From contig NZ_CP061379.1 in the NCBI RefSeq assembly GCF_015624505.1, positions 2,666,001-2,730,000 of the forward strand: 64,000 nt of DNA, written 5' to 3'. The stretch comes from Bradyrhizobium commune (GTDB lineage Bacteria; Pseudomonadota; Alphaproteobacteria; Rhizobiales; Xanthobacteraceae). The notes under the pieces are model-generated. The model did not search any database. It was not told the origin of the DNA and worked only from the letters and a program-made list of their open reading frames with translations. Of this stretch, positions 1 through 64,000 are shown piece by piece (the first letter of the stretch is position 1; every line of letters begins with the position of its first letter). The translations under genes and the position numbers were made by a program.

Positions 1-38
1 CCTGTTCAACGGGCTAGGAAGCTTCCAAGGTGTGATTG

Positions 39-407
39 ATGTCGAATTCTGCTGCCTCGGCTTACGCGCGTGTTGCTACGACCACCGCATCTCCTCGGGA
101 TGTCGAGGCGCAGACCCTGCTGAAGGCGGCGAACAAGCTCCAGGACGCGGTCAACAGCGCTGACCCATTCAGCGAGCAGACCACGCAGGCCCTGATGTTC
201 AACCGCAAGCTCTGGACGATCTTCCTGAGCGAGGCGATGCGCGACAACAATCCGCAGCCGCTCGACGTGCGGCAGAAGATCGCCAACATCAGCGTGTTCG
301 TGCTGAGCCAGACCGCGGCGCTCCAGATGAGCCCGCAGTTCGATCATTTCCGCCCGCTGATCGAGATCAATCGCAATATTGCCGCCGGGCTATCCGGCCG
401 GCCGTGA
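39..407 (+). CDS. flaF: Flagellar biosynthesis regulator FlaF
   Basis: FlaF is a small alphaproteobacterial protein needed for flagellin expression or secretion; it works in the cytoplasm opposite the translational repressor FlbT. The 122-residue product has the family's length and its helical core (TALMFNRKLWTIFLSEAMRDN near residues 50-70, then the QKIANISVFVLSQ segment). A TTG at 36 is in frame, but ATG at 39 is better spaced from the AAGG at 27-30. Flagellin genes usually lie just upstream and would be outside the window. The next gene starts 12 bases after the stop, so the two are probably cotranscribed. Confidence 0.9.
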   Translation: MSNSAASAYARVATTTASPRDVEAQTLLKAANKLQDAVNSADPFSEQTTQALMFNRKLWTIFLSEAMRDNNPQPLDVRQKIANISVFVLSQTAALQMSPQFDHFRPLIEINRNIAAGLSGRP

Positions 408-419
408 CGGAGACTTGTC

Positions 420-788
420 ATGGCCGACATTATGAGCATCCTGTCGACCGCGTATAAGTCGAACGTTCTCTCAAATACGACGGGCTCGTCCAAATACGTC
501 CCGGTCGATTCCACGCTCTACCAGGGCAACTGGACCGGCACCTATCCCGACGGCAAGACGTTTTCGCTGAACGTCTCGCAGGTCAACGGATTCCGCGCGC
601 AGGTCCATTATCAGAGCGGTGGTACATCCCAGTACCAGCAGGTGCTGATCAAGGACTCCTCGTTTCGCTTTGGAAATACGAAGTTTACGCTGACGGATAC
701 CGGCAAGGCGCAGATCAAGAACGTCGTCACCGATCCCGCGACCGGCTCGACCTATCTCGACACCGCAGTCGCCACGCTCGACACCTGA
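420..788 (+). CDS. Conserved hypothetical protein of the flagellar locus
   Basis: I do not recognise a named family. The 122-residue product has no signal peptide or membrane segment. After about residue 35 it reads as alternating beta strands (GNWTGTYPDGKTFSLNVSQV, then VHYQSGGTSQYQQVLIKDSS), suggesting a small beta-barrel or sandwich domain. GGAG lies about 8 bases before the ATG. It follows flaF by 12 bases and converges on the FlaG-like gene, so a flagellum-related role is a positional inference only. Confidence 0.75.
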   Translation: MADIMSILSTAYKSNVLSNTTGSSKYVPVDSTLYQGNWTGTYPDGKTFSLNVSQVNGFRAQVHYQSGGTSQYQQVLIKDSSFRFGNTKFTLTDTGKAQIKNVVTDPATGSTYLDTAVATLDT

Positions 789-800
789 TCGACGGACGCC

Positions 801-1175
801 TCAGGCGCTAAGGTCCGTATTGAGCGGACGCGAGGGTTCGGACTTCAGATCCAGTGCATGGAAATAGGCGCGACGGCGTAGCATCGCCTCGTCCGGAAAC
901 TGGTTCACCACCGAGTCGGTCTTGTCGTTGACGACCTGGAAGACGAAGGATGCTGCCGCCTGGTCGAACACGACCTGGCGCGAGATGTTCTCGTTGCTCC
1001 GCAAATCGCTGTTCTGCGCGCTATTGCGGGCAGCTGCGCTCGCGTCGCCGGCGGCGACGGTCTGGCTCACCGGCAAATCGGTTTGCACGGCATCGTTCGC
1101 CGCCGAGTTCGACGTCGTTATGATCTGCACGGGGGCCGGTATCCCCACCGGCCTGATGCTGAAATCTGTACTCAT
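801..1175 (-). CDS. FlaG-like flagellar protein
   Basis: The 124-residue product has a disordered, Ala/Ser/Asn-rich N-terminal half. Its C-terminal half (VVFDQAAASFVFQVVNDKTD, then SVVNQFPDEAMLRRR) matches the FlaG pattern of a beta hairpin ending in a Q-[FI]-P-x-E-x-x-L-R-type segment. FlaG proteins affect filament length or assembly. The start is supported by GGAGG six bases upstream of the ATG. It is transcribed alone, convergent with the flaF operon. Assignment to FlaG rests on the C-terminal pattern, so it is moderately sure. Confidence 0.65.
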   Translation of the reverse strand: MSTDFSIRPVGIPAPVQIITTSNSAANDAVQTDLPVSQTVAAGDASAAARNSAQNSDLRSNENISRQVVFDQAAASFVFQVVNDKTDSVVNQFPDEAMLRRRAYFHALDLKSEPSRPLNTDLSA

Positions 1176-1275
1176 GGCAGCCTCCTGGTTGCCTCACGTG
1201 AGTCAAATCCCAACCCCTCTCAATACGCAACCATGGAACACCAGGATTGAAGACCCGGTAAGGAAACGTGACTAA

Positions 1276-1304
1276 CCGCGCGACGATATCGCCGCGCGGT
1301 TTTT
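1276..1304 (+). terminator. Hairpin with T-run
   Basis: CCGCGCG (1276-1282) pairs with CGCGCGG (1293-1299) around a 10-base loop and is followed by TTTTTCTT on the plus strand. It lies between two minus-strand genes, so the stem may also help end the flgI-flgJ-flgN transcript, although the minus strand has no good T-run. Confidence 0.45.
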
Positions 1305-1334
1305 CTTAAAATTGAAGATGATCTTCGCGCGCGC

Positions 1335-1832
1335 TCAGAGCGAGCGGCTGACCGCGAGCGGGGTGATGTGACGCGGGCCCGGCGTGGCGCGGCGTCCCGC
1401 GGCCGTATAGGTGTTCGGCACGTTGCGCTTCTGGATCTCGGCGTTGACGCCGCGCACAACACTCTCGGAGACCGCATGCGCGGTCGCGAGCACGGTGAGA
1501 TTGACCTGGAGCATGGCGCGGAACGCGTCGTGGTGCCGATGCAACGTCGAGAGCAGCTCGGGCGCGGATTTCGAAAGCTGGGCCTGGCTGGCCTTCAACT
1601 GGCTGACGGCGCCGACATAGCGCCGCGACAGCTCCTGCTTCTGGCTCTCCAGCGTCATTGCCTCGCGAACCTTGCCGGCCCGGACGAGCTCGGTCTCGCG
1701 CTCGATCAGGCCAAGCAAGGCGCTCATCGCGTCCATCAGGTCCTCGGCGAGCTTGCGCGCCTCGGTGCTGCCGGGTGAGTTGTTCGGGCGTTGCCCTGGC
1801 ATCGGCCGACGTGACGCGTTGAAGTGGTTCAT
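1335..1832 (-). CDS. flgN: FlgN-like flagellar export chaperone
   Basis: FlgN chaperones the hook-filament junction proteins FlgK and FlgL in the cytoplasm. The 165-residue product is almost all helix. It has the FlgN-type N-terminal coiled coil (LAEDLMDAMSALLGLIERETELVRAGK, about residues 26-52) and a second helix pair around residues 55-120. The reading frame is open further upstream into flgJ, but the ATG at 1832, 11 bases after the flgJ stop, fits the operon. It is the last gene of flgI-flgJ-flgN. The family is very divergent, so the symbol is probable rather than certain. Confidence 0.75.
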   Translation of the reverse strand: MNHFNASRRPMPGQRPNNSPGSTEARKLAEDLMDAMSALLGLIERETELVRAGKVREAMTLESQKQELSRRYVGAVSQLKASQAQLSKSAPELLSTLHRHHDAFRAMLQVNLTVLATAHAVSESVVRGVNAEIQKRNVPNTYTAAGRRATPGPRHITPLAVSRSL

Positions 1833-1843
1833 CTCGTTTGACC

Positions 1844-2212
1844 TTATGCCGTACGGAGAGTGGTTTTCGCCTGCTGCATGATCAGGGTACGGTAGACGTC
1901 GCGTGCGACACCGACGCCACCGGCGTTGGCGAAGTTCTTGGAATATTGCTCGGTCAGCATCGAACGCCACACGCCGGTGCCGGGCGTGTCGCCGAACGGG
2001 CCTTCGCCCTTCAGGCCCGAGGTCATCTGCGAGAACATGCTGTTGAGGAACATCGCCTCGAAATCGGTGGCGGTCTTCTGCGCCTTGGTCTGCTGCTGCG
2101 GCGAGACTTTCTGAAGCGCGGCGGCGAGTTCGAAGTCGGGCCGTCCGTTGCGGCTCTCCACCGAGAAGGCAGGGTTGACGACAGGGCTGGAGGCGGTCGT
2201 GCCGATCTGCAT
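1844..2212 (-). CDS. flgJ: Rod-binding protein, FlgJ N-terminal domain only
   Basis: The 122-residue product carries the rod-capping domain of FlgJ. The family signature is visible as TATDFEAMFLNSMFSQMTSG (about residues 47-66), then GTGVWRSMLTEQYSK and a GVGVARDVYRTL end. FlgJ of enterobacteria has an added muramidase domain that digests peptidoglycan as the rod passes; it is absent here, which is normal for alphaproteobacteria. The ATG overlaps the flgI stop by one base (TGATG), indicating translational coupling. Confidence 0.88.
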   Translation of the reverse strand: MQIGTTASSPVVNPAFSVESRNGRPDFELAAALQKVSPQQQTKAQKTATDFEAMFLNSMFSQMTSGLKGEGPFGDTPGTGVWRSMLTEQYSKNFANAGGVGVARDVYRTLIMQQAKTTLRTA

Positions 2213-3336
2213 CACATCACCTCGATGTCGGCTTCGATCGCGCCGGCGGCCTTGATCGCCTGAAGGATGCTGATCAGGTCGCGCGGGCCGATGCCGAGGC
2301 CGTTGAGACCGTCGACGAGCTGCTGGAGCGAGACGCCGTCCTTGACGACGGCGAACTTCTTGCCGTCCTCGGTGACGCCGACGCTGGAGCGCGGTGTGAC
2401 CACGGTCCGGCCCCGCGACAGCGGGTTGGGCTGGCTCACCTGCGGGCTCTCTGAGATCGTGACCGTGAGGTTGCCCTGCGCGACCGCGACGGTGGCGACG
2501 CGGACGTCGCGGCCCATCACGATGATGCCCGAGCGTTCGTCGATGACGATCTTGGCGGCGAGATCCGGATCGACCTGGAGCTGCTCGATCTCGGTCAGGA
2601 AGGCCACGACGTTGCCCTTGAACTCGGGCGGGATCGTGAGCTGCACCGTCGAGGGATCGATCGGCTCGGCGCTCTTGACGCCGAGATAGTCGTTGATCGC
2701 GGCTGCGATCCGCTTTGCGGTGGTGAAGTCGGCGTTGCGCAGCGCCAGCCGCACGTTCGGGAGGCGATTGAGCGCGAACTCGATCTCGCGCTCGATGATG
2801 GCGCCGTTGGCGATGCGGCCCACGGTCGGAACGCCGCGCACGATTTTCGCCGCTTCGCCCTCGGCCTGGAAGCCGGAGATCGCGAGCGAGCCCTGCGCCA
2901 CCGAATAGACGTTGCCGTCGGCGCCGAGGAGGGGGGTGACGAGCAGGGTGCCGCCGCGCAAATCCTTGGCGTCGCCGAGCGCGGACACGGTGACGTCCAT
3001 GCGCGTGCCTTGCGTCGCGAAGGCCGGCAGATTGCCGGTCACCATCACGGCGGCGACGTTGCCGGTGCGGATGGTGGCGCCGCGGATGTTGACGCCCATG
3101 CGCTCGAGCATCGCTTGCAGCGACTGCTTGGTGAAGGGGATGTTGTTGAGGGTGTCGCCGGTGCCGTTGAGGCCGACGACGAGGCCGTAGCCGATCAGCT
3201 GGTTCTGCCGCACGCCTTCGATATTGGCGAGATCCTTGATGCGCGAGGTCGCGTTTGCGGACGCGACCGACAACGCCAGCGCTGACAGCGCGGCGCAGGC
3301 CCACCCAAGAATCCTCACCCAACGAACGCCTGGCAT
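2212..3336 (-). CDS. flgI: Flagellar P-ring protein FlgI
   Basis: FlgI forms the periplasmic P ring, the bushing around the rod in the peptidoglycan. The 374-residue product has a cleavable signal peptide (hydrophobic stretch about residues 8-28 ending SANA) followed by the family's opening SRIKDLANIEGVRQNQLIGYG and its GLNGTGD motif. The chosen ATG at 3336 has GGGGAG six bases upstream; 17 more codons are open but would bury the signal peptide. It heads flgI-flgJ-flgN, with a sigma-54-like promoter about 75-90 bases upstream and a shared regulatory region with fliX. Confidence 0.95.
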   Translation of the reverse strand: MPGVRWVRILGWACAALSALALSVASANATSRIKDLANIEGVRQNQLIGYGLVVGLNGTGDTLNNIPFTKQSLQAMLERMGVNIRGATIRTGNVAAVMVTGNLPAFATQGTRMDVTVSALGDAKDLRGGTLLVTPLLGADGNVYSVAQGSLAISGFQAEGEAAKIVRGVPTVGRIANGAIIEREIEFALNRLPNVRLALRNADFTTAKRIAAAINDYLGVKSAEPIDPSTVQLTIPPEFKGNVVAFLTEIEQLQVDPDLAAKIVIDERSGIIVMGRDVRVATVAVAQGNLTVTISESPQVSQPNPLSRGRTVVTPRSSVGVTEDGKKFAVVKDGVSLQQLVDGLNGLGIGPRDLISILQAIKAAGAIEADIEVM

Positions 3337-3410
3337 CCTCTGCTCCCCGAGGCTCCTCAAATCGAAGGACCCGAACGACACTCCCATGACGAGCTGGTCC
3401 GGCGCTGTCC

Positions 3411-3428
3411 TTGCGAGCGCTGTGCCAA
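3411..3428 (-). promoter_or_regulatory. Sigma-54-type promoter of flgI
   Basis: On the minus strand the site reads TTGGCAC-AGCGC-TCGCAA, a match to the sigma-54 consensus TGGCAC-N5-TTGC except for one T-to-C change. It lies 75 bases upstream of the flgI start and about 100 bases from the CGGCA-N5-TGCCG dyad, a spacing usual for an upstream activator site. An equivalent site with the same C substitution precedes flgF. Confidence 0.65.
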
Positions 3429-3523
3429 CCCGGGGCAGCGGGGTTAGGCGATTGAATAGGTTGAATAAATCTCTTTCGATCGACGCCAGAGCGCGTCCGC
3501 CTTGAGGAGCGAAACTGCCGCGT

Positions 3524-3542
3524 CCCGGCAGATTTTGCCGGG
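3524..3542. promoter_or_regulatory. Recurrent flagellar dyad, copy 1 (ftr/FlbD-like)
   Basis: This is a perfect inverted repeat, CCCGGCA-GATTT-TGCCGGG, in the flgI/fliX intergenic region. Its core recurs with the same 5-base spacer in the other divergent flagellar intergenic regions (15590, 24575, 24771). Composition and distance from the sigma-54-like site recall the ftr elements bound by FlbD in Caulobacter, but that comparison is from memory. Confidence 0.6.
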
Positions 3543-3545
3543 CCG

Positions 3546-3561
3546 TTTACGCGTCGTTAAC
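3546..3561 (+). promoter_or_regulatory. CtrA-box-like site upstream of fliX
   Basis: TTTA-N7-TTAAC differs from the CtrA consensus TTAA-N7-TTAAC by one base. It lies 45-60 bases before the fliX start, directly beside dyad copy 1. In Caulobacter, class II flagellar genes including fliX are activated by phosphorylated CtrA. Confidence 0.5.
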
Positions 3562-3606
3562 CATAAAGCGGTGAAGCTCCCGCGATCGATCACCCGGATT
3601 GCTTCG

Positions 3607-4020
3607 ATGCGCATCTACGGACCGAACGGCACCACGCTTGGAACGCCGGCCAGCCAGGCCAGGCGAACGAGCTCCGGCACCTTCGTGCTGCCCGACACCT
3701 CGTCGACGCAGGAGACGCGTGCGGCCGGTGCCCCGAAGGCCGCCGCCAACATCGACGGGCTGCTCGCGCTGCAAGGCATCGAGGAAGATCCGGTCGAACG
3801 GCGCAAGCGTTCGGTTGCCCGCGGCAAGTCCGCGCTCGACGTGCTCGACGATCTCAAGATGGGACTTCTGTCCGGCAATCTCGACGCCTCCACGGTGTTG
3901 CGGCTGCGGGATGCCGCGGCGAACCTGAAATCCTCCTCCGGCGATTCCGGCCTTGATGCCGTGCTCTCCGAGATCGAGCTGCGCGTCGAGGTCGAGCTGG
4001 CGAAGGCCGGCCAGGCGTAG
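3607..4020 (+). CDS. fliX: Flagellar assembly regulator FliX
   Basis: FliX couples completion of early flagellar structures to the sigma-54 activator FlbD in alphaproteobacteria. The 137-residue product begins MRIYGPNGT as FliX proteins do. It has a disordered Ser/Thr/Ala-rich stretch (residues 12-45) and the conserved C-terminal region with GKSALDVLDDLKMGLLSG and DAVLSEIELRVEVELAK. The open frame extends upstream, but ATG 3607 gives the family's usual N-terminus. It is divergent from flgI. Its presence supports reading the nearby dyads as FlbD sites. Confidence 0.9.
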   Translation: MRIYGPNGTTLGTPASQARRTSSGTFVLPDTSSTQETRAAGAPKAAANIDGLLALQGIEEDPVERRKRSVARGKSALDVLDDLKMGLLSGNLDASTVLRLRDAAANLKSSSGDSGLDAVLSEIELRVEVELAKAGQA

Positions 4021-4024
4021 CGCC

Positions 4025-4396
4025 TTACGCCGCTTCCTCCTTCTGCTGAGCATCGTAGCGGCGCTGGGCGGCGAGCACGTCCTTCAGATTCTCCTCGGCC
4101 CAATCGCGCAACGGATCGACCGCGGCGGCGAGTGTCAGGCCGAGCTGCGTGATCGAGTATTCGACCGTCACCGGCACAGTCGCGATGGCGCGGCGCTTGA
4201 TCAGGCCGTCGCGTTCAAGCGACTTGAGAACCTGGCTCAGCATCTTCTGCGAGATACCTTCAATCGTGCGGCGCAACTGATTGAAGCGCATCGGCTCCTC
4301 GCGCAGCAGCAACAGGATCAGCACCGCCCATTTGTCGCCGACACGATCGAGGATCTGGCGGGTCGGACAATCCGCCGAATAGACGTTGGGTTTCAT
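4025..4396 (-). CDS. HxlR-family transcriptional regulator
   Basis: The 123-residue product is a single winged helix-turn-helix of the HxlR/YodB type: an N-terminal Cys (residue 10, in SADCPTRQILDRVGDKWAV) followed by FNQLRRTIEGISQKMLSQVL and ERDGLIKR. In the family that Cys often senses quinones, aldehydes or oxidants. It is divergent from an NAD(P)-binding oxidoreductase gene, the usual target arrangement. Two TAGTTACT repeats, ten bases apart, lie between them. It probably represses that gene; the inducer is unknown. Confidence 0.88.
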   Translation of the reverse strand: MKPNVYSADCPTRQILDRVGDKWAVLILLLLREEPMRFNQLRRTIEGISQKMLSQVLKSLERDGLIKRRAIATVPVTVEYSITQLGLTLAAAVDPLRDWAEENLKDVLAAQRRYDAQQKEEAA

Positions 4397-4442
4397 CTCC
4401 GTCCCTCATGCTCCGTTCCGGTTACCCCTGTGTAATCAGGTA

Positions 4443-4455
4443 AGCACAAAGTGCT
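4443..4455. promoter_or_regulatory. Short inverted repeat, possible operator
   Basis: AGCAC-AAA-GTGCT is a perfect short dyad in the HxlR/oxidoreductase intergenic region. It is a candidate second regulator site; evidence is only symmetry and position. Confidence 0.3.
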
Positions 4456-4484
4456 CTCTTAACACCAGCATTCCTTGCGATATC

Positions 4485-4502
4485 TAGTTACTGATAGTTA
4501 CT
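4485..4502. promoter_or_regulatory. Direct repeat, candidate HxlR operator
   Basis: TAGTTACT occurs twice (4485-4492 and 4495-4502), with a 10-base period that puts both copies on one face of the helix. It lies 22-39 bases before the oxidoreductase start. HxlR-type dimers commonly bind such paired half-sites. Confidence 0.45.
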
Positions 4503-4523
4503 ATCGAAGCAAAGGAGCCTTCC

Positions 4524-5135
4524 ATGAAAATCGCAGTTGCCGGTGCCTCGGGCCGGGCCGGTTCGGAGATCGCCAAGGAACTGTCCCGTCGCGGCCACAG
4601 CGTCACCGCCATCGCGCGGAACCCGGAGAAGATCGCAAGCCTGCCCAATGTCGTGCCGACCAAGGGCGACGTGCTCGACCAGGCCGGCCTCGCCAAGCTG
4701 TGGGCCGGGCATGACGCCGCCGTCAGTTCCGTGCACTTCCTGGCCAGCGATGCACACAAGCTGCTTGCGGCGGCCAAGGCGTCCGGGGTGGGTCGCTATC
4801 TCGTGGTCGGCGGCGCCGGCAGCCTGGAGGTCGCTCCCGGTGTCAAACTGGTCACAACCCCCGGTTTTCCGGCCCAATACAAGGCCGAGGCCGAGGCGGG
4901 CTCCGCGTTTCTCGACCTGCTGCGGCAGGAAAAGGACCTGAACTGGACCTTCATCTCGCCGTCGGCGCTGTTCATCGAGGGGGAACGGACGGGCAAGTTC
5001 CGGCTCGGGACCGACCAGCTTCTCGCAGATGCGAACGGCAAGAGCTGGATCAGCTTCGCCGACTACGCCATTGCGCTGGCTGACGAGATCGAGCGGCCGG
5101 CCCATTTGCGGCAGCGTTTCACGGTCGGCTACTAG
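4524..5135 (+). CDS. NAD(P)-binding oxidoreductase, NmrA/YwnB-like
   Basis: The 203-residue cytoplasmic protein has a Rossmann fold with the dinucleotide motif GASGRAGSEIAKEL at residues 7-20. This is the atypical-SDR class with an NmrA-like NAD(P)-binding domain. No classical YxxxK catalytic pair is evident, so it may be a quinone or NADPH-responsive reductase. AAGGAG precedes the ATG. Its divergent HxlR neighbour suggests induction by a reactive electrophile or oxidant, which is inference. The substrate cannot be told from sequence. Confidence 0.85.
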   Translation: MKIAVAGASGRAGSEIAKELSRRGHSVTAIARNPEKIASLPNVVPTKGDVLDQAGLAKLWAGHDAAVSSVHFLASDAHKLLAAAKASGVGRYLVVGGAGSLEVAPGVKLVTTPGFPAQYKAEAEAGSAFLDLLRQEKDLNWTFISPSALFIEGERTGKFRLGTDQLLADANGKSWISFADYAIALADEIERPAHLRQRFTVGY

Positions 5136-5306
5136 GCTAAAGGCCGCCCCCGGGGGCCTCCCGGATAAACCTTCCTGTGCAAGGGCTTGGGGGCGGTAAC
5201 TGCGCCATTAAGGAAATATTGTCTGTCACAAGGGGTAGCTATATAAGCCCCGGCTCAACGGACCCCGTTCCGTTCGCGAGTCGTTGCTTAAGAAGATAGG
5301 CCGCCC

Positions 5307-5717
5307 TTGGAAAAGTTGAAAAACTACCGACCGACCGAAAAAGAGCCTTTCATGAACGACCGGCAGAAGGAGTACTTCCGTTTGAAGCTCCTCGCCTGGA
5401 AGGATGAGATCCTCAAAGAGTCCAAGCTCACCCTGCAGGCTTTGCAGGAGGAGAACGTGAACCACCCCGATCTCGCTGATCGGGCTTCGTCCGAAACCGA
5501 CCGTGCCATCGAACTCCGCGCCCGCGACCGCCAGCGCAAGTTGATCGCCAAGATCGACGCCGCGCTGCAGCGGATCGAGGACAACACCTACGGCTATTGC
5601 GAGGACACCGGCGAGCCGATCTCCTTGAAGCGGCTCGAGGCCCGGCCCATCGCGACGCTCTCGGTGGAGGCGCAGGAGCGCCACGAGAAACGCGAGAAGG
5701 TCTATCGCGACGAATAG
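5307..5717 (+). CDS. dksA: RNA polymerase-binding factor DksA, Cys-poor
   Basis: DksA enters the RNA polymerase secondary channel and, with ppGpp, adjusts rRNA and amino-acid promoters. The 136-residue product has the long coiled coil (about 25-95) and the tip residues D58 and A60, equivalent to D74 and A76 of E. coli. Only one of the four zinc-finger cysteines remains (C98); the others are T101, S119 and A122, a pattern I know from other alphaproteobacterial DksA proteins. The start is TTG at 5307, giving the usual EKLKNYRPTE N-terminus; an internal ATG at 5352 would cut into the domain. Confidence 0.93.
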   Translation: MEKLKNYRPTEKEPFMNDRQKEYFRLKLLAWKDEILKESKLTLQALQEENVNHPDLADRASSETDRAIELRARDRQRKLIAKIDAALQRIEDNTYGYCEDTGEPISLKRLEARPIATLSVEAQERHEKREKVYRDE

Positions 5718-5722
5718 AGTCC

Positions 5723-5751
5723 GAGCCGCCGATTGGCGGCTCTTTGTTTTT
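5723..5751 (+). terminator. Intrinsic terminator of dksA
   Basis: GAGCCGCC-GATT-GGCGGCTC forms a perfect 8-bp hairpin immediately followed by TTTGTTTTT, six bases after the dksA stop. Confidence 0.9.
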
Positions 5752-5997
5752 GAGCTCAAGGCGCAGCTTCGCGCCGCGATCGGCTTTTTGCCTGCGGCCA
5801 GCAGCCGCCTGCGTCGGCTCGCGCACGATCGCGAAAAACGAATCGCGATCAATGCGCTAGAGTCGATTCCTCCGAGCTCAGGTGAGTTCAGATGAGAAAC
5901 AGCCTTCACTTCAGGTGCGGGAGGTTTTGCGAGTCGCATCAACGGGATCGACTCGCATGCTGAGATTGAGATCAAGCAGCATCACGTTTCGCTGCAA

Positions 5998-6396
5998 TCA
6001 GGTCCCATGCGTCACAACCAGGTGCGCGTTTCCATAAAGCCGCGACCAGCTCAATATTTCCTTAAGCGCCGGCAGCTGGCCGTAGGCCGCGTCCGTCAGC
6101 TCGTACTCGACCCGCAACGGCTTCCCGGCGAAGGCGGTGCGCGTCACCAGGCCATCCTGCTCCAGCTCGCGCAGCTGTGTGGTCAGCATGTGCTGGGTGA
6201 TGCCGCCGACCGATCGCCGCAACGCGCCGAAACGAACAGCCCCGTTCATCAACACGACTAGGATCTCCAGCTTCCACTTGCCGCCGAGCGCGTGAATGGC
6301 GCGCTTGAAGTCGGCGAGGAGAGCCGGGTCGGGGGCGCAATCGCAGTCGCTCTCGCAGGCACTGGTCAGGTTTTCCATACCGGTCTCGAATTTCAT
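5998..6396 (-). CDS. HxlR-family regulator with N-terminal Cys cluster
   Basis: The 132-residue winged helix protein shows the HxlR core (ALGGKWKLEILVVLMNGAVR, then FGALRRSVGGITQHMLTTQL and ELEQDGLVTR). Unlike the first HxlR gene it has three cysteines in a short N-terminal run (SACESDCDC, residues 12-20), which could make it a thiol or metal sensor. ATG 6396 is preferred over upstream codons that read through the intergenic region. It is divergent from a reductase gene and probably controls it. Confidence 0.85.
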   Translation of the reverse strand: MKFETGMENLTSACESDCDCAPDPALLADFKRAIHALGGKWKLEILVVLMNGAVRFGALRRSVGGITQHMLTTQLRELEQDGLVTRTAFAGKPLRVEYELTDAAYGQLPALKEILSWSRLYGNAHLVVTHGT

Positions 6397-6491
6397 TCTA
6401 CTTGTGCCCCGGAAGATAGTGACCAGATGCGGCCTGAGCAGGGTTGTGGCGGAACCAATTTTCCGGCCTGTGCTTCGAGGGGAATTTGGCA

Positions 6492-7520
6492 ATGAGCACT
6501 GTTCTGGTCACCGGCGGCTCGGGCTTCGTCGGAATTCACGTCATTCTGCAGCTCCTGGCCGCCGGCCACACGGTGCGGACGACGGTGCGCCGGCCCGACC
6601 GGCGGGACGACGTGCTGGCGATGCTGCGTGAGGGCGGGGCGGCTTCGCCGGACAACCTGTCGCTCTTCACCGCCGATCTCACCGGGGACGCAGGCTGGCG
6701 CGAGGCGGTCGCGGGTTGCGACTACGTGCTCCATGTCGCTTCGCCGCTGTCGACCCGCGTGCCCGACGACGAGAACGAGATGATCATCCCGGCGCGCGAC
6801 GGTACGCTGCGGGTGCTGCGCGCCGCGCGCGATGCCGGCGTCAGGCGGGTCGTCATTACGTCCTCCCTGGGCGCGATCGGCTACGGCCACAAGCCGCGAC
6901 AAAAACCGTTCGACGAGACCGACTGGACCAATCTCGATGGCGCCGACGTGCAGCCCTACATCAAGTCCAAGACGCTGGCCGAGCGGGCAGCCTGGGATTT
7001 TGTCGCGCGCGAGGGCGGCGGCCTGGAGCTCTCGGTGGTCAACCCGGCGGGCATTTTCGGTCCCGTGCTGGGGCCGGATTTCTCGGGCTCGATCGAGATC
7101 GTCAAATCCCTGCTCGACGGCGCCATGCCGGCGGTGCCGCGGGTCTATTTCGGCGTGGTCGACGTCCGCGACGTCGCCGATCTGCATCTGCGGGCGATGA
7201 CCGCGCCGGAGGCCAAGGGCGAGCGTTTCATCGCGGTTTCCGGCGAGACGATGTCGATCCTCGACATCGGCCAGGTGCTGCGGCGGGAACTCGGTCCCAA
7301 GGCGCGCCGGGTTCCGCGGCTCCAGGCGCCGGACTGGCTGGTGCGGCTCGCCGCGAAACGGATTCCGCTGTTGCGTGCGGTCGTGCCGATGCTCGGCAGG
7401 GTGCGGCATTCGACCAGCGCCAAGGCGAGGACCATGCTCGGCTGGCAGGCCCGTTCCAATGACGACGCGATCCTCGCCACGGCCGAGAGCCTGATCCGGC
7501 TCAGCCTGGTCAAGGGCTGA
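6492..7520 (+). CDS. SDR-family NAD(P)-dependent reductase (dihydroflavonol reductase-like)
   Basis: The 342-residue protein is an extended/atypical SDR: the nucleotide motif GGSGFVGIHV is at residues 9-18. The active-site Ser is in VVITSSLGAIGYG, and YxxxK appears as YIKSK near residue 157. The family reduces ketones, aldehydes or flavonol-like substrates with NADPH. It pairs with the divergent HxlR gene and is followed by a hydratase gene 84 bases on. The true substrate is unknown. Confidence 0.87.
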   Translation: MSTVLVTGGSGFVGIHVILQLLAAGHTVRTTVRRPDRRDDVLAMLREGGAASPDNLSLFTADLTGDAGWREAVAGCDYVLHVASPLSTRVPDDENEMIIPARDGTLRVLRAARDAGVRRVVITSSLGAIGYGHKPRQKPFDETDWTNLDGADVQPYIKSKTLAERAAWDFVAREGGGLELSVVNPAGIFGPVLGPDFSGSIEIVKSLLDGAMPAVPRVYFGVVDVRDVADLHLRAMTAPEAKGERFIAVSGETMSILDIGQVLRRELGPKARRVPRLQAPDWLVRLAAKRIPLLRAVVPMLGRVRHSTSAKARTMLGWQARSNDDAILATAESLIRLSLVKG

Positions 7521-7604
7521 TGGCGCACGCCGCCCGTGCTTGTCAGGCCCGGGCGGGGATGCTCCACTGCCGCGCATGATTGCGTAGCGTGGGAGGCGGC
7601 GCCG

Positions 7605-8384
7605 ATGGACAACATTCTCGAGGCCGCAAAGGCGATCGCGCTTTCGCGCCGCAACCACGCGCCGCTCGCGGCGCTGGAACATCCCCCGGCCGACGAGGCC
7701 GAGGGCTATCAGGTCCAGCGCGCGCTGCATGACCTCCTGCTGCCGCATGTCGGGCCACTCGTCGGCTACAAGATCGGCTGCACCAGCCAGGTGATGCAGG
7801 ATTATATCGGCATCCCGCACCCCTGCGGCGGCGGCGTGTTCCAGAAGGGCGTGCACGACAGCGGCGTGAAGCTCGCGGCTGCCGACTATGTCCGGGTCGG
7901 CGTCGAATGCGAGATCGCGGTCCGGCTCAAGCGCGACCTCGCCGCCGGCGAAGCGCCGTTTACGGCCGAATGGGTCGGCGAGGCCGTCGAGGCCTATCAT
8001 CCCGCGATCGAGATCGTCGACGACCGCTATGTGAAGTGGGAGACGATGGGCGCGCCGACGTTGATCGCCGACGATTTCTTCGCCGCCGGCTGCGTGCTGG
8101 GGCCGTCCGTTCCGCGCTCGTCGGTGCCGGACCTGAAATCGGTCAAGGGCCGCGCCATCGTCAATGGCGAGGAAGTCAGCCACGGCACCGGCGCCGACGT
8201 GCTCGGCCATCCCCACAACGCACTCGCCTGGCTCGCCAACCACCTCGCCGCCGAAGGCAAGGGCCTGCACGCAGGACAGCTCGTGCTGACAGGCAGTCTC
8301 GTGAAGACGCTGTGGCTGAAGGCCGGCGACAAGGTGCGGATGGAGCTGGACGGGCTGGGGGTGGTCGAGGCGGAGTTTTCGTAA
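7605..8384 (+). CDS. 2-keto-4-pentenoate hydratase family protein (MhpD-like)
   Basis: The 259-residue cytoplasmic protein belongs to the fumarylacetoacetate hydrolase/2-oxopent-4-enoate hydratase fold. Visible marks are GYKIGCTSQVMQ, the metal-binding E-x-E in VGVECEIAV with AVEAYHPAIEIVDDR, and HPHNALAWLANHL near the C-terminus. Such enzymes hydrate 2-hydroxydienoates at the end of meta-cleavage of aromatics. GGGAGG lies eight bases before the chosen ATG. No other meta-cleavage gene is nearby, so pathway assignment is open. Confidence 0.88.
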   Translation: MDNILEAAKAIALSRRNHAPLAALEHPPADEAEGYQVQRALHDLLLPHVGPLVGYKIGCTSQVMQDYIGIPHPCGGGVFQKGVHDSGVKLAAADYVRVGVECEIAVRLKRDLAAGEAPFTAEWVGEAVEAYHPAIEIVDDRYVKWETMGAPTLIADDFFAAGCVLGPSVPRSSVPDLKSVKGRAIVNGEEVSHGTGADVLGHPHNALAWLANHLAAEGKGLHAGQLVLTGSLVKTLWLKAGDKVRMELDGLGVVEAEFS

Positions 8385-8410
8385 TCTGTCGTCTCCGCCA
8401 AAATCAGCGA

Positions 8411-8552
8411 TTTCGTGCCCCGGACGTAGCGCAGCGACTCTTCGGCGGTGCGCTGCAGAGCCGGGGCCCATGTGGCGGCGAGTTGTGTGGCTTCCTGGGT
8501 CCCGGCTCTGCGCCACAACGCTGACGCGTTGCTGCGCGTCCGGGACACGAAA
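8411..8552. repeat. Palindromic intergenic repeat
   Basis: The ends are inverted (TTTCGTGCCCCGGACG against CGTCCGGGACACGAAA), and the inside contains two inverted GAGCCGGG-type segments. It is a non-coding structured repeat of a kind I recognise from Bradyrhizobium intergenic regions. It follows the hydratase gene and could act in 3'-end formation. Confidence 0.6.
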
Positions 8553-8639
8553 GATATGAGGGGCGTCATCAGACAGAGGTCGGGGCAACGACTTCGTTCT
8601 TTCTATATCCCACTTGCAGACACACCTTCGCATTCTCGC

Positions 8640-9192
8640 GGCATCTTCCGCCCGAGTTTTGCAATCGTCTCGCCCTCTGCAAAAGCAGAAGGCGCAGGGA
8701 AGGCCGGGCGCCGGCTGGCACCCGAAGTCCCGTGTGCGGATCAAACGCGCACGGGTGGACCACAGGTGACGCCGGGACATCCCGGCCTTCCCTGCGCGGA
8801 TGGTTTTAACGGTGTCCTTCGTGCTCTCCCCGGGGAGCGATGCACTATTGCCCCCGTCGCCATGCAGATGGCTGATGCACGTGCCCGGTCGGGCCGCCGC
8901 ATCACGGCATGACTTGACGCACAGACCCCGGGCGTCAGGACCACACGACTTCTCCGTCCGCGCACATCTTCGCCGAACCCTCGATGGCTGGCGTGCGCTC
9001 ACCATCGAGATCTGCACAAAGACGCTGTCAGCGCCGTGTCGTATCGCGCGTGCTGCTGCTCACGGTTTCCCGCCCTGCAAGCCCACCTTGCGCGCCGACG
9101 CCGTCGCGGCCACCGCATTCCATTCCTCGTTTCGTGACGGTCGCGAGACGCCCTCTTGTGGAATAGAACGAAACGGGAACATAATGGCGTGA
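8640..9192. repeat. Repeat-derived region with spurious ORFs
   Basis: No credible gene is present. The segment reads like a dispersed Bradyrhizobiaceae element whose chance frames encode phrases such as GKAGRRLAPEVPCA and DLTHRPRASGPHDFSVRA, which I recall from many short dubious annotations. The frames overlap each other and lack sensible ribosome-binding sites. With the palindrome before it, this gives nearly 0.9 kb without a gene between the hydratase and the toxin gene. Confidence 0.55.
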
Positions 9193-9208
9193 TCAGGTTG
9201 TGTCAACA

Positions 9209-9234
9209 AGAATTTATATAAATCCGAAAATTCT
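9209..9234. promoter_or_regulatory. Inverted repeat upstream of the toxin-antitoxin pair
   Basis: AGAATTT and AAATTCT form a perfect 7-bp dyad with a 12-base spacer, 34-59 bases before the toxin start and within an AT-rich promoter-like stretch. It is a candidate autoregulatory operator for the antitoxin. Confidence 0.45.
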
Positions 9235-9267
9235 GAAATTGAAAAGTGGTAACGAGTGTGGTACCAA

Positions 9268-9597
9268 ATGATTGAGATCGAAGAATACATCGTCGACGAT
9301 CGAAGCCCATTCCGGGATTGGCTCGAACGACTTGGTCCGCAGGCGCGCGTGATGATTGCCGTCGCGATCGAGCGGCTGGCCGACGGCAACAAGTCGAACG
9401 TCAAGTCCATTGGGGAAGGGGCCGCCGAGCTGAAGATCAATCGTGGTCCAGGCTACCGCGTCTATTTCGGCTGGAGCGGCAATTTACTGGTCATTCTGTT
9501 GGGAGGCGGCACCAAACAGAGACAGCAAAACGATATCGACGCGGCGCTGCACCGCTGGCGTGAGTACAAGTCAAGAGCAGGACAGAGGACCAGGTGA
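9268..9597 (+). CDS. HigB/RelE-like toxin of a type II toxin-antitoxin pair
   Basis: The 109-residue basic protein fits the phage-derived Gp49/HigB-like group of RelE-fold toxins. It has FRDWLERLGPQARVMIAVAI near the N-terminus, LKINRGPGYRVYFGWSG in the middle, and the GGGTKQRQQNDIDAALHRW end that is characteristic of the group. These toxins cleave ribosome-bound mRNA. A GTG at 9256 is also in frame, but ATG 9268 gives the family's usual start. The stop overlaps the antitoxin ATG (TGATG). The toxin comes first, as in HI1419/HI1420-type pairs. Confidence 0.88.
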   Translation: MIEIEEYIVDDRSPFRDWLERLGPQARVMIAVAIERLADGNKSNVKSIGEGAAELKINRGPGYRVYFGWSGNLLVILLGGGTKQRQQNDIDAALHRWREYKSRAGQRTR

Positions 9598-9923
9598 TGC
9601 CATTGACCCGGAGTTTTCGTGACACAGTCCGCGCCATGGCGGAGCGCGATCCCGCCTTTCGCGAGGCGCTGTTCCTGGAGGCGATGCAGGGCCTGTTGCA
9701 GGGGGACGTCGACTACGGCCGCACCGCGCTGCGGACCTACATCAATGCCACCATCGGTTTCGAACGTCTGAGCGAGGTGCTCGATCGTCCGCAGAAGAGC
9801 CTGATGCGGATGTTCGGGCCCCGCGGCAATCCGACGGCTGAGAACTTGATGGCAGTGATCCACGCGCTTCAGAAGGAGACCGGTGTGCATCTGGAGATAC
9901 GTGCAGTTGCGGATGCGGCGTGA
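9597..9923 (+). CDS. HigA-like (HI1420-type) antitoxin
   Basis: The 108-residue protein carries a helix-turn-helix near its C-terminus (TIGFERLSEVLDRPQKSLMR, then MFGPRGNPTAENLMAVIHAL), as in antitoxins of the downstream-gene HI1420 family. It would bind the HigB-like toxin and repress the shared promoter. Translation is coupled to the toxin by the one-base TGATG overlap. A second TGATG at its own stop leads into a 33-codon frame. Confidence 0.85.
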   Translation: MPLTRSFRDTVRAMAERDPAFREALFLEAMQGLLQGDVDYGRTALRTYINATIGFERLSEVLDRPQKSLMRMFGPRGNPTAENLMAVIHALQKETGVHLEIRAVADAA

Positions 9924-10024
9924 TGAGTGTCGAAGATTGGCGAGAAAAGTGCTGGTACGATTCTTTCTTTGTCAATCCGGACGAAGTTGCGGTGAGTCGC
10001 CCTCACTTTTTCAGGATCGATTGA
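9923..10024 (+). CDS. Possible 33-residue coupled ORF
   Basis: An ATG overlaps the antitoxin stop (TGATG) and opens a 33-residue frame starting MSVEDWREKCWYDSFF. It resembles no family known to me. It may be a chance frame or the remnant of a longer gene; the only support is coupling geometry identical to the preceding toxin-antitoxin junction. Confidence 0.25.
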   Translation: MSVEDWREKCWYDSFFVNPDEVAVSRPHFFRID

Positions 10025-10037
10025 ATGAGCGAGACAT

Positions 10038-11048
10038 TCAGTCGAAAACGTCTTCGCTGATTTTGACGCTGGGGAGATATACGCGTTTCAGCGGTAGCAA
10101 TGCTTGGTAGCGCGGCTCAAACTTTTCATAGTGATCGGTCACCATCCTCACAAGATCGTCGCGCCCTATCAATCGAATGTTGGGCTTGTTTCTAGCATAA
10201 TGCGAAGCCTGACCCGAATAAGTGCCCAAACAGACGAAGAGTGCGAACTCCCCAGTCTGAACATGCCCGTACAACTGCGATAACTCAGGCTCGCCAATCG
10301 TTGCAAGTGTCTGCTTGCACTGTACTTTCACTATGCCTTCGAATCCAAGTTCATCCTTATGGGCAATGATGTCGACTCCTCCATCCCCCGACGCCTTGGT
10401 GACGCGAGCGCGGTATCCCATCCGTTCGAGAAGATGAGCGACAAATTTTTCAAACTGATATGGGCTCAGATTAGATTTCAGCCGCTTTATAATGAAGTCC
10501 TCAGTCGTTTCGTCTGCATTGTCGGACGCTCCATCGGGTAGCTCTGCGTCTACGTCGGCCGTTTTCAGCGGCTTGCCCTCGAATGCAGCAACAAATTCTT
10601 CCGCATTGCTTCGCACCTGAAAGAGTGTGACAGCGGAGCCAATCTCATACAATGCGCTCTGCGAGAAGTCAGTGCGATCAATCTGCTTTAGCCATCGAAC
10701 CCGTCTTACGTTCGGAGTGAGATCCTCTTCAGCTCTATGTTGGTAGCCTTCCTCAAGAAGCCCAAGATTTACCTTCCTATCAATCTTAGACGGATAGACG
10801 ACCCGGTCTCCGGGGCGCATCTCGCAAGCAAACTTGAAGAGCGTTCCGGCAACGACGGGTATCGCGCCCGGCTTTATGTCAGGATAGGTCTTCGCTACTG
10901 CCGCCTTGAACGCTTCTCTATCGCGGGCAATCCGCGCGAGATCGCCAACCTGAGACCAACCGATTGCAACGAAGCTCTCGTCGATGGGTCTCGTATTGAA
11001 GTCTCGACCCATATGTATCCCCCAAATGGGTCTTTCCTCGCCGAGCAT
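10038..11048 (-). CDS. Mrr-type restriction endonuclease with N-terminal EVE-like domain
   Basis: The 336-residue protein has an N-terminal domain (IWGIHMGRDFNTRPIDESFV, then IGWSQVGDL and GDRVVYPSK) resembling modified-base-reading EVE-like modules. A C-terminal Mrr nuclease domain (about residues 195-310) has GDGGVDIIAHK followed by VKVQCKQ, the D-x(n)-Q-x-K catalytic pattern of Mrr. Such enzymes cut methylated or otherwise modified foreign DNA. ATG 11048 is chosen because AAGGAG lies eight bases upstream; a TTG at 11069 lacks one. It follows a membrane-protein gene by 42 bases on the same strand, and codon use is less GC-rich than in the flagellar genes. Confidence 0.85.
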   Translation of the reverse strand: MLGEERPIWGIHMGRDFNTRPIDESFVAIGWSQVGDLARIARDREAFKAAVAKTYPDIKPGAIPVVAGTLFKFACEMRPGDRVVYPSKIDRKVNLGLLEEGYQHRAEEDLTPNVRRVRWLKQIDRTDFSQSALYEIGSAVTLFQVRSNAEEFVAAFEGKPLKTADVDAELPDGASDNADETTEDFIIKRLKSNLSPYQFEKFVAHLLERMGYRARVTKASGDGGVDIIAHKDELGFEGIVKVQCKQTLATIGEPELSQLYGHVQTGEFALFVCLGTYSGQASHYARNKPNIRLIGRDDLVRMVTDHYEKFEPRYQALLPLKRVYLPSVKISEDVFD

Positions 11049-11090
11049 TGTCACGCACTCCTTATTCAAGGCACCGCGGAAATAGGTGGA

Positions 11091-11669
11091 CTAATTGTTG
11101 GCCTCCACCGGCCACAAGGGGCGGTTAATTGTAATTCGCTCCCGTGTTCGTTCGTTGTCTCTAAACACCACCTCAATGCTCAACTCGAGATCGTCGTTAA
11201 GGTCCAACGCGACATTCTGATCGTGCGGCGCCAATATTCCGCGCCACTCTTGCTCGTCCTCAATCTCGATCGCATTCAAGTTTGGACACAAATTTCGCGA
11301 TCTCGAATCTTCATTTCGCACTCGCGTACCGCGGGTTGTCTTTCTGATCTGATAGAGGAAGAGATTCTCGGGCGACAGCACCTGTATAGAGTTGATTTCA
11401 ATAGGTACATTGGCGCGATTGTTGAACGAGAATTCGATCGTCCACGCCCTTGGCGCTTTGGTTTTATCAAGCGCGACGTTGACGATGGGCAACCGAGCCT
11501 TGCGCAGTTGTTGTCGCTCGTAGCGCTTATCGAGCCTTTGAAACACCAAACCCGCCAACGAAACTAGAAACGCCAGCAATGACATTGCTCGGGCCGCTCC
11601 ATCGACGCCAGGCGCAGCAAAGTAACCCCCAAATACTGCCACTAGATATGAATATGCGGTGCCAAACAT
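11091..11669 (-). CDS. Two-TM membrane protein of unknown function
   Basis: I do not recognise the family. The 192-residue product has two hydrophobic segments (about 5-20 and 29-44), a basic linker (RLDKRYERQQLRKAR), and a soluble domain of probable beta-sandwich type (IEFSFNNRANVPIEINSIQV, later LELSIEVVFRDN). It lies 42 bases upstream of the Mrr-type nuclease gene on the same strand and shares its AT-richer composition. The two are probably one transferred unit, perhaps defensive. Confidence 0.75.
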   Translation of the reverse strand: MFGTAYSYLVAVFGGYFAAPGVDGAARAMSLLAFLVSLAGLVFQRLDKRYERQQLRKARLPIVNVALDKTKAPRAWTIEFSFNNRANVPIEINSIQVLSPENLFLYQIRKTTRGTRVRNEDSRSRNLCPNLNAIEIEDEQEWRGILAPHDQNVALDLNDDLELSIEVVFRDNERTRERITINRPLWPVEANN

Positions 11670-11770
11670 CTTTCGTCCTGGAAAATACTCATAAGTTTAG
11701 CGTCTCCGAATTTGGTTGCAAGTGGCGAGTAAGGAGCAGGTCTCGTTGCGGGTGGTTGGGAGTCTGCCCC

Positions 11771-11813
11771 AAAAATACATGCGGCCTCCGGCAGGGGAGC
11801 TACCGGAGGCCGC
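11771..11813 (-). terminator. Terminator downstream of flgH
   Basis: GCGGCCTCCGG (11781-11791) pairs perfectly with CCGGAGGCCGC (11803-11813). On the minus strand the stem is followed by ATGTATTTTTGG. It lies 60 bases past the flgH stop and separates the flagellar operon from the inserted accessory genes. Confidence 0.8.
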
Positions 11814-11873
11814 GTCGTACATCGTCGTTCGCGCCTAGGTTCGCGAACACGATGTGGGAGCTCTCAAAGAAAC

Positions 11874-12641
11874 TTAGAAGGGCAGCAGCACGTCCATGAC
11901 TTGCTGGCCGTAGCGCGGTTGCTGCACGTCCATGATCTGGCCGCGGCCGCCATAGGCGATGCGCGCCTGCGCGATCTTGGTGGAATCGATGGTGTTGTCG
12001 CTCTGGATGTCCTCGGGACGGACGATGCCGGCGACGATCAGTTCGCGGATCTCGTAATTGACGCGGATCTCCTGCTTGCCTTCGACGACGAGGTTGCCGT
12101 TCGGCAGCACTTGCGTGACGACCGCGGCGACGTTGGTCTGCAAGGCTTCCGTGCGCTGCACGCTGCCCTTGCCGTCGCTGGAGGCGGTGGAGTCGGCGGT
12201 GAGGATGCGGCCGGGCAGGATCTTCTGGGCCTGCGTGCCGAGCGTCTTCGAACCGATGAAGTCGGTGACGCCCGAATCTTCCGAATTGGTGCGGCTGCGC
12301 TGGGTCTCGTTGGCGATGTTGGCCTTGTCGGTGATGTTCACGGTCACGGTCAGGAGGTCGCCGACGTGGGTCGCGCGCTGATCCTTGAAGAAGGCGCGGC
12401 TGCCGCTACGCCACAGCGAGTTCGGACTGTAGGAGGCGACTTCCGGCTTCGGCATCGGCATCTGCACCGGCTTGTAGCCGGGCTGCGCCGTCGGATTGTC
12501 GATCGACGACAATTTGGGTTGCTCGCCGATCTGCGACAGGCGGTCGATCGAGGAGCAGCCGCTTGCCAGCGCGCAGCTTGCGAGCAACAGGCCGGAAAGC
12601 GCGACGCGACGGGGACGGGAAGCCGAACTGAAAACGGACAT
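11874..12641 (-). CDS. flgH: Flagellar L-ring lipoprotein FlgH
   Basis: FlgH builds the outer-membrane L ring. The 255-residue precursor has a lipoprotein signal peptide with lipobox LASGC (Cys29). The family marks are NSLWRSGSRAFFKDQRATHVGDLLTV, VVTQVLPNGNLVVEGKQEI, and ELIVAGIVRPEDIQSDNTI followed by AQARIAYGGRG. It is the last gene of flgF-flgG-flgA-flgH and starts three bases after the flgA stop. Confidence 0.96.
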   Translation of the reverse strand: MSVFSSASRPRRVALSGLLLASCALASGCSSIDRLSQIGEQPKLSSIDNPTAQPGYKPVQMPMPKPEVASYSPNSLWRSGSRAFFKDQRATHVGDLLTVTVNITDKANIANETQRSRTNSEDSGVTDFIGSKTLGTQAQKILPGRILTADSTASSDGKGSVQRTEALQTNVAAVVTQVLPNGNLVVEGKQEIRVNYEIRELIVAGIVRPEDIQSDNTIDSTKIAQARIAYGGRGQIMDVQQPRYGQQVMDVLLPF

Positions 12642-12644
12642 GAC

Positions 12645-13805
12645 TTACTCTGACTTTGCTTGAGCTTGCGAGACGCGAACTTGCGGGATCTGGGTTTGTG
12701 CGACCTGAGCTTTTGCGACCTGGGCCGGCGACGCAGGAGCCTGGACCAGGTTTCGAACGAGGGCGTCGGTGTCGACGGGGGCGGGCGCTTCGTCGCGCTT
12801 CAGCGAAGAGGTCTGCTCGACCGCAGGCGCCGTCGGCGCGGACTGGCTCGCACCCTCCACCGTGATCTGGCCACGACCGGTGACCACGCCGGTCAACGTG
12901 CGCTTCGACTGCAAATTGAGCACGTTGATGGTGTCGCCCTCGGCGCCGCCCTCGATCGCCTTGCCGCGCGTGGTGAGATAAAGGCCAGGCACCTGGTAGA
13001 TGATGGTGACGTTCTGGTCGCGCTGGACGAATTCGGGCTTGGCAATGTCGGCGGCGCGGATCGGCGTGCCAGCGCGCATCGGCCGGCGCAGCTGCATGCC
13101 GACCGCGCGGTCGCGCGAGGCGGGCTCGCCAGGCACTTCGACCTTGGGGCGACGCTCCTGCGTGACGTCGGAGGATTTCAGCGTCTCGGTGCGCTCGATG
13201 TCGCGGGTCAGGACCGCGACCTCGACGGTCTCGATCGCGGTGCCGGTGAAGCGCAGCTTGGTCGGAGCCGTAGTGCTGTCGTTGTTGACCTCGAAGGCGA
13301 TGTCGAAGCGGCCGCTGCGGGCGTCGTAGCGGGTGGAGACGGCCTGGAGCGCGCCGGTGTTGGAGGCATCGAGGCGCATGTCGGAGACGCCGCGGTCTAA
13401 GGTGACGGTGATGTTGGCGGCATCGCCGAGGCCGAAGCGATGATCGAGCGCGGAGGCGACCGCGTTCTCGAGATCCTTGTTGGCGAGCGTGCGGGCGAGG
13501 CGGGTGACCGACACTTCCTTGATGTCGCCGGTCATCACGCCGATCACCTGTTTTGCGCGCAGCACCGACAAGACCTGCGCGACCGGCAGCGCGCCGGTGG
13601 TGCCGAGATCGGGCGAGCGATAGACCGGGATCAGCCCGGCCGAGCCGGCATTGTCGATGAGATCGCCGACCCGCACCACGTCCGAGGTGACGGTGACGCT
13701 GGCGCGCAGCGTCGGGGCGGCGATGCCGTCGTCGGCGGCCTGTGCCGGCAACGCCAGCGCGAGCAGGGCGGAGATCGTGACGAGCGTGGCGCGGATCATT
13801 GTCAT
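12645..13805 (-). CDS. flgA: Flagellar P-ring assembly chaperone FlgA
   Basis: FlgA helps FlgI polymerise into the P ring in the periplasm. The 386-residue product is longer than the roughly 220-residue enteric form, as in other alphaproteobacteria. It has a signal peptide ending AQAAD, the SAF domain (LTRDIERTETLKSSDV to RRPMRAGTPIRAADI, about 200-260) and the C-terminal beta domain. A low-complexity tail of Ala/Gln/Val repeats (QVAKAQVAQTQIPQVRVSQA) closes it. A GTG at 13808 is in frame, but ATG 13805 follows GAGG closely and lies four bases after the flgG stop. Confidence 0.93.
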   Translation of the reverse strand: MTMIRATLVTISALLALALPAQAADDGIAAPTLRASVTVTSDVVRVGDLIDNAGSAGLIPVYRSPDLGTTGALPVAQVLSVLRAKQVIGVMTGDIKEVSVTRLARTLANKDLENAVASALDHRFGLGDAANITVTLDRGVSDMRLDASNTGALQAVSTRYDARSGRFDIAFEVNNDSTTAPTKLRFTGTAIETVEVAVLTRDIERTETLKSSDVTQERRPKVEVPGEPASRDRAVGMQLRRPMRAGTPIRAADIAKPEFVQRDQNVTIIYQVPGLYLTTRGKAIEGGAEGDTINVLNLQSKRTLTGVVTGRGQITVEGASQSAPTAPAVEQTSSLKRDEAPAPVDTDALVRNLVQAPASPAQVAKAQVAQTQIPQVRVSQAQAKSE

Positions 13806-13809
13806 CACC

Positions 13810-14598
13810 TCAGCGGAACAGCGCCGTGGTCGATTGCATCATCTGGTCGGCGGCGCTGATCACCTTGGCGTTCATCTCGTAGGCGCGTTGCGCGGCGATC
13901 AGGTCGCTCATCTCTGAGACGACGTCGACATTGGCCTGTTCGAGGCTGCCTTGTGTGATCTTGCCATAGCCTTCGGCGTTCGCGGTTCCGTCCTGCGGCG
14001 CGCCGGAAGAGGGCGTCTCGGTGAACTGGTTGCTGCCGACCGGCTGGAGGCCGGCCTTGTTGATGAAGCGGGTCACGCCGATCGTGCCGATGATCGACGA
14101 GGTCGACGAGCCCGGCAGCGTCACCGAGACTTGGCCCTGCTCGCTCACGGTAATGCCCGAGGCGTTGTTCGGGATGGTGATGGTGGGCTGCACCGGGTTG
14201 CCGCCCGCGGTGACGACGCGGCCCTGATTGTCCATCTGGAAGGTGCCGTCACGGGTGTACTGGTAGGTGCCGTCGGGCATCAGGATCTTGAAGAAGCCTT
14301 CGCCCGAGATCGCGAGGTCGAGGTCGTTGCCGGTCTGCGACAGCGTGCCTTGGGTCATGCTGCGCGGCGTGCCGACGGTCTTGACGCCGCCGCCGATGTC
14401 GACGCCGACCGGCAGGATGGTGCCCTGGTCCGAGGCCTGGGCGCCGACGCGGCGGACATGCTCGTAGATCAGGTCCTGGAACGCCGCGGTCTGCTTCTTG
14501 AAGCCGGTGGTGCGGAGGTTGGCGATGTTGTTGGAGATCACCTGAACGTTCAGTTCCTGTGCCGCCATTCCGGTCGCTGCGGTGTGAAGCGCCTGCAT
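13810..14598 (-). CDS. flgG: Flagellar distal rod protein FlgG
   Basis: FlgG forms the distal rod. The 262-residue product is full length with the N-terminal rod/hook motif (TAATGMAAQELNVQVISNNI, then ANLRTTGFKKQTAAFQDLIY), a central domain from about 80 to 200, and the C-terminal EQANVDVVSEMSDLIAAQRAYEMNAK helix. It is exported by the flagellar type III apparatus and has no signal peptide. It lies 16 bases after flgF. Confidence 0.97.
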   Translation of the reverse strand: MQALHTAATGMAAQELNVQVISNNIANLRTTGFKKQTAAFQDLIYEHVRRVGAQASDQGTILPVGVDIGGGVKTVGTPRSMTQGTLSQTGNDLDLAISGEGFFKILMPDGTYQYTRDGTFQMDNQGRVVTAGGNPVQPTITIPNNASGITVSEQGQVSVTLPGSSTSSIIGTIGVTRFINKAGLQPVGSNQFTETPSSGAPQDGTANAEGYGKITQGSLEQANVDVVSEMSDLIAAQRAYEMNAKVISAADQMMQSTTALFR

Positions 14599-14614
14599 GT
14601 CAGTTCTCCCTCAA

Positions 14615-15376
14615 TCAGGCCGGAACGTCGGCGAGCTTCTCGATCGCCGATTTGTGGAGGTCGCTCTGCTGCTGGAGCAGGTTGGCAATTGCCGTGTAGC
14701 TGCGCATCACCTCGACCATGCGGCTCATCTCGCCGACCGAATTCACGTTCGACTTCTCGATGTAGCCCTGCTGCACGGTCGACTTGGCGTCGGCCTGCTG
14801 GTTGGCCGAGCCGGCGCCGTAGAGATTGGCGCCGAGCTTGGCGAGCTTGGCCGGATCGTCGAACGTCACCATGCGGATCTTGCCGCGGATCGAGTCGATT
14901 TTGGCCGTGCCCTCGAGCACGGTGACGGTACCGTCGGGGGCGACGTTGATGTCGTGGTCGGTCGGCTGGAAGGTGATCGGGCCGGAATTGCCGAGCACGA
15001 GGTTGCCGTCGGAGGTGACGAGCTGGCCGGTGCTGCTGAGGGTGAATTTGCCGTCGCGGGTGTAGCGCTCGGCGCCATTGGCCTGCACCGCGAAGAACGC
15101 GTTGCCGGTGATCGCCATGTCGAGCGGGTTGTTGGTCGCCTCCAGCGGCCCCTGGCCGACGTCGCGATAGGTGCCGCGGTCCTGCACATAGGAGACCCGG
15201 CGGTCGGAGCCGACGAAATTGTCCTCATGCGCGTTCGAGTTGAGATACTCCTCGAACAGCGAATGGTCGGCCTTGAAGCCGTTGGTGTTGGCATTGGCGA
15301 CGTTGTTGGCGATGACATCCATCTGCCGCTCCAGCGTCATCTGCCGTGACAAGCCGATCAGAAGCGCGTTCTGCAT
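14615..15376 (-). CDS. flgF: Flagellar proximal rod protein FlgF
   Basis: FlgF is a proximal rod subunit. From ATG 15376 the product is 253 residues, beginning MQNALLIGLSRQMTLERQMD with the conserved DVIANNVANANTNGFKAD rod motif, and ending in the paired-helix region EKSNVNSVGEMSRMVEVMRSY. The frame is open for 48 more codons upstream, but these lack rod similarity and overlap the promoter region. It heads flgF-flgG-flgA-flgH, with a sigma-54-like site 113-129 bases upstream. Confidence 0.95.
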   Translation of the reverse strand: MQNALLIGLSRQMTLERQMDVIANNVANANTNGFKADHSLFEEYLNSNAHEDNFVGSDRRVSYVQDRGTYRDVGQGPLEATNNPLDMAITGNAFFAVQANGAERYTRDGKFTLSSTGQLVTSDGNLVLGNSGPITFQPTDHDINVAPDGTVTVLEGTAKIDSIRGKIRMVTFDDPAKLAKLGANLYGAGSANQQADAKSTVQQGYIEKSNVNSVGEMSRMVEVMRSYTAIANLLQQQSDLHKSAIEKLADVPA

Positions 15377-15488
15377 CGGGTGATCTCCCCTGAGTGAGAT
15401 CTGCCATTTCGCTCTCCCAAGCGCCTTGGCCGATCCCGTGAACGAGGCCGTCAGGTTCTCCCAAACCGTTCGGTCCCGGCCCTCTCTT

Positions 15489-15505
15489 AGCGAAAGCCGT
15501 GCCAA
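15489..15505 (-). promoter_or_regulatory. Sigma-54-type promoter of flgF
   Basis: On the minus strand the site reads TTGGCAC-GGCTT-TCGCT. Both the TGGCAC element and the N5 spacing are exact, and the -12 element is TCGC, as at flgI. The dyad at 15590 is about 90 bases upstream. Confidence 0.65.
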
Positions 15506-15565
15506 CGCGGAAAAACACACGATTACAAAGGTTTGGCAATTTTTCAGGGGCGCAGCCGGGCGGCA

Positions 15566-15591
15566 GAAAGGTTCTGTTAGCCATGTTTGCC
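15566..15591. repeat. 26-bp repeat in the flgF/fliL region, copy 1
   Basis: The segment GAAAGGTTCTGTTAGCC and the nine bases after it recur 56 bases later (15622-15647) with only a few changes. Each copy contains a GTTARCC half-site resembling half of a CtrA box. Confidence 0.55.
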
Positions 15592-15608
15592 CGGCAGATT
15601 TTTCCTAG
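15590..15608. promoter_or_regulatory. Recurrent flagellar dyad, copy 2
   Basis: CCCGGCA-GATTT-TTCCTAG keeps the left arm and spacer of copy 1 exactly but has a degraded right arm. It lies between flgF and fliL, about 90 bases upstream of the flgF sigma-54-like site. Confidence 0.5.
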
Positions 15609-15621
15609 CGAGAGCCCGTTC

Positions 15622-15647
15622 GAAAGGTTCCGTTAACCATTATTACC
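15622..15647. repeat. 26-bp repeat in the flgF/fliL region, copy 2
   Basis: GAAAGGTTCCGTTAACC and its continuation form the second copy of the 15566 repeat. Here the half-site is a perfect GTTAAC and reads TTAA-N7-TACC, a half-conserved CtrA box, about 115-130 bases before fliL. Confidence 0.5.
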
Positions 15648-15760
15648 GTAGCGTTTGCGCTTAAGAGGAGCGCATCGCGCTGGGGCATTTGTATCGCGTC
15701 ACTGTCTGCCAGAAGGCTTCGCTCTTTCGATCCTTGTTGAGATGAGCGGGCCCATCGACC

Positions 15761-16261
15761 ATGGCAGAGAATGAAGCGGAAGGCGGCGCGGCCGCCGAAG
15801 GCGCGGAGGCCGCTGCCCCGAAGAGCAAGTTCAAGCTGATCCTGATCGTTGTCGGCGTGCTGGTCGTGCTCGGAGGCGGTGCCGCGACCTGGTTCCTGTT
15901 CTTCCGTCACGGCGACGACGAGCATCACGCCGAGGCGGCGCCCCCGCCGAAGCCGCCCGTCTTCGTCGACGTGCCCGACATGATGGTCAACCTCGCCGGC
16001 GCTCCGGGCGAGCGCGTGCAATACCTCAAGATGAAGATCGTCCTGGAGCTGAAGGAAGAGAAGCAGATCGAGGCGATCAAGCCGGCGATGCCGCGCGTCA
16101 CCGACATCTTCCAGACCTATGTGCGCGAACTGCGCTCCTCCGACCTCAACGGCTCCGCCGGCATCTTCCGTCTCAAGGAGGAGCTGACCAAGCGCGTCAA
16201 CGCGGCGGTCGCGCCGATCCAGGTCAGCGCGGTGCTGTTCAAGGAAGTCGTGCTCCAGTGA
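15761..16261 (+). CDS. fliL: Flagellar basal body protein FliL
   Basis: FliL is a single-pass inner-membrane protein that surrounds the stator units and supports torque. The 166-residue product has an acidic Ala/Glu-rich cytoplasmic N-terminus, one membrane segment (about 24-48), a His/Glu/Pro linker, and the periplasmic FliL domain (VDVPDMMVNLAG to VSAVLFKEVVLQ). It opens fliL-fliM-DUF6468-motE, divergent from flgF. Confidence 0.95.
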   Translation: MAENEAEGGAAAEGAEAAAPKSKFKLILIVVGVLVVLGGGAATWFLFFRHGDDEHHAEAAPPPKPPVFVDVPDMMVNLAGAPGERVQYLKMKIVLELKEEKQIEAIKPAMPRVTDIFQTYVRELRSSDLNGSAGIFRLKEELTKRVNAAVAPIQVSAVLFKEVVLQ

Positions 16262-16291
16262 GGATGCCGCGGAAGGGTACGGGCTAGCGTC

Positions 16292-17494
16292 ATGGCCGGC
16301 AACGAGCAGATGGACCAGGATGCGATTGCCGCCCAATGGGAGGCGTCGCTCGATTCCGAGGATCCCGCGGAGGCTGCGAAGGCGGCAGCCGAAAACGAAT
16401 TATCGGAGACCATGGCCCTGCAATGGGCGGCCATGGTCGAGGACGGCAGCCGCGAGATCGGCAATGGCAAGAATAGTGGCGAGCGGGTGCTGTCGCAGGA
16501 GGAGATCGACAATCTCCTCGGCTTCACCGTCGGCGACGTCACGCTCGACGACCATTCCGGCATTCGCGCGATCATCGATTCGGCGATGGTCTCCTACGAG
16601 CGTCTGCCGATGCTCGAAATCGTCTTCGACCGCCTGGTGCGGTTGCTGACGACGAGCTTGCGCAATTTCACCTCCGACAACGTCGAAGTCTCGCTCGACC
16701 GCATCACCTCGGTGCGCTTCGGCGACTACATGAACTCGATCCCGCTGCCGGCCGTGCTCTCGGTGTTCAAGGCCGAGGAGTGGGAAAACTTCGGCATGGC
16801 GACGGTCGATTCCAACCTGATCTACTCGATGATCGATGTGCTGCTCGGCGGCCGCCGCGGCTCGAGCCAGCTCCGCATCGAGGGCCGGCCCTACACCACG
16901 ATCGAGACCGAGCTGGTCAAGCGGCTGGTGGAGGTTGTGCTGGCCGACGCCGAGCAGGCGTTCCGGCCGCTGTCGCCGGTGACCTTCACGATCGACCGGC
17001 TCGAGACCAATCCGCGTTTCGCCGCGATCAGCCGTCCGGCGAACGCCGCGATCCTGGTGCGCCTGCGCATCGACATGGAAGATCGCGGCGGCAATATCGA
17101 GCTGCTGCTGCCTTACGCGACCATCGAACCGATCCGGGCCGTTCTGCTCCAGATGTTCATGGGCGAAAAGTTCGGCCGCGACCCGATCTGGGAAGGCCAT
17201 TTCGCCACCGAGATCGTGCAGGCCGAGATCGCCGTCGATGCCGTGCTCTACGAGGCCGACATTCCGCTCAAGCAGCTGATGCGGCTGAAGGTCGGCGACA
17301 CGTTGCCGCTCGAAATGCGCGCCGACGCCAACGTCACCGTGCGCTGCGGCGACGTCACCATCACCGAGGGACGAATGGGCCGGGTCGGCGACCGCGTCGC
17401 GATCCGCGTGACGAAACCCCTGCGCAAGCCAAGTACGACACTTGCGATGTTCGAGAAGGTGGATGAGCAGAACAAGATGATGGAGGCCCCATGA
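16292..17494 (+). CDS. fliM: Flagellar motor switch protein FliM
   Basis: FliM is the C-ring subunit that binds CheY-P. The 400-residue product contains the EIDNLL CheY-binding motif, but at residues 71-76 rather than near residue 10. The preceding 65 residues hold two W-centred segments (IAAQWEASLD around 12-21 and MALQWAAMVED around 41-51) that resemble the N-terminal motif of FliN. The middle domain (SYERLPMLEIVFDRLVRLLT onward) and C-terminal SPOA domain (LKVGDTLPLEMRADANVTVR) are intact. It overlaps the next gene by four bases (ATGA). Confidence 0.95.
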   Translation: MAGNEQMDQDAIAAQWEASLDSEDPAEAAKAAAENELSETMALQWAAMVEDGSREIGNGKNSGERVLSQEEIDNLLGFTVGDVTLDDHSGIRAIIDSAMVSYERLPMLEIVFDRLVRLLTTSLRNFTSDNVEVSLDRITSVRFGDYMNSIPLPAVLSVFKAEEWENFGMATVDSNLIYSMIDVLLGGRRGSSQLRIEGRPYTTIETELVKRLVEVVLADAEQAFRPLSPVTFTIDRLETNPRFAAISRPANAAILVRLRIDMEDRGGNIELLLPYATIEPIRAVLLQMFMGEKFGRDPIWEGHFATEIVQAEIAVDAVLYEADIPLKQLMRLKVGDTLPLEMRADANVTVRCGDVTITEGRMGRVGDRVAIRVTKPLRKPSTTLAMFEKVDEQNKMMEAP

Positions 17495-17940
17495 ACCACT
17501 CCCTTGGAATGGCGATCGAGACGCTGGTGGCTATCCTGCTGATGCTCACGATCGGCTACTGCATCCTGCTCAACAAGCGCTTGACGCGGCTGAAGGCCGA
17601 CGAGCACTCGCTGAAGGCGGTGATCGGCGAGCTGATCACCGCGACCGAGATCGCCGAGCGCGCAATCGGCGGGCTGAAGCTCGCCGTGCGCGACGTCAAC
17701 GAGAATCTCGGCAGCCAGCTTGCGGCTGCCACGCAAATGTCCGACCAGCTCTACAAGCAGCTCGGCGAAGCCGACAACGTGGTGCGCCGCCTCTCCAAGA
17801 TCGCGATCGCCGCGCGCCCGGTGACGAATCCGGAAATCGCGGCCGCGCCCGCGGCCAAGCCTTCGGCCGCGAAGGCGGTGGCGGCTGCAGCCGAAGCCTT
17901 CTCGGAGCGCCGACGATCCAACAACGGTCTTGCCGCATAA
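17491..17940 (+). CDS. DUF6468-type membrane-anchored flagellar-locus protein
   Basis: The 149-residue product has one N-terminal membrane helix (about 7-27), then a long helix with probable coiled coil (NKRLTRLKADEHSLKAVIGE to SDQLYKQLGEADNVVRRLSK), and a disordered Ala/Pro/Lys tail. Proteins of this type sit between fliM and motE in alphaproteobacterial flagellar loci; their role is not established. Translation is coupled to fliM by the ATGA overlap. Confidence 0.8.
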   Translation: MNHSLGMAIETLVAILLMLTIGYCILLNKRLTRLKADEHSLKAVIGELITATEIAERAIGGLKLAVRDVNENLGSQLAAATQMSDQLYKQLGEADNVVRRLSKIAIAARPVTNPEIAAAPAAKPSAAKAVAAAAEAFSERRRSNNGLAA

Positions 17941-17949
17941 AGTCAGGGT

Positions 17950-18711
17950 ATGAAGTCCTTTCGTAACATCCGCGTCATTCCGGTCGTCCTGGTCGCGGTC
18001 GCAGGTCTCGCCACGCTGAAGGTGGCGGGCCTCGTGATCAATGGCGGCTATGTCTTCGACTACCAGCCGAACAATGTGAAGAAGTCGTGGGCGCAGGAGA
18101 ACCTGAACTTCCCGACCGGGCGCGAGGATCCCGACATCACCGGCTCGACCCATGGCGAGCCGAAGGAAGCGCCGAAGCCGGCCGCGCCCGAGAGCAAGCC
18201 CGAGGGTACCCCGGTCAAGATGGACGAGGCCCAGCCGCAGGTCTCGGCCTCGGAGCGCGCGATCCTGGAACGGTTGCAGGCGCGCCGCCAGGAGATCGAG
18301 TCCCGGCAGCGCGAGATCGACATCCGCGAGAGCCTGTTGAAGTCGGCCGAGAAGCGCATCGAAAACAAGGTCGAGGAGATGAAGGCGGTGGAATCCCGCA
18401 TCTCTGCGACCCAGGCCGAGCAGAAGGCCGCCGAGGCCCAGCGCATGAAGGGCCTCGTCACCATGTACGAGGGCATGAAGCCCAAGGACGCCGCGCGGGT
18501 GTTCGACCGGCTCGAGATGGGCGTGCTGATCGAGATCGCCTCGGCGATCGCGCCGCGCAAGATGTCCGACATCCTGGGCCTGATGTCGCCGGAAGCCGCC
18601 GAGCGGCTGACGGTTGAGATGGCGCGCCGGGCCAATGGCGGCGGGGATCAGTCGGCGGCCGCCGGCGACCTCCCGAAGATCGACGGCAAGCCGACGCAAA
18701 AGCCGAATTGA
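17950..18711 (+). CDS. MotE-like periplasmic/membrane flagellar protein
   Basis: The 253-residue product has an N-terminal membrane or signal segment (about 10-28), a Pro/Glu/Lys-rich linker (55-95), a coiled coil with alternating charges (about 98-165), and a C-terminal MgtE-N-like helical domain (MYEGMKPKDAARVFDRLEMG to LMSPEAAERLTVEMA). That layout matches MotE, which in Sinorhizobium is a chaperone for the motility protein MotC. It ends fliL-fliM-DUF6468-motE. Family membership is likely; the exact partner is inferred. Confidence 0.82.
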   Translation: MKSFRNIRVIPVVLVAVAGLATLKVAGLVINGGYVFDYQPNNVKKSWAQENLNFPTGREDPDITGSTHGEPKEAPKPAAPESKPEGTPVKMDEAQPQVSASERAILERLQARRQEIESRQREIDIRESLLKSAEKRIENKVEEMKAVESRISATQAEQKAAEAQRMKGLVTMYEGMKPKDAARVFDRLEMGVLIEIASAIAPRKMSDILGLMSPEAAERLTVEMARRANGGGDQSAAAGDLPKIDGKPTQKPN

Positions 18712-18721
18712 GGGCGCATAC

Positions 18722-18736
18722 TTAAGAAGTCCTTAA
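18722..18736 (+). promoter_or_regulatory. CtrA-box-like site before the 1271-residue gene
   Basis: TTAA (18722-18725), seven bases, TTAA (18733-18736) is an exact match to the CtrA half-site pair. It is followed by T rather than C. It lies 78-92 bases upstream of the preferred start of the large repeat-protein gene. Confidence 0.6.
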
Positions 18737-18813
18737 TTGGCAAAACCTACATTCGAGGGCATCGGCCGGCGCCAGTGCCGGCGTTGACCGTTGCAACGGA
18801 AGAAATGCCGCCA

Positions 18814-21800
18814 ATGGCGCGAGAGGCTGCCGCTGGATTTGTGTCGCGAGCCCGCGCCCTGGCGCGGGGGCTGTCGCGTCACGTCCGCAAGGCACCGGCG
18901 CTGGCGGCCTGTCTCGTGATCGGCCTTACGATCGATCTTGGCGCGGCCCGTGCGGCCGATGCTATCAGGGGCGAGGCGAGCTTTTCGGCCGGTGGCGGCT
19001 TTGCCCGTCTCGTCATCAAGCTCGGCGAGGACGTTCCCTCCGAGGTGACGACCGCCGGCTCCATTCTCATCATTCGCTTCGACCGCCCCGTCGACGTTCC
19101 CGTCGACCGCGTGCCGGAAGGTGCGCCCGACTACGTCAACTCTGCCCGCCGGGATCCCGACGGCGGCGCCATCCGGCTGTCGCTGTCGCGGCGCGTCACC
19201 GTCAACACCATGAATGCCGGTGAGCGCACCTTCGTCGACCTGTTGCCGGAGGGCTGGAAGGGACCGCCACCGAGCCTGCCGATGGACGTGGTGAAGGAGC
19301 TCGCCGAGCGCGCGCGCGCCGCCGAACGGGCGCTGCGTGCCCAGCGTGCCGCGGCAGAGAGCAAGAAGCGTCCGCCGATCCGCGTGCGCGCCTCGGTGCA
19401 ACCGACCTTCGTGCGCTTCGTGTTCGAGATGCCCGACGGTGTCGGCGTCTCCTCCGTGCTCAACGAGCAGAAGCTCACGCTCGCCTTCAACGCCAACCTC
19501 AATTTCGATCTGGCCGATGCGGTCGTGGCGGCGCCGCCGAATGTCGCCTCGATCAAGCAGAAGGCCGATCTTGACCAGACCTCGGTCGAGATCTTGCTGA
19601 TCGGCGATTCCGACGTGCACTCCTTCCGCGACGACAAGAACTACGTCGTCGACGTCGCCTTCCAGCCCGACAAGGGCAAGGCGGCCGCGACGCCCGAAGC
19701 TGCGATTGCGCAAGCCAAGTCCGGCGGTCACGGACCGGCGCCGGCCGCGGAAAAGCCTATGGCCGAGAAGCCGAAGGAGGCGCATCGCGAGATCACGCCG
19801 CCGACCTCGGAGACGATCGCGCGCGAAGCCAAAATCGACGTTAAGCCTGACGTCAAGCCCGAGATGAAATCAGAGGGCAAGCCGGAAGCTCCCGCCGCGA
19901 TGGCGCCCGCCGAAGCGCCGAAGCCGGCTCCTATGGCGACCATGCCTGAAGTGCCGCCTGCTGCGGAGGCGCCCAAGCCCGCGCCACCGGCCATGGAAAC
20001 GGCAGCACCAGTCGCGCCGATGAAGCCGATGGCGCCCGCCGTTGCCGAGCTGCCCAAGGACGCCATGAAAGAGGCTGCCAAGGAGCCGGCGAAAGAAATG
20101 CCGATGGAGGCTGTCAAGGAAACGGCCAAGGAAACGGCCAAGGCTGCGCCAGCCGAAGCGCCGGCCCCCGTTGCGTCGCAGCCCACTGCCGCCAGCGTCG
20201 ATGCGCGCCGTGACAGCGACGGCCTGCGCGTCACGTTCCCGCTTCAGGTCGCTACGCCCGCCGCGGCGTTCCGCCGCGGCGACACGGTGTGGCTGGTGTT
20301 CGACTCGCAGAAGCCGATCGATGTCGAAGCAATCCGCGCCAGGGGTGGTGCGATGATCGGCGACGTCAGCCGCATGCCGCTCGAAAAGGGGCAGGCGGTG
20401 CGCATCCGTCTCACCCGACCGCTGGTCTATTCGCTGACCAGCGAGGAGGTCGGCAAGGAGACCAACTGGCTGTTGACGCTCGCCGACAAGATCCAGGCGA
20501 CGCCGCTGCCGCTGATGATGTCGCGCAACATCACCGATCCCGCGCTCGCCAACATCGCCATCCCCTTCGCCAATCCGGGCCTGCTGCACAAGCTCACCGA
20601 TCCCGACGCCGGCGACATGCTCTATGTCGTCACTGCGCAGCGGCCGGTCCGCGGCTTCATCAAGCGGCAGGACCTGGTCGACCTCTCGCTCTTGGAATCC
20701 GCGCATGGCATCGCGATCCGGCCGAATTCCGACGAGGTCGGTGTCGAGGTCGGATTGGACAAGGTCATTCTCGGCAAGAAGGGTGGCCTGACGCTGTCAC
20801 CGGTCGACGTCTCGGCCGAGCGGGCGCCGACCGCCGTGCGGCCGGTGTTCAATCCCGAAGGCTGGCGCAAGGGCCAGTCGGAGGACTTCTGGACCCGCCA
20901 GAGCGATCTGATCACGGCGATCTCGGCGGTCGATCCGGCGCAGCGCTCGCTGCCGCGGCTCGATCTCGCGCAGTTCTACATGTCGCGCGCCATGTATCAC
21001 GAGGCCAAGTCCGTCACCGACGTGATGCTGACCGACCCCCTCAACAAGGAGGAGAGCGGCGCGCTGATCATGCACGCGATCGCGAGCATCCTGATCGGGC
21101 GGCCGGCGCAGGGCCTGAAGGATCTCGCCAATCCCGTGATCGGCAACAGCCACGATTCCCAGCTCTGGAAGGCGCTCGCTTACGCGCGCCAGGGCAAATG
21201 GGCGGATGCCCGCGAGAAATTCAAGAACGTCGAATTCGCCATCGCCTCGCTGCCGCTCGACATCCAGCGCATCGTGACGATGGACGCGATGCGCGCCTCG
21301 CTCGAGGTGAAGGACTATGCCGGCGCCTCCAAGCGCCGCGGCGAGATCGAGGTGGTCGGCGTCTCGCCCGAGGCCGCGCCCGCATTTGCGGTTTTGCGCG
21401 GCCGGCTCGCCGAGGCGCTCGGCCACGACAAGGACGCGCTCGACGACTACAAATTCGCGGTCGCCTCGAGCGACCGGCCAGCGGCGGCGGAGGCCAAGCA
21501 GCTCGAGGTCGCGTTACGGCAGAAGCGCGACGAGATCAGCAAGGAAGATGCGTTGCGCGAGCTCGAGACGCTGTCGATGACCTGGCGCGGCGACGCGATC
21601 GAGGTCAAGACGCTCCAGATGCTGTCGCAGATGTATGCAGAGAACGGCCGCTACCGCGATGCGCTCACGGCTGCGCGCACCGCGACCAGGCTCCAGCCGA
21701 ATGCCGAAGCCTCGCGCCAGGCGCAGGATCTGGCGTCGGATCTGTTCACGCAGATCTTCCTGGGGCCCAAGGGCGACGAGCTGCCGCCGGTCGAGGCGCT

Positions 21801-22629
21801 CGGGATGTTCTATGAGTTCCGCGAGCTGACGCCGATCGGTCGCCGCGGCGACGAGCTGATCCGTCGTCTGGCCGATCGTCTCGCCTCGATCGATCTGCTC
21901 GACCAGGCCGCCGAGCTGCTGCAATACCAGGTCGACCACCGCCTCGAAGGCGCCGCGCGTGCGCAGGTCGCCGCGCGCCTAGCCATGATCTATCTCGCCA
22001 ACCGCAAGCCCGACTTTGCGATCACGGCGCTGCGCGCAAGCCGTATCAGCGATCTCTCTGGCGAGCTGCGGCAGCAGCGCCTGTTGCTGGAAGCGCGCGC
22101 GCAGAGCGACGTCGGCCGCCATGACCTCGCGCTCGACATCGTTTCCAATGTCAGCGGGCGCGAGGTGCTCCGCCTGCGCTCCGACATCTTCTGGGCGGCG
22201 CGGCGCTGGCGTGAATCTGCCGAGCAGATCGAGCTCTACTACGGCGAGCGGTTCCGCGATTTCAAGCCGCTCAACGCGGTGGAGAAGAGCGACATCATCC
22301 GCGCCGCCGTCGGCTACGCGCTCGCCGATGATTCAATCGGCCTGTCGCGCTTCCGCGAGAAATACGCGCCGCTGATGAGCGAGAGCGCCGATCGGCTCGC
22401 CTTCGACATCGCCAGCAAGCCGGCCGGCGCCTCCAGCGCCGAATTCGCGGAGATCGCAAAACTCGCCGCAAGCGTCGACACGCTCGACGGCTTCCTGCGC
22501 GAGATGAAGCAGCGCTTTCCCGACGCGACTGCGCGTGCGCCGGCCTCACCGCAGGCCAAGGACGAGACCGAGCACACCGGCTCGCTGCCCTCGATCCCGG
22601 TCGTGCGCCAGATCAAGATGACGCGGTGA
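18814..22629 (+). CDS. Large exported TPR-type protein of the flagellar locus
   Basis: The 1271-residue product has a long basic N-terminus with an export signal (APALAACLVIGLTIDLGAAR, about 28-47). An AMIN-like beta region follows (FSAGGGFARLVIKLGEDV, then IRFDRPVDVP). A low-complexity linker rich in Ala, Pro, Lys, Glu and Met spans about 295-460. A second beta region matching the first lies at about 465-560 (DSDGLRVTFPLQ, VWLVFDSQKPIDVE). The C-terminal half is helical tetratricopeptide-like repeats, including DALTAARTATRLQPNAEASR. GTG 18775 and ATG 18805 are alternative starts; 18814 has GGAAG at usable spacing. Function is unknown; its position and CtrA-like box tie it to motility or the cell cycle. 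Confidence 0.85.
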   Translation: MAREAAAGFVSRARALARGLSRHVRKAPALAACLVIGLTIDLGAARAADAIRGEASFSAGGGFARLVIKLGEDVPSEVTTAGSILIIRFDRPVDVPVDRVPEGAPDYVNSARRDPDGGAIRLSLSRRVTVNTMNAGERTFVDLLPEGWKGPPPSLPMDVVKELAERARAAERALRAQRAAAESKKRPPIRVRASVQPTFVRFVFEMPDGVGVSSVLNEQKLTLAFNANLNFDLADAVVAAPPNVASIKQKADLDQTSVEILLIGDSDVHSFRDDKNYVVDVAFQPDKGKAAATPEAAIAQAKSGGHGPAPAAEKPMAEKPKEAHREITPPTSETIAREAKIDVKPDVKPEMKSEGKPEAPAAMAPAEAPKPAPMATMPEVPPAAEAPKPAPPAMETAAPVAPMKPMAPAVAELPKDAMKEAAKEPAKEMPMEAVKETAKETAKAAPAEAPAPVASQPTAASVDARRDSDGLRVTFPLQVATPAAAFRRGDTVWLVFDSQKPIDVEAIRARGGAMIGDVSRMPLEKGQAVRIRLTRPLVYSLTSEEVGKETNWLLTLADKIQATPLPLMMSRNITDPALANIAIPFANPGLLHKLTDPDAGDMLYVVTAQRPVRGFIKRQDLVDLSLLESAHGIAIRPNSDEVGVEVGLDKVILGKKGGLTLSPVDVSAERAPTAVRPVFNPEGWRKGQSEDFWTRQSDLITAISAVDPAQRSLPRLDLAQFYMSRAMYHEAKSVTDVMLTDPLNKEESGALIMHAIASILIGRPAQGLKDLANPVIGNSHDSQLWKALAYARQGKWADAREKFKNVEFAIASLPLDIQRIVTMDAMRASLEVKDYAGASKRRGEIEVVGVSPEAAPAFAVLRGRLAEALGHDKDALDDYKFAVASSDRPAAAEAKQLEVALRQKRDEISKEDALRELETLSMTWRGDAIEVKTLQMLSQMYAENGRYRDALTAARTATRLQPNAEASRQAQDLASDLFTQIFLGPKGDELPPVEALGMFYEFRELTPIGRRGDELIRRLADRLASIDLLDQAAELLQYQVDHRLEGAARAQVAARLAMIYLANRKPDFAITALRASRISDLSGELRQQRLLLEARAQSDVGRHDLALDIVSNVSGREVLRLRSDIFWAARRWRESAEQIELYYGERFRDFKPLNAVEKSDIIRAAVGYALADDSIGLSRFREKYAPLMSESADRLAFDIASKPAGASSAEFAEIAKLAASVDTLDGFLREMKQRFPDATARAPASPQAKDETEHTGSLPSIPVVRQIKMTR

Positions 22630-22660
22630 GGGCCCGGATCGACGCGCCGCCACATCCACC

Positions 22661-22747
22661 GTCATAGCGAGCGCAGCAAAGCGATCCAGAATCTTTCCGC
22701 GGAGGGATTTGGGATTGCTACGTCGCAAGGGCTCCTCGCAATGACGG
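22661..22747. repeat. REP-like palindromic repeat, copy 1
   Basis: The segment opens GTCATAGCGAGCGCAGC and closes CTCCTCGCAATGAC, with a central ATCCAGAATCTTTCCGCGG. The same layout recurs at 41784-41869, and a minimal perfect version at 39304-39332. It lies between the convergent large TPR gene and fliP, a usual place for such elements. Confidence 0.8.
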
Positions 22748-22757
22748 GGAGAGAGCG

Positions 22758-23528
22758 TCATCCCCCGTAGCTCTGCACCAGGCTCCCCGCGACCAGCGAC
22801 CAGCCGTCGACCAGCACGAAGAAGATCAGCTTGAACGGCAGCGAGATCGTCGCGGGCGGCAGCATCATCATGCCCATCGACATCAGCACGGATGCGACCA
22901 CGAGGTCGATGATCAGGAACGGCAGGAACAACAGGAAGCCGATCTCGAAGGCGCGCTTGAGTTCGGAGATCATGAAGGCGGGGACGAGGATGCGCAGTGC
23001 GAGCTCGTCGGGGGTGGCCGGCGGCGGCTCGCCGGAGAGATCGAGGAACAGCTTCAGGTCTTTCTCGCGCACGTTCTTCTGCATGAAGCCGCGCAAGGGG
23101 ACGGAGGCGCGTTGGAGCGCGTCCTCGACGCTGATCTGATTGGCGACGAGCGGGCGGATGCCGTCGTCGTAGGATTTTTGCAGCACCGGCCCCATCACGA
23201 AGAAGGTGAGGAACATCGCGAGCGCCAGGATCACCGAGTTGGGCGGTGCGGTTGCCGTGCCCATCGCGGTGCGCAGCAGCGACAGCACGACCACGATGCG
23301 CGTGAAAGACGTCATCATGATCAGGATCGACGGCGCGATCGACAGCACGGTGAGCAGTGCGATCAGCTGGATCGCGCGCTCGGTGACGCCGCCGCCCCCC
23401 TGGCTGCCGAGATTGATGCTGATGTCCTGCGCATGCGCAGGGGTTGCAAGCAAAGCCGTGGCGAGCAAAGCCGCGGCGATCAGGACAGAAGGGACAAGAA
23501 CTCTACGCGGGAGGGTCGACAGCCTCAC
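22758..23528 (-). CDS. fliP: Flagellar type III export protein FliP
   Basis: FliP forms, with FliQ and FliR, the export-gate channel in the inner membrane. The 256-residue product has a cleavable signal peptide (about 10-33, ending AHAQD) and four membrane segments. The family motifs are LTVLSIAPSILIMMTSFTRI, FLTFFVMGPVLQKSYDDGI and FEIGFLLFLPFLIIDLVVASVL. The start is GTG at 23528, overlapping the fliO stop by four bases. Transcribed as fliO-fliP. Confidence 0.95.
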   Translation of the reverse strand: MRLSTLPRRVLVPSVLIAAALLATALLATPAHAQDISINLGSQGGGGVTERAIQLIALLTVLSIAPSILIMMTSFTRIVVVLSLLRTAMGTATAPPNSVILALAMFLTFFVMGPVLQKSYDDGIRPLVANQISVEDALQRASVPLRGFMQKNVREKDLKLFLDLSGEPPPATPDELALRILVPAFMISELKRAFEIGFLLFLPFLIIDLVVASVLMSMGMMMLPPATISLPFKLIFFVLVDGWSLVAGSLVQSYGG

Positions 23529-24481
23529 GAAGACGGCTTCGGACGGCCGAGCAGCGAGGCCATCTCGTCTTCGAGGTTTTCAAAGCTGGTCTTCTCCGCG
23601 ACAGGTCTCGCAGGCGGGGCCGACGGCTCGCCGCGCGTTACGCGCGGTGGCGGTGCAGGCGGCTCCGGTGCAACCGGAGGCGCGACCGTCTCGCCGGCCG
23701 GACGGCGCAGGGCAGCCTCGAGGCGCTGGGCCATCTCGGCGAGATTTTGTTCGGCGCTCGACGGTACGGCGGCGGCCGGGGGCGGCACGGGCGGAGCCTG
23801 CGGCACCGGCGGAGGCGGCGGTGCGGCTGCGCGCTCGGCCCGCACCGGCGGCACCTTCACCGGCTCGCTCTGGCGGGGCGGACGCGGCATCAGCGGCGGT
23901 TCGTTGCGGGCCACGCGCGGCGGCAGCGGCTCGGGGCGGGGCTCACGCTCGGGGCGCGGCGCAATCGGCTCGGGCGAAAAGCCGGCGAGAGGATCGCTGC
24001 GGCGCTCGGCCAAAGCGGGCGCCGGACGACGAACCTCGTCGGCGAAGGAGGGACGCGCGGGCCGCGGCGGCGGCTCCGGCATTTGTGGCTCGGGATGGTC
24101 GAGCACTTCGGGCCGCGGCGCTTCGTCGGCCCAGCCGCCGGCATCGGGCATCGGGGCAAGGCGCGGCGGCTCGGCGGCACTGGGGCGTTGCGGAATCTGG
24201 TCGCGGCCGGCTGCGGCGCGGACGATGTTCGGCTCGACGACGATGTCGGTGGGGCCGCCAATCATCAGCAGATGCTCGACATTGTCACGCCGGACCAGCA
24301 CCAGGCGCCGGCGGCCGTCGACTGCGGCCGCATCGATCACCGCGAGCCGGGGCATCCTGCCGCGCTGGGTGTTGGCGCCGAGCCGGGTGGTCGCGAATCG
24401 GCGGACCAGCCACGCCGCGACGCCGATCAACGCCAGAACGACGATGAACGCGACGATGAAAGTGATAGGGCTACCGTTCAT
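23525..24481 (-). CDS. fliO: FliO-like protein with long proline-rich tail
   Basis: FliO helps assemble the FliP ring. The 318-residue product has one membrane helix (about 7-27), the short FliO domain (MPRLAVIDAAAVDGRRRLVL, then VRRDNVEHLLMIGGPTDIVV, about 43-85), and then over 200 residues of Pro/Arg/Glu/Ala-rich disordered sequence. Enteric FliO is about 120 residues, so the tail is the unusual part. GGGGA lies six bases before ATG 24481. It overlaps fliP by four bases. Confidence 0.88.
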   Translation of the reverse strand: MNGSPITFIVAFIVVLALIGVAAWLVRRFATTRLGANTQRGRMPRLAVIDAAAVDGRRRLVLVRRDNVEHLLMIGGPTDIVVEPNIVRAAAGRDQIPQRPSAAEPPRLAPMPDAGGWADEAPRPEVLDHPEPQMPEPPPRPARPSFADEVRRPAPALAERRSDPLAGFSPEPIAPRPEREPRPEPLPPRVARNEPPLMPRPPRQSEPVKVPPVRAERAAAPPPPPVPQAPPVPPPAAAVPSSAEQNLAEMAQRLEAALRRPAGETVAPPVAPEPPAPPPRVTRGEPSAPPARPVAEKTSFENLEDEMASLLGRPKPSS

Positions 24482-24574
24482 ACCTGTCCCCGGCAAATGG
24501 CGCTTCTCTCGTGCCTATAGTCCACCGACCAGCGGCGTGCGATGCCCCAAAAACTGCGATCTCTTAACGTCCCG

Positions 24575-24589
24575 CGGCAAGTTTTGCCG
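24575..24589. promoter_or_regulatory. Recurrent flagellar dyad, copy 3
   Basis: CGGCA-AGTTT-TGCCG is a perfect dyad with the same 5-base spacer as the copies at 3524 and 24771. It is about 95 bases upstream of the fliO start, in the 349-base fliO/flgB intergenic region. Confidence 0.55.
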
Positions 24590-24746
24590 TCCCCAACCCT
24601 TAATAACCTATGAATCGCCCGATCCAAAACGACTTCTTGGCCTGTGCACGGACCGCCAAGCGGTTGGGTTAATGCGGTTTTTGCAACGGGTAGAAACACG
24701 GGGGACGCAATGCATGTCTCAATCAGAAACATGCATCTGCCGCGCC

Positions 24747-24762
24747 TTAACCACCTGTTAAC
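24747..24762 (+). promoter_or_regulatory. CtrA box upstream of flgB
   Basis: TTAA-CCACCTG-TTAAC is an exact match to the CtrA consensus TTAA-N7-TTAAC, 69-84 bases before the flgB start. Early basal-body operons are CtrA targets in Caulobacter. The kinase CckA is encoded at the end of this same run of genes. Confidence 0.7.
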
Positions 24763-24770
24763 CATACACG

Positions 24771-24785
24771 CGGCAAATTCTGCCT
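24771..24785. promoter_or_regulatory. Recurrent flagellar dyad, copy 4
   Basis: CGGCA-AATTC-TGCCT has one mismatch in the right arm. It lies nine bases downstream of the flgB CtrA box and 46 bases from the start codon, a position suited to repression as much as activation. Confidence 0.55.
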
Positions 24786-24830
24786 AGCTTCGGACCTCAA
24801 GGTCCGCAAGAGGCGGAAGGAGCCGCAACG

Positions 24831-25235
24831 ATGTCCATCAACGATCTTCCGGTGCTGTCGGCGCTTCGCACCAAGATGCAGTGGCACCAGGAACGCCAGC
24901 GCGTCCTGTCCGAGAACGTCTCCAACTCCGACACCCCCAATTTCCGGCCGCGCGAGCTGGTCGAGCCGAAATTCGACAAGACCGGCGCTGCCGCGGGCTC
25001 GATGGGCCCCCTGGCCATGACCGTCACCAGCGTCTCCCACATGACGCCGTCGGGCGCGGCCTCGAGCTTCGACCAGAACAAGAATGCGGGTTTCGAGACC
25101 CGTCCTGCGGGCAATGCCGTCAATCTCGAAGAGGAGATGATGAAATCCGCCAACAACCAGATGGATTACGCGGCGGTGACCTCGCTCTATTCGAAGAGCC
25201 TGCATCTCCTGAAGACGGCGATCGGCAAGGGCTAG
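24831..25235 (+). CDS. flgB: Flagellar rod protein FlgB
   Basis: FlgB is the most proximal rod subunit. The 134-residue product has the conserved LRTKMQWHQERQRVLSENVS, then NSDTPNFRPRE, near the N-terminus and a C-terminal helix (VNLEEEMMKSANNQMDYAAV). AAGGAG lies at good spacing before the ATG. First gene of flgB-flgC-fliE-fliQ-fliR-flhB. Confidence 0.96.
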   Translation: MSINDLPVLSALRTKMQWHQERQRVLSENVSNSDTPNFRPRELVEPKFDKTGAAAGSMGPLAMTVTSVSHMTPSGAASSFDQNKNAGFETRPAGNAVNLEEEMMKSANNQMDYAAVTSLYSKSLHLLKTAIGKG

Positions 25236-25253
25236 AGCTAGAGGAGGTGCATT

Positions 25254-25679
25254 ATGGCGAATGACAGCAGCGACTTTGCCCGTTCGATGGCGATTGCGAC
25301 CTCCGGACTGCGCGCGCAGGCCGGGCGCATGCGGGTGATCTCGGAGAACATCGCGAATGCCGATTCGACGTCGCCGACCGCCGGCGGCGATCCCTACCGC
25401 CGCAAGGTCCCGACGTTCTCCTCCGCGCTCGACCGCACGCTCGATGCGCAGGTCGTCACGCTCGGCAAGATCAAGCCCGACCAGTCCAACTTCCGCGTCA
25501 AATACGAGCCGAGCAATCCGGCCGCGGATGCCAGCGGCAACGTCAAATATCCCAACGTGAATTCGGTGGTCGAGATGACCGACATGCGCGATGCGCAGCG
25601 GTCCTACGAGGCCAACGTCAACATCATCAGTGCGACGCGCCGGATGATCCAGCGCACGCTCGACATCCTCAAGACCTGA
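25254..25679 (+). CDS. flgC: Flagellar rod protein FlgC
   Basis: FlgC is a proximal rod subunit. The 141-residue product shows the rod motif ATSGLRAQAGRMRVISENIA with NADSTSPTAGGDPYRRK, and the C-terminal MTDMRDAQRSYEANVNIISA. It starts 18 bases after flgB, with AGGAGG upstream. Confidence 0.97.
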   Translation: MANDSSDFARSMAIATSGLRAQAGRMRVISENIANADSTSPTAGGDPYRRKVPTFSSALDRTLDAQVVTLGKIKPDQSNFRVKYEPSNPAADASGNVKYPNVNSVVEMTDMRDAQRSYEANVNIISATRRMIQRTLDILKT

Positions 25680-25695
25680 ACAGGAAATTTAAGCC

Positions 25696-26004
25696 ATGGC
25701 AACACCGACAATCGCCGCCAATGCTTATGCCAACCTCGCCCGCGTGCTGGAGAACAGCGGCGCCGGCAAGGGCAGCGAGGCAAGTGGGCAGTCCTTTGCT
25801 TCGCTGCTGAAAGACGCGGTCGGCAGCGTGATGGAGTCCGGCCGCAAGTCGGACGCGCAGACGGTGGCGATGGCCGCCGGCAAGGCCAACGTCATGGACG
25901 TGGTGACCGCAGTCGCCGACACCGACGTCGCGGTGTCCACGCTGGTCTCGGTCCGCGACCGCGTGATCGCGGCGTATGAAGACATCATGAAGATGCCGAT
26001 CTGA
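25696..26004 (+). CDS. fliE: Flagellar hook-basal body protein FliE
   Basis: FliE joins the MS ring to the rod. The 102-residue product has the family's QSFASLLKDAVGSVMESGRK and the C-terminal VAVSTLVSVRDRVIAAYEDI, followed by a short MKMPI end. It lies 16 bases after flgC. A 120-base gap holding an inverted repeat separates it from fliQ. Confidence 0.95.
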   Translation: MATPTIAANAYANLARVLENSGAGKGSEASGQSFASLLKDAVGSVMESGRKSDAQTVAMAAGKANVMDVVTAVADTDVAVSTLVSVRDRVIAAYEDIMKMPI

Positions 26005-26010
26005 CGGGTG

Positions 26011-26070
26011 GCGAGTAGCGAATGGTAAGAGGCGAATAGGGACGCCACCGGGAAACCATTCGCCACTCGC
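26011..26070. repeat. Inverted repeat between fliE and fliQ
   Basis: GCGAGTAGCGAATGGT (26011-26026) and ACCATTCGCCACTCGC (26055-26070) pair with one mismatch around a 28-base loop. It is the only sizeable gap within this operon and looks like an inserted repeat or a transcript-processing hairpin. Confidence 0.65.
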
Positions 26071-26124
26071 TTCTCGCCATTCGCGCTTCCGGCAGAATCA
26101 ACAAACCATGAATGAGCAATTGCA

Positions 26125-26388
26125 ATGACCGGACCTGAAACCCTCGACGTCGCACGCGATGCGATCTGGACCATCGTGATCGTGTCGTCGCCGCTGATGG
26201 TGGTGGGGCTCGTGGTCGGCGTCATCGTGTCGTTGTTCCAGGCGCTGACGCAGATCCAGGAGCAGACGTTGATCTACGTGCCGAAGATTCTGGCCATCTT
26301 CGCCACGATGCTGTTGGCGCTACCGTTCATGGCGGACGCACTCCATTCCCATATGCTGCGGATCTCGTCGCGAATCATCGGCGGCTGA
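26125..26388 (+). CDS. fliQ: Flagellar export gate protein FliQ
   Basis: The 87-residue inner-membrane protein has two helices (about 15-40 and 50-72) and the FliQ patterns VSLFQALTQIQEQTLIYVPK and ILAIFATMLLALPFMAD. It is part of the FliPQR channel. Confidence 0.96.
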   Translation: MTGPETLDVARDAIWTIVIVSSPLMVVGLVVGVIVSLFQALTQIQEQTLIYVPKILAIFATMLLALPFMADALHSHMLRISSRIIGG

Positions 26389-26405
26389 GGCACAATGCGC
26401 CCACC

Positions 26406-27176
26406 ATGCGCATCGACGTCTCGCTGCTGCCGGCGCTTGCCGCAGCCTTCATGCTCGCCTTCGCCCGGGTCGGTGCGATGGTGATGTTGCTGCCTGGCCT
26501 GGGCGAGACCAACATCCCGACGCGGGTCAAGCTGTCGATCGCGCTCCTGCTCACGCTGATCATCCTGCCGCTGCATCGCAACGCCTATCACGTCGACATG
26601 GGCTCGCTGGCGCCGCTCCTGGTGTTGATGCTGCATGAGATCGTGATCGGCATCGTGCTCGGCGCGACCGCGCGCGTGACGCTGGCGGCCCTGCAGGTCG
26701 CAGGCGCGGTGATCGCGCAGCAGATGGGGCTCGGCTTCGTCACGTCCGTCGATCCGACGCAGGGGCAGCAGGGTGTGCTGGTCGGCAACTTCCTGACCAT
26801 GCTTGGCGTCACGCTGCTATTTGCCACCGATAGCCATCATCTCGTGATCGCGGCGCTGAACGACAGCTACGCGATCTTTTCGCCGGGCGAGACCGTGTCG
26901 AGCGGTGATGTCGCTTCCCTTGCCACGCGGGCCTTTTCCGCCGCGTTTCTGCTCGGCCTCCAGCTTTCCGGGCCGTTCCTGGTGTTCGGCCTCGTCTTCA
27001 ACATCGGGCTCGGCGTGCTGGCGCGGTTGATGCCGCAGATGCAGGTCTATTTTGTCGGTGTGCCGCTGTCGATTTTCGCCGGCTTTCTGGTGCTCGCGGT
27101 GGTGCTCACGGCGATGATGGGCACGTTCCTCGACTACTTCATCGGTGTCATGCACCAGATGATGCCGCTGAAATAA
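26406..27176 (+). CDS. fliR: Flagellar export gate protein FliR
   Basis: The 256-residue polytopic protein has the FliR signature near LAFARVGAMVMLLPGLGETN and VKLSIALLLTLIILP. It also shows GLGFVTSVDPTQGQQ and the C-terminal FNIGLGVLARLMPQMQVYFV, with six likely membrane segments. It completes the FliPQR export channel; it starts 17 bases after fliQ and nine before flhB. Confidence 0.96.
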   Translation: MRIDVSLLPALAAAFMLAFARVGAMVMLLPGLGETNIPTRVKLSIALLLTLIILPLHRNAYHVDMGSLAPLLVLMLHEIVIGIVLGATARVTLAALQVAGAVIAQQMGLGFVTSVDPTQGQQGVLVGNFLTMLGVTLLFATDSHHLVIAALNDSYAIFSPGETVSSGDVASLATRAFSAAFLLGLQLSGPFLVFGLVFNIGLGVLARLMPQMQVYFVGVPLSIFAGFLVLAVVLTAMMGTFLDYFIGVMHQMMPLK

Positions 27177-27185
27177 GAGGGCTCG

Positions 27186-28265
27186 ATGGCGGAAGACAAC
27201 GATCCAGAGAGTCAAACAGAAGACCCGACGCAAAAACGTCTCGACGAGGCGCTCGAACGCGGCGACGTCGCCAAGAGCCAGGAGATCAACACCTGGTTCA
27301 TGATCGCGGGCGGCACGCTCGTGGTGTCGACCTTCTCGGGCTCGGTCGGCAGCGGGCTGCTGACGCCGATGCGCAACCTGCTCGCCAATTCCTGGATGAT
27401 CAAGACCGACCCCGGCAACCTGCTTGCCCTGATGCAGCAGATCGAGGTTGCGGTGCTCGCGGCCGTCGGCGTGCCTCTCTTGATGCTGGTGCTGGCGGCC
27501 ATTGCCGGCAACATGCTGCAGCACCGGCTGGTGTGGTCGGCCGAATCCCTGATCCCCAAATTCAGCAAGCTTTCGCCCGCGGCGGGCTTCAAGCGCATCT
27601 TCGGCAAGCAGGCGGCGGCGAATTTTCTCAAGGGCATCGGCAAGCTCGTCGTGCTCGGCGCCGTCATGACCGTGATCCTGTGGCCCGAGCGGCACCGCAT
27701 GGAGGCGATGGTCAAGCTCGATCCGGCCGCCATACTGGGCGCCACCACCAGCATGATCATCCATCTGCTCGGCGCCGTGGTCGCCGCGCTCGCGATCATC
27801 GCGATTGGGGACTATTTCTTCCAGTATCGGACCTGGTTCCAGCGGCAGAAAATGTCGCTCCAGGAGATCAAGGAAGAGTTCAAGCAGTCCGAAGGCGACC
27901 CGCACATCAAGGGCAAGATCAGGCAGTTGCGGCAGCAGCGCGCCAAGAAGCGCATGATGGCGGCGGTTCCAAAGGCCTCCGTGATCATCACCAACCCGAC
28001 CCACTATTCGGTGGCTTTGTCCTACGAGCGCGGCATGTCGGCGCCGATCTGCGTCGCCAAGGGCGTCGACAATCTCGCCTTCAAGATCAGGGAGATCGCG
28101 CGCGAGCACGACATCCCGATCGTCGAGAACGTGCCGCTGGCGCGCGCGCTCTACGCCACCGTCGATATCGACCAGGAAATCCCGATGGAGCATTACCACG
28201 CGGTCGCCGAAGTCATCGGCTACGTGATGCGAATGAAGCGCGGATTTAGTGCCGCAAGGCAGTAA
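27186..28265 (+). CDS. flhB: Flagellar export specificity-switch protein FlhB
   Basis: FlhB controls the switch from rod/hook to filament export by autocleavage. The 359-residue product has a hydrophilic N-terminus, four membrane segments (about 35-210) and the cytoplasmic domain. The autocleavage motif NPTH is present in VIITNPTHYSVALSYERG. It ends the operon; cckA starts 155 bases downstream on the same strand. Confidence 0.96.
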   Translation: MAEDNDPESQTEDPTQKRLDEALERGDVAKSQEINTWFMIAGGTLVVSTFSGSVGSGLLTPMRNLLANSWMIKTDPGNLLALMQQIEVAVLAAVGVPLLMLVLAAIAGNMLQHRLVWSAESLIPKFSKLSPAAGFKRIFGKQAAANFLKGIGKLVVLGAVMTVILWPERHRMEAMVKLDPAAILGATTSMIIHLLGAVVAALAIIAIGDYFFQYRTWFQRQKMSLQEIKEEFKQSEGDPHIKGKIRQLRQQRAKKRMMAAVPKASVIITNPTHYSVALSYERGMSAPICVAKGVDNLAFKIREIAREHDIPIVENVPLARALYATVDIDQEIPMEHYHAVAEVIGYVMRMKRGFSAARQ

Positions 28266-28420
28266 AAACCCCCGAAAAGTTCCGGAAATGGCCGTAAACT
28301 GGGAATCAGCGTACCTTTCGCCCCTGCTGCCCTTGCGCCTGCGGGTCCGATTCAGGCAGGGAGGACCCCGCGTGCCCCCTGGCGCGTTGATTCTCTGCCG
28401 ACAGGCTGCGCCGACTTGAG

Positions 28421-31000
<2,580 letters not shown>

Positions 31001-31217
31001 GGGCGGCAACCTCTGCCGTCGTCTTGGCGTGTAAACCCGCCGGTACCCGGCGACCGTGATTTTGTGGTTAAGCCGGCCAAACCCCCGTCAAATATGGGCT
31101 TTTGCCATGTCCCCGCGACTGAGGGCCGCAGCTATGGGTTCCGAAAACGGCTTCACTTTTGCAGAAGGCTGCCCATCTTAATGGCGCGTCCCCATGCCGG
31201 GGATTTGGGAAACGAAC

Positions 31218-32198
31218 ATGAATTTCTCGCAATGGTCCCGCCGTCTCGTGAAGACGATTGCCGTCGTGCTGGCGCTCGCGCTGCCGACTGCGCTCGCGAT
31301 CTCGTCCGCTGACGCCCGCGTCGGCGGCGGCTTCTCGTCGGGTTCGCGCGGTTCGCGGACCTTCTCGGCCCCGCCGTCGACCACGACCGCGCCGGGCTCG
31401 ACCTCGCAGTTCAACCGCACCTTCACCCAGCCGGGCGCAGGCATGAATTCGGCTGCGTCCGCGCCTGCGCGCGGCGGCCTGTTCGGTCGCGGCGGCGGCT
31501 TCCTGGGCGGCCTTGCGGCCGGCTTCCTCGGCGCAGGCCTGCTCGGCATGCTGTTCGGTGGCGGCCTGTTCGGTGGCCTCGGTGGCCTGTCGTCGATCCT
31601 CGGCCTGATCATCCAGATCGTGCTCGTGGTGTTCGTGGTGCGGCTGGCGATGTCGTGGTGGCAGCGCCGCAACGCGCCGCAGGCGGCCTATGCCGGTGCC
31701 GATGCCGGACCGCAGGCGAGCTATCGCAACGGTCTCGGCGGTGGACTTGGCAGCGGTCTCGGCGGTGGCTTCGGCTTCGCTGCCAACAATGCGCCGCTCG
31801 AAATCAAGCCGGACGACTATGAGGCGTTCGAACGCCTGCTCGGCGAGATCCAGTCCGCCTGGTCGAACGAGGACGTGGCCAAGCTGCACACGCTGGCGAC
31901 GCCGGAAATGGTCTCCTATTTCGAGCAGGACCTGGCCAAGAACCGCGCGCGCAACGCCGTCAACAAGGTGACCAACGTCAAGCTGTTGCAGGGCGACCTT
32001 GCGGAGGCCTGGCGCGAAGGCGAGACGGAGTATGCGACAGTGGCGATGCGCTTCGCGCTCACCGACAGGACGGTCGACCGCACCACCGGCGCGCTTCTCG
32101 ACGGCAGCGAGCAGCCGGGTGAGGTCACCGAGGTCTGGACCTTCGCCCGCCGCCCTGGCAGCGCCTGGGAATTGTCGGCGATCCAGCAGGCCAACTGA
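31218..32198 (+). CDS. Tim44/MRPL45-like domain membrane protein
   Basis: The 326-residue product has an N-terminal signal or anchor (about 10-30, ending SADAR), a Ser/Thr/Gly-rich stretch, glycine-rich hydrophobic segments (about 92-150, with GGLFGGLGGLSSILGLIIQI), and a C-terminal Tim44-like domain (about 205-326; DYEAFERLLGEIQSAWSNED to VTEVWTFARRPGSAWELSAI). Bacterial members are inner-membrane or periplasmic proteins of largely unknown role. ATG 31218 is preferred over 31194 because it places the signal correctly. Confidence 0.85.
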   Translation: MNFSQWSRRLVKTIAVVLALALPTALAISSADARVGGGFSSGSRGSRTFSAPPSTTTAPGSTSQFNRTFTQPGAGMNSAASAPARGGLFGRGGGFLGGLAAGFLGAGLLGMLFGGGLFGGLGGLSSILGLIIQIVLVVFVVRLAMSWWQRRNAPQAAYAGADAGPQASYRNGLGGGLGSGLGGGFGFAANNAPLEIKPDDYEAFERLLGEIQSAWSNEDVAKLHTLATPEMVSYFEQDLAKNRARNAVNKVTNVKLLQGDLAEAWREGETEYATVAMRFALTDRTVDRTTGALLDGSEQPGEVTEVWTFARRPGSAWELSAIQQAN

Positions 32199-32221
32199 TC
32201 GCCGCCAAGAGCAACAAGGAA

Positions 32222-32252
32222 GGCGTCGTGCTTCGGCACGGCGCCTTTTTTT
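32222..32252 (+). terminator. Intrinsic terminator
   Basis: GGCGTCGTGC-TTCG-GCACGGCGCC forms a 10-bp hairpin (one G-T pair) capped by a TTCG tetraloop and followed by seven T, 23 bases after the Tim44-like gene. Confidence 0.92.
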
Positions 32253-32363
32253 GCGCCGCGCATATCGGATCCGGCCGGCCATTTGGGCGAAGCACTTAAT
32301 TGCTTGTTGCCCGCGCAGAGCTCCCGCATTTTCGCGCCTGCCGGTTGGAGAAGGAGATATTCG

Positions 32364-33746
32364 GTGAGTCAGTCGGTCGCGCGCTCCAGGACAAGTCACG
32401 AAAGCTCCAGGAATTCGTCTCTGCCGCTGGAGGCGATCGAGGCGGCGTATGACCGGATCGAGGCCGAGCGCGACCGCAATTGCTGGATCTATCTCCGCCC
32501 GCGGGCGGAGGCGCTCGAAGCATGCCGCAAGCTCTTGGCGCGCGCGCGGACCGGCGAAAATCTTCCGCTGCTCGGCATTCTCTTCGGTGTGAAGGACAAC
32601 ATCGACGTCGAGGGAATGCCGACCAGTGCCGCGTGCCCGGCGTTCAGCTACACGCCCTGGCATTCCGCGCACAGCGTCGAACGCCTCACCGCGGCTGGCG
32701 CCATTTGCCTTGGAAAGACCAATCTCGATCAGTTCGCCACGGGCCTGTGCGGCGCGCGTTCGCCCTATGGCTCCTGCGCGTCGGTTGCCGATGTGCGCTA
32801 TGTTGCCGGCGGCTCCAGTTCCGGCTCCGCGGTCGCCGTTGCGGCGGGGCACGTCGCGTTCGCGCTCGGTACCGATACTGGCGGGTCCGGCCGCATACCT
32901 GCCGGCTTCAACAACATCGTCGGAATCAAGCCGACCGTTGGGCTGGTGTCCTCGCGCGGCCTGGTGCCGAATTGCCCGACGATCGATTGCGTTTCGGTGT
33001 TCTGCAACACCGTGAGCGATGGCGAGGCGATCCTCGACATTATCGAAGGGTTCGATTTCGAAGATCCCTACAGCCGCGTGCCCAGGGCCTTATCTTTCGC
33101 CAGCGGGGCGGCGCCATCGTTCCGGTTCGGCCGCCTTGCGCCCGCCGATCTCGAATGCTTCGGCATGCCGGAATGCGGCGAACTCTATGAGCGCGCCTGC
33201 GCGCGCTTTGCGCAGATCGGGGGAACGGCGATCGAGGTGGACTTCGCCCCGTTCCGCCAGGCCGGAGAGCTGATGTTCAGCGGACCCTGGGTGGCGGAAC
33301 GGCACGCGGCCATCGCTTCGCTCTTGGACATCGATTCCGGCGCCTTGCTTGATGTCACGAGGACCGTGCTGGGCTCAGCCGCGGGCTATTCGGCGATTGA
33401 CACGTTTGGTGCCATTCACCGGCTGCACCGGCTTCGCCGCGACGCCGAGGCGATCTTTGCGGGCATCGATGCGCTGGTGGTCCCGACCGCTCCGCGGCCG
33501 TTCACGCTGGAGGAGATGCACCGCGATCCGATCACCCTCAACAACCGCCTCGGCTACTACTCGTACTTTGCCAATCTGCTCGATCTCTGCGGCGTGGCAG
33601 TTCCGAACGCGACATTGCCGAACGGCATGCCCATGGGGGTGACCCTGCTGGCGCCGGCCTGGCATGATCGGGCGCTGATCGGACTGGCGCGGCGGTTCGA
33701 GGCCGGTGCCGACGGAGCGGCGTTCGAATCGAAACCTGGCGGCTGA
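32364..33746 (+). CDS. Allophanate-hydrolase-like amidase (AtzF N-terminal domain type)
   Basis: The 460-residue cytoplasmic enzyme is of the amidase-signature family: catalytic Lys in GVKDNIDVEGMPTSAACP, and the Ser-Ser pair in GGSSSGSAVAVAAGHVAFAL with TDTGGSGRIPAG. The sequence around these is closest to allophanate hydrolase, which yields ammonia and CO2 from allophanate. The second domain of AtzF/DUR1-type enzymes is missing. GTG 32364 is chosen because AAGGAG lies seven bases upstream. It converges on a Crp-type gene beside a nitrate/sulfonate-type importer, suggesting nitrogen scavenging. Confidence 0.85.
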   Translation: MSQSVARSRTSHESSRNSSLPLEAIEAAYDRIEAERDRNCWIYLRPRAEALEACRKLLARARTGENLPLLGILFGVKDNIDVEGMPTSAACPAFSYTPWHSAHSVERLTAAGAICLGKTNLDQFATGLCGARSPYGSCASVADVRYVAGGSSSGSAVAVAAGHVAFALGTDTGGSGRIPAGFNNIVGIKPTVGLVSSRGLVPNCPTIDCVSVFCNTVSDGEAILDIIEGFDFEDPYSRVPRALSFASGAAPSFRFGRLAPADLECFGMPECGELYERACARFAQIGGTAIEVDFAPFRQAGELMFSGPWVAERHAAIASLLDIDSGALLDVTRTVLGSAAGYSAIDTFGAIHRLHRLRRDAEAIFAGIDALVVPTAPRPFTLEEMHRDPITLNNRLGYYSYFANLLDLCGVAVPNATLPNGMPMGVTLLAPAWHDRALIGLARRFEAGADGAAFESKPGG

Positions 33747-33750
33747 TCGG

Positions 33751-34503
33751 TTAATCCATCTCCTGCCCCAGCGTCGAAAGATCCAGGATCGAAATCACGG
33801 ATCTGTCGTACCTGATCACGCCTTCCTCCTGAAGCCGCGCGAGTTGCACGGTCACCCATTGGCGCGTGGATCCGATCAGATTGGCGAGATCGCCGTGGGT
33901 AAACGGCATGCCGACGACGATCTCGCCATCGCGCTTGACGCCGTATACGTGCGACAGGAAGATCAGCAGGCTATGCAGCCGCTCGGTCACCGAGCGCGTC
34001 CCGAGCATCTGGGCCATCGCCGAATAGCACCGCGCCTTGAATGCCAGGGCATCGAGCAAGGCGACGGCGATCGCCGACGATTCCAGCGCGAGCCGCCGCA
34101 ACGCTGGTCCGGGCATGAACGTCAGCCGGCTGCGCTCGGCCGCGACCGATGACCACATGTGCGGGCCCGTTCCGAATATATCGGGGCCGCCGACGAAGTT
34201 GCCGGGAAACCAGTAGGCGAGCGTGACCTCGCGCCCCGACGGCGCCGCATAATAGCTGCGGATGCGTCCCTCGCTGATCAGGTAGATCCCGGCCTGTGCG
34301 TCGCCCTGAGACCAAACCAGTTGGCCGGCGTCCAGGACCTTCTCGCGTCCGATCGCACGCAAGCGATTGCAATCTGCCCGGTTGAGGCCGTCCAGCAAGC
34401 TGGGTAGTGGCCTGACGAGATTGTCCGACTCGGCCAGCATCACACCTGCCGCTACCGCGCTGTTTGCCCTGTGCATCGCCGGCTCCGCCTGTGAGACCGG
34501 CAT
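33751..34503 (-). CDS. Crp/Fnr-family transcriptional regulator
   Basis: The 250-residue product has a cyclic-nucleotide-binding-type beta barrel (about 55-150; GQLVWSQGDAQAGIYLISEG, YWFPGNFVGGP) and a C-terminal winged helix (HGDLANLIGSTRQWVTVQLA, then RLQEEGVI). No Fnr-type cysteine cluster is present, so it is not an oxygen-sensing Fnr. It follows the ABC ATPase gene by 58 bases on the same strand and may belong to that operon. An internal ATG at 34476 is an alternative start. Confidence 0.88.
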   Translation of the reverse strand: MPVSQAEPAMHRANSAVAAGVMLAESDNLVRPLPSLLDGLNRADCNRLRAIGREKVLDAGQLVWSQGDAQAGIYLISEGRIRSYYAAPSGREVTLAYWFPGNFVGGPDIFGTGPHMWSSVAAERSRLTFMPGPALRRLALESSAIAVALLDALAFKARCYSAMAQMLGTRSVTERLHSLLIFLSHVYGVKRDGEIVVGMPFTHGDLANLIGSTRQWVTVQLARLQEEGVIRYDRSVISILDLSTLGQEMD

Positions 34504-34561
34504 CGATTATTCAAGAACCATGCCAGCGCGCTGCGGTCCGCTTCGCGCGAGCTCTGGACGA

Positions 34562-35422
34562 TCAGCTCGGGTCCGACTGATTGAACGCCCGCAACCCTTC
34601 TGCGCGGATGACGTCGAGACAATCCTTCTTGAGGGAAAGATAAGCTGGCTCGACCATGATAGAGTTCGACCGCGGTCGCGGCAGCTTGACCGCGATTTCG
34701 CGCAGGATGCGGCCGGGTCCCGCGCTCATGATGAGAACGCGGTCGGCCAGCACGATGGCCTCATCGATGTCATGCGTGACGAACACGATTGTCGCCTTGA
34801 TCCGGTCGCGCAGCTCCAGCAGATTGTCTTGCATCACCGCCCGGGTCTGCGCGTCGAGAGCCCCGAAGGGCTCGTCCATCAGCAGCACGCGCGGCTGATT
34901 GGCCAGCGCTCGGGCGATCGCCACGCGCTGCTGCATGCCGCCGGACAATGTGTTCGGATAAGCGTCGGCGAAACGCTTGAGACCGACCATCGCGATCAGG
35001 TCGTCGGCGATGGCATTCGCCTCCGTCCTGGACTTTCCAAGCATCCTGGGGCCGTGGGCGATGTTCCTGCGGACCGACTTCCACGGGAATAGATGCGGCT
35101 GCTGGAACACCATGCCGACATCGGGGCGCGGTCTGTAGACGCGCGAGCCCTCCACCAGGGTCTCACCTTCAAACGGCACTTCCAGTCCGGCGATCGAATT
35201 AAGCACGGTCGACTTGCCGCAGCCGGAGGGGCCGACGAGGCAGACGAACTCGCCAGGCGCCACGTCAAAGGACAGGCGATCCACCGCGATGGTCTGGCCG
35301 CGGTTGGTGTCGAAAACGATGCTCAGGTTCGAGACTTGAATGGCCGGTTGCTTCCGCGCTTCCTCGACGGAGACCGGCGAACTTGCCAGAGCCAGTTTCA
35401 TGATCGATCGAGGTCCCGACAT
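34562..35422 (-). CDS. ABC transporter ATPase, nitrate/sulfonate/taurine type
   Basis: The 286-residue ATPase has Walker A GPSGCGKST, Q-loop in VFQQPHLFPW, signature LSGGMQQRVAIARAL, Walker B LLMDEPFGALD and the switch His in VTHDIDEAI. The sequence style is that of SsuB/TauB/NrtD importers. ATG 35422 overlaps the permease stop by one base (TGATG); ATG 35401 is an alternative. It pairs with the upstream permease and binding protein. Confidence 0.92.
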   Translation of the reverse strand: MSGPRSIMKLALASSPVSVEEARKQPAIQVSNLSIVFDTNRGQTIAVDRLSFDVAPGEFVCLVGPSGCGKSTVLNSIAGLEVPFEGETLVEGSRVYRPRPDVGMVFQQPHLFPWKSVRRNIAHGPRMLGKSRTEANAIADDLIAMVGLKRFADAYPNTLSGGMQQRVAIARALANQPRVLLMDEPFGALDAQTRAVMQDNLLELRDRIKATIVFVTHDIDEAIVLADRVLIMSAGPGRILREIAVKLPRPRSNSIMVEPAYLSLKKDCLDVIRAEGLRAFNQSDPS

Positions 35423-36267
35423 CAGCGCCACCAGACAGTCCGTTCCGCAAGAGCCGCAAACAGCCGGTCGGCAACGAACGAAATCAACCCGAGCGCTGCG
35501 AGCCCGCCCATGACCTGGCCCGTTTGCAAATTCTGCTGGGCAATCTCGATCCTGTAGACAATGCCAGCGAAAGTGCCTGCAAGCTCGGCCGCGACAAGCG
35601 TGTAAAAGGAGATGCTGACGGCGGTGCGCAACCCGACCACGATGTAGGGAAGCGCGCCCAGCAGCACGATCTCCTGGAGCATCTGCCGCCGTGGGGTGCC
35701 GAGCATCAACGCCGCCCGAATCAGGCCACGGTCGACCTTCTGCACGCCAATGTGGGTCGCAAGCCATACCGTGAAGAACACGCCCCATACGACGAGGAAC
35801 AGTTTTCCCGCCTCCGACAAACCGAACCAGAGGATGACGATCGGCACGAAGGCAATCGGCGGAATTGGCCGCAGGATATGGAAGAGCGGCGACAGCAAGC
35901 TCGAAACAACCGGAAATTGGCCGGTGAGAATACCGAGCAGGACGCCGAGCGCGCCGCCGATGATGAACCCCGTGGTGACGCGAAAGAGGCTGGCCAGCAG
36001 ATCGCCGAAGAACTGTCCGCTCCGGATCCACTCGAGGACGGCGGCCGCAACCACCGTCGGCGGCGGAAACAGCACCATGTTGACGGCCCCGGAACGGGAG
36101 ACCAGTTCCCAGAGGCCGACGAACAGGGGAAGCGAAAGCGCTCCAATCAGAATATTGAGGCGGCGAAGACGGGTTGAATCCGGTCGCCGATCGCGACCGG
36201 TGCGGAGGGCAATCTCTTGTCGTGCTGACGTGCCGTCCTGCATGGCTGTGCGGGTGCCTATTTCCAT
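35422..36267 (-). CDS. ABC transporter permease, nitrate/sulfonate/taurine type
   Basis: The 281-residue permease has about six membrane segments and the BPD-type EAA loop (GVQKVDRGLIRAALMLGTPR). ATG 36267 overlaps the binding-protein gene by ten bases; ATG 36243 is also possible and would remove a non-conserved N-terminus. Middle gene of the binding protein-permease-ATPase operon. Confidence 0.9.
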   Translation of the reverse strand: MEIGTRTAMQDGTSARQEIALRTGRDRRPDSTRLRRLNILIGALSLPLFVGLWELVSRSGAVNMVLFPPPTVVAAAVLEWIRSGQFFGDLLASLFRVTTGFIIGGALGVLLGILTGQFPVVSSLLSPLFHILRPIPPIAFVPIVILWFGLSEAGKLFLVVWGVFFTVWLATHIGVQKVDRGLIRAALMLGTPRRQMLQEIVLLGALPYIVVGLRTAVSISFYTLVAAELAGTFAGIVYRIEIAQQNLQTGQVMGGLAALGLISFVADRLFAALAERTVWWR

Positions 36268-37271
36268 GAAAGGGTGACGCGTGCGGGGTCGAGCTTCCTG
36301 AGCGGCTCGGTCACGACGATCTTGCTGAAGTCGGGCATCGCTGCTCCCGGAGGATGGTTGCCGCTCTCGAGGCGCCATGCGGCGTGGGTCTTGAGAATCT
36401 CGATCAGCCGGTCGTCGAGACGCACCCGGTAAACATAGTCGGCCCAGATGGGGGCGAGCTCGTCCCGCTTCATGCCGACCGCGTCCGCCACGACCGTGAT
36501 CGCTTCATCCGGGTTTGCCTTCATCCAGACCTCGGCGTCGATCAGTGCCGCAATGAACTTCTCAACCAGTGCCGGGTTGGCGTCGAGATAGGGCCTCATG
36601 ACGACAATGTTGAACGTCTCGGAGTAGGTGTCCTTTGTATCGAGCTCAGCGACGGCTTCGCCCAGAGCCTTCTTCGCGTTGGCGATGTGGGGTTCCCAGG
36701 TGTCGATCGCGTCGATGCTTCCGGCCGCAAGTGCCGGCAGCATCTCCTGGGGCCGCAGATTGACGAGGGTGACGTCCTTGGGAGTTAGTCCGGCCGACTT
36801 CAGCAAGGTCGCCGTGTAAACCTCGCTGCCGGTGCCGGCCGTGAATGCAATTCGCTTGCCGCGAAGATCCGCCTTGGTTTTGACGCCGGCCTTGACTGCG
36901 ACGACCGTCTTGAGGTCGGAATATTCCATGCCGGCGACGAAGGCGATGGGCTGGTTTGCCATCGCCGAAGCGGTGACCGGCGCCTCCGCCGTCGTCGCGA
37001 TGTCGGCGCCGCCCCCGATCACGGTGTCCAGGCACTGCTTGCCGGACGTGAAGTTCGAGACTGTGATGTCCAGTCCGTGCTTCTCGAAAATTCCCTTCGA
37101 TTTGGCGACGATCGCAAGGCCGGAGATCGGTCCGAGGTTTTGCGCGAGCCGGGCTTTGAGCAATTCAGCGGCCGAGGCGCGGTCAGGGCCGATGGCGAGA
37201 CCGATGGCAAGGCAGCAAAGCGCGACGTAACCGGCCATTGCCGCGATTGGGCGGACAGAATTCCAGTGCAT
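36258..37271 (-). CDS. ABC transporter substrate-binding protein, NMT1/SsuA-like
   Basis: The 337-residue precursor has a signal peptide (about 10-34, ending RASAAE) and a periplasmic fold of the NrtA/SsuA/TauA class: GLAIVAKSKGIFEKHGLDIT, CLDTVIGGGADIATTAEAPV and the KTKADLRGKRIAFTAGTGSE region. The ligand could be an alkanesulfonate, taurine, nitrate or a related small compound; the sequence does not settle it. GGGGAG lies six bases before ATG 37271. The neighbouring amidase hints at a nitrogen-containing substrate. Confidence 0.9.
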   Translation of the reverse strand: MHWNSVRPIAAMAGYVALCCLAIGLAIGPDRASAAELLKARLAQNLGPISGLAIVAKSKGIFEKHGLDITVSNFTSGKQCLDTVIGGGADIATTAEAPVTASAMANQPIAFVAGMEYSDLKTVVAVKAGVKTKADLRGKRIAFTAGTGSEVYTATLLKSAGLTPKDVTLVNLRPQEMLPALAAGSIDAIDTWEPHIANAKKALGEAVAELDTKDTYSETFNIVVMRPYLDANPALVEKFIAALIDAEVWMKANPDEAITVVADAVGMKRDELAPIWADYVYRVRLDDRLIEILKTHAAWRLESGNHPPGAAMPDFSKIVVTEPLRKLDPARVTLSWK

Positions 37272-37529
37272 GACGATCTCCCCTCGCGCCGCGCCCGGCG
37301 GCAGCCCCGATGTGATCGCGGTACCGCCCTGAACGGTTCCGCAACAGACTCCCGCGTCCTCCCCCGGACCATCGCTTGAGGATCGGCCACCTTGGTATGC
37401 TCGCCCGGCGCTACGGTCTCGGGAAGCAATTAATCGACATGGCCTTCGGGGTGCCCGGTCCCGCACTGACGAACCCCAGGCCGCATGCTACATTGGCTCC
37501 GGCGTACCCTCCGCTCACGGACCTCTTCC

Positions 37530-38237
37530 ATGAAATACGAGCTCTATTACTGGCCCGAGATCCAGGGCCGCGGCGAATATGTGCGGCTGGCGCTGGAGGA
37601 GGCGGGTGCGGCTTACGTCGACGTCGCGCGCGGTCCACGCGGGACGGCTGCGATGATGAAGATGATGGATGCGAATATGGCTACGCCGCCCTTTGCGCCG
37701 CCGTTCCTGAAAGCCGGAAAGCTCGTGATCGGCCAGACCGCCAACATCCTGCTTTATCTTGGCGCGCGACATGGGCTCGCGCCGAAGACCGAAGCCGGAA
37801 AACTCTGGGTGCACCAGCTTCAGCTCACCATCACCGATTTCGTGCTGGAGATCCACGATACCCATCATCCGCTCGGGCCGTCGCTCTATTACGAGGATCA
37901 GAAGCCGCAGGCCAAGAAACGCACCACCGAATTCTGGAAGGACCGCGTGCCGAAATATCTCGGCTATTTCGAACAACTGCTCACCGGGAATGGTGGCACC
38001 TACGTCACCGGACGCAGGCTGACCTATGTCGATCTCTCGCTGTTCCAGATCGTCGCCGGCCTACGCTATGCCTTTCCCAGACGGATGAAGGCGTACGAGG
38101 ACGAGATCCCCGGTCTCGTCGGTCTGCACGACCGCGTCGTCGCGCGGCCGAACATCAAGGCTTATCTTGCGAGCGAGCGCCGCATTGCCTTCAACGAGCT
38201 GGGCATCTTCCGCTGCTACAGGGAGCTCGACGCGTGA
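37530..38237 (+). CDS. Glutathione S-transferase family protein
   Basis: The 235-residue product starts with a thioredoxin-like domain (MKYELYYWPEIQGRGEYVRL, LEEAGAAYVDV; GQTANILLYLGARHG at the glutathione-binding edge) and has an all-helical C-terminal domain (about 90-235; LTYVDLSLFQIVAGLRYAFP). Tyr6 or Tyr7 could be the catalytic Tyr of sigma-type enzymes. It is divergent from the ABC operon and ends one base before the next, convergent gene. Confidence 0.88.
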   Translation: MKYELYYWPEIQGRGEYVRLALEEAGAAYVDVARGPRGTAAMMKMMDANMATPPFAPPFLKAGKLVIGQTANILLYLGARHGLAPKTEAGKLWVHQLQLTITDFVLEIHDTHHPLGPSLYYEDQKPQAKKRTTEFWKDRVPKYLGYFEQLLTGNGGTYVTGRRLTYVDLSLFQIVAGLRYAFPRRMKAYEDEIPGLVGLHDRVVARPNIKAYLASERRIAFNELGIFRCYRELDA

Positions 38238-38238
38238 G

Positions 38239-38913
38239 CTACCATACGCCCGGCAGCAGCCGATAGCGCACCCGCGCCGCATAGTCGGAATAGCCGGGCA
38301 GGCCTGCGATGAGCGTGCGCTCCTCGATGTGGATGCGGACCGCAAGCAGAGCCAGGAGGACAGGCGCCATCGCGAGCCCCCACCATGAGCCCAGCAGCAA
38401 CGGCACGCCGGTGAAGAACAGGATCATGCCGCTGTACATGGGATGCCTGACATGGGCGTAGGGTCCGGTCGAGATCACGCGCTGCGCGCGCTCGGCCTGT
38501 AGCTTCACCACGGGGGCTGCGAACGAATTCTCCCGGAATACCCACATGGTGAACAGCATGCAGGCGAGGTACAGCGCGAAGCCGAGGACCTGCAATGCGA
38601 GCGGCACATTGGACGCGAGTGCCCGCCGATCGAGTCCAATGGCAATCAGCCAGGCCAGGATGGCCACGATGAAGGCGATGATGAAGACCTTGTCGGCCGG
38701 CGGCTGCTCCCGCTGGATCACTGGACGGAGACGCTCGGCCAGGAGCGCGGGATCGAGCCGGTAAAGCCACCAGCCGCAGAGCGGGCCGAGCAGGGCGGAG
38801 GTCACGAGGAAGGTCCAGGCCGACGGCCAATGCAGTGTGCCGGCGCAGCCGAACAACAGCGCGCCCATCGCGGCCGTGAGAATCGTGTTCTGAAACAAGA
38901 GACGAGCGATCAT
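38239..38913 (-). CDS. Isoprenylcysteine carboxylmethyltransferase-family membrane protein
   Basis: The 224-residue protein has five or six membrane segments and the C-terminal motif of the ICMT/PEMT family (TGPYAHVRHPMYSGMILFFT, later RIHIEERTLIAGLPGYSDYA), where S-adenosylmethionine binds. In bacteria these proteins methylate small molecules or lipids; the substrate here is unknown. GGGGAA lies six bases before ATG 38913. Confidence 0.88.
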   Translation of the reverse strand: MIARLLFQNTILTAAMGALLFGCAGTLHWPSAWTFLVTSALLGPLCGWWLYRLDPALLAERLRPVIQREQPPADKVFIIAFIVAILAWLIAIGLDRRALASNVPLALQVLGFALYLACMLFTMWVFRENSFAAPVVKLQAERAQRVISTGPYAHVRHPMYSGMILFFTGVPLLLGSWWGLAMAPVLLALLAVRIHIEERTLIAGLPGYSDYAARVRYRLLPGVW

Positions 38914-39028
38914 GCGCGGTTCCCCGGGCAGTCTCGCACGAATTTGGCGGTGCACTCCGGCAAAGATGCGGCCGGACATGCGAAAAGCGCGATCAACCGG
39001 ATCGGGCGATCCTCGCAGGCGAGCCCGA

Positions 39029-39202
39029 TCAGGCGAGCTGATCGATCCGCGTGCCCTGTCCCGGCGGCAGCGGCGCGGGCGGCGTCGGCTGATAGGTCGG
39101 GTCGGTGTCCTTGGTCTTGGTCTGGTCGTCCTGCTGCTTGGTCGTGTCGTAGCTCGGAACCACGATCGCGATCGGCGGCGGCGCAACGGTGGAAACACTC
39201 AT
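39029..39202 (-). CDS. Small proline-rich protein, 57 residues
   Basis: This short frame reads MSVSTVAPPPIAIVVPSYDT, then a Lys/Asp/Gln/Thr-rich stretch and a Pro-rich end finishing GTRIDQLA. GAGG lies about nine bases upstream of the ATG. The proline- and acid-rich composition argues for a real, disordered peptide rather than a chance frame. Function unknown. Confidence 0.55.
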   Translation of the reverse strand: MSVSTVAPPPIAIVVPSYDTTKQQDDQTKTKDTDPTYQPTPPAPLPPGQGTRIDQLA

Positions 39203-39303
39203 CCACAAATCCTCACATATGGAAACAATTCAGCTTGCCCTGCGAGGGACGAAAGGTCCGTCAAGCCAATCGTTAAAATGCGAGAGATCTGATGCTCTCC
39301 CCT

Positions 39304-39332
39304 CGTCATTGCGAGCTGCGCTCGCAATGACG
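39304..39332. repeat. REP-like palindrome, minimal copy
   Basis: CGTCATTGCGAG and CTCGCAATGACG form perfect 12-bp arms around CTGCG. The arms match the ends of the larger repeats at 22661 and 41784. Confidence 0.8.
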
Positions 39333-39354
39333 GAGTGCGTGGCGCGTGCCCGGC

Positions 39355-39834
39355 CTACTCGTCCTTCGGCCGCGTGACCGTGATCGCGGCCTCAGTCTTG
39401 GTGCGCGTGCATTCCATGTTGAGGCGCTTGTAGCGCATCGTGACCTTGTCGCCGCGCAGCAGGCCCATGCGCTTCAAGCAGCGCGTCGCGCCGGTCGCGG
39501 TGTCGTCCTTCGTCACCGTGAAGATGATCGCGGCCGCGGAAGCGACGAGATCATAGAACTGCGGCGTGGGTTTGCGGTCGCCCTTGGCGTAGAGCTCGTT
39601 GGAATAGGCCTGTCCCTGCGCGCGGCAGCCGAGCGACAATTCCTTCGCCGCCGGATGGGTGAGATAAATGATGTTGGCGGCCTTGAAGTTGACCTTCAGT
39701 CCGTCGATGCCGCCGGCGAGCTGCTTTGCGATGTCGTCGCACTGGTCCGCGCGCGCGGGCGCGGCAAAGGCCACAAGGCCGGTGATTGCGGCGGCGACAG
39801 CAATCGCGCCGCGGACGTGCCGTTTGAAAATCAT
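39355..39834 (-). CDS. Secreted hypothetical protein
   Basis: The 159-residue precursor has a clear signal peptide (MIFKRHVRGAIAVAAAITGL to PARAD, about 1-30). The mature protein has four or five Cys (QCDDIAK, LGCRAQ, TRCLKRM, MECTRTK), suggesting two disulfides in the periplasm. ATG 39834 places the signal peptide first; the longer open frame would bury it. I do not recognise the family. Confidence 0.75.
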   Translation of the reverse strand: MIFKRHVRGAIAVAAAITGLVAFAAPARADQCDDIAKQLAGGIDGLKVNFKAANIIYLTHPAAKELSLGCRAQGQAYSNELYAKGDRKPTPQFYDLVASAAAIIFTVTKDDTATGATRCLKRMGLLRGDKVTMRYKRLNMECTRTKTEAAITVTRPKDE

Positions 39835-40082
39835 GATGAAAAGCCCCTTGGGCGCGCATTCAACCGTCGCCGCGCGCGAAGTGCAAGGGGTGCAACCAGG
39901 CTCTACCGGGTCCAATTCTGGTCGCCTGCCTCCCACAGGACGCGACCGGAAAATGGCCGTCGTGGCCCCCGAATCGGGATGCCCCGGCCCCGCCAGAGCG
40001 CCTTCCCTTTACGGCAAAAAAGCTTAGAACGCTTCTATGCCAGGGGCCCGCGCGAGGGCTCCAAAACCCCGAGATTCGCCCC

Positions 40083-41738
40083 ATGAATGCTCCCACCGCC
40101 TTCCCGGACGCCTCAAAGCCCGTTCCGCCCTACAAGCACACCCCGCTGTTCCCGCTGGGCAGGGACGAGACGCCCTACAAGAAGATTTCGTCCGAGGGCG
40201 TCCGGGTCGAGAAGGTTTTGGGCAAGGACATGCTGGTGGTGTCGCGCGAAGCGTTGCGGGCGCTGTCGGAGGCGGCTTTCGGCGACATCAACCACTATTT
40301 GCGGCCGGGCCATCTGAAGCAGCTCCGCGCCATCCTGGAGGACGGCGAGGCGAGCCCGAACGACAAGTTCGTTGCGCTGGACTTCCTGAAGAACGCCAAC
40401 ATCGCCGCCGGCGGCGTGTTGCCGATGTGCCAGGACACTGGCACCGCGATCATCATGGGCAAGAAGGGCTGCAACGTCATCACCGACGGTGAGGACGAGG
40501 CGGCGCTGTCGGAGGGCGCGCGCGACGCGTACCTGCGCCGCAATCTGCGCTATTCGCAAGTCGCGCCCTTGTCGATGTATGAGGAGAAGAACACCGCCAA
40601 CAATATGCCGGCGCAGTGCGAGATCTACGCCGAGGGCGATCACGCCTACAAGTTCATGTTCATGGCGAAGGGCGGCGGCAGCGCCAACAAGAGCTTTCTG
40701 TTTCAGGCGACGCCCTCGGTGCTGACCAAGGACCGGTTGCTCGCCTTCCTGAAGGAAAAAATCCTGACGCTCGGCACCGCGGCGTGCCCGCCTTATCACC
40801 TCGCCATCGTGATCGGCGGCACCTCGGCCGAGCTCTGCATGAAGACGGTGAAGCTGGCGTCCGCGCGCTATCTTGACGCGCTGCCGACGCACGGCTCGCC
40901 TGACGGCAACGCCTTCCGCGACGTCGAGATGGAGAAGGAAATCCACAAGATGACGCAGTCGCTCGGCGTCGGCGCCCAGTTCGGCGGCAAGTATTTCTGC
41001 CACGACGTGCGCGTGATCCGCATGCCGCGTCACGGCGCTTCGCTGCCGATCGGGCTTGGCGTGTCCTGCTCGGCCGACCGCCAGGTGCTCGGCAAGATCA
41101 CCAAAGACGGCGTCTATCTCGAGGAGCTCGAGCACAACCCGGCTCAATATCTGCCGCAGGTCGAAGAGTCGCTCGGCGGCGAGGTCGTCAAGATCGATCT
41201 CAACCAGCCGATGAAGGACATTCTCGCGGCGTTCTCGAAAAACCCGATCAAGACGCGGGTCTCGATGACCGGCACCATGATCGTCGCGCGCGATAGCGCG
41301 CATGCCAAGCTGCGCGAGCGGCTGGAGAAGGGCGAGCCGCTGCCGGATTACTTCAAGAACCATCCGGTCTATTACGCCGGCCCCGCCAAGACGCCCGAGG
41401 GCTACGCCTCCGGCGCGTTCGGTCCGACCACGGCGGGCCGCATGGATTCCTTCGTCGACCAGTTCCAGGCCGCCGGCGGATCGATGGTGATGGTGGCGAA
41501 GGGCAACCGCGCGCCGGCCGTGCGCGAGGCCTGCAAGAAATATGGCGGCTTCTATCTCGGCTCGATCGGCGGTGCGGCGGCGAACCTCGCCGAGCACTGC
41601 ATCAAGAAGGTCGAGGTGCTCGAATATCCCGAGCTCGGCATGGAAGCGATCTGGCGCATCGAGGTCGTCGACTTCCCGGCCTTCATCATCATCGACGACA
41701 AGGGCAATGACTTCTTCAAGGAGTTGAATCTGGGCTGA
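40083..41738 (+). CDS. fumA: Class I (iron-sulfur) fumarate hydratase
   Basis: Interconverts fumarate and malate in the TCA cycle using a [4Fe-4S] cluster. The 551-residue product has the length of single-chain class I enzymes: an alpha domain with the cluster Cys in [20 protein letters not shown], and a beta domain from about residue 375 ([20 protein letters not shown] to [20 protein letters not shown]). It stands alone with no TCA neighbours. A REP-like repeat follows its stop. Confidence 0.95.
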
Positions 41739-41783
41739 GGCGGCGCCCTCGCTTTCGAGCAGGGGCTGACGCCTTCACTCCCC

Positions 41784-41869
41784 GTCATTGTGAGCGTAGC
41801 GAAGCCATCCATCCTTTCCGCGGAGAACAGTCTGGATTGCTTCGTCGCAAGAGCTCCTCGCAATGACGG
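41784..41869. repeat. REP-like palindromic repeat, copy 2
   Basis: Opens GTCATTGTGAGCGTAGCGAA and closes CTCCTCGCAATGACGG with CCTTTCCGCGGAGAA inside, matching the copy at 22661-22747. It lies between the convergent fumarase gene and the next minus-strand gene. Confidence 0.8.
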
Positions 41870-41906
41870 CGAGGAGGCTTCGCGCGTGTTCGCAAGGTAA
41901 GCCGGA

Positions 41907-42203
41907 TTAAGCCTTTGCGCCCGTGAACGGGAAGCTGCCCATCGGGCCGATGCCCATCTCGCCGCTCATGCTGTCGCCGGAGATTGTTCCGATGAACTCG
42001 AGCGTCAACGTCATCGGACTGGTGATGGTGACCTTCCAGTTGACGGCATCGCCGCTGATGGTGCCGTCAAAAATCTCGGCGCTATTGCCATCCGCGCCCT
42101 GCGTGCCAGTCAGCGTGCCGCCGGAGCTCAGCAGGGTCAGTGTCGCCTGACGCTCGCCCATCGGCGTCGTCAAGGTCAGATTCCAGTTGCCGTCCACGGC
42201 CAT
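41907..42203 (-). CDS. Small beta-rich conserved protein
   Basis: The 98-residue product reads as repeated beta strands with Gly/Thr/Ser turns (GNWNLTLTTPMGERQATLTL, GTISGDAVNWKVTITSPMTL, FIGTISGDSMSGEM). It contains two GTISGD repeats, as in small lipocalin-like or calycin-type barrels. No signal peptide. I recall similar unassigned proteins in other Bradyrhizobium genomes. Function unknown. Confidence 0.7.
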   Translation of the reverse strand: MAVDGNWNLTLTTPMGERQATLTLLSSGGTLTGTQGADGNSAEIFDGTISGDAVNWKVTITSPMTLTLEFIGTISGDSMSGEMGIGPMGSFPFTGAKA

Positions 42204-42312
42204 TCGCGTCTCCCGAACTCATCCCGGCGGACTGCGACGATCCGCAGCCAGTCCCGGTTCGAGCGTATAGCGCAACTTGCGGCAGCTGCCAAAAGAGCGA
42301 TCGCTTCACGCT

Positions 42313-42867
42313 TTAAGCGCGGGCGGCGGCGCGGCGGCGGCTCGTGACGACGACCCTGAGCACGACGTATTGCACGGCGAAGGCCAGGATCTTGGCACCG
42401 CCCGCCACCACGGAAATATAGAACGCCCACAGTTTCAGATCGCCGGTGGAAGCAACCGCGATCGTGCCGGCGCCGATGACGAACATCAGCGCGGCCCAGG
42501 CATAGCCCGCGGCCGTCACATATTCCGGAACGGTGTCGGTGATGATCGGCGGCATGTAGCGCAGCATCCAGTCGCGCTTGAGCATGATGGTGCCGATCGC
42601 GAAATGCGCGATCGAGGGCTTGGCCAGCATGAAGCGGGGATCGTTGGTGAGGAGCGTGACCGCGCCGAGCACGATGACGAGTGCGAGGCTCGCATAGGTC
42701 ATGAAGCTCAGCTGATGTCCCTTGACGCGGGCGTAGATCACTTGCGCGATTGCACCTGCGACCGCCACTGACGTCGCGAGGATGACGTTGTCGGTGACGA
42801 GATAGATCGCCAGGAAGATGATGGCCGACAGGAAGTCGGAGGCGAGGCGGGCGAATATGTCCTTCAT
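42313..42867 (-). CDS. Septation protein IspZ/YciB-like membrane protein
   Basis: The 184-residue protein has five likely membrane segments. It resembles the IspZ/YciB family in the ASDFLSAIIFLAIYLVTDNV opening, the inner KPSIAHFAIGTIML loop and the MPPIITDTVPEYVTAAG segment. It is the second of two membrane-protein genes, 13 bases after the first, downstream of the TetR-type operators at 43477 and 43529. Role uncertain; identity moderately sure. Confidence 0.72.
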   Translation of the reverse strand: MKDIFARLASDFLSAIIFLAIYLVTDNVILATSVAVAGAIAQVIYARVKGHQLSFMTYASLALVIVLGAVTLLTNDPRFMLAKPSIAHFAIGTIMLKRDWMLRYMPPIITDTVPEYVTAAGYAWAALMFVIGAGTIAVASTGDLKLWAFYISVVAGGAKILAFAVQYVVLRVVVTSRRRAAARA

Positions 42868-42880
42868 CGTCGATCCTGTC

Positions 42881-43456
42881 TCACTGTCCGTTCGGCAGCG
42901 CGCCGGCCGGCGCACCGTACTTGATCTGGCGATATTCGGGATACCACTTTGTGAAGTAGATCGCGCTGTTGCGGGCGGCGAAGGCGACCGCAAGGCCCAA
43001 CCAGACCGGCAGGCCGGGGAAGTAGAGCAGCACGATATTGGCGACCATCATCATAAGCGCGGCGAGGGTCCACGCGGCGGTGATGATATAATTGGCGGTC
43101 AGGAAGCCCGGCATCGCCGCGGTTTCGGCAGGGACGGATTCAACGGCGTATTGCAGCGTGAAGGGCCGGCGCACCAGCATCGAGCCGAGCGAGATGACGA
43201 AGATGCCGATGTCGACCGAGAGCTTGACGCCGAGCGTGCCGAGCTTCGGATCGAGCAGCGCGAGATAGAGGCCGATCGCGGCGAACAGGATCGCCGAGCC
43301 CGCAGCCAGAATCTTCACCGAGCGGCCGCGCGCGACGTCGATGGCGATGGTGGCAAGGCAGATCGCGGAAGCCGCGAACACGCTGGTCGTGGCCGACGTC
43401 GCGAACATCAGGAAGGTGTAGACGCCATAGGGGGCAAGGATCAGGAAGATCGTCAT
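42881..43456 (-). CDS. Membrane protein of the TetR-controlled group
   Basis: The 191-residue protein has about five membrane segments and ends in a cytosolic tail. It shares layout with the adjacent IspZ-like protein (a KLGTLGVKLSVDIGIFVISL core and FAARNSAIYFTKWYPEYRQI near the end) but not clear family marks. The start lies 21 bases from a 19-bp operator and just downstream of a good promoter (TTGACC-N17-TATTTA). Function unknown. Confidence 0.75.
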   Translation of the reverse strand: MTIFLILAPYGVYTFLMFATSATTSVFAASAICLATIAIDVARGRSVKILAAGSAILFAAIGLYLALLDPKLGTLGVKLSVDIGIFVISLGSMLVRRPFTLQYAVESVPAETAAMPGFLTANYIITAAWTLAALMMMVANIVLLYFPGLPVWLGLAVAFAARNSAIYFTKWYPEYRQIKYGAPAGALPNGQ

Positions 43457-43476
43457 GGATCGCCTCGGTCGAGCCA

Positions 43477-43495
43477 ATCTTTACACTGGAAAGAT
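43477..43495. promoter_or_regulatory. TetR-type operator, site 3
   Basis: ATCTTTACACTGGAAAGAT is a near-perfect palindrome (one mismatch). It matches the perfect palindrome at 45568 and overlaps the predicted transcription start of the two membrane-protein genes. Confidence 0.7.
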
Positions 43496-43523
43496 AAATA
43501 ATTCAGCGGCCGTGCCCGGTCAA
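43495..43523 (-). promoter_or_regulatory. Promoter of the membrane-protein pair
   Basis: On the minus strand TTGACC (43518-43523), 17 bases, TATTTA (43495-43500) is a sigma-70-type promoter. It is framed by operators at 43477 and 43529. The same layout, with the same 17-base spacer, precedes the carotenoid oxygenase gene. Confidence 0.7.
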
Positions 43524-43528
43524 GCGAA

Positions 43529-43547
43529 ATCTTTACAGTGTCAAAAT
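43529..43547. promoter_or_regulatory. TetR-type operator, site 4
   Basis: ATCTTTACAGTGTCAAAAT matches site 2 at 45621 in 17 of 19 positions, and the ten preceding bases (GTCAAGCGAA) are identical. It overlaps the 3' end of the MAPEG gene. Confidence 0.65.
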
Positions 43548-44015
43548 GACGTGAATGACTTGTAAAAACTGAATTGTTGCAATGGCTTGCTCCGAGATTT
43601 CGTCGGCCACGGCAGCCCAGGCGAGGCGCGACAGGATGGTGAGCGCGCAGGTGATGAGGAGGCCGATGGTGAGGAAAATGCCGCCGCCGCGGCAGATCAG
43701 AAACCGGAGCGATCCCGGCGTCGCGTACATGCCGAGCGGATGCAACAGCCGCGACAGCACCAGCGCGCCCATCAAGAGGTGAAGACGCAAGGGCGATGCA
43801 CCGGACATTTCGATCAGCGCGACCATCAGCGCGATGATGGGAACGTATTCCATGAAGTTGGCATGAGCGCGGATCGCGCCGCGCAGGCTCGCATTGCCGC
43901 CGTCGTTGAACGGAGCCTGGCTGCTCCGCCGTAGCCGGATCACGTCGAGCGCGAGTGCGGCGTAGATCAAAGTAAGGATGGCGAGATACGAGGCGGTGAT
44001 GGAGGGCATGTGCAT
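43533..44015 (-). CDS. MAPEG-family membrane protein
   Basis: The 160-residue protein has four membrane segments and the MAPEG pattern (RGAIRAHANFMEYVPIIALM followed by RLLHPLGMY). Eukaryotic members make glutathione or eicosanoid conjugates; bacterial roles are mostly unknown. GAGGAG lies six bases before ATG 44015. It sits between the carotenoid oxygenase gene and the operator-controlled membrane-protein pair, all on the minus strand. Confidence 0.85.
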   Translation of the reverse strand: MHMPSITASYLAILTLIYAALALDVIRLRRSSQAPFNDGGNASLRGAIRAHANFMEYVPIIALMVALIEMSGASPLRLHLLMGALVLSRLLHPLGMYATPGSLRFLICRGGGIFLTIGLLITCALTILSRLAWAAVADEISEQAIATIQFLQVIHVILTL

Positions 44016-44030
44016 GTGAGGCTCCTCTAT

Positions 44031-44140
44031 CCGTCATTCCGGGGCGACGCAAAGCGTCGAGCCCGGAATCCATCGGGCGGCAAGTTATGTAGCGAAATGG
44101 ATTCCGGGCTCGCGCCAAGTGGCGCGCCCCGGAATGACGG
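44031..44140. repeat. 110-bp palindromic repeat
   Basis: The outer arms CCGTCATTCCGGGGCG and CGCCCCGGAATGACGG are exact inverse complements. Inner arms GAGCCCGGAATCCAT and ATGGATTCCGGGCTC are also exact. This is a second intergenic repeat family, distinct from the one at 22661. Confidence 0.85.
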
Positions 44141-44142
44141 AC

Positions 44143-45552
44143 CTACGCTGCTCCCACCCAATTGCCGTGAAAGCCGTCGGGTACGCGGTGGCCGAGCTGC
44201 ACCAGGGCTGCGGGGCCCGCCTCGATGTCGGTGGCGTTGAACACGGCGAGGTCGCTGCGGTTTTCGCGTGCGCGCCAGACCACCGCGAGCAGCCAGCCGT
44301 CGCCCTCGGCAGCGTCCTTCGAGCGCTCGACGAAGACCGGCTCGGAGATAGTGTCGCCGGCCGGCAGCAGATATTGGCCGAGCCGCTTTCCGTTGCCGTC
44401 GACATGAACGATGCCGGACAGCGCGCCGAACATCGGCAGCCGCGGATTGGCGCAGGCATACCAGCCGTGGCGGCTCTTCAATCCGGCGCGGCGATCGTCG
44501 ATGCGCGGGAATTCACCGGTGAGATCGTCCAGATACATCTGCTGGAAGCGGTCGGTATTCCCGCCGAGATCGAAGGTCCAGCGGCAATGGCGCGCAAAGG
44601 ATTTCTCGGGATTCGTCGGCCGGCCGTCGGGATGGGGAAACAGCGGGGCCACCTCGAACTGCATGACATCAGCGATGATGCGGTCGCCGTCCTCCCAGGC
44701 GTTCATGACGTGGAAGACGTAGCAGGCCTCACCGCGGAACCAGATGATGTCTTTCGCTGTGCCTTGAGTCGATCCTTGGCGCTTCATCACGCCGACATAG
44801 GCGCCTTTCTCGGGCTCCCAGGCGTAAGGCGGCTTGCCGCTTGTGGCGCGCTCCACGCTGCCGGTGAGGGGCAGGATCGGAAACAGCACATGGTTTTCGG
44901 TAACGATGAAGTCGTGCACCATGCTGGCATAGGGCGCCTCGAACCGCTCGAAGCGCGTCGCCTTGCCGGAGGCGTCGATCGATCCGTAGGAGAGGGCTGA
45001 TGTCAGCGGTCCCGCGGCATTGTAGCCGAAGAACACCAGCTCGCCGGTGACCGGATCGATCTTCGGATGCGCCGTAAAGGTGCCGGCGACGCGGCCCTGG
45101 TAGTTGTGATAGCCGCGCGTCGCGAGCGTGCCCGGCTCGATCTCGGTCGGCAGGTGCGCCTCCTCCAGCGCCAAGAGCTTGCCGGCGTGGAAGATGATGT
45201 TGGTATTGGCGACGCCGCCGTCGGTCACGTGAGCAGGCGCGTCCTGCAATTTGCGGCCGAAGCCGTTGCCGAAGAACGCACGGCCGGCGTCGTGCTCGGC
45301 GAGCCATTTCGGCGTGCGGACCCAGCGGTTGCGATAGCTGGCGCGGCCGTTCTCGAGGTGGAAGGCGTGCAGCATGCCGTCGCCGACGAACCAGTGCGCG
45401 CCGGGTACTTCGAACTGCGGATTGGGGCCGTTGCGATAGAGCGTGCCGTTCAGCTCACGTGGCAATTCGCCGACGATCTTGAGGAAGGGGGCATCGGCCT
45501 CGAATGGAATCGGCGCGATGTTGTTGCGGCGCTCGGTGACGTCCTGCTGCAC
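44143..45552 (-). CDS. Carotenoid oxygenase family dioxygenase
   Basis: These non-heme iron enzymes cleave carotenoids or stilbenes. The 469-residue product has the family's opening (GELPRELNGTLYRNGPNPQF, then HWFVGDGMLHAFHLENGRAS). His residues that could bind iron are visible in FTAHPKIDP, SMVHDFIVTENH, VFHVMNAWE and the final FHGNW. No carotenoid synthesis genes are nearby. The start lies 16 bases from a 19-bp palindrome shared with the divergent TetR gene, so it is very likely repressed by that protein. Confidence 0.92.
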   Translation of the reverse strand: MQQDVTERRNNIAPIPFEADAPFLKIVGELPRELNGTLYRNGPNPQFEVPGAHWFVGDGMLHAFHLENGRASYRNRWVRTPKWLAEHDAGRAFFGNGFGRKLQDAPAHVTDGGVANTNIIFHAGKLLALEEAHLPTEIEPGTLATRGYHNYQGRVAGTFTAHPKIDPVTGELVFFGYNAAGPLTSALSYGSIDASGKATRFERFEAPYASMVHDFIVTENHVLFPILPLTGSVERATSGKPPYAWEPEKGAYVGVMKRQGSTQGTAKDIIWFRGEACYVFHVMNAWEDGDRIIADVMQFEVAPLFPHPDGRPTNPEKSFARHCRWTFDLGGNTDRFQQMYLDDLTGEFPRIDDRRAGLKSRHGWYACANPRLPMFGALSGIVHVDGNGKRLGQYLLPAGDTISEPVFVERSKDAAEGDGWLLAVVWRARENRSDLAVFNATDIEAGPAALVQLGHRVPDGFHGNWVGAA

Positions 45553-45567
45553 GGCGTACCTCTCCCT

Positions 45568-45586
45568 ATCTTTACATCGTAAAGAT
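45568..45586. promoter_or_regulatory. TetR-type operator, site 1
   Basis: ATCTTTACATCGTAAAGAT is a perfect palindrome with 8-bp arms. It lies 16 bases before the carotenoid oxygenase start and overlaps the predicted transcription start of that gene. Confidence 0.8.
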
Positions 45587-45615
45587 TAGATAGTGCCGAT
45601 CGGAACATCCGTCAA
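45587..45615 (-). promoter_or_regulatory. Promoter of the carotenoid oxygenase gene
   Basis: On the minus strand TTGACG (45610-45615), 17 bases, TATCTA (45587-45592) is a good sigma-70-type promoter between operators 1 and 2. Confidence 0.7.
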
Positions 45616-45620
45616 GCGAA

Positions 45621-45639
45621 ATCTTTACACTGTCAATAT
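45621..45639. promoter_or_regulatory. TetR-type operator, site 2
   Basis: ATCTTTACACTGTCAATAT has an intact left arm and a weaker right arm. It lies 21 bases before the TetR gene start, consistent with autoregulation. Confidence 0.7.
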
Positions 45640-45659
45640 TGCGTCATATAGCTTGTCGC

Positions 45660-46391
45660 ATGGGCAAGAGCGAAACCAGGACAGAAACGACGCGCCTCGC
45701 GCGTTCCCCGAAAAAGCCGTCGTCGGCCGCGGCATCGCGTCCGGCGCGCCGCCCGGCGAGCGCGAAGGCGGAGACGCCCTACCACCACGGTGCGCTCCGC
45801 GAGGCGCTGCTCCAGGCCGCCGAACGGGTGCTGGAGCGCGACGGTCTGGCCGGCCTGACGCTGCGCGCGGTGGCGCGCGAGGCGGGGGTATCGCATGCCG
45901 CGCCGACGCATCATTTCGGCGATCTTACCGGGCTCGTCAGCGAGCTCGCGGCGATCGGCTTCCGCCAGTTCAATGCGGCGATGGTAGCGGCCTGCGACTT
46001 CGCCACGACGCCGCTTGCGCGCGCGCTGGCGCGGCCGAAAGCCTATGTCGCCTATGCCCAGGCCCATCCCGGCATGTATGGCTTGATGTTCCGCACCGAG
46101 CGCCTCGACTATTCCAGGCCCTCACTGCACGAGGCGGCCGAATCGTCTTTTGCCGGACTTGCGAATGCGATCGGCGCGATGCGACAGGAGCAGATCAGCG
46201 GCGATGCGCTGACGCTCGACCAGGGTGCCGCGATCGCACGCGCCTGGTCGATGGTGCATGGTTTCACCATGCTGCTCCTGGACGGACGGCTCGAGGATAT
46301 TCTGGAGCGGCTGCCCAAGGGCACGACGGCCGAGCAGCTTCTGGAAGCGATCCTGAAGTCGACCGTGGCCGGAAAGCTGCCTGGCACCTGA
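45660..46391 (+). CDS. TetR-family transcriptional regulator
   Basis: The 243-residue product has a basic Ala/Ser/Arg/Lys-rich N-terminal extension (about 40 residues), the TetR helix-turn-helix (YHHGALREALLQAAERVLER, LRAVAREAGVSHAAPTHHFG), and a C-terminal ligand domain of the TetR_C type. It is divergent from the carotenoid oxygenase. Four copies of the ATCTTTACA operator in two intergenic regions suggest its regulon includes itself, the oxygenase and two membrane proteins. Confidence 0.9.
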   Translation: MGKSETRTETTRLARSPKKPSSAAASRPARRPASAKAETPYHHGALREALLQAAERVLERDGLAGLTLRAVAREAGVSHAAPTHHFGDLTGLVSELAAIGFRQFNAAMVAACDFATTPLARALARPKAYVAYAQAHPGMYGLMFRTERLDYSRPSLHEAAESSFAGLANAIGAMRQEQISGDALTLDQGAAIARAWSMVHGFTMLLLDGRLEDILERLPKGTTAEQLLEAILKSTVAGKLPGT

Positions 46392-46617
46392 TCGAACGCA
46401 ACGTCCGCAATCCGTCGCGCCCAAGGATTGGGCATTGACGGAAGATCGACGGCGGCGCAGTCAAGCGATGACACGGAACTCGCGCGCTCCGACGTCTTCA
46501 CTGTGGGCAAGGTTCAAACGCGGGCCGGATAGACCTGACAGAGGCGCGGAATCGTTCTAGAAGAACACCTTCGCTTGGGTCCATCCGGCCTCGTTCGCGT
46601 CCTCGTTTCACTCAATC

Positions 46618-47178
46618 ATGCCAGCCATCTCGTCGCACAAACCCTATCGCGTCGGCCGCTCCAAGACCGGGCTCGGCCTCTTCGCCACCAAACCGATCAA
46701 GAAGGGCACCCGGATTATCCGTTATTTCGGACCGATCCTGGACTCGCGCATTCCCGAGCAGGACGACATCGAGAACAAATACCTGTTCGAGCTCAACGGC
46801 CGCTGGACCATCAACGGCGCGGTGCGCAAGAACCTCGCCCGCTACATCAACCATTCCTGCCGGCCCAACGCCGAATCCGACGTTCGTCCGCGCGAGCGCA
46901 AGGTCTTCATCCGCGCCATCAGGAACATCGAGCCGGGCGACGAGATCAACTACGACTACGGCACCGACTATTTTAAGGCCTATCTGAAGCCGATCGGCTG
47001 CAAGTGCCCCTCCTGCGAAACCAAGCGCAAGAAGCAGCGCGCTGAAGCGCGTGCCGAACGCGCCAAGGTGAAGGCGCGCGCGGAACGCAAGGCCCAGAAG
47101 GCGGGCGCAAAGGGCAGCAAAAAGAAGAAGCTCAACGGCCACGCCTTCGGCAAGCCGAACGGCCGCGTGCGGGTATAG
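46618..47178 (+). CDS. SET-domain protein-lysine methyltransferase
   Basis: The 186-residue product holds a compact SET domain: SKTGLGLFATKPIKKGTRII at the cofactor edge, the pseudoknot motif LARYINHSCRPNAESD, and EINYDYGTDYF. A post-SET cysteine motif (GCKCPSC) would bind zinc. A very basic tail of Lys/Arg/Ala (about 140-186) could bind nucleic acid. It would transfer methyl groups from S-adenosylmethionine to lysine; the bacterial target is unknown. Confidence 0.9.
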   Translation: MPAISSHKPYRVGRSKTGLGLFATKPIKKGTRIIRYFGPILDSRIPEQDDIENKYLFELNGRWTINGAVRKNLARYINHSCRPNAESDVRPRERKVFIRAIRNIEPGDEINYDYGTDYFKAYLKPIGCKCPSCETKRKKQRAEARAERAKVKARAERKAQKAGAKGSKKKKLNGHAFGKPNGRVRV

Positions 47179-47209
47179 CTAACCAAAGCTTGGGCTACCA
47201 GCCCAGCTG

Positions 47210-47446
47210 TCATACCCTTCGAAAGGTGCGCCACCAGACGCGGAGCAGGCGGGCGAAGCGGAACGGGCAAAGGCTTCTGCCGACGCTGTGCTCGAAGGCC
47301 ATGACCTGCGCCACCACATAGTCGCCGGTCGAATGCACCAGCGGCTCCGGCATGTTGAGGCCACGCGCGAGCATCCGGGTTGCAAACGTGATAGCCCAGG
47401 GCGCGAGGTGGTTTGCGACGGTCCGGTAGAGCAGCAGCGCGATCAT
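47210..47446 (-). CDS. Small hypothetical protein, divergent from xylB
   Basis: The 78-residue product (MIALLLYRTVANHLAPWAIT onward) has one weakly hydrophobic N-terminal segment and a basic C-terminus. It resembles no family known to me. ATG 47446 is chosen because GGAG lies seven bases upstream; ATG 47452 is also in frame. Its start is 51 bases from a TTACC-N5-GGTAA dyad that also precedes the XRE-type regulator gene at 52864, so it may be that regulator's target. Confidence 0.6.
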   Translation of the reverse strand: MIALLLYRTVANHLAPWAITFATRMLARGLNMPEPLVHSTGDYVVAQVMAFEHSVGRSLCPFRFARLLRVWWRTFRRV

Positions 47447-47496
47447 GGTCATTCTCCTGTGCCCGGGAAGATGCGCTGCGACGCTGCTGAATTCGA

Positions 47497-47511
47497 TTAC
47501 CTCAGGGGTAA
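47497..47511. promoter_or_regulatory. XRE/MmyB-type operator, site 1
   Basis: TTACC-TCAGG-GGTAA is a perfect dyad. The 22-base context starting AATTCGATTACCTC recurs with one change at 52806, before the XRE-type regulator gene. Confidence 0.65.
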
Positions 47512-47582
47512 GCAGCTTCCCTTGACGCGATCAGGCTTCTTGGATTGATTGGGCAATCCGACCCCCGCCTTTGTATGTATCC

Positions 47583-49028
47583 ATGTATCTCGGCATCGAT
47601 CTCGGCACTTCGGCGGTCAAGACCGTTCTCGTCGACGGCGCCCAGCGCGTGATTGCAAGCGCGAGCCGGCCGCTGACGACGGTCTCGCCGCAATCAGGCT
47701 ATTCCGAGCAGGATCCCGCGCAATGGATCGAGGCGACCTTCGCCACGCTGGATGCATTGAAGGTAACGCACGCGGCCGAGTTGGCTGCGGTCGAAGGCAT
47801 TGGGCTCTCCGGCCAGATGCATGGTGCCACGCTGCTTGATGCGAACGGCCGACCGTTGCGGCCCTGCATCCTCTGGAACGACGGGCGGTCCGTCACCGAG
47901 TGCCGCATCCTGGAACAAAATTGGCCCGCCTTGCGTGCGACGACCGGCAACAAGGCGATGCCCGGATTCACGGCGCCAAAGCTGCTCTGGATCGCGACGC
48001 ATGAACCCGAAGTTTTTACAGCCACGAGACTCGTCCTGCTTCCGAAGGCGTATCTGCGTCTGGTCCTGACGGGCGAAGCCATCGAGGACGTCTCGGACGC
48101 ATCGGGGTCGCTGTGGCTCGACGCCGCGCGCAGGGACTGGTCGGATGCAGCATTGGCCGCGACCCGCCTGTCGCGCGGTCAGATGCCGCGTCTGGTCGAG
48201 GGCTGCGCGCCCGCAGCAACACTGCGCAGCGAGCTCGCGCAACGCTGGGACATGATCAGGCGCCCGACCGTCGCGGGCGGAGCCGGCGACAATCCGGCGG
48301 GTGCCGTCGGCATCGGCGCAATCAAGCCGGGAACCGCGTTCATCTCGCTGGGAACCTCAGGCGCCTTGCTGACTCCGACGAGCAGGATTGCCGCCAACCC
48401 GGATCGCGGGGTGCATACGTTCTGCCATGCCATCCCCGCGATGTGGATTCAGGCGGGCGCCATCCTCTCGGCGGCTTCATGCCTTGCCTGGATGTCGCGT
48501 TTGTTCGGCGTCACCGAGGCGGACCTGCTGGCGCCGCTCGGGTTGCGGCCGCAAATGCCCTCGCCGGTGAGCTTCCTGCCTTACCTCGCGGGCGAGCGGA
48601 CGCCACACGACGATCCCGCCGCGCGCGGCATGCTCGATGGCTTGAGCCACGGCACCGATCGCGACGCGATCGTGCAGGCCGTGCTCGAGGGCGTTGCTTT
48701 CGCGCTTGCGGATTGCCGGGACGTGCTCACGGATGCCGGCGTCGCGGTCGCGGAAGCCGATGTGATCGGCGGTGGTTCACGCTCCCGGTTCTGGCTGTCG
48801 GTGCTGGCAAACGTTCTGAATGTTCCGATCCATCGCTTTGCCGAAGGCGAAACCGGCGCGGCGTTCGGTGCGGCGAGATTGGGGCGACTTGCTGTCACGG
48901 GCGAGGCAATCGCGGCCGTGTGCACGCCCCCACAGCGCGTCGAGACATTCGAACCTGACCGCGTGCTCGTCGATGCCTATGCGGATCGGCATCCCGCCTG
49001 GCGCGAACTGTATCGGCCACGCCACTAG
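47583..49028 (+). CDS. xylB: Xylulokinase
   Basis: Phosphorylates D-xylulose to xylulose 5-phosphate for the pentose phosphate pathway. The 481-residue FGGY-family product has the ATP-binding start [18 protein letters not shown], the xylulokinase motif [15 protein letters not shown], and the C-terminal [23 protein letters not shown] 47583 gives the normal start; a TTG at 47571 is in frame. It is followed by a ribose/xylose-type ABC transporter, so the locus probably imports and phosphorylates a pentose or a polyol-derived ketose. Confidence 0.92.
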
Positions 49029-49155
49029 CGTCGTCTTGAGTTCGCTTTCCCGTCTGTTCGGTATTGCCCTGCGCCGTGGCGTTTTGTTTAATGTGCGGAC
49101 CGCGCTGACGAAAACGAGACGCGGGGTGGAAACGCATTGTGCGTCGGGAGGCACG

Positions 49156-50679
49156 ATGAACGATCCGATCCTCGAGATGCGCGGGGTCTCAAAATCCTTC
49201 TTCGGCATCAAGGCGCTGCGCGCCGTCGATCTCACCGTCTATGCCGGTGAAATCCATGCCTTGATGGGCGAGAACGGCGCCGGCAAATCGACGTTGATGA
49301 AGATCTTGTCGGGCGCCTACCGGCCCGATCCCGGCGGTGAGATCCGCATCGAGGGCAGGCCGGTGCGGATCGAAGGCCCGCTCGGCGGCCGCGCTGCGGG
49401 CATCTCCATCATCTACCAGGAACTATCTTTGGCCCCCAATCTCAGCGTGGCGGAGAATATTTATCTCGGTCGCGAGATGTCGCGCGCGGGCTTGCTGGCG
49501 CGCGGCGCCATGCGCGAGGGCGTTGGCCCGATCCTGCAACGGCTCGGCGCAGACTTCCTGCCGTCGACGCTGGTGGCGCATCTGTCGATGGGGCAGCGCC
49601 AGCTTGTCGAGATCGCACGTGCACTGCACGCGAGGTCGAAAATTCTGATCATGGACGAGCCGACCACCGCATTGTCGGCTGGCGAGAGCGAGCGGCTGTT
49701 CGCGTTGATCCGCCAACTCCGTGCCGAGGGGCTTGCCATTATCTACATCTCGCACCGTATGGACGAGGTCTATGCGCTCGGCGATCGCGTCACCGTGCTG
49801 CGCGACGGCCGTTTCGTGGGCTCGCTCGACAAGCCCGAGATCCGCGCCGACACCATCGTGCGGCTGATGGTGGGGCGCGATGTCTCCTCTTTCTACAAGA
49901 AGGACCACGACCCGGAGGCGGGGCGCGGGCATCCCGTGCTCGACGCGATCGACATGTCCGATGGTCGGCGCGTCAAGGGCTGCTCGCTCACCGTACATGC
50001 CGGCGAAGTTGTCGGGCTCGCCGGCCTGATCGGCGCCGGGCGCACCGAGCTTGCGCATCTCATCATCGGCGCGGCAGTAAAAACGTCCGGCCGTCTCGAA
50101 CTTGAAGGCCGACCAGTCGACGTCCGCACGCCCGGCGAGGCGCTCGAAGCCGGCATCGCTTATCTGACGGAAGACAGGAAGGCGCTCGGCCTGTTTCTGG
50201 ACATGTCGTGTCTGGACAACATCAATCTCGCCGTGCTCGCGCGCGATGCCAAGCTCGGCTGGTTCCTGGATCGCGACAAGGCACGTGAGCGTGCCGACAG
50301 AGCCTTCACCGGGCTCAGCATCCGTGCCGCCAACGTCGGTGTGCCCGCCGGCGGTCTCTCCGGTGGCAACCAGCAGAAGGTGCTGCTGTCGCGGCTTCTC
50401 GCCATCGCACCCAAGGTCCTGATCCTCGACGAGCCGACGCGCGGCGTCGACGTCGGAGCCAAGTCGGAAATCTATTCGATCATCGACAATCTCGCCAAGG
50501 TCGGCACCGCGATCCTCGTGATCTCGTCCGACCTGCCCGAGATCATCGGTATCTGCGACCGCGTCATCGTGATGCGGTCGGGACTTATCGCGGGTGAGAT
50601 CAGGCGAACCGCGACGACGCCGTTGAATCAGGAGGATATCATGGCGCTTGCCACGGGGACGGAGCATCTCGATGCCTGA
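49156..50679 (+). CDS. Sugar ABC transporter ATPase, RbsA/XylG type
   Basis: The 507-residue protein has two fused ATPase domains. The first is intact (Walker [10 protein letters not shown], signature [15 protein letters not shown], Walker [11 protein letters not shown]). The second has a degenerate Walker A (GLIGAGRTE), a signature ([15 protein letters not shown]) and Walker B ([11 protein letters not shown]), as usual in the family. ATG 49156 follows GGAGG. The gene overlaps the permease gene by eight bases. Confidence 0.93.
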
Positions 50680-51709
50680 AGACGCGTCCACGCAGGCGAA
50701 GGCTGCCACGGCAAACGGCTTTGCCGCCGCAGAGACCAAGCGTCAGCGTATCAGGCTGCTGATCCGCGCGGCCGGCATGCTGCCGGTGCTGCTGCTCCTA
50801 TGCGCAGGATTTCATTATCTGTCGGACGGCCGTTTCTTCACCGGACAGAATCTCGGCATCGTCTTGCAGCAGGCCGCCGTCAACACCGTGCTCGCTGCGG
50901 GCATGACCTTCGTCATCCTCACTGGCGGCATTGACCTCTCGGTCGGCTCGATCCTGGCAGCCTCGGCGATGGCCGGGCTGACGGTCTCCAAGCTGCCTGA
51001 GCTTGGCGCAGTCTGGCTGCCGGTTGCGGTTCTCACCGGTCTCGGCTTCGGCGTCATCAACGGCGCGCTGATTGCGCTGCTCCGCCTGCCGCCTTTCATC
51101 GTGACGCTCGGTTCGCTCACCGCCGTGCGCGGTCTGGCCCGTCTGCTCGGCGCCGACACCACGGTGTTCAATCCTTCCATTCCCTATGCCTTCATCGGCA
51201 ACGGCTCGCTGACGCTTGTACCTGGCGTCGCCTCCATCCCCTGGCTGTCGGTGATTGCGCTGCTCGTTATCCTCGTGTCGTGGCTGGTGTTGCGCCGAAC
51301 CGTGCTCGGCGTGCACATCTACGCGGTCGGCGGCAATGAGAGCGCAGCGCGCCTCGCCGGCATCAAGGTCTGGGCCGTGTTGATCTTCGTCTATGGCATG
51401 TCCGGACTGCTGGCCGGCCTCGGCGGCGCCATGCAGGCGGCGCGGCTCTATGCGGCCAACGGTCTTCAGCTCGGTCAAAGCTACGAGCTCGATGCCATCA
51501 CCGCCGTCATCCTCGGCGGTACCTCCTTCGTCGGCGGCATCGGCTCGATCTGGGGCACGCTGGTCGGCGCGCTGATCATCGCGGCCCTGTCGAACGGTCT
51601 CATCCTCACCGGCGTCTCGGACATCTGGCAATACGTGATCAAGGGCCTGGTGATCATCGGCGCCGTGGCGCTGGACCGTTATCGGCTGCAAGGCTCCGCC
51701 CGAACCTGA
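50672..51709 (+). CDS. Sugar ABC transporter permease, RbsC/XylH type
   Basis: The 345-residue permease has about nine membrane segments and the RbsC motifs [20 protein letters not shown] and [20 protein letters not shown]. It also shows [20 protein letters not shown] and a final [12 protein letters not shown]. The start overlaps the ATPase gene. Confidence 0.93.
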
Positions 51710-51810
51710 AGGGCTCGGCGCGCGCCTGTGCGCGGGTCGCTCGACGTGAACTTCCGCTACGGCAACTGGTCTGCCGTGCCGGGGATGAAGACAGACCAGG
51801 GAGGAAGCCA

Positions 51811-52758
51811 ATGTTGAAGACGATCACGCTCGCCGGCGCCGTGACGGCGCTTGCCTTAAGCACCGCGCCGTCCTTCGCCAAGGAGCTCAAGTCGATCGGC
51901 GTCTCACTGGGATCGATGGGCAACCCGTTCTTCGTCGCGCTGTCGAAGGGCGCCGAGTTCGAGGCCAAGAAGACCAATCCCAATGTGAAGGTCACCACGG
52001 TCGGCTTTGAATACGACCTCGGCAAGCAGGTCACCCAGATTGACAATTTCATCGCCGCCGGCGTCGACCTGATCCTGTTGAACCCCGGCGATCCCAAGGC
52101 GATCGGACCGGCGATCAAGAAGGCGCAGGCGGCAGGGATCGTGGTCGTCGCGGTCGACACCGCGGCCGAAGGTGCCGATGCCACCGTCACCACGAACAAC
52201 GTCCAGGCCGGCGAGATCTCCTGCCAGTACATCGTCGACAAATTGGGCGGCAAGGGTGACGTCGTCATCGAGAACGGGCCGCAGGTCTCCGCCGTGATCG
52301 ACCGCGTCACCGGCTGCAAGAACGTCTTCTCGAAGAATCCCGGCATCAAGGTGCTGTCCAGCGACCAGGACGGCAAGGGCTCGCGCGAAGGCGGCCTCAC
52401 GGTCGCGCAAGGCTATCTGACCCGCTTCCCCAAGATCGACGCCATCTTCGCCATCAACGATCCACAGGCGATCGGCACCGACCTCGCAGCGCGCCAGCAA
52501 AACCGCAGCGGCATTGTCATCACCGCGGTGGACGGCGCGCCCGATATCGAAGCTGCGCTGAAGGACCCCGCCTCGCTGCAGATCCAGGCTTCCGCTTCGC
52601 AGGACCCGTTCTTCATGGCGCGGCGCGCCGTGCAGGTCGGTGTCGGCATTCTCAATGGCCAGAAGCCGGCCTCGACCGTCGAGCTGCTGCCGTCGAAGCT
52701 CGTCACTCGCGACAATGTTGCCGAGTACAAGGGCTGGACGTCGGATCGGTCGCAGTAG
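51811..52758 (+). CDS. Sugar-binding periplasmic protein, RbsB type
   Basis: The 315-residue precursor has a signal peptide ending SFAKE (about 1-24) and the type I periplasmic fold: GVSLGSMGNPFFVALSKGAE, QVTQIDNFIAAGVDLILLNP and IDAIFAINDPQAIGTDLAAR. GGGAGGAAG precedes the ATG. It is the last gene of the transporter set, 101 bases after the permease. The ligand is probably a pentose or sugar alcohol given xylB, but the sequence alone does not fix it. Confidence 0.92.
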   Translation: MLKTITLAGAVTALALSTAPSFAKELKSIGVSLGSMGNPFFVALSKGAEFEAKKTNPNVKVTTVGFEYDLGKQVTQIDNFIAAGVDLILLNPGDPKAIGPAIKKAQAAGIVVVAVDTAAEGADATVTTNNVQAGEISCQYIVDKLGGKGDVVIENGPQVSAVIDRVTGCKNVFSKNPGIKVLSSDQDGKGSREGGLTVAQGYLTRFPKIDAIFAINDPQAIGTDLAARQQNRSGIVITAVDGAPDIEAALKDPASLQIQASASQDPFFMARRAVQVGVGILNGQKPASTVELLPSKLVTRDNVAEYKGWTSDRSQ

Positions 52759-52811
52759 CCAGGTCGCATCTATCGCTGGCCATCGGTGGACGGCGCTCGG
52801 GTGCTAATTCG

Positions 52812-52828
52812 ATTACCTCCGGGGTAAT
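52812..52828. promoter_or_regulatory. XRE/MmyB-type operator, site 2
   Basis: ATTACC-TCCGG-GGTAAT is a perfect 6-bp dyad 35-52 bases before the XRE-type regulator gene. The site at 47497 has the same flanking AATTCG and spacing. Confidence 0.65.
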
Positions 52829-52863
52829 GGAAGGGCCGAGATGCGCGTGCTAGGTTTTTGACC

Positions 52864-53685
52864 ATGAACGCACACGCATCCACGGCACGCGCTGAACAAA
52901 GCCAGCCGATCCACATCGGCGATCATTTGCGCGAATGGCGGCAGCGCCGCCGCATGAGCCAGCTCGATCTGGCGGGAGAGGCGGAGATCTCGGCGCGGCA
53001 TTTGAGCTTCGTCGAGACCGGCCGCTCCGCGCCGTCGCGCGAGATGGTGCTCAAGCTTGCCGAGCGTCTCGACGTGCCGTTGCGCGAACGCAACGTGCTG
53101 CTGGTCGCCGCCGGCTTTGCGCCGGCCTTCCCGCAGCGCCCGCTGGAGGATCCCGCCTTGAAGTCAGTCCGTCAGGCGATCGACCTCGTGCTGAGGGCGC
53201 ATGAGCCAAACCCGGCGCTCGCGATCGACCGGCATTGGAACCTGGTCACTGCCAACCGCATGGTGGCGCCGTTGCTCGCGGGTATTCCGGAGCGGTTGTT
53301 CGGTCAGCCCTTCAACGTCCTACGGCTCGCCTTCCATCCGGAGGGGTTGGCGCCGCGCACGGTCAATCTCGCGGAATGGTGCGCGCATCTACTCGAGCGC
53401 TTGCACCGGCAATGCGAGGCCACGGCCGATCCGGAGCTGATCAAGCTCTACAACGACCTCAAGAGCTTTCCGATCCCAGCGCGCTCGGCGCCGCTATCGA
53501 GCGACAATGTTGCGATCCCCTTCAAGCTGCGCCACGACGGGGAGATACTAAGTTTCTTCTCCACCACCATGGTGTTCGGTACGCCCGTGGACATCACCCT
53601 GTCGGAGCTCGCGCTGGAGACGTTCTTTCCCGCCGACGAGCGTACCGCCGAGCGACTGAAGCAAATGGCGGCAAATGTGAGCTAG
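52864..53685 (+). CDS. XRE-family regulator with MmyB-like ligand domain
   Basis: The 273-residue product has an N-terminal helix-turn-helix (REWRQRRRMSQLDLAGEAEI, SARHLSFVETGRSAPSREMV) and a C-terminal MmyB-like domain (about 105-270; HWNLVTANRMVAPLLAGIPE and the final SELALETFFPADERTAERLK). ATG 52864 is preferred to a TTG at 52858. Members often bind a fatty acid-like ligand and regulate a neighbouring reductase. Here the TTACC-N5-GGTAA dyad marks its own promoter and the 47.5-kb intergenic region. Confidence 0.88.
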   Translation: MNAHASTARAEQSQPIHIGDHLREWRQRRRMSQLDLAGEAEISARHLSFVETGRSAPSREMVLKLAERLDVPLRERNVLLVAAGFAPAFPQRPLEDPALKSVRQAIDLVLRAHEPNPALAIDRHWNLVTANRMVAPLLAGIPERLFGQPFNVLRLAFHPEGLAPRTVNLAEWCAHLLERLHRQCEATADPELIKLYNDLKSFPIPARSAPLSSDNVAIPFKLRHDGEILSFFSTTMVFGTPVDITLSELALETFFPADERTAERLKQMAANVS

Positions 53686-53754
53686 CCGCCCTTGCCTCGG
53701 CGTGCGTTCGGCTTATCTTCGGGCGAACCCGCACCGCCCAAGGAGGCGCCTGAT

Positions 53755-54420
53755 ATGAGCAACCTCAAACCGCTCCAGATCGATGTCGTCTCCGACGTCG
53801 TGTGCCCCTGGTGTTATATCGGCAAGCACCGGATCGAGAGCGCGCTCGCGCTCGTTCCCGATGTTCCCGTCAAGCTCAATTTCCGTCCGTTCTTCCTCAA
53901 TCCCTGGGTGCCGCGCGAGGGCATCAGCCGCGAGGACTATCTCACCACCAAGTTCGGCTCGGTCGAAGCCTATAAGGGCATCGCCGGCCGCGTCGTGGCG
54001 GCTGCGAGCGAGGAGGGCCTCGTCTACAAGCCCGAGCTGGTGGCGCGCCAGCCGAACACGATCGACTGTCACCGCCTGATCCTGTGGGCGGAGGCGATCG
54101 GCAAAGTGCCCGAGATGAAGCAGCGCCTGATGGAGCTCTATTTCCGCGACGGCGGCGATCTCACCGACGTCAACGTGCTGGTGCAGGCCGCCGCCGATAT
54201 CGGCCTCGATGCCGAGGACGTGCGCAAGCGCCTTGCCACCGACGAGGACGTCGCGCGCGTCTCGGCGGATGCGCAGGAAGCCGCCGAGAAAGGCATCTCC
54301 GGCGTGCCGACTTACGTGTTCGCGCAGAAATACGCCGTCTCCGGCGCGCAGGATCCGAACCTGCTCGCCCGCGCCATCCGCCAGGTCTCCGCCGAGATCA
54401 ACGCCCAGGCGGCGGAGTAG
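53755..54420 (+). CDS. DsbA-family oxidoreductase, FrnE type
   Basis: The 221-residue protein has the thioredoxin-like DsbA fold with a CPWC active site in VVSDVVCPWCYIGKHRIESA, a helical insertion, and the cis-Pro loop in GISGVPTYVFAQKYAVSGAQ. No signal peptide, so it is cytoplasmic, as FrnE proteins are; these assist oxidative folding or isomerise hydroxychromene-type compounds. AGGAGG lies ten bases before ATG 53755. Confidence 0.9.
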   Translation: MSNLKPLQIDVVSDVVCPWCYIGKHRIESALALVPDVPVKLNFRPFFLNPWVPREGISREDYLTTKFGSVEAYKGIAGRVVAAASEEGLVYKPELVARQPNTIDCHRLILWAEAIGKVPEMKQRLMELYFRDGGDLTDVNVLVQAAADIGLDAEDVRKRLATDEDVARVSADAQEAAEKGISGVPTYVFAQKYAVSGAQDPNLLARAIRQVSAEINAQAAE

Positions 54421-54426
54421 GCTAGC

Positions 54427-55539
54427 CTAACTGCGGAGCAGGTGGATTGCGCCTCGCGCTGCGTCGCGCGCGAGGCCTCGCGCGATCAGCGCTCCGTGAA
54501 TCAGCGCCACCATCGGGTCATGCCGCCGCAACGGGATCAGCACGTCAGCGATCGCAAAGCGCCCGCGCCAGATCGGGTTGATCATGGGGTGATTGGCGCT
54601 TGCGGTTGAATCCGCGCTCGCAATAGCGGGATCGGCGCAGAGATGCCGGGTCAGCGCGAGTGTGAGCTGCACGCCAGGCGAATATTTCGCAAAGCGCTCG
54701 TCGATGCCGAGCTTGAAGAAGAAGGCGCGATCCTGATGCCGCAGAACGATGCCGGCGGCGACCGGCGTCGTGCCGGCGCGCAGCGTGATGATCTCGCATT
54801 GCGCGGTTTCGGCGAGCGCAGGCACGGCACGGCGGATGAAGGTGGCATCGCCCGCATCCTGGATCAGCGCGGTACGGCGCTTGCCCTTCCAGCCGCTGGC
54901 CTCGAGCTGCAAGAATGCTTCGAGCGCTGGCCTGATCTCGGCCGGCTTGCGCGCGACCTCGAAGGTGACTGGTCCGTGCTGCTCCAGGCGATGGCGCTGG
55001 CGGCGCAGCTCCTTGAGCTTTTTCGCACCGAGCGCCTCATGCAGCAATTCGTCGGCACTGCGCGTCGCGTCGAGACTGGCGCGGATGTAGGAGGAGAGCA
55101 CGCGCGGCTTCAGGCTGCGCCGGCCGAGCGCCTCTTTCAGCGATGCCATCGCCGCGCCGTCGAGCGCGACATCGCGCAGGATCAGCGCGTGTGCGCCCCC
55201 GTCGCGCGCCTGTTGCAGTAGGCGCATCGACGCCTCGATCGAAACATCGCGATCGATCAGCGGACTGCACAGCGTGCCATAGGGATGTGCGCTCACCAGC
55301 GCGGGCAGGGGGATTTTCCAGGCCCGCCAGAGCGAGACCACCGGCATCAGCCCGATCAGCCGCGTTGAGGAGCCGTCGTAGGCGCGCAAAGCCGAAGCAC
55401 CGATGCGGTCCCTCGCAGTCGCGCTGACGGCGAGCTCCCAGCCGGGCAGATAATAGCCGTTCGGCTCGATCGCCCGCTGCGCGAGCGCGCGCCACCGGCC
55501 AGGGTCGACCGCCGTGAGCGGGACGCGCGCGTGCGTCAT
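54427..55539 (-). CDS. GNAT-like acyltransferase (BioF2/CelD-type domain)
   Basis: The 370-residue product has an acetyltransferase domain of the BioF2/CelD kind (about 170-320; SADELLHEALGAKKLKELRR, later GTTPVAAGIVLRHQDRAFFF and KYSPGVQLTLALTRHLC). Such proteins act in polysaccharide or envelope modification. ATG 55539 has GAGGG eight bases upstream; the frame continues to a GTG at 55629 without a good ribosome-binding site. Substrate unknown. Confidence 0.82.
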   Translation of the reverse strand: MTHARVPLTAVDPGRWRALAQRAIEPNGYYLPGWELAVSATARDRIGASALRAYDGSSTRLIGLMPVVSLWRAWKIPLPALVSAHPYGTLCSPLIDRDVSIEASMRLLQQARDGGAHALILRDVALDGAAMASLKEALGRRSLKPRVLSSYIRASLDATRSADELLHEALGAKKLKELRRQRHRLEQHGPVTFEVARKPAEIRPALEAFLQLEASGWKGKRRTALIQDAGDATFIRRAVPALAETAQCEIITLRAGTTPVAAGIVLRHQDRAFFFKLGIDERFAKYSPGVQLTLALTRHLCADPAIASADSTASANHPMINPIWRGRFAIADVLIPLRRHDPMVALIHGALIARGLARDAARGAIHLLRS

Positions 55540-55737
55540 CGCAGCATCCCTCGCAGGTGCTGGATTGATCGCAGCCTGGTGCGCGATGTCGACCACGTCC
55601 CGTCGTCCCCGTTCACGCGGGCAAAGCACGCGTTACGCGGTCATGCTTAGCGCAAAGATTGGAAAATACCGTTGGGCCGCCGCTTCAATTCGAGCGGTAT
55701 TGTTAACGTCTCATTCACGATGAGGCGGGCGAAAGCG

Positions 55738-55768
55738 CAGGACCGGGCGACGCGGCCGCCCGGTCCTG
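55738..55768. other. Strong 12-bp hairpin
   Basis: CAGGACCGGGCG and CGCCCGGTCCTG pair perfectly around a 7-base loop just past the stop of the minus-strand gene at 55789. There is no T-run on either strand, so it is a transcript-end or repeat hairpin rather than a typical intrinsic terminator. Confidence 0.5.
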
Positions 55769-55788
55769 ATCTCAGATGTGTGACTAAC

Positions 55789-56121
55789 TTACCAGCGGTC
55801 GCCGCCGACACCGACGCCCACGCTGACGCCGGGCGCGCGGATGCCGACGCCGGCACGCGGACCATCGTCCCAGTCGCGATAGGTGCGGCGCTCGTAATAG
55901 CGATCGCGCGGCATGGCGGCGTAGGAGTCGCGCACGATCACGCGCGCGCCGCCATGGGTGCGATAGCAATTGCCGGCATCATCGCAGACGAGCCGGACTT
56001 CCTGAATGAGATCGGGGCTGGTGTATTCGCTGGTCGTGTAGAGATCGGCAGCCTTCGCGCCGCCGGCCGCAGCCAGGGCCCCGACGCCGGCCAGAAGTGC
56101 AGTCGCAAAAATCCTCATCAT
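55789..56121 (-). CDS. Secreted glycine/arginine-rich small protein
   Basis: The 110-residue precursor has a signal peptide (ATALLAGVGALAAAGGAKAA, about 5-24). The mature part contains two Cys (VCDDAGNCYRTHGGA), an Arg/Tyr/Asp stretch (RDRYYERRTYRDWDDG), and a Gly/Val tail (GVSVGVGVGG). GGAGGAGG precedes the ATG. I recall similar signal-peptide proteins in Bradyrhizobium but no function. Confidence 0.78.
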   Translation of the reverse strand: MMRIFATALLAGVGALAAAGGAKAADLYTTSEYTSPDLIQEVRLVCDDAGNCYRTHGGARVIVRDSYAAMPRDRYYERRTYRDWDDGPRAGVGIRAPGVSVGVGVGGDRW

Positions 56122-56231
56122 GTCCTCCTCCGAAACTGCCCTCGGCGGTAACAAGAATGCGAGGCCACGATCGTTCCGACTGTTTGACAGGTTTTTCCCG
56201 GAACAAAATCTCATGTCGGCGCGATCCGTTT

Positions 56232-56636
56232 CTAGATCGGCTCGTAGGTCTCCGATCCGCAGATGTCGTCCGCTTCGGCGCGCCGCCGGTCGACAACCTT
56301 TCCGCCTGTGATCGTCACGATGTAGGTCTGTAGGCCGAGTGCCGAGCCGGTCGCGGAGGTCAGTTGCGCGCGGACACAGGCCGTCCAGCCTGGTCCACGC
56401 ACCTCGTGATGGGGCGGGGCGACGTGCACCTCGCGCGGATAGGACGTGTTGAGAAACACGGCGTCGATCTGCTCGCGGACCACGCGCTTGACGTCGGGGG
56501 GCGGCTCCGGCTGCTGCTGCTCGGCCTCCTTGAGGCGCATGAATTCGGGCACCGGCGCGCGGCTGTCGGCAAAGCCGCAGGCGCCGAGCGCGAGCGCGCC
56601 GGCGATCACCGCCACATGAGCAACAATCCGCAACAT
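56232..56636 (-). CDS. Small lipoprotein
   Basis: The 134-residue precursor has a lipoprotein signal with lipobox LGAC (Cys20). The mature protein has a Glu/Gln/Pro segment (KEAEQQQPEPPPDVK) and a beta-rich domain (VFLNTSYPREVHVAPPHHEV to TYIVTITGGKVVDRRR). A Cys pair (ACVRAQ and DICGSE) may form a disulfide. It would be anchored in the outer or inner membrane. Function unknown. Confidence 0.78.
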   Translation of the reverse strand: MLRIVAHVAVIAGALALGACGFADSRAPVPEFMRLKEAEQQQPEPPPDVKRVVREQIDAVFLNTSYPREVHVAPPHHEVRGPGWTACVRAQLTSATGSALGLQTYIVTITGGKVVDRRRAEADDICGSETYEPI

Positions 56637-56789
56637 TCGTGAAGGTCCCCTCGCGGGCCAACAGATAGGCGCGAATGCGGGCGAGCGAAGTGCCGGCCGA
56701 TCAAGATTTGCTGAAGCGGCGGAACCCGCCGGATTTGCTATTCCGGGATTGCAGGCTAGTTTGTACCCCGAACGAGGGGGATGGCTCCA

Positions 56790-57017
56790 ATGCGGATTTT
56801 GGTCATAGCGGCGGCGGTGCTGGCGCTGACGGCGGCCTCGGCGCAGGCGCAGATGGGCGGACGGCGCCAGCCCAACGAGGGGCCCAAGCAGGACAACAAG
56901 CCCAAGGTCGACGAGAAGGCCTACAAGGCCGCGCTCGAGCGCATTCCCGAGCCCAAGGAAAAGTATGATCCCTGGAGCGGGGCGCGCCCAAGCGAGCCTG
57001 CGAAGAAGTCGAAGTAG
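56790..57017 (+). CDS. Small secreted protein, paralogue A
   Basis: The 75-residue precursor has a signal peptide (ILVIAAAVLALTAASAQAQ) and a charged mature part with KAYKAALERIP-x(6)-DPWSGARPSEP. The same KAYK-x2-L-x2-IP-x(6)-DPW-x-G-x-R pattern occurs in the protein at 58678. ATG 56790 is preferred; the purine stretch GAGGGGG is too close to ATG 56781 to serve it. Confidence 0.7.
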   Translation: MRILVIAAAVLALTAASAQAQMGGRRQPNEGPKQDNKPKVDEKAYKAALERIPEPKEKYDPWSGARPSEPAKKSK

Positions 57018-57158
57018 AGCGGGCGCGTCCGCGTCCGGCGCGCGATGTCCATTGGCTGCGCGCACGATCGCAAGCGCGAGCCGGCGTCGCCGCCACCATA
57101 TCAGGCAATCATAACCGCGACATGGATGTGATGCGAACGATCATTCACATCGCGCGCG

Positions 57159-57401
57159 TCATTGCACGAAGGCGAGGCCGATGCGCCTGTCGTTGCGCCA
57201 CACCGCGCGGCAATTCCGCGCGAAATTGTCGCGCGAGATCGACAGCGTGAACGATTGCGGCAATGCGACGGGGCCTTCGAGGTCGATCGCGGCGCCGCCT
57301 GTCGACATGTTGCGCACGGTGCACGCGATGCCGCTGCCGTCAAAGGTGATCGTGCCACCCTTGAAAACACGGTGTCGCTGCGCTGCACGCTTCTCGATCA
57401 T
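57159..57401 (-). CDS. PilZ-domain protein
   Basis: The 80-residue single-domain protein shows the PilZ layout: EKRAAQRHRVFKGGTITFDG with the R-x(3)-R-like start, then TVRNMSTGGAAIDLE, which resembles the D/NxSxxG c-di-GMP-binding motif, and a final RRIGLAFVQ. Such domains bind c-di-GMP and often tune motility or exopolysaccharide. ATG 57401 leaves the domain intact; the frame extends 21 codons further without domain similarity. Confidence 0.85.
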   Translation of the reverse strand: MIEKRAAQRHRVFKGGTITFDGSGIACTVRNMSTGGAAIDLEGPVALPQSFTLSISRDNFARNCRAVWRNDRRIGLAFVQ

Positions 57402-57587
57402 TCGCGTTAATCCATAATGACGTTTGTGAAGTAGTGCATGGAAATTACGTTGAACTAAACTCAATACTGGCGCTACTTGTGCAGCGCTTCAGACTTCGTT
57501 TACGACGTCGAAGCGGCGAGTCACTTCCCGCCGAGTTTATCCCGCAAGCCTTTTCCTTTATGGCGTCACGCGCCGATGGAGATTCCG

Positions 57588-57881
57588 ATGAAGACCACGC
57601 TTTCTCTTCTGTTCGCCGCAGCTCTCTCGCTGTCGTCCGTGCCCGCCCACGCCACGAAGATCGATCTCGCGACCATGAGCTGCAAGCAGTTCGTCGAGAG
57701 CGGCGACGACACCATCAAGATGGTGCTGACCTGGATGGACGGCTGGTACAAGGGCGACGAGGACAACGCGATCATCGACACCGACACGTTCGTCGAGAAC
57801 GCCAAGAAGTTCGGCACCTATTGCGGTGCCAATCCGAATGTCAGCATCGTCACCGCGGCCGACGAAGTGCTCGGCAAGTAA
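57588..57881 (+). CDS. HdeA/HdeB-family periplasmic protein
   Basis: The 97-residue precursor has a signal peptide ending AHATK (about 1-22). The mature region, MSCKQFVESGDDTIKMVLTW to KFGTYCGANPNV, has the two Cys of HdeA-like acid-stress chaperones, which protect periplasmic proteins at low pH. GGAG lies eight bases before ATG 57588; ATG 57576 is also in frame. Confidence 0.85.
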   Translation: MKTTLSLLFAAALSLSSVPAHATKIDLATMSCKQFVESGDDTIKMVLTWMDGWYKGDEDNAIIDTDTFVENAKKFGTYCGANPNVSIVTAADEVLGK

Positions 57882-57947
57882 GAAACGCAACGCCTGAAGC
57901 GCGATCGTTGCGGCGACCGGCGCTTCGGTCATTCTGAACACCATCGG

Positions 57948-57990
57948 GAGCCGCGGCGCGCTTTGCGTACGCCGCGGCTCTCGTCTTTTT
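57948..57990 (+). terminator. Intrinsic terminator of the HdeA-like gene
   Basis: GAGCCGCGGCG (57948-57958) pairs perfectly with CGCCGCGGCTC (57970-57980) and is followed by TCGTCTTTTT. It lies 67 bases after the stop. Confidence 0.85.
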
Positions 57991-57994
57991 CAGC

Positions 57995-58459
57995 CTATCC
58001 GGGCAGCATCGCGAACGCACTCGACACCATCGCCACCGGCTTGTTGTCGGTGGCGGAGAGCAGCATCACGCGGCCAAAGCTCATGGTGCGTCCGAGCCGC
58101 ACCACGCGCGCATCGGCCAGCACGTCCGAGGAGGAGACCGCGCGCATGAAATGCGTGGTCTGGTCCACCGTCGTCATCGGGCGGTAGCCGCGATTGGCGG
58201 CGAGATTGGCGATCACCATCGCGGTGTCGGCGAGCGCCATCAGTGCTTGGCCGCAGACCACGCCGCCGTTGCGGCACAGCCGCTCAGAGAACGGCATGCG
58301 CAACAGCGCGCCCGGCTGCCAGTCCGGCATGTCGGGCGGGGCTACGTGCTCGAGACGCTCGACGGAGAGGTTGAGATCCTGGACCCAGGGCGCAAAGACC
58401 TCGCCGAGCACGCGTCTGGCCTCGGCGATGCCGAACTCCGCTTCTGGCTGCGATGGCAT
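57995..58459 (-). CDS. PaaI-type hotdog-fold thioesterase
   Basis: The 154-residue protein has the hotdog fold pattern, with the central helix GGVVCGQALMALADTAMVIA and TTVDQTTHFMRAVSSSDVLA on the following strand. Family members hydrolyse acyl- or aryl-CoA thioesters. It stands alone; no CoA pathway gene is adjacent, so the substrate is open. Confidence 0.85.
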   Translation of the reverse strand: MPSQPEAEFGIAEARRVLGEVFAPWVQDLNLSVERLEHVAPPDMPDWQPGALLRMPFSERLCRNGGVVCGQALMALADTAMVIANLAANRGYRPMTTVDQTTHFMRAVSSSDVLADARVVRLGRTMSFGRVMLLSATDNKPVAMVSSAFAMLPG

Positions 58460-58677
58460 TGTGATCGTGTCCTCCTGTGTTGCCGGATGTTTCGGTCATT
58501 CTGCCCGCTTTGGCGCGGCAAAGTCACCCGGTCTCCCATCGGTCCCGTCGGCTTGAAAATGCCTGACTTGGTCCGGTATGATGCCGCGCTCGGAGCGGGT
58601 GGACGATGCTGCGGCGAGGCGTCCTCGTCTTGTGCCTGGCCGCGCTCGATCCTCTATCGATGATCAAGGAGTGAGTG

Positions 58678-58971
58678 ATGAAGCTTTTTCGTATGGCGGC
58701 GGTGCTGGCTGTGCTGGCGGGTCCGGCCTATGCGCAAATGCCCAATCTGAATTTGTTGCAGGAAGGCCCGGGCAAGACGCCTGAGGAGAAGGCCGCCGAT
58801 GCCGAGCGCGACAAGGCCTACAAGGAAACGCTGAAGAAGATTCCGGACGCCAAGGCGTCCAACGATCCCTGGGGCGGCATGCGCTCCGATCCGCCGAAGC
58901 AGCCGACGCCGAAGGCCTCGACCGCAACCAACGCTCCCAAGAAGACCAAGGCCGGCACCGCTGCCAATTGA
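58678..58971 (+). CDS. Small secreted protein, paralogue B
   Basis: The 97-residue precursor has a signal peptide ending PAYAQM and a mature part with KAYKETLKKIP-x(6)-DPWGGMRSDPP, then a Lys/Thr/Ala/Pro tail. The motif is shared with the protein at 56790. AAGGAG lies seven bases before ATG 58678. The pair suggests duplication and a conserved, perhaps binding, core. Function unknown. Confidence 0.75.
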   Translation: MKLFRMAAVLAVLAGPAYAQMPNLNLLQEGPGKTPEEKAADAERDKAYKETLKKIPDAKASNDPWGGMRSDPPKQPTPKASTATNAPKKTKAGTAAN

Positions 58972-59078
58972 CCGGGATCCCGGTCCGGTGCGGTGACACT
59001 CCGGCTGCGGGACGGACTCCTCTTTCCCCGGCCTGCTTCCTACATTCCCTCCCAGGTGCAGCGTTGAGGAGGCAGGAG

Positions 59079-59333
59079 ATGGCGGATCGTCCGCGGGATC
59101 TCGCCGAGCGGATGGCGCGCCGGCGCAAGGCGTCGGCGAAGCCGGGCGACAAGGCCGCTGACGGCTATCTGCGCGAAACCTTCACCTTGCCGCGCGCGGT
59201 GGCGCGCGCAAGAGCGCAGGCCTTCTTCGCCCGCTACCCCAAGGCCGGCTATATGAGCGAAGTCGAGTCCTGGCGCGAATTGCCGGGCGGCGACATCGAG
59301 TTCACCATGCGGCGGCTGCCCAGCGCCGACTAG
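59079..59333 (+). CDS. Small conserved hypothetical protein
   Basis: The 84-residue product is basic at its N-terminus (DRPRDLAERMARRRKASAKP), then has a helix-rich core (PRAVARARAQAFFARYPKAG) and a beta end (SWRELPGGDIEFTMRRLPSA). AGGAGGCAGGAG precedes the ATG. No family recognised. Confidence 0.65.
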   Translation: MADRPRDLAERMARRRKASAKPGDKAADGYLRETFTLPRAVARARAQAFFARYPKAGYMSEVESWRELPGGDIEFTMRRLPSAD

Positions 59334-59359
59334 GATGTCGTCGCGGCGCGGTGGCCGGC

Positions 59360-59548
59360 TCACGCGGTCTTTTGTGCCATCGCCTTCAGCTCCCGATCGA
59401 TGCGCAGCTGCACCCGGCGGATCGCCAGAAGGTCGATCTTCGTCTCGGTCTTGCCCGCCTTGGTCTGATCGCCAATCCGGAACTGCCAGCGCCAGATTCC
59501 CGGGATCGCCGTCTTTGCAACCGTGAACTCTACGCCCCTGTGATTCAT
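59360..59548 (-). CDS. Small conserved hypothetical protein
   Basis: The 62-residue product (MNHRGVEFTVAKTAIPGIWR then WQFRIGDQTKAGKTETKI) appears to be a short beta sheet followed by a helix. GGAGG lies close before ATG 59548, which decides the start; a GTG at 59560 is also in frame. I recall similar small proteins in related genomes but no function. Confidence 0.65.
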   Translation of the reverse strand: MNHRGVEFTVAKTAIPGIWRWQFRIGDQTKAGKTETKIDLLAIRRVQLRIDRELKAMAQKTA

Positions 59549-59806
59549 GGTCACCTCCACGATTCACCTTGCCATGTCGGGAAACATGTTGCGCGCCGGA
59601 ATATTCCGACGACATGAAAAATTTGCCGCTAAGTCGTGGAGAGTTCGTAGAAATCGCGAAAGCGCGCGCGGTTCGAAACAAGCGAAATTCACTTCCGAAA
59701 CAATGGAACCGCCGGCGCGTTCGGCAACGGCGGGACGCGCTCAGGAACTCCGTTCACGACCGGAGAACCACGGGCTCGGCAAGCCGTCGGCGCCACGCGA
59801 CGAAGG

Positions 59807-61144
59807 CTAGGTCCGCTGCGCCCCGCTGGGGGCAGGGCTCGCAGCGGCATCGGTAGAGTTTGCCCGCAGGAAGCCTCTGGCGAGCGCGTGGTAGATGCCC
59901 TCGGGACAAATCAGCCGTGACGTTGCCTGAGCGATCAGGGCCGACGCCATCAGCGGCACCACCATGGCGTGATTGTTGGTCATCTCGGTGACGATGACGA
60001 AGGAGGTGATCGGAGCCTGCACCACGCCTGCGAAGTAGGACACCATCCCGAGCAGCATGAAGGCCCCGAGAGGCGCACCCGAAAACAGATGTGCGACGTT
60101 GGTGCCGATGCCGGCACCGACGGCAAGCGATGGCGCGAAGATCCCGCCGGGAATGCCGCTAACGGCGGACAGCGCGGTTGCAACGAATTTCAACAAGCCG
60201 AAATCCCAGGCAAGCGGCGTGTTGCTCACCAGCGCCGACTTCACCTGATCGTACCCCGTGCCGTAAACCGTATCTCCTGAGGCGAGGCCGCACAGCGCAA
60301 CGCCGAGGCCGCATGCAGCTGCGAAGGGCAGGGGATGCTGTTTGGTGAGCGGTCCCAGCCGGCCGGGCAGTCCGCGCGCGACCTCGATCAGCAGTCGGCT
60401 GAACGCGCCGCCGGCGAGGCCACCCGCGATGCCGCACAAGGGGACGGCGAGCCAGTCGGTGCCGTTTCGCAGCATGGTCGAGCTGCTGCCGAAATAGTCG
60501 TAATTCCCGACCAGCGCGAGCGAGGTCAGACCTGCCGCAATCACGGCGCCGATGACCAGGCTGCTGGTCCTGGTCTCGAAGGCGCGGCTCATTTCCTCGA
60601 TGCCGAACACGATTCCCGCCAGCGGGGTGTTGAAGGCGGCTGCGACGCCCGCGGCCGCGCCGGCGAGGATCAGGCCCGGCTGGCGCCGCGGCGACATGCG
60701 GCCGAGCGCGAACATCACGGACGCGCCGATCTGGACGGTCGGACCCTCCCGGCCCGCCGAGGCGCCGCAGAGCAGGCCGAGCAGCGTCAGCAGCACCTTG
60801 CCGACGGCAATGCGAAGCGACACCAGCCTGCTCCGTGCCGTGTGGTCGGTGAGCTGGCGCGCCGCGATCGCCTGCGGGATGCCGCTGCCTTGCGAATTCG
60901 GAAAGAAGCGCCTTGCCAGGAAGACGGACAGCGCAAAGCCGAGCGGGGTGACGAGCAGCGACGCGTAGCGCGATTGCGACAGCAGGAGAGCGAACCCGAT
61001 CTGGGCCCAGTCCGCGAGCTTGGCGAGGGCGACCGCCGAGCCGCCGACCGCGATGCCGCCGAACAGAAAGATCAGTCGCCGCCTCCATCGCACCGAAACC
61101 ACGCGGACGGAGCGGCGACGGCGATCAGTCAGGATTGGATGCAT
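59807..61144 (-). CDS. ClC-family chloride channel or transporter
   Basis: The 445-residue inner-membrane protein has the ClC signatures: GSGIPQAI, GREGPTVQIGASV (with the gating Glu) and GIPGGIFAPSLAVGAGIGTN. Bacterial members exchange two chloride ions for one proton, aiding acid resistance. The frame is open for 45 codons upstream, but ATG 61144 gives a normal cytoplasmic N-terminus. No CBS domains follow. Confidence 0.92.
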   Translation of the reverse strand: MHPILTDRRRRSVRVVSVRWRRRLIFLFGGIAVGGSAVALAKLADWAQIGFALLLSQSRYASLLVTPLGFALSVFLARRFFPNSQGSGIPQAIAARQLTDHTARSRLVSLRIAVGKVLLTLLGLLCGASAGREGPTVQIGASVMFALGRMSPRRQPGLILAGAAAGVAAAFNTPLAGIVFGIEEMSRAFETRTSSLVIGAVIAAGLTSLALVGNYDYFGSSSTMLRNGTDWLAVPLCGIAGGLAGGAFSRLLIEVARGLPGRLGPLTKQHPLPFAAACGLGVALCGLASGDTVYGTGYDQVKSALVSNTPLAWDFGLLKFVATALSAVSGIPGGIFAPSLAVGAGIGTNVAHLFSGAPLGAFMLLGMVSYFAGVVQAPITSFVIVTEMTNNHAMVVPLMASALIAQATSRLICPEGIYHALARGFLRANSTDAAASPAPSGAQRT

Positions 61145-61203
61145 GCGAACGACGAGGTGAATTCCATCAAACGGGCGATCCCGGATGTGTAGCGCAACCT
61201 GAC

Positions 61204-61318
61204 AGAAAAAACCCCGCCAGGGCAATGCCGGGCGGGGCGAAAGGTTATTGGAGGCTGAGGTGCTGGGCTGCAACACCATAGCTCGACGACCCTAGCCGGC
61301 TCAGCTTACGGCAGCCTG
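61204..61318 (-). ncRNA. Probable small RNA, unit A
   Basis: On the minus strand this unit starts near CAGGCTGCCGTAAG and contains CAGCCTCCAATAACC. It ends in a GC hairpin (CCCCGCCCGGC...GGCGGGG at 61212-61237) followed by TTTTTTCTG, an intrinsic terminator. A second unit with the same layout lies about 180 bases upstream. The CCTCC stretches are complementary to Shine-Dalgarno sequences, as in several alphaproteobacterial small RNAs. It lies 60-175 bases upstream of the chloride channel gene, so it could also be that gene's leader. Confidence 0.5.
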
Positions 61319-61380
61319 ACAGAAGGGTGGGTCTCATCCCGAACCGGGGCGCCACCGGGTTTGCTGCTTAACGAACCGCA

Positions 61381-61500
61381 AAACAGAAAACCCCGCTCGG
61401 GGCAGAGCGGGGTCGACTGGGTATGGAGGCCCGGCGTTGGTCCACCGGGCAGCACGGAGGCTAGACAAGTCGGCTGACAGGCGCCTTACGGAGGCTTGCG
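61381..61500 (-). ncRNA. Probable small RNA, unit B
   Basis: On the minus strand the unit has CAAGCCTCCGTAAGG near its 5' end, CTAGCCTCCGTG and GGGCCTCCATACCC inside. It ends in CCCCGCTC-TGCCCC-GAGCGGGG followed by TTTTCTGTTTT. The arrangement and short blocks match unit A, suggesting tandem duplication of a small RNA gene with a GCCTCC-rich body. Confidence 0.55.
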
Positions 61501-61626
61501 CAAGCTTGTGTCCGCGTCCCAATTCAGACATCCGGCCGCACAACTTCAGACACATCCGTTGGCGACACTTTGCCTGCACGGCGAAGCCATGGGGGAAACG
61601 TGGCGCGCCGATAGCGGGGTGGCATC

Positions 61627-61716
61627 ATGGACAACGTAGAGCGGTCATTCGCCGCCGCGACGGCGGCTGGCTTCGTCGTGCTGATCATCGGCATCGTGCT
61701 GCTGGCGCTGATGTGA
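61627..61716 (+). CDS. Possible 29-residue membrane peptide
   Basis: ATG 61627 opens a short frame, MDNVERSFAAATAAGFVVLI followed by IGIVLLALM: a charged N-terminus and a single membrane helix. GGGTGG lies about five bases upstream. It is typical of single-pass small proteins, but too short to be sure. Confidence 0.45.
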   Translation: MDNVERSFAAATAAGFVVLIIGIVLLALM

Positions 61717-61916
61717 GGGGCGGCCAATCCAAAAAAGTCGAAAACAACCCCATGCACAGTAGGCAGCTGGGCAATTTCGTTGCCGGATCAATGTCTTAGA
61801 TAAGGTATTTGGGCACCTTTGACCGGGCGCGCGACCGACCCGCTCTCACTTTTTGCGGAGGCCGGGAGCGTGAGCCGACCTCATGTTATGATCCTGACGC
61901 CGCATCGGAGATGGCC

Positions 61917-62102
61917 ATGGACTACTGGCTGTTCGTCATCATCTCGATTGGATCGATCCCGCTCGCAGGAGCCATGGCGCGCGAGCGCAACAGATCGTCG
62001 AAGACATGGTTTTGGGCCGCCACGGCGGTCGGCCCGCTCGCACCCCTGGCGCTGCTGATTCTCGGTGACGCCAAGACGAAGACGCCGGCCTCCGCCGGTT
62101 GA
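61917..62102 (+). CDS. Small two-TM membrane protein
   Basis: The 61-residue product has two hydrophobic segments (YWLFVIISIGSIPLAGAM and KTWFWAATAVGPLAPLALLI) around a basic RERNRSSK loop. GGAG lies six bases before ATG 61917. No family recognised. Confidence 0.6.
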   Translation: MDYWLFVIISIGSIPLAGAMARERNRSSKTWFWAATAVGPLAPLALLILGDAKTKTPASAG

Positions 62103-62126
62103 GCGAGCGGCGCGCGCCTTGCGCGA

Positions 62127-62327
62127 CTATCTCGGTGGTTGAAGCCCGGAGGACTTGATCCAGTCGTCCAGATGACAGGCCATGTCAGCCTGGCGGGCTC
62201 GCTTGAGCAGGGCATCGCGCTCGGGACCAGGCGGAAGCTTTGCGGCCTGCTCCTGGATCTGCTTCACCCACGCCGATAGCCGGTCTTCAAGGCTCAGCTG
62301 TTGCTTGAACCGCCGCCGTTTGGTCAT
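62127..62327 (-). CDS. Small conserved hypothetical protein
   Basis: The 66-residue product is highly charged and helical (KRRRFKQQLSLEDRLSAWVK, QIQEQAAKLPPGPERDALLK, RARQADMACHLDDWIKSSGL). I recall this type as a frequent, unassigned small protein in Bradyrhizobium. AGGAG lies seven bases before the ATG. Confidence 0.75.
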   Translation of the reverse strand: MTKRRRFKQQLSLEDRLSAWVKQIQEQAAKLPPGPERDALLKRARQADMACHLDDWIKSSGLQPPR

Positions 62328-62469
62328 GGCGCGCTCCTGTTCGTGCGGGGGAAGGCGGGAGCGCGATGGGCGTTCTCATCACCGATAGCCGCCACGGTCC
62401 GTGCGATGACGGCCCATTTAAGCCCGATTGCGGGATCCGGTTCTGTCCAATTGTGCACACAGCATGAAA

Positions 62470-62498
62470 GAGGCTGCCGACCTAGGCGAGGCGGCCTC
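62470..62498 (-). terminator. Hairpin past the small secreted protein gene
   Basis: GAGGCTGCC and GGCGGCCTC pair with one G-T across an 11-base loop. On the minus strand TCTTTCATG follows, a weak T-run. It lies 20 bases past the stop at 62519. Confidence 0.5.
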
Positions 62499-62518
62499 TC
62501 GTCTTGAGCTCGTCGACC

Positions 62519-62710
62519 CTAGTGGCAGGGCTTCCCCAGCATCTGGGCGTACCGGCTGTGGCAGCCGTCGTGGAGCTGCCACCGCTTCGTAATCTTCAGG
62601 CCGGCTTTCGGCGCGCACGAATTCATCGCAGCCGCCGATGCCTGCGTTTGCGCCGCCACGGTGCCTGCGAAGATCGCCAACGCGAGCGCGATCCTGACAA
62701 CGGACTTCAT
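62519..62710 (-). CDS. Small secreted Cys/His-rich protein
   Basis: The 63-residue precursor has a signal peptide (MKSVVRIALALAIFAGTVAA then QTQASAA). A short mature peptide carries NSCAPKAGLKITKRWQLHDG and CHSRYAQMLGKPCH, with three Cys and three His. GGGAGGAG precedes ATG 62710. The Cys/His content might suit a metal or a disulfide; function unknown. Confidence 0.68.
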   Translation of the reverse strand: MKSVVRIALALAIFAGTVAAQTQASAAAMNSCAPKAGLKITKRWQLHDGCHSRYAQMLGKPCH

Positions 62711-62837
62711 CACTCCTCCCGAGTTCGCATAAACGAGACGTGGTGTAGCGCTACATTTGAAAGCGTTACAAAACGTAGCATTAAAAAGCAAGACCGGGAG
62801 ATCGCTCAAATTCAGCTGAGACAAACGTGGAGGCAGG

Positions 62838-62993
62838 TCAGGACACGGTGGTTCGGTCTCTGATGTACCGGCGGCGCTGCCTGAGGCGCAAAAGTCTTCG
62901 ACCGTAGATCGCCGCCAGGGTCAGGAGCCCACCCGCGACGAACGACGGCAGGCCAAAGACGAGCCACAAGAAGATAAGAAAGGTCGGCGGCAT
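62838..62993 (-). CDS. Small membrane protein, gene 3 of a trio
   Basis: A 51-residue frame reads MPPTFLIFLWLVFGLPSFVA, then GGLLTLAAIYGRRLLRLRQR and a basic tail. It has two short hydrophobic segments and a very basic C-terminus. It starts 23 bases after the stop of the 70-residue gene on the same strand. It is supported by hydrophobicity and gene order; the ribosome-binding site is weak. Confidence 0.5.
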   Translation of the reverse strand: MPPTFLIFLWLVFGLPSFVAGGLLTLAAIYGRRLLRLRQRRRYIRDRTTVS

Positions 62994-63016
62994 CCAGTGC
63001 ACCCGAGAGAGGCGGA

Positions 63017-63229
63017 TCAGGACCTACCCTGCTTGCGCGATTTCAACCAGCCGACGATTGCCGGCGGAGCGCCAAATCCGATGATGACGGGGATTATGGC
63101 CCAATTTCTCGAAAGGTAACCTAGCGCGACGAGAACATGGGCGAGGCCGGCCGACAGGAAAAACCCGGCCCAAGCCGCGATCCATTGCGCCGGCGTGAGG
63201 TCGAGACCTTTGTTGATCGGCAAGCTCAT
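63017..63229 (-). CDS. Small membrane protein, gene 2 of a trio
   Basis: The 70-residue product has two membrane segments (WIAAWAGFFLSAGLAHVLVA and WAIIPVIIGFGAPPAIVGWL) and a basic end KSRKQGRS. Its ATG abuts the stop of the preceding frame (TAG-ATG), implying coupled translation. No family recognised; size and topology resemble phage holins or bacteriocin-type immunity proteins, without proof. Confidence 0.62.
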   Translation of the reverse strand: MSLPINKGLDLTPAQWIAAWAGFFLSAGLAHVLVALGYLSRNWAIIPVIIGFGAPPAIVGWLKSRKQGRS

Positions 63230-63406
63230 CTACAAACGCGCTTCGACCCATCGATACACGACAATGAATATGACGGCCAACGCGCCGAGAACAAGGTAAT
63301 CCAGCAAGCGTGGGCAGCCTCCACAGACCCACGCGATGAGCCCGATCAGCGTTACGATCGCTTCACCTGTCGCAAGAATGCTGTCTATTCGGTCCATGAC
63401 AGACAT
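63230..63406 (-). CDS. Small membrane protein, gene 1 of a trio
   Basis: The 58-residue frame (MSVMDRIDSILATGEAIVTL, IGLIAWVCGGCPRLLDYLVL, GALAVIFIVVYRWVEARL) has two membrane segments with a CGGC loop between them. An internal ATG at 63397 is an alternative start. It ends directly against the next gene. Together the three make a compact operon of tiny membrane proteins about 290 bases from a divergent antitoxin-like gene. Confidence 0.55.
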   Translation of the reverse strand: MSVMDRIDSILATGEAIVTLIGLIAWVCGGCPRLLDYLVLGALAVIFIVVYRWVEARL

Positions 63407-63577
63407 GCGTCTTCAGCGTGTTGCAGCAATCACTTCATCCAAGAGTAGAATGAAATCAGGACCTTCCCAAAATCAACTTGGGACACGGCGGGTCAAATAT
63501 CGGCAGGCCAAATCCGGGTACTGGCCGAAACAGGCCACTCGGGATTTCAACGTAGGCCACCCTTGATCCAGCGAAGA

Positions 63578-63601
63578 TGTTCACTATCTGTTCATGGAAC
63601 A
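63578..63601. promoter_or_regulatory. Repeat and dyad before the Panacea gene
   Basis: TGTTCA occurs at 63578-63583 and 63589-63594, and the second copy forms TGTTC-ATG-GAACA, a perfect short dyad. It lies 50-115 bases before the possible starts of the antitoxin-like gene and could be its operator. Confidence 0.35.
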
Positions 63602-63694
63602 ATTTTTTACGTGTTGCGTCGAAATTACAGGCGTGGGAGCTCGACCAATGCAATGATGCCCCCTACCCAAATTCCCTCCCGCCTGATCAGAGCC

Positions 63695-64000
63695 ATGTTT
63701 GTTTCACGCGACCGGGAAAAGCTGCTTAACGCGATCATCTATTTTTTAGGTGCGACAAGCCATTGTCACACGTTGAAGCTTTTTAAGCTTTTGAACTTTG
63801 CCGACTTTGAGCACTTCAGGCAGACGGGCAGGACCATTTTCAATTTGGATTACCGCGCGCTGCCGATGGGGCCCGTGCCAACCAAACTTTACGATGAAAT
63901 CAAAAAAGGCGGGGAGCCGGACCTCAAGGCCGCAGTCAATCTTTTCCCTGTAAAGGATGACATCACAGACGCAATCCTGCGTCGCGATCTGAAGGTGCGC
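63695..64000 (+). CDS. Panacea (DUF4065/SocA-like) antitoxin, 3' part outside the window
   Basis: The frame runs off the window. The 102 visible residues show the Panacea domain: EKLLNAIIYFLGATSHCHTL then KLFKLLNFADFEHFRQTGRT and LDYRALPMGPVPTKLYDEIK. Panacea domains neutralise many unrelated toxins in type II-like toxin-antitoxin pairs and include the Caulobacter proteolytic adaptor SocA. ATG codons at 63653 and 63656 are in frame and would add 13-14 residues; 63695 is the conservative choice. Codon use is AT-richer than in neighbours. The partner toxin is probably downstream. Confidence 0.8.
   Translation, partial: MFVSRDREKLLNAIIYFLGATSHCHTLKLFKLLNFADFEHFRQTGRTIFNLDYRALPMGPVPTKLYDEIKKGGEPDLKAAVNLFPVKDDITDAILRRDLKVR

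Follow-up and report, generated by a model that had tools for sequence, protein, structure and literature searches.

A conserved dyad between divergent flagellar operons of Bradyrhizobium commune, a probable binding element for FlbD

A dyad of the make CGGCA-N5-TGCC, which marks three divergent flagellar intergenic regions of Bradyrhizobium commune, is with high probability a FlbD-binding element and the Bradyrhizobium counterpart of the ftr element in Caulobacter; at these dyads, late operons would be activated and early ones repressed. FlbD, known from Caulobacter, governs the change from early to late parts during flagellum assembly, and FliX is its partner protein. The window analyzed here is a stretch of 64,000 nucleotides (contig NZ_CP061379.1, positions 2,666,001 to 2,730,000). 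A dyad/FlbD system is of a kind already known; what is new is that dyad-like sites precede a ccrM-type gene and that dyads stand in tandem upstream of the gene for an RpoE6-like sigma factor. The dyad gives a concrete predicted FlbD operator for Bradyrhizobium and makes the regulon predictable. Beyond the window, the predicted regulon comprises fliF, fliK, the hook operon, ccrM, and the RpoE6-like sigma factor, which is accompanied by a minor flagellin.

Four dyads and the promoters beside them

The four dyads, in which CGGCA/TGCC arms enclose an A+T-rich 5-base spacer, begin at positions 3524, 15590, 24573, and 24769 of the 64-kb window. Dyad 1 (3524 to 3542; CCCGGCA-GATTT-TGCCGGG, with perfect 7-bp arms) lies between flgI (P-ring; late operon; 2212 to 3387, minus strand, frame taken from the longest start) and fliX (3607 to 4020, plus strand), which matches Pfam PF10768 and an NCBIfam equivalog. 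Dyad 2 (15590 to 15608; CCCGGCA-GATTT-TTCCTAG), of which only the left arm is intact, lies between flgF (14615 to 15376, minus strand, start position inferred), which is followed by flgG, flgA, and flgH, and fliL (15761 to 16261, plus strand), which is followed by fliM. The remaining two share the region between fliO (23525 to 24496, minus strand; weak FliO match, E 5e-6), followed by fliP, and flgB (24831 to 25235, plus strand), followed by flgC-fliE-fliQ-fliR-flhB; FlgB has no Pfam match and was placed and identified by homology. Dyad 3 (24573 to 24591; CGCGGCA-N5-TGCCGTC) is on the fliO side and has a core with perfect 5-bp arms at 24575 to 24589 (CGGCA-AGTTT-TGCCG), and dyad 4 (24769 to 24787; CGCGGCA-N5-TGCCTAG) is on the flgB side and has a core with one mismatch at 24771 to 24785 (CGGCA-AATTC-TGCCT). 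Second half-sites accompany dyad 1 (3509 to 3519; block GCGAAACTGCC, TGCC-to-TGCC distance 20 bp) and dyad 2 (15561 to 15571; CGGCAGAAAGG, distance 31 bp).

An earlier sequence-only reading had reported these four copies (3524, perfect; 15590, left arm; 24575, perfect; 24771, one mismatch), all between divergent flagellar operons, and its coordinates, arms, and placement of the copies proved correct, the regions being flgI/fliX, flgF/fliL, and fliO/flgB. Its remark that copies were noticed nowhere else was too strong, as exact CGGCA-N5-TGCC matches also occur at 31004 and 37031 of the window, where the spacers are richer in G+C, and the word is found at 22 places genome-wide. With up to one mismatch, the pattern has 61 matches on both strands of the window versus 37.9 expected from shuffles. 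When all 64-kb positions are scored with a matrix based on seven extra-window sites, the four dyads come first (19.9, 19.5, 16.5, and 16.3; next, 12.7). Because these seven sites were originally found with window-derived patterns, the ranking is a consistency check and no independent proof; independent support for the dyads is given by their conservation and by the comparison of genomes with and without FliX, both described below.

Sigma-54-like promoters precede flgI (3412 to 3428, minus strand; TTGGCACAGCGCTCGCA) and flgF (15489 to 15505, minus strand; TTGGCACGGCTTTCGCT), with the GG of the -24 element about 107 bp from the center of dyad 1 and about 96 bp from that of dyad 2, respectively. 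Each scores 15.5 of 16.7 with weights that we set from the sigma-54 consensus; with these weights, 40 kb of background, both strands counted, contains 14 sites scoring at least 14. Both sites, which the earlier reading had proposed, are real. In 19/19 same-genus genomes, flgI and flgF each have TGGCAC-N5-TCGC, with a gap of 10 bases between the -24 GG and the -12 GC. The C which the earlier reading noted in both -12 elements is conserved at these two promoters; TCGC here is unlike the TTGC consensus of the sigma-54 -12 element, and the flgE and fliK promoters have TTGC. The published sigma-54 consensus is GGCNC-N4-CTTGC (PMC4287350). The dyads of flgE and fliK, which lie outside the window, are likewise accompanied by good sigma-54-like sites, so that at all four late operons (flgI, flgF, flgE, and fliK) the dyad center is 85 to 107 bp upstream of the -24 element. 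Since the longest fliK frame begins within its own sigma-54-like site, this promoter would require a fliK start that lies further in. No convincing sigma-54 site was found at fliF (best score, 11.2), fliO/flgB (best score, 13.2), rpoE6, flgD2, or ccrM.

By position, the early-operon dyads adjoin TTAACC boxes. CtrA-like half-sites on the plus strand are TTAACC before fliX (3557 to 3562; 19/19 same-genus genomes), TTAGCC at a distance of 9 bp ahead of the CGGCA arm in dyad 2 (15577 to 15582; TTAGCC or TTGACC in 9 aligned genomes), and TTAACC between dyad 2 and fliL (15633 to 15638; 19/19 same-genus genomes). A full CtrA-like box, TTAACCACCTGTTAACC, of the form TTAA-N7-TTAA, precedes flgB (24747 to 24763, plus strand), and the CGGCA of dyad 4 begins 7 bp past it; two TTAACC motifs lie within 120 bp of flgB in 19/19 same-genus genomes. 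The 7-base spacing of the full box is found at flgB; the fliF spacing is 6 bases, and the remaining early genes have half-sites.

Conservation, genomic distribution, and co-occurrence with FliX

The fliX, fliL, and flgB dyads are kept in all 19 same-genus genomes (B. commune included), and the fliF dyad is kept in 18 of 19. Exact CGGCA-N5-TGCCG is present 76 to 84 bp before the fliX start (dyad 1), CGGCA-N5-TTCCTA at dyad 2, and GGCAAATTCTGCCTA at dyad 4, each in 19/19; dyad 3 has at most one mismatch in 15/19 and is degenerate or lost in 4/19. Block GCGAAACTGCC is invariant in the 8 aligned genomes of 19, as are GGCA and AAGGT of half-site CGGCAGAAAGG in 9 aligned genomes of 19. The printed alignments leave out 11 to 9 of the 19 relatives, and one row (L175), at a contig end, was left out of the rpoE6 alignment; the conservation counts use all 19. 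Among the second-flagellar-system paralogues, the dyad was found in none of the six fetched, five more FlgB-paralogue rows without loci having been left out.

Genome-wide, the dyad word is at control level (22 places versus 21 for the reversed word; in another count, 8 versus 6), and bare pattern counts were thus rejected as proof. The scan suggested by the earlier reading accordingly gave no global excess, but 7 of the 22 places precede flagellar operons. Of the 15 others, 11 are inside coding frames, 2 are intergenic, 1 is ambiguous, and 1, the ccrM site, is in a weak 97-amino-acid frame that we take for intergenic (all by our own open reading frame calls). A Poisson figure for the flagellar places was set aside, because the amount of DNA upstream of flagellar genes (4.5 kb) was a guess and the targets were picked after the fact. 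Outside the window, dyads are also present at fliF, fliK, flgE, rpoE6, flgD2, and ccrM-type genes, those before the RpoE6-like sigma factor gene being in tandem. No dyad, at a score of at least 11, is present at the four long flagellin genes immediately to the left of the window, and one dyad-like match (16.1) falls in the second flagellar cluster, inside coding frames.

In 150 genomes of the order, strict dyads outnumber control matches 181 to 29 in the 88 FliX-positive genomes and stand at 40 to 41 in the 62 FliX-negative ones. Of the sites sampled, 21 of 40 in FliX-positive genomes have a flagellar gene at most 2.5 kb away, compared with 0 of 20 in FliX-negative genomes; for the other 19 of the 40, no flagellar gene was found within that distance. 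This indicates that, in a genus having two flagellar systems, the element goes with the FliX-linked one.

The genome encodes both FlbD and FliX. The FlbD gene closes the fliF operon (locus L019, 12943 to 14328), and its product has sigma-54 activator and Fis-type helix-turn-helix domains, with GAFTGA present. The protein is 67% identical to Caulobacter segnis FlbD, and the recognition-helix stretch NRTHAANILGISIRTLRNKL is identical; this stretch is not matched in the three other activators compared, out of nine additional members of the family detected in the genome. Caulobacter-type fliF promoters score at least 12 with the dyad matrix in 69 of 70 cases (shuffled mean, 0.5; maximum, 2), the matrix having been trained on sites of the B. 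commune genome, its own fliF site included. Ten of the 80 loci lacked a usable fliF start with 350 bp upstream. The exact core GGCA-N5-TGCC was rejected for the Caulobacter relatives, being found at 2/70 of these promoters, near chance (shuffled mean, 1.0; maximum, 4); because the left arm there is mostly GGTA, the match rests on the matrix. This is a difference in the arms, and the published ftr family is not known to require the exact core.

A model of FlbD action and its alternatives

The dyad is very probably a landing site for FlbD, as the earlier reading had supposed together with the sigma-54 partners. Conservation in the genus, the 0/6 count in paralogues, the excess confined to FliX-positive genomes, the Caulobacter-type fliF dyad, and the identical helix all argue for this predicted binding. 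Counting against it are the control-level frequency of the word genome-wide, the 19 sampled sites with no flagellar gene found near them, the near-chance frequency of the exact core at Caulobacter-type fliF, the flagellin genes that have no dyad, the degenerate or lost dyad 3 in 4/19 genomes, the match in coding frames of the second cluster, and the fliK frame that begins in its promoter. In the model that we propose, CtrA would switch on the early operons fliF, fliX, fliL, flgB, and fliO; once base ring and export gate are assembled, FliX would free FlbD, which would then occupy the dyads. At the late operons flgI, flgF, flgE, and fliK, FlbD dimers bound 85 to 107 bp upstream of the -24 element would activate the sigma-54 polymerase, and at the early operons, where the dyad would adjoin or overlap the promoter driven by CtrA, FlbD would turn that promoter off. 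Because the operons are divergent, the single dyad at flgF/fliL, and perhaps that at flgI/fliX, may activate and repress at once. A repressing role is, as judged from the arrangement of sites, as likely as an activating one, because the same dyad adjoins the CtrA-like boxes of early operons.

It is unlikely that FlbD is an activator only, in which case no repression would take place and the early-gene copies would act on the divergent late promoter or on a sigma-54 promoter that escaped notice. Both window regions with good sigma-54-like sites are indeed divergent with a late operon, yet flgB, fliO, and fliF have the dyad and no good sigma-54-like site (13.2 at fliO/flgB and 11.2 at fliF), 7 bp separate the flgB dyad from a full CtrA-like box, and fliF repression through ftr4 is described for Caulobacter in PMC3930126. 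Still less probable is a reader other than FlbD, for example a SciP-, MucR-, or CtrA-related flagellar or cell cycle regulator. The TTAACC boxes near the early copies and a SciP-like gene (named by eye) adjoining fliF would fit such a reader; against it, 29 of 31 genomes have the SciP-like gene, including four that lack a FliX match, whereas the dyad excess tracks FliX, and the enhancer-like spacing to sigma-54 sites and the identical helix point to FlbD. The FliX comparison itself does not separate FlbD from another FliX-linked protein, because FlbD and FliX co-occur. As for a G+C-rich palindrome recurring four times by chance, the bare pattern occurs often (a match with no more than one mismatch is present in 9.9% of background stretches of 600 bp) and shows no genome-wide enrichment, but three of the four sites are conserved in 19/19 genomes in otherwise diverged DNA and the excess depends on FliX, which leaves chance a negligible likelihood.

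The ccrM gene encodes the cell cycle DNA methylase. Three dyad-like sites stand in a row 250 to 310 bp upstream of the ccrM-type gene (matrix scores, 25.6, 18.5, and 16.2), the strongest of which outscores every flagellar site in the same scoring. Three genomes retain these sites; in the strongest one the arms do not vary, and two bases of the spacer drift. In one more relative (G015), ccrM was not found within the 400 kb examined. We tentatively suggest from these sites that FlbD may also act at ccrM in Bradyrhizobium; the divergent zinc-peptidase gene could be their target instead. If FlbD does act at ccrM, the finished flagellar base would exert feedback on the methylation of the chromosome and, through it, on the cell cycle clock, and one protein would wire flagellum assembly to the methylation clock.

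Comparison with known systems

The RpoE6-FliC2 cluster of Azospirillum brasilense, for which synteny in Bradyrhizobium japonicum has been noted (PMC12826043), resembles the arrangement here in its extracytoplasmic function (ECF) sigma gene, minor flagellin, fliD, fliS, flgD, flgE, flgK, and flgL; unlike in that report, whose main text does not mention FlbD, tandem dyads precede the sigma gene here. By its title, the work of Dardis et al. (2021) on Bradyrhizobium diazoefficiens has FlbD-FliX as class II regulators controlling flagellar synthesis and exopolysaccharide (as cited in PMC9977809 and PMC13390405), and this is the same protein pair as here. The divergent flgB and fliO promoters of Caulobacter share a CtrA site (Boyd and Gober 2001, as cited in PMC6180460); the same divergent pair with a CtrA-like box is found here, with additionally one dyad per side. 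In Caulobacter crescentus, FlbD represses through ftr4 at fliF and activates sigma-54 genes at other ftr elements (PMC3930126, PMC3096577). The B. commune element is like ftr in being a similarly built dyad next to flagellar promoters of the CtrA and sigma-54 types in a genome encoding both FlbD and FliX, and unlike ftr at fliF in its arms, which are CGGCA/TGCC here and mostly GGTA/TGCC there. As a further difference, the dyads of B. commune are also found at rpoE6, flgD2, and ccrM-type genes.

Dyads between divergent flagellar operons

The window covers 2,666,001-2,730,000 of the single 7.62-Mb chromosome of B. commune. The four copies of CGGCA-N5-TGCC that a sequence-only reading had placed in it are borne out at 3524, 15590, 24573, and 24769, between the divergent gene pairs flgI/fliX, flgF/fliL, and fliO/flgB. 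Its claim that there are none elsewhere goes too far, since exact matches also exist at 31004 and 37031. When the 64 kb are scored with a position weight matrix built from seven extra-window sites, the four copies come out on top (at least 16.3, next 12.7); because these seven sites were themselves found via window-derived patterns, the ranking shows only that all sites share one make.

An extra intergenic dyad, GGCGGCAACCTCTGCCGTC (31002-31020), with a G+C-rich spacer and a low matrix score, is located downstream of a hybrid histidine kinase gene (28421-31000; PAS, HisKA, HATPase, and receiver domains), which immediately follows flhB and whose domain order presumably resembles that of CckA, the kinase above CtrA. 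The flagellar cluster also encodes a 1284-aa protein with a TPR match (18775-22629), its gene flanked by the fliL-fliM operon on one side and fliP on the other. Immediately to the left of the window (fetched locus L269, 9682-19745), four similar flagellin-type genes, each long (762-763 aa), exist in tandem, and no dyad was found upstream of any of them.

In the whole B. commune genome, GGCARDWHYTGCC occurs at 22 places, versus 21 for the reversed control. Seven of these precede flagellar operons (fliF, fliK, rpoE6, flgD2, fliX, fliO, and flgB), and the other 15 comprise 11 in called coding frames, one before ccrM, one that is ambiguous (L008), and two that are called intergenic; the ccrM-side place falls in a weak 97-aa frame and is taken for intergenic. 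The dyad is more than chance in its placement, but not in the total of the bare pattern.

Early and late operons

Sigma-54-like sites are present at the late operons flgI (3412-3428), flgF (15489-15505), flgE (L268, 17445-17461), and fliK (L023, 1295-1311), the last two outside the window. They score 14.7-15.7 of 16.7 on weights that we set, and at all four the -24 element is separated by 85-107 bp from the dyad centre upstream of it. The longest fliK frame begins within its sigma-54-like site, so the real fliK start is further in. Second half-sites are offset by 20 bp at flgI, 31 bp at flgF, and 21 bp at rpoE6, or about two or three helical turns, a spacing that would be expected for paired activator dimers.

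On the early side, the CGGCA arm begins 7 bp past a full TTAA-N7-TTAA box at flgB and 9 bp past TTAGCC at fliL, and the fliF dyad has a double TTAACC upstream of it; a search of the flgB, fliO, and fliF regions gave no good sigma-54-like site. In the simplest mechanism, CtrA would act first and FlbD would then take over, repressing on the early side and activating on the late side; the anatomy is observed, and the action is extrapolated from Caulobacter, as described in PMC3930126, PMC3096577, and PMC7064773. As a whole, the reading of the dyad as an FlbD (ftr-type) element is very probably correct, with early repression and late activation as its proposed working.

Conservation, co-occurrence with FliX, and the probable tie to FlbD

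Among 19 genomes of the genus, counting B. commune, all 19 carry an exact dyad at fliX, CGGCA-N5-TTCCTA (fliL) and GGCAAATTCTGCCTA (flgB) are each retained in 19/19, the fliO dyad has at most one mismatch in 15/19, and the fliF dyad was found in 18. By comparison, of 1,999 600-bp background stretches, 9.9% contain a match that differs at one position or none, and 0.6% contain an exact one. When 8 or 9 of these genomes are aligned, the arms of the dyads, the TTAACC boxes, and both promoter elements (-24 and -12) are invariant amid otherwise diverged DNA. In FliX-positive genomes of other families, the dyad upstream of fliX has at most one mismatch in 4/6 and two mismatches in the remaining two. 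The second flagellar system is probably a lateral one; no dyad with fewer than three mismatches was found within 600 bp upstream of the match for its six fetched paralogues (L077, L078, and L105 to L108), and in two stretches of the B. commune second cluster (L270 and L271) the only matrix score to reach 11 is one of 16.1, inside coding frames.

FliX is present in 88 of 150 genomes drawn from the order. In the 88, the strict dyad CCGGCARWWWYTGCC outnumbers its reversed control 181 to 29, and in the 62 without FliX the counts are 40 and 41, with at least one copy of the dyad in 70/88 versus 26/62 genomes; as the genomes are related and symmetric sites are counted twice, no exact probability is derivable from these counts. 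A flagellar gene lies within 2.5 kb of 21 of the first 40 distinct sites listed for FliX-positive genomes and of none of the first 20 sites listed for FliX-negative genomes.

The window does not include flbD; elsewhere in the genome it lies downstream of three genes assigned through their Pfam families, fliF, fliG, and fliN. An ORF taken for fliH lies between them and a SciP-like gene beside fliF (both named by eye). In the DNA-reading domain, NRTHAANILGISIRTLRNKL is letter-identical between the FlbDs of B. commune and Caulobacter segnis, an identity not found in the three other B. commune sigma-54 activators compared. The FlbD-FliX pair of B. diazoefficiens was reportedly treated by Dardis et al. 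in 2021.

Further sites and comparison with Caulobacter

An ECF-type sigma gene (L020, 12713-13411; Pfam sigma-70 regions 2 and 4) precedes a flagellin gene, a gene order corresponding to that of Azospirillum RpoE6 in PMC12826043. Upstream of this RpoE6-like gene are three dyads (L020, 12346-12598; aligned in 10 genomes), two of them spaced by 21 bp and the third more distal. The cluster also includes flgD2, which carries an exact dyad in 11/11 of the cluster's loci from the genus. A dyad followed by the sigma gene and the flagellin also occurs in another family (L111). Upstream of flgD2 (L199-L209), a conserved block, AATC...CGTTT.ATC, which may be an ECF-type promoter, lies 3' of the dyad, without a sigma-54-like site.

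Three dyad-like sites (L289, 1499-1572; about 5,681,376-5,681,449 in the B. commune genome), with matrix scores of 25.6, 18.5, and 16.2, are located 250-310 bp before a gene whose product has a DNA methylase and a RAMA domain, a make-up from which we take it to be of ccrM type; the divergent neighbour is a zinc-peptidase gene (PF04228). Counterparts in two relatives score 24.8/18.5/12.4 and 24.5/18.5/14.7, and across relatives the strongest site has invariant arms and two drifting spacer bases. Across the 1.2 Mb retrieved from three relatives to locate ccrM, the strongest sites of these two outrank all other positions, an unrelated one coming third at 21.1; a search of the third relative's 400 kb did not turn up ccrM. 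PMC12421884 places Caulobacter ccrM among 24 genes, mostly sigma-54 flagellar, that showed the greatest enhancement in a cckA mutant with NtrC DNA-binding-domain mutations. No paper on FlbD acting at ccrM was found, by title or abstract opening, among those listed in searches of a largely non-subscription literature.

For Caulobacter and relatives, 80 fliF loci were fetched and 70 scored. The matrix detects a dyad in 69/70 of these promoters versus at most 2/70 in 30 shuffles (for example, CTGGGTAAATCCTGCCTAG and CCCGGTAATTCCTGCCTAG), and its distance to fliF is mostly 40 to 115 bp. Weighing against this match, the exact core occurs in 2/70 of them, close to chance, and the matrix includes the B. 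commune fliF site. At ftr4 of Caulobacter fliF, FlbD is reported to bind and repress (PMC3930126). Element and protein pair are of an already known kind (Caulobacter ftr; FlbD-FliX of B. diazoefficiens), to which our analysis adds the sites at ccrM and rpoE6, the probable Bradyrhizobium operator, and its order-wide link to FliX.
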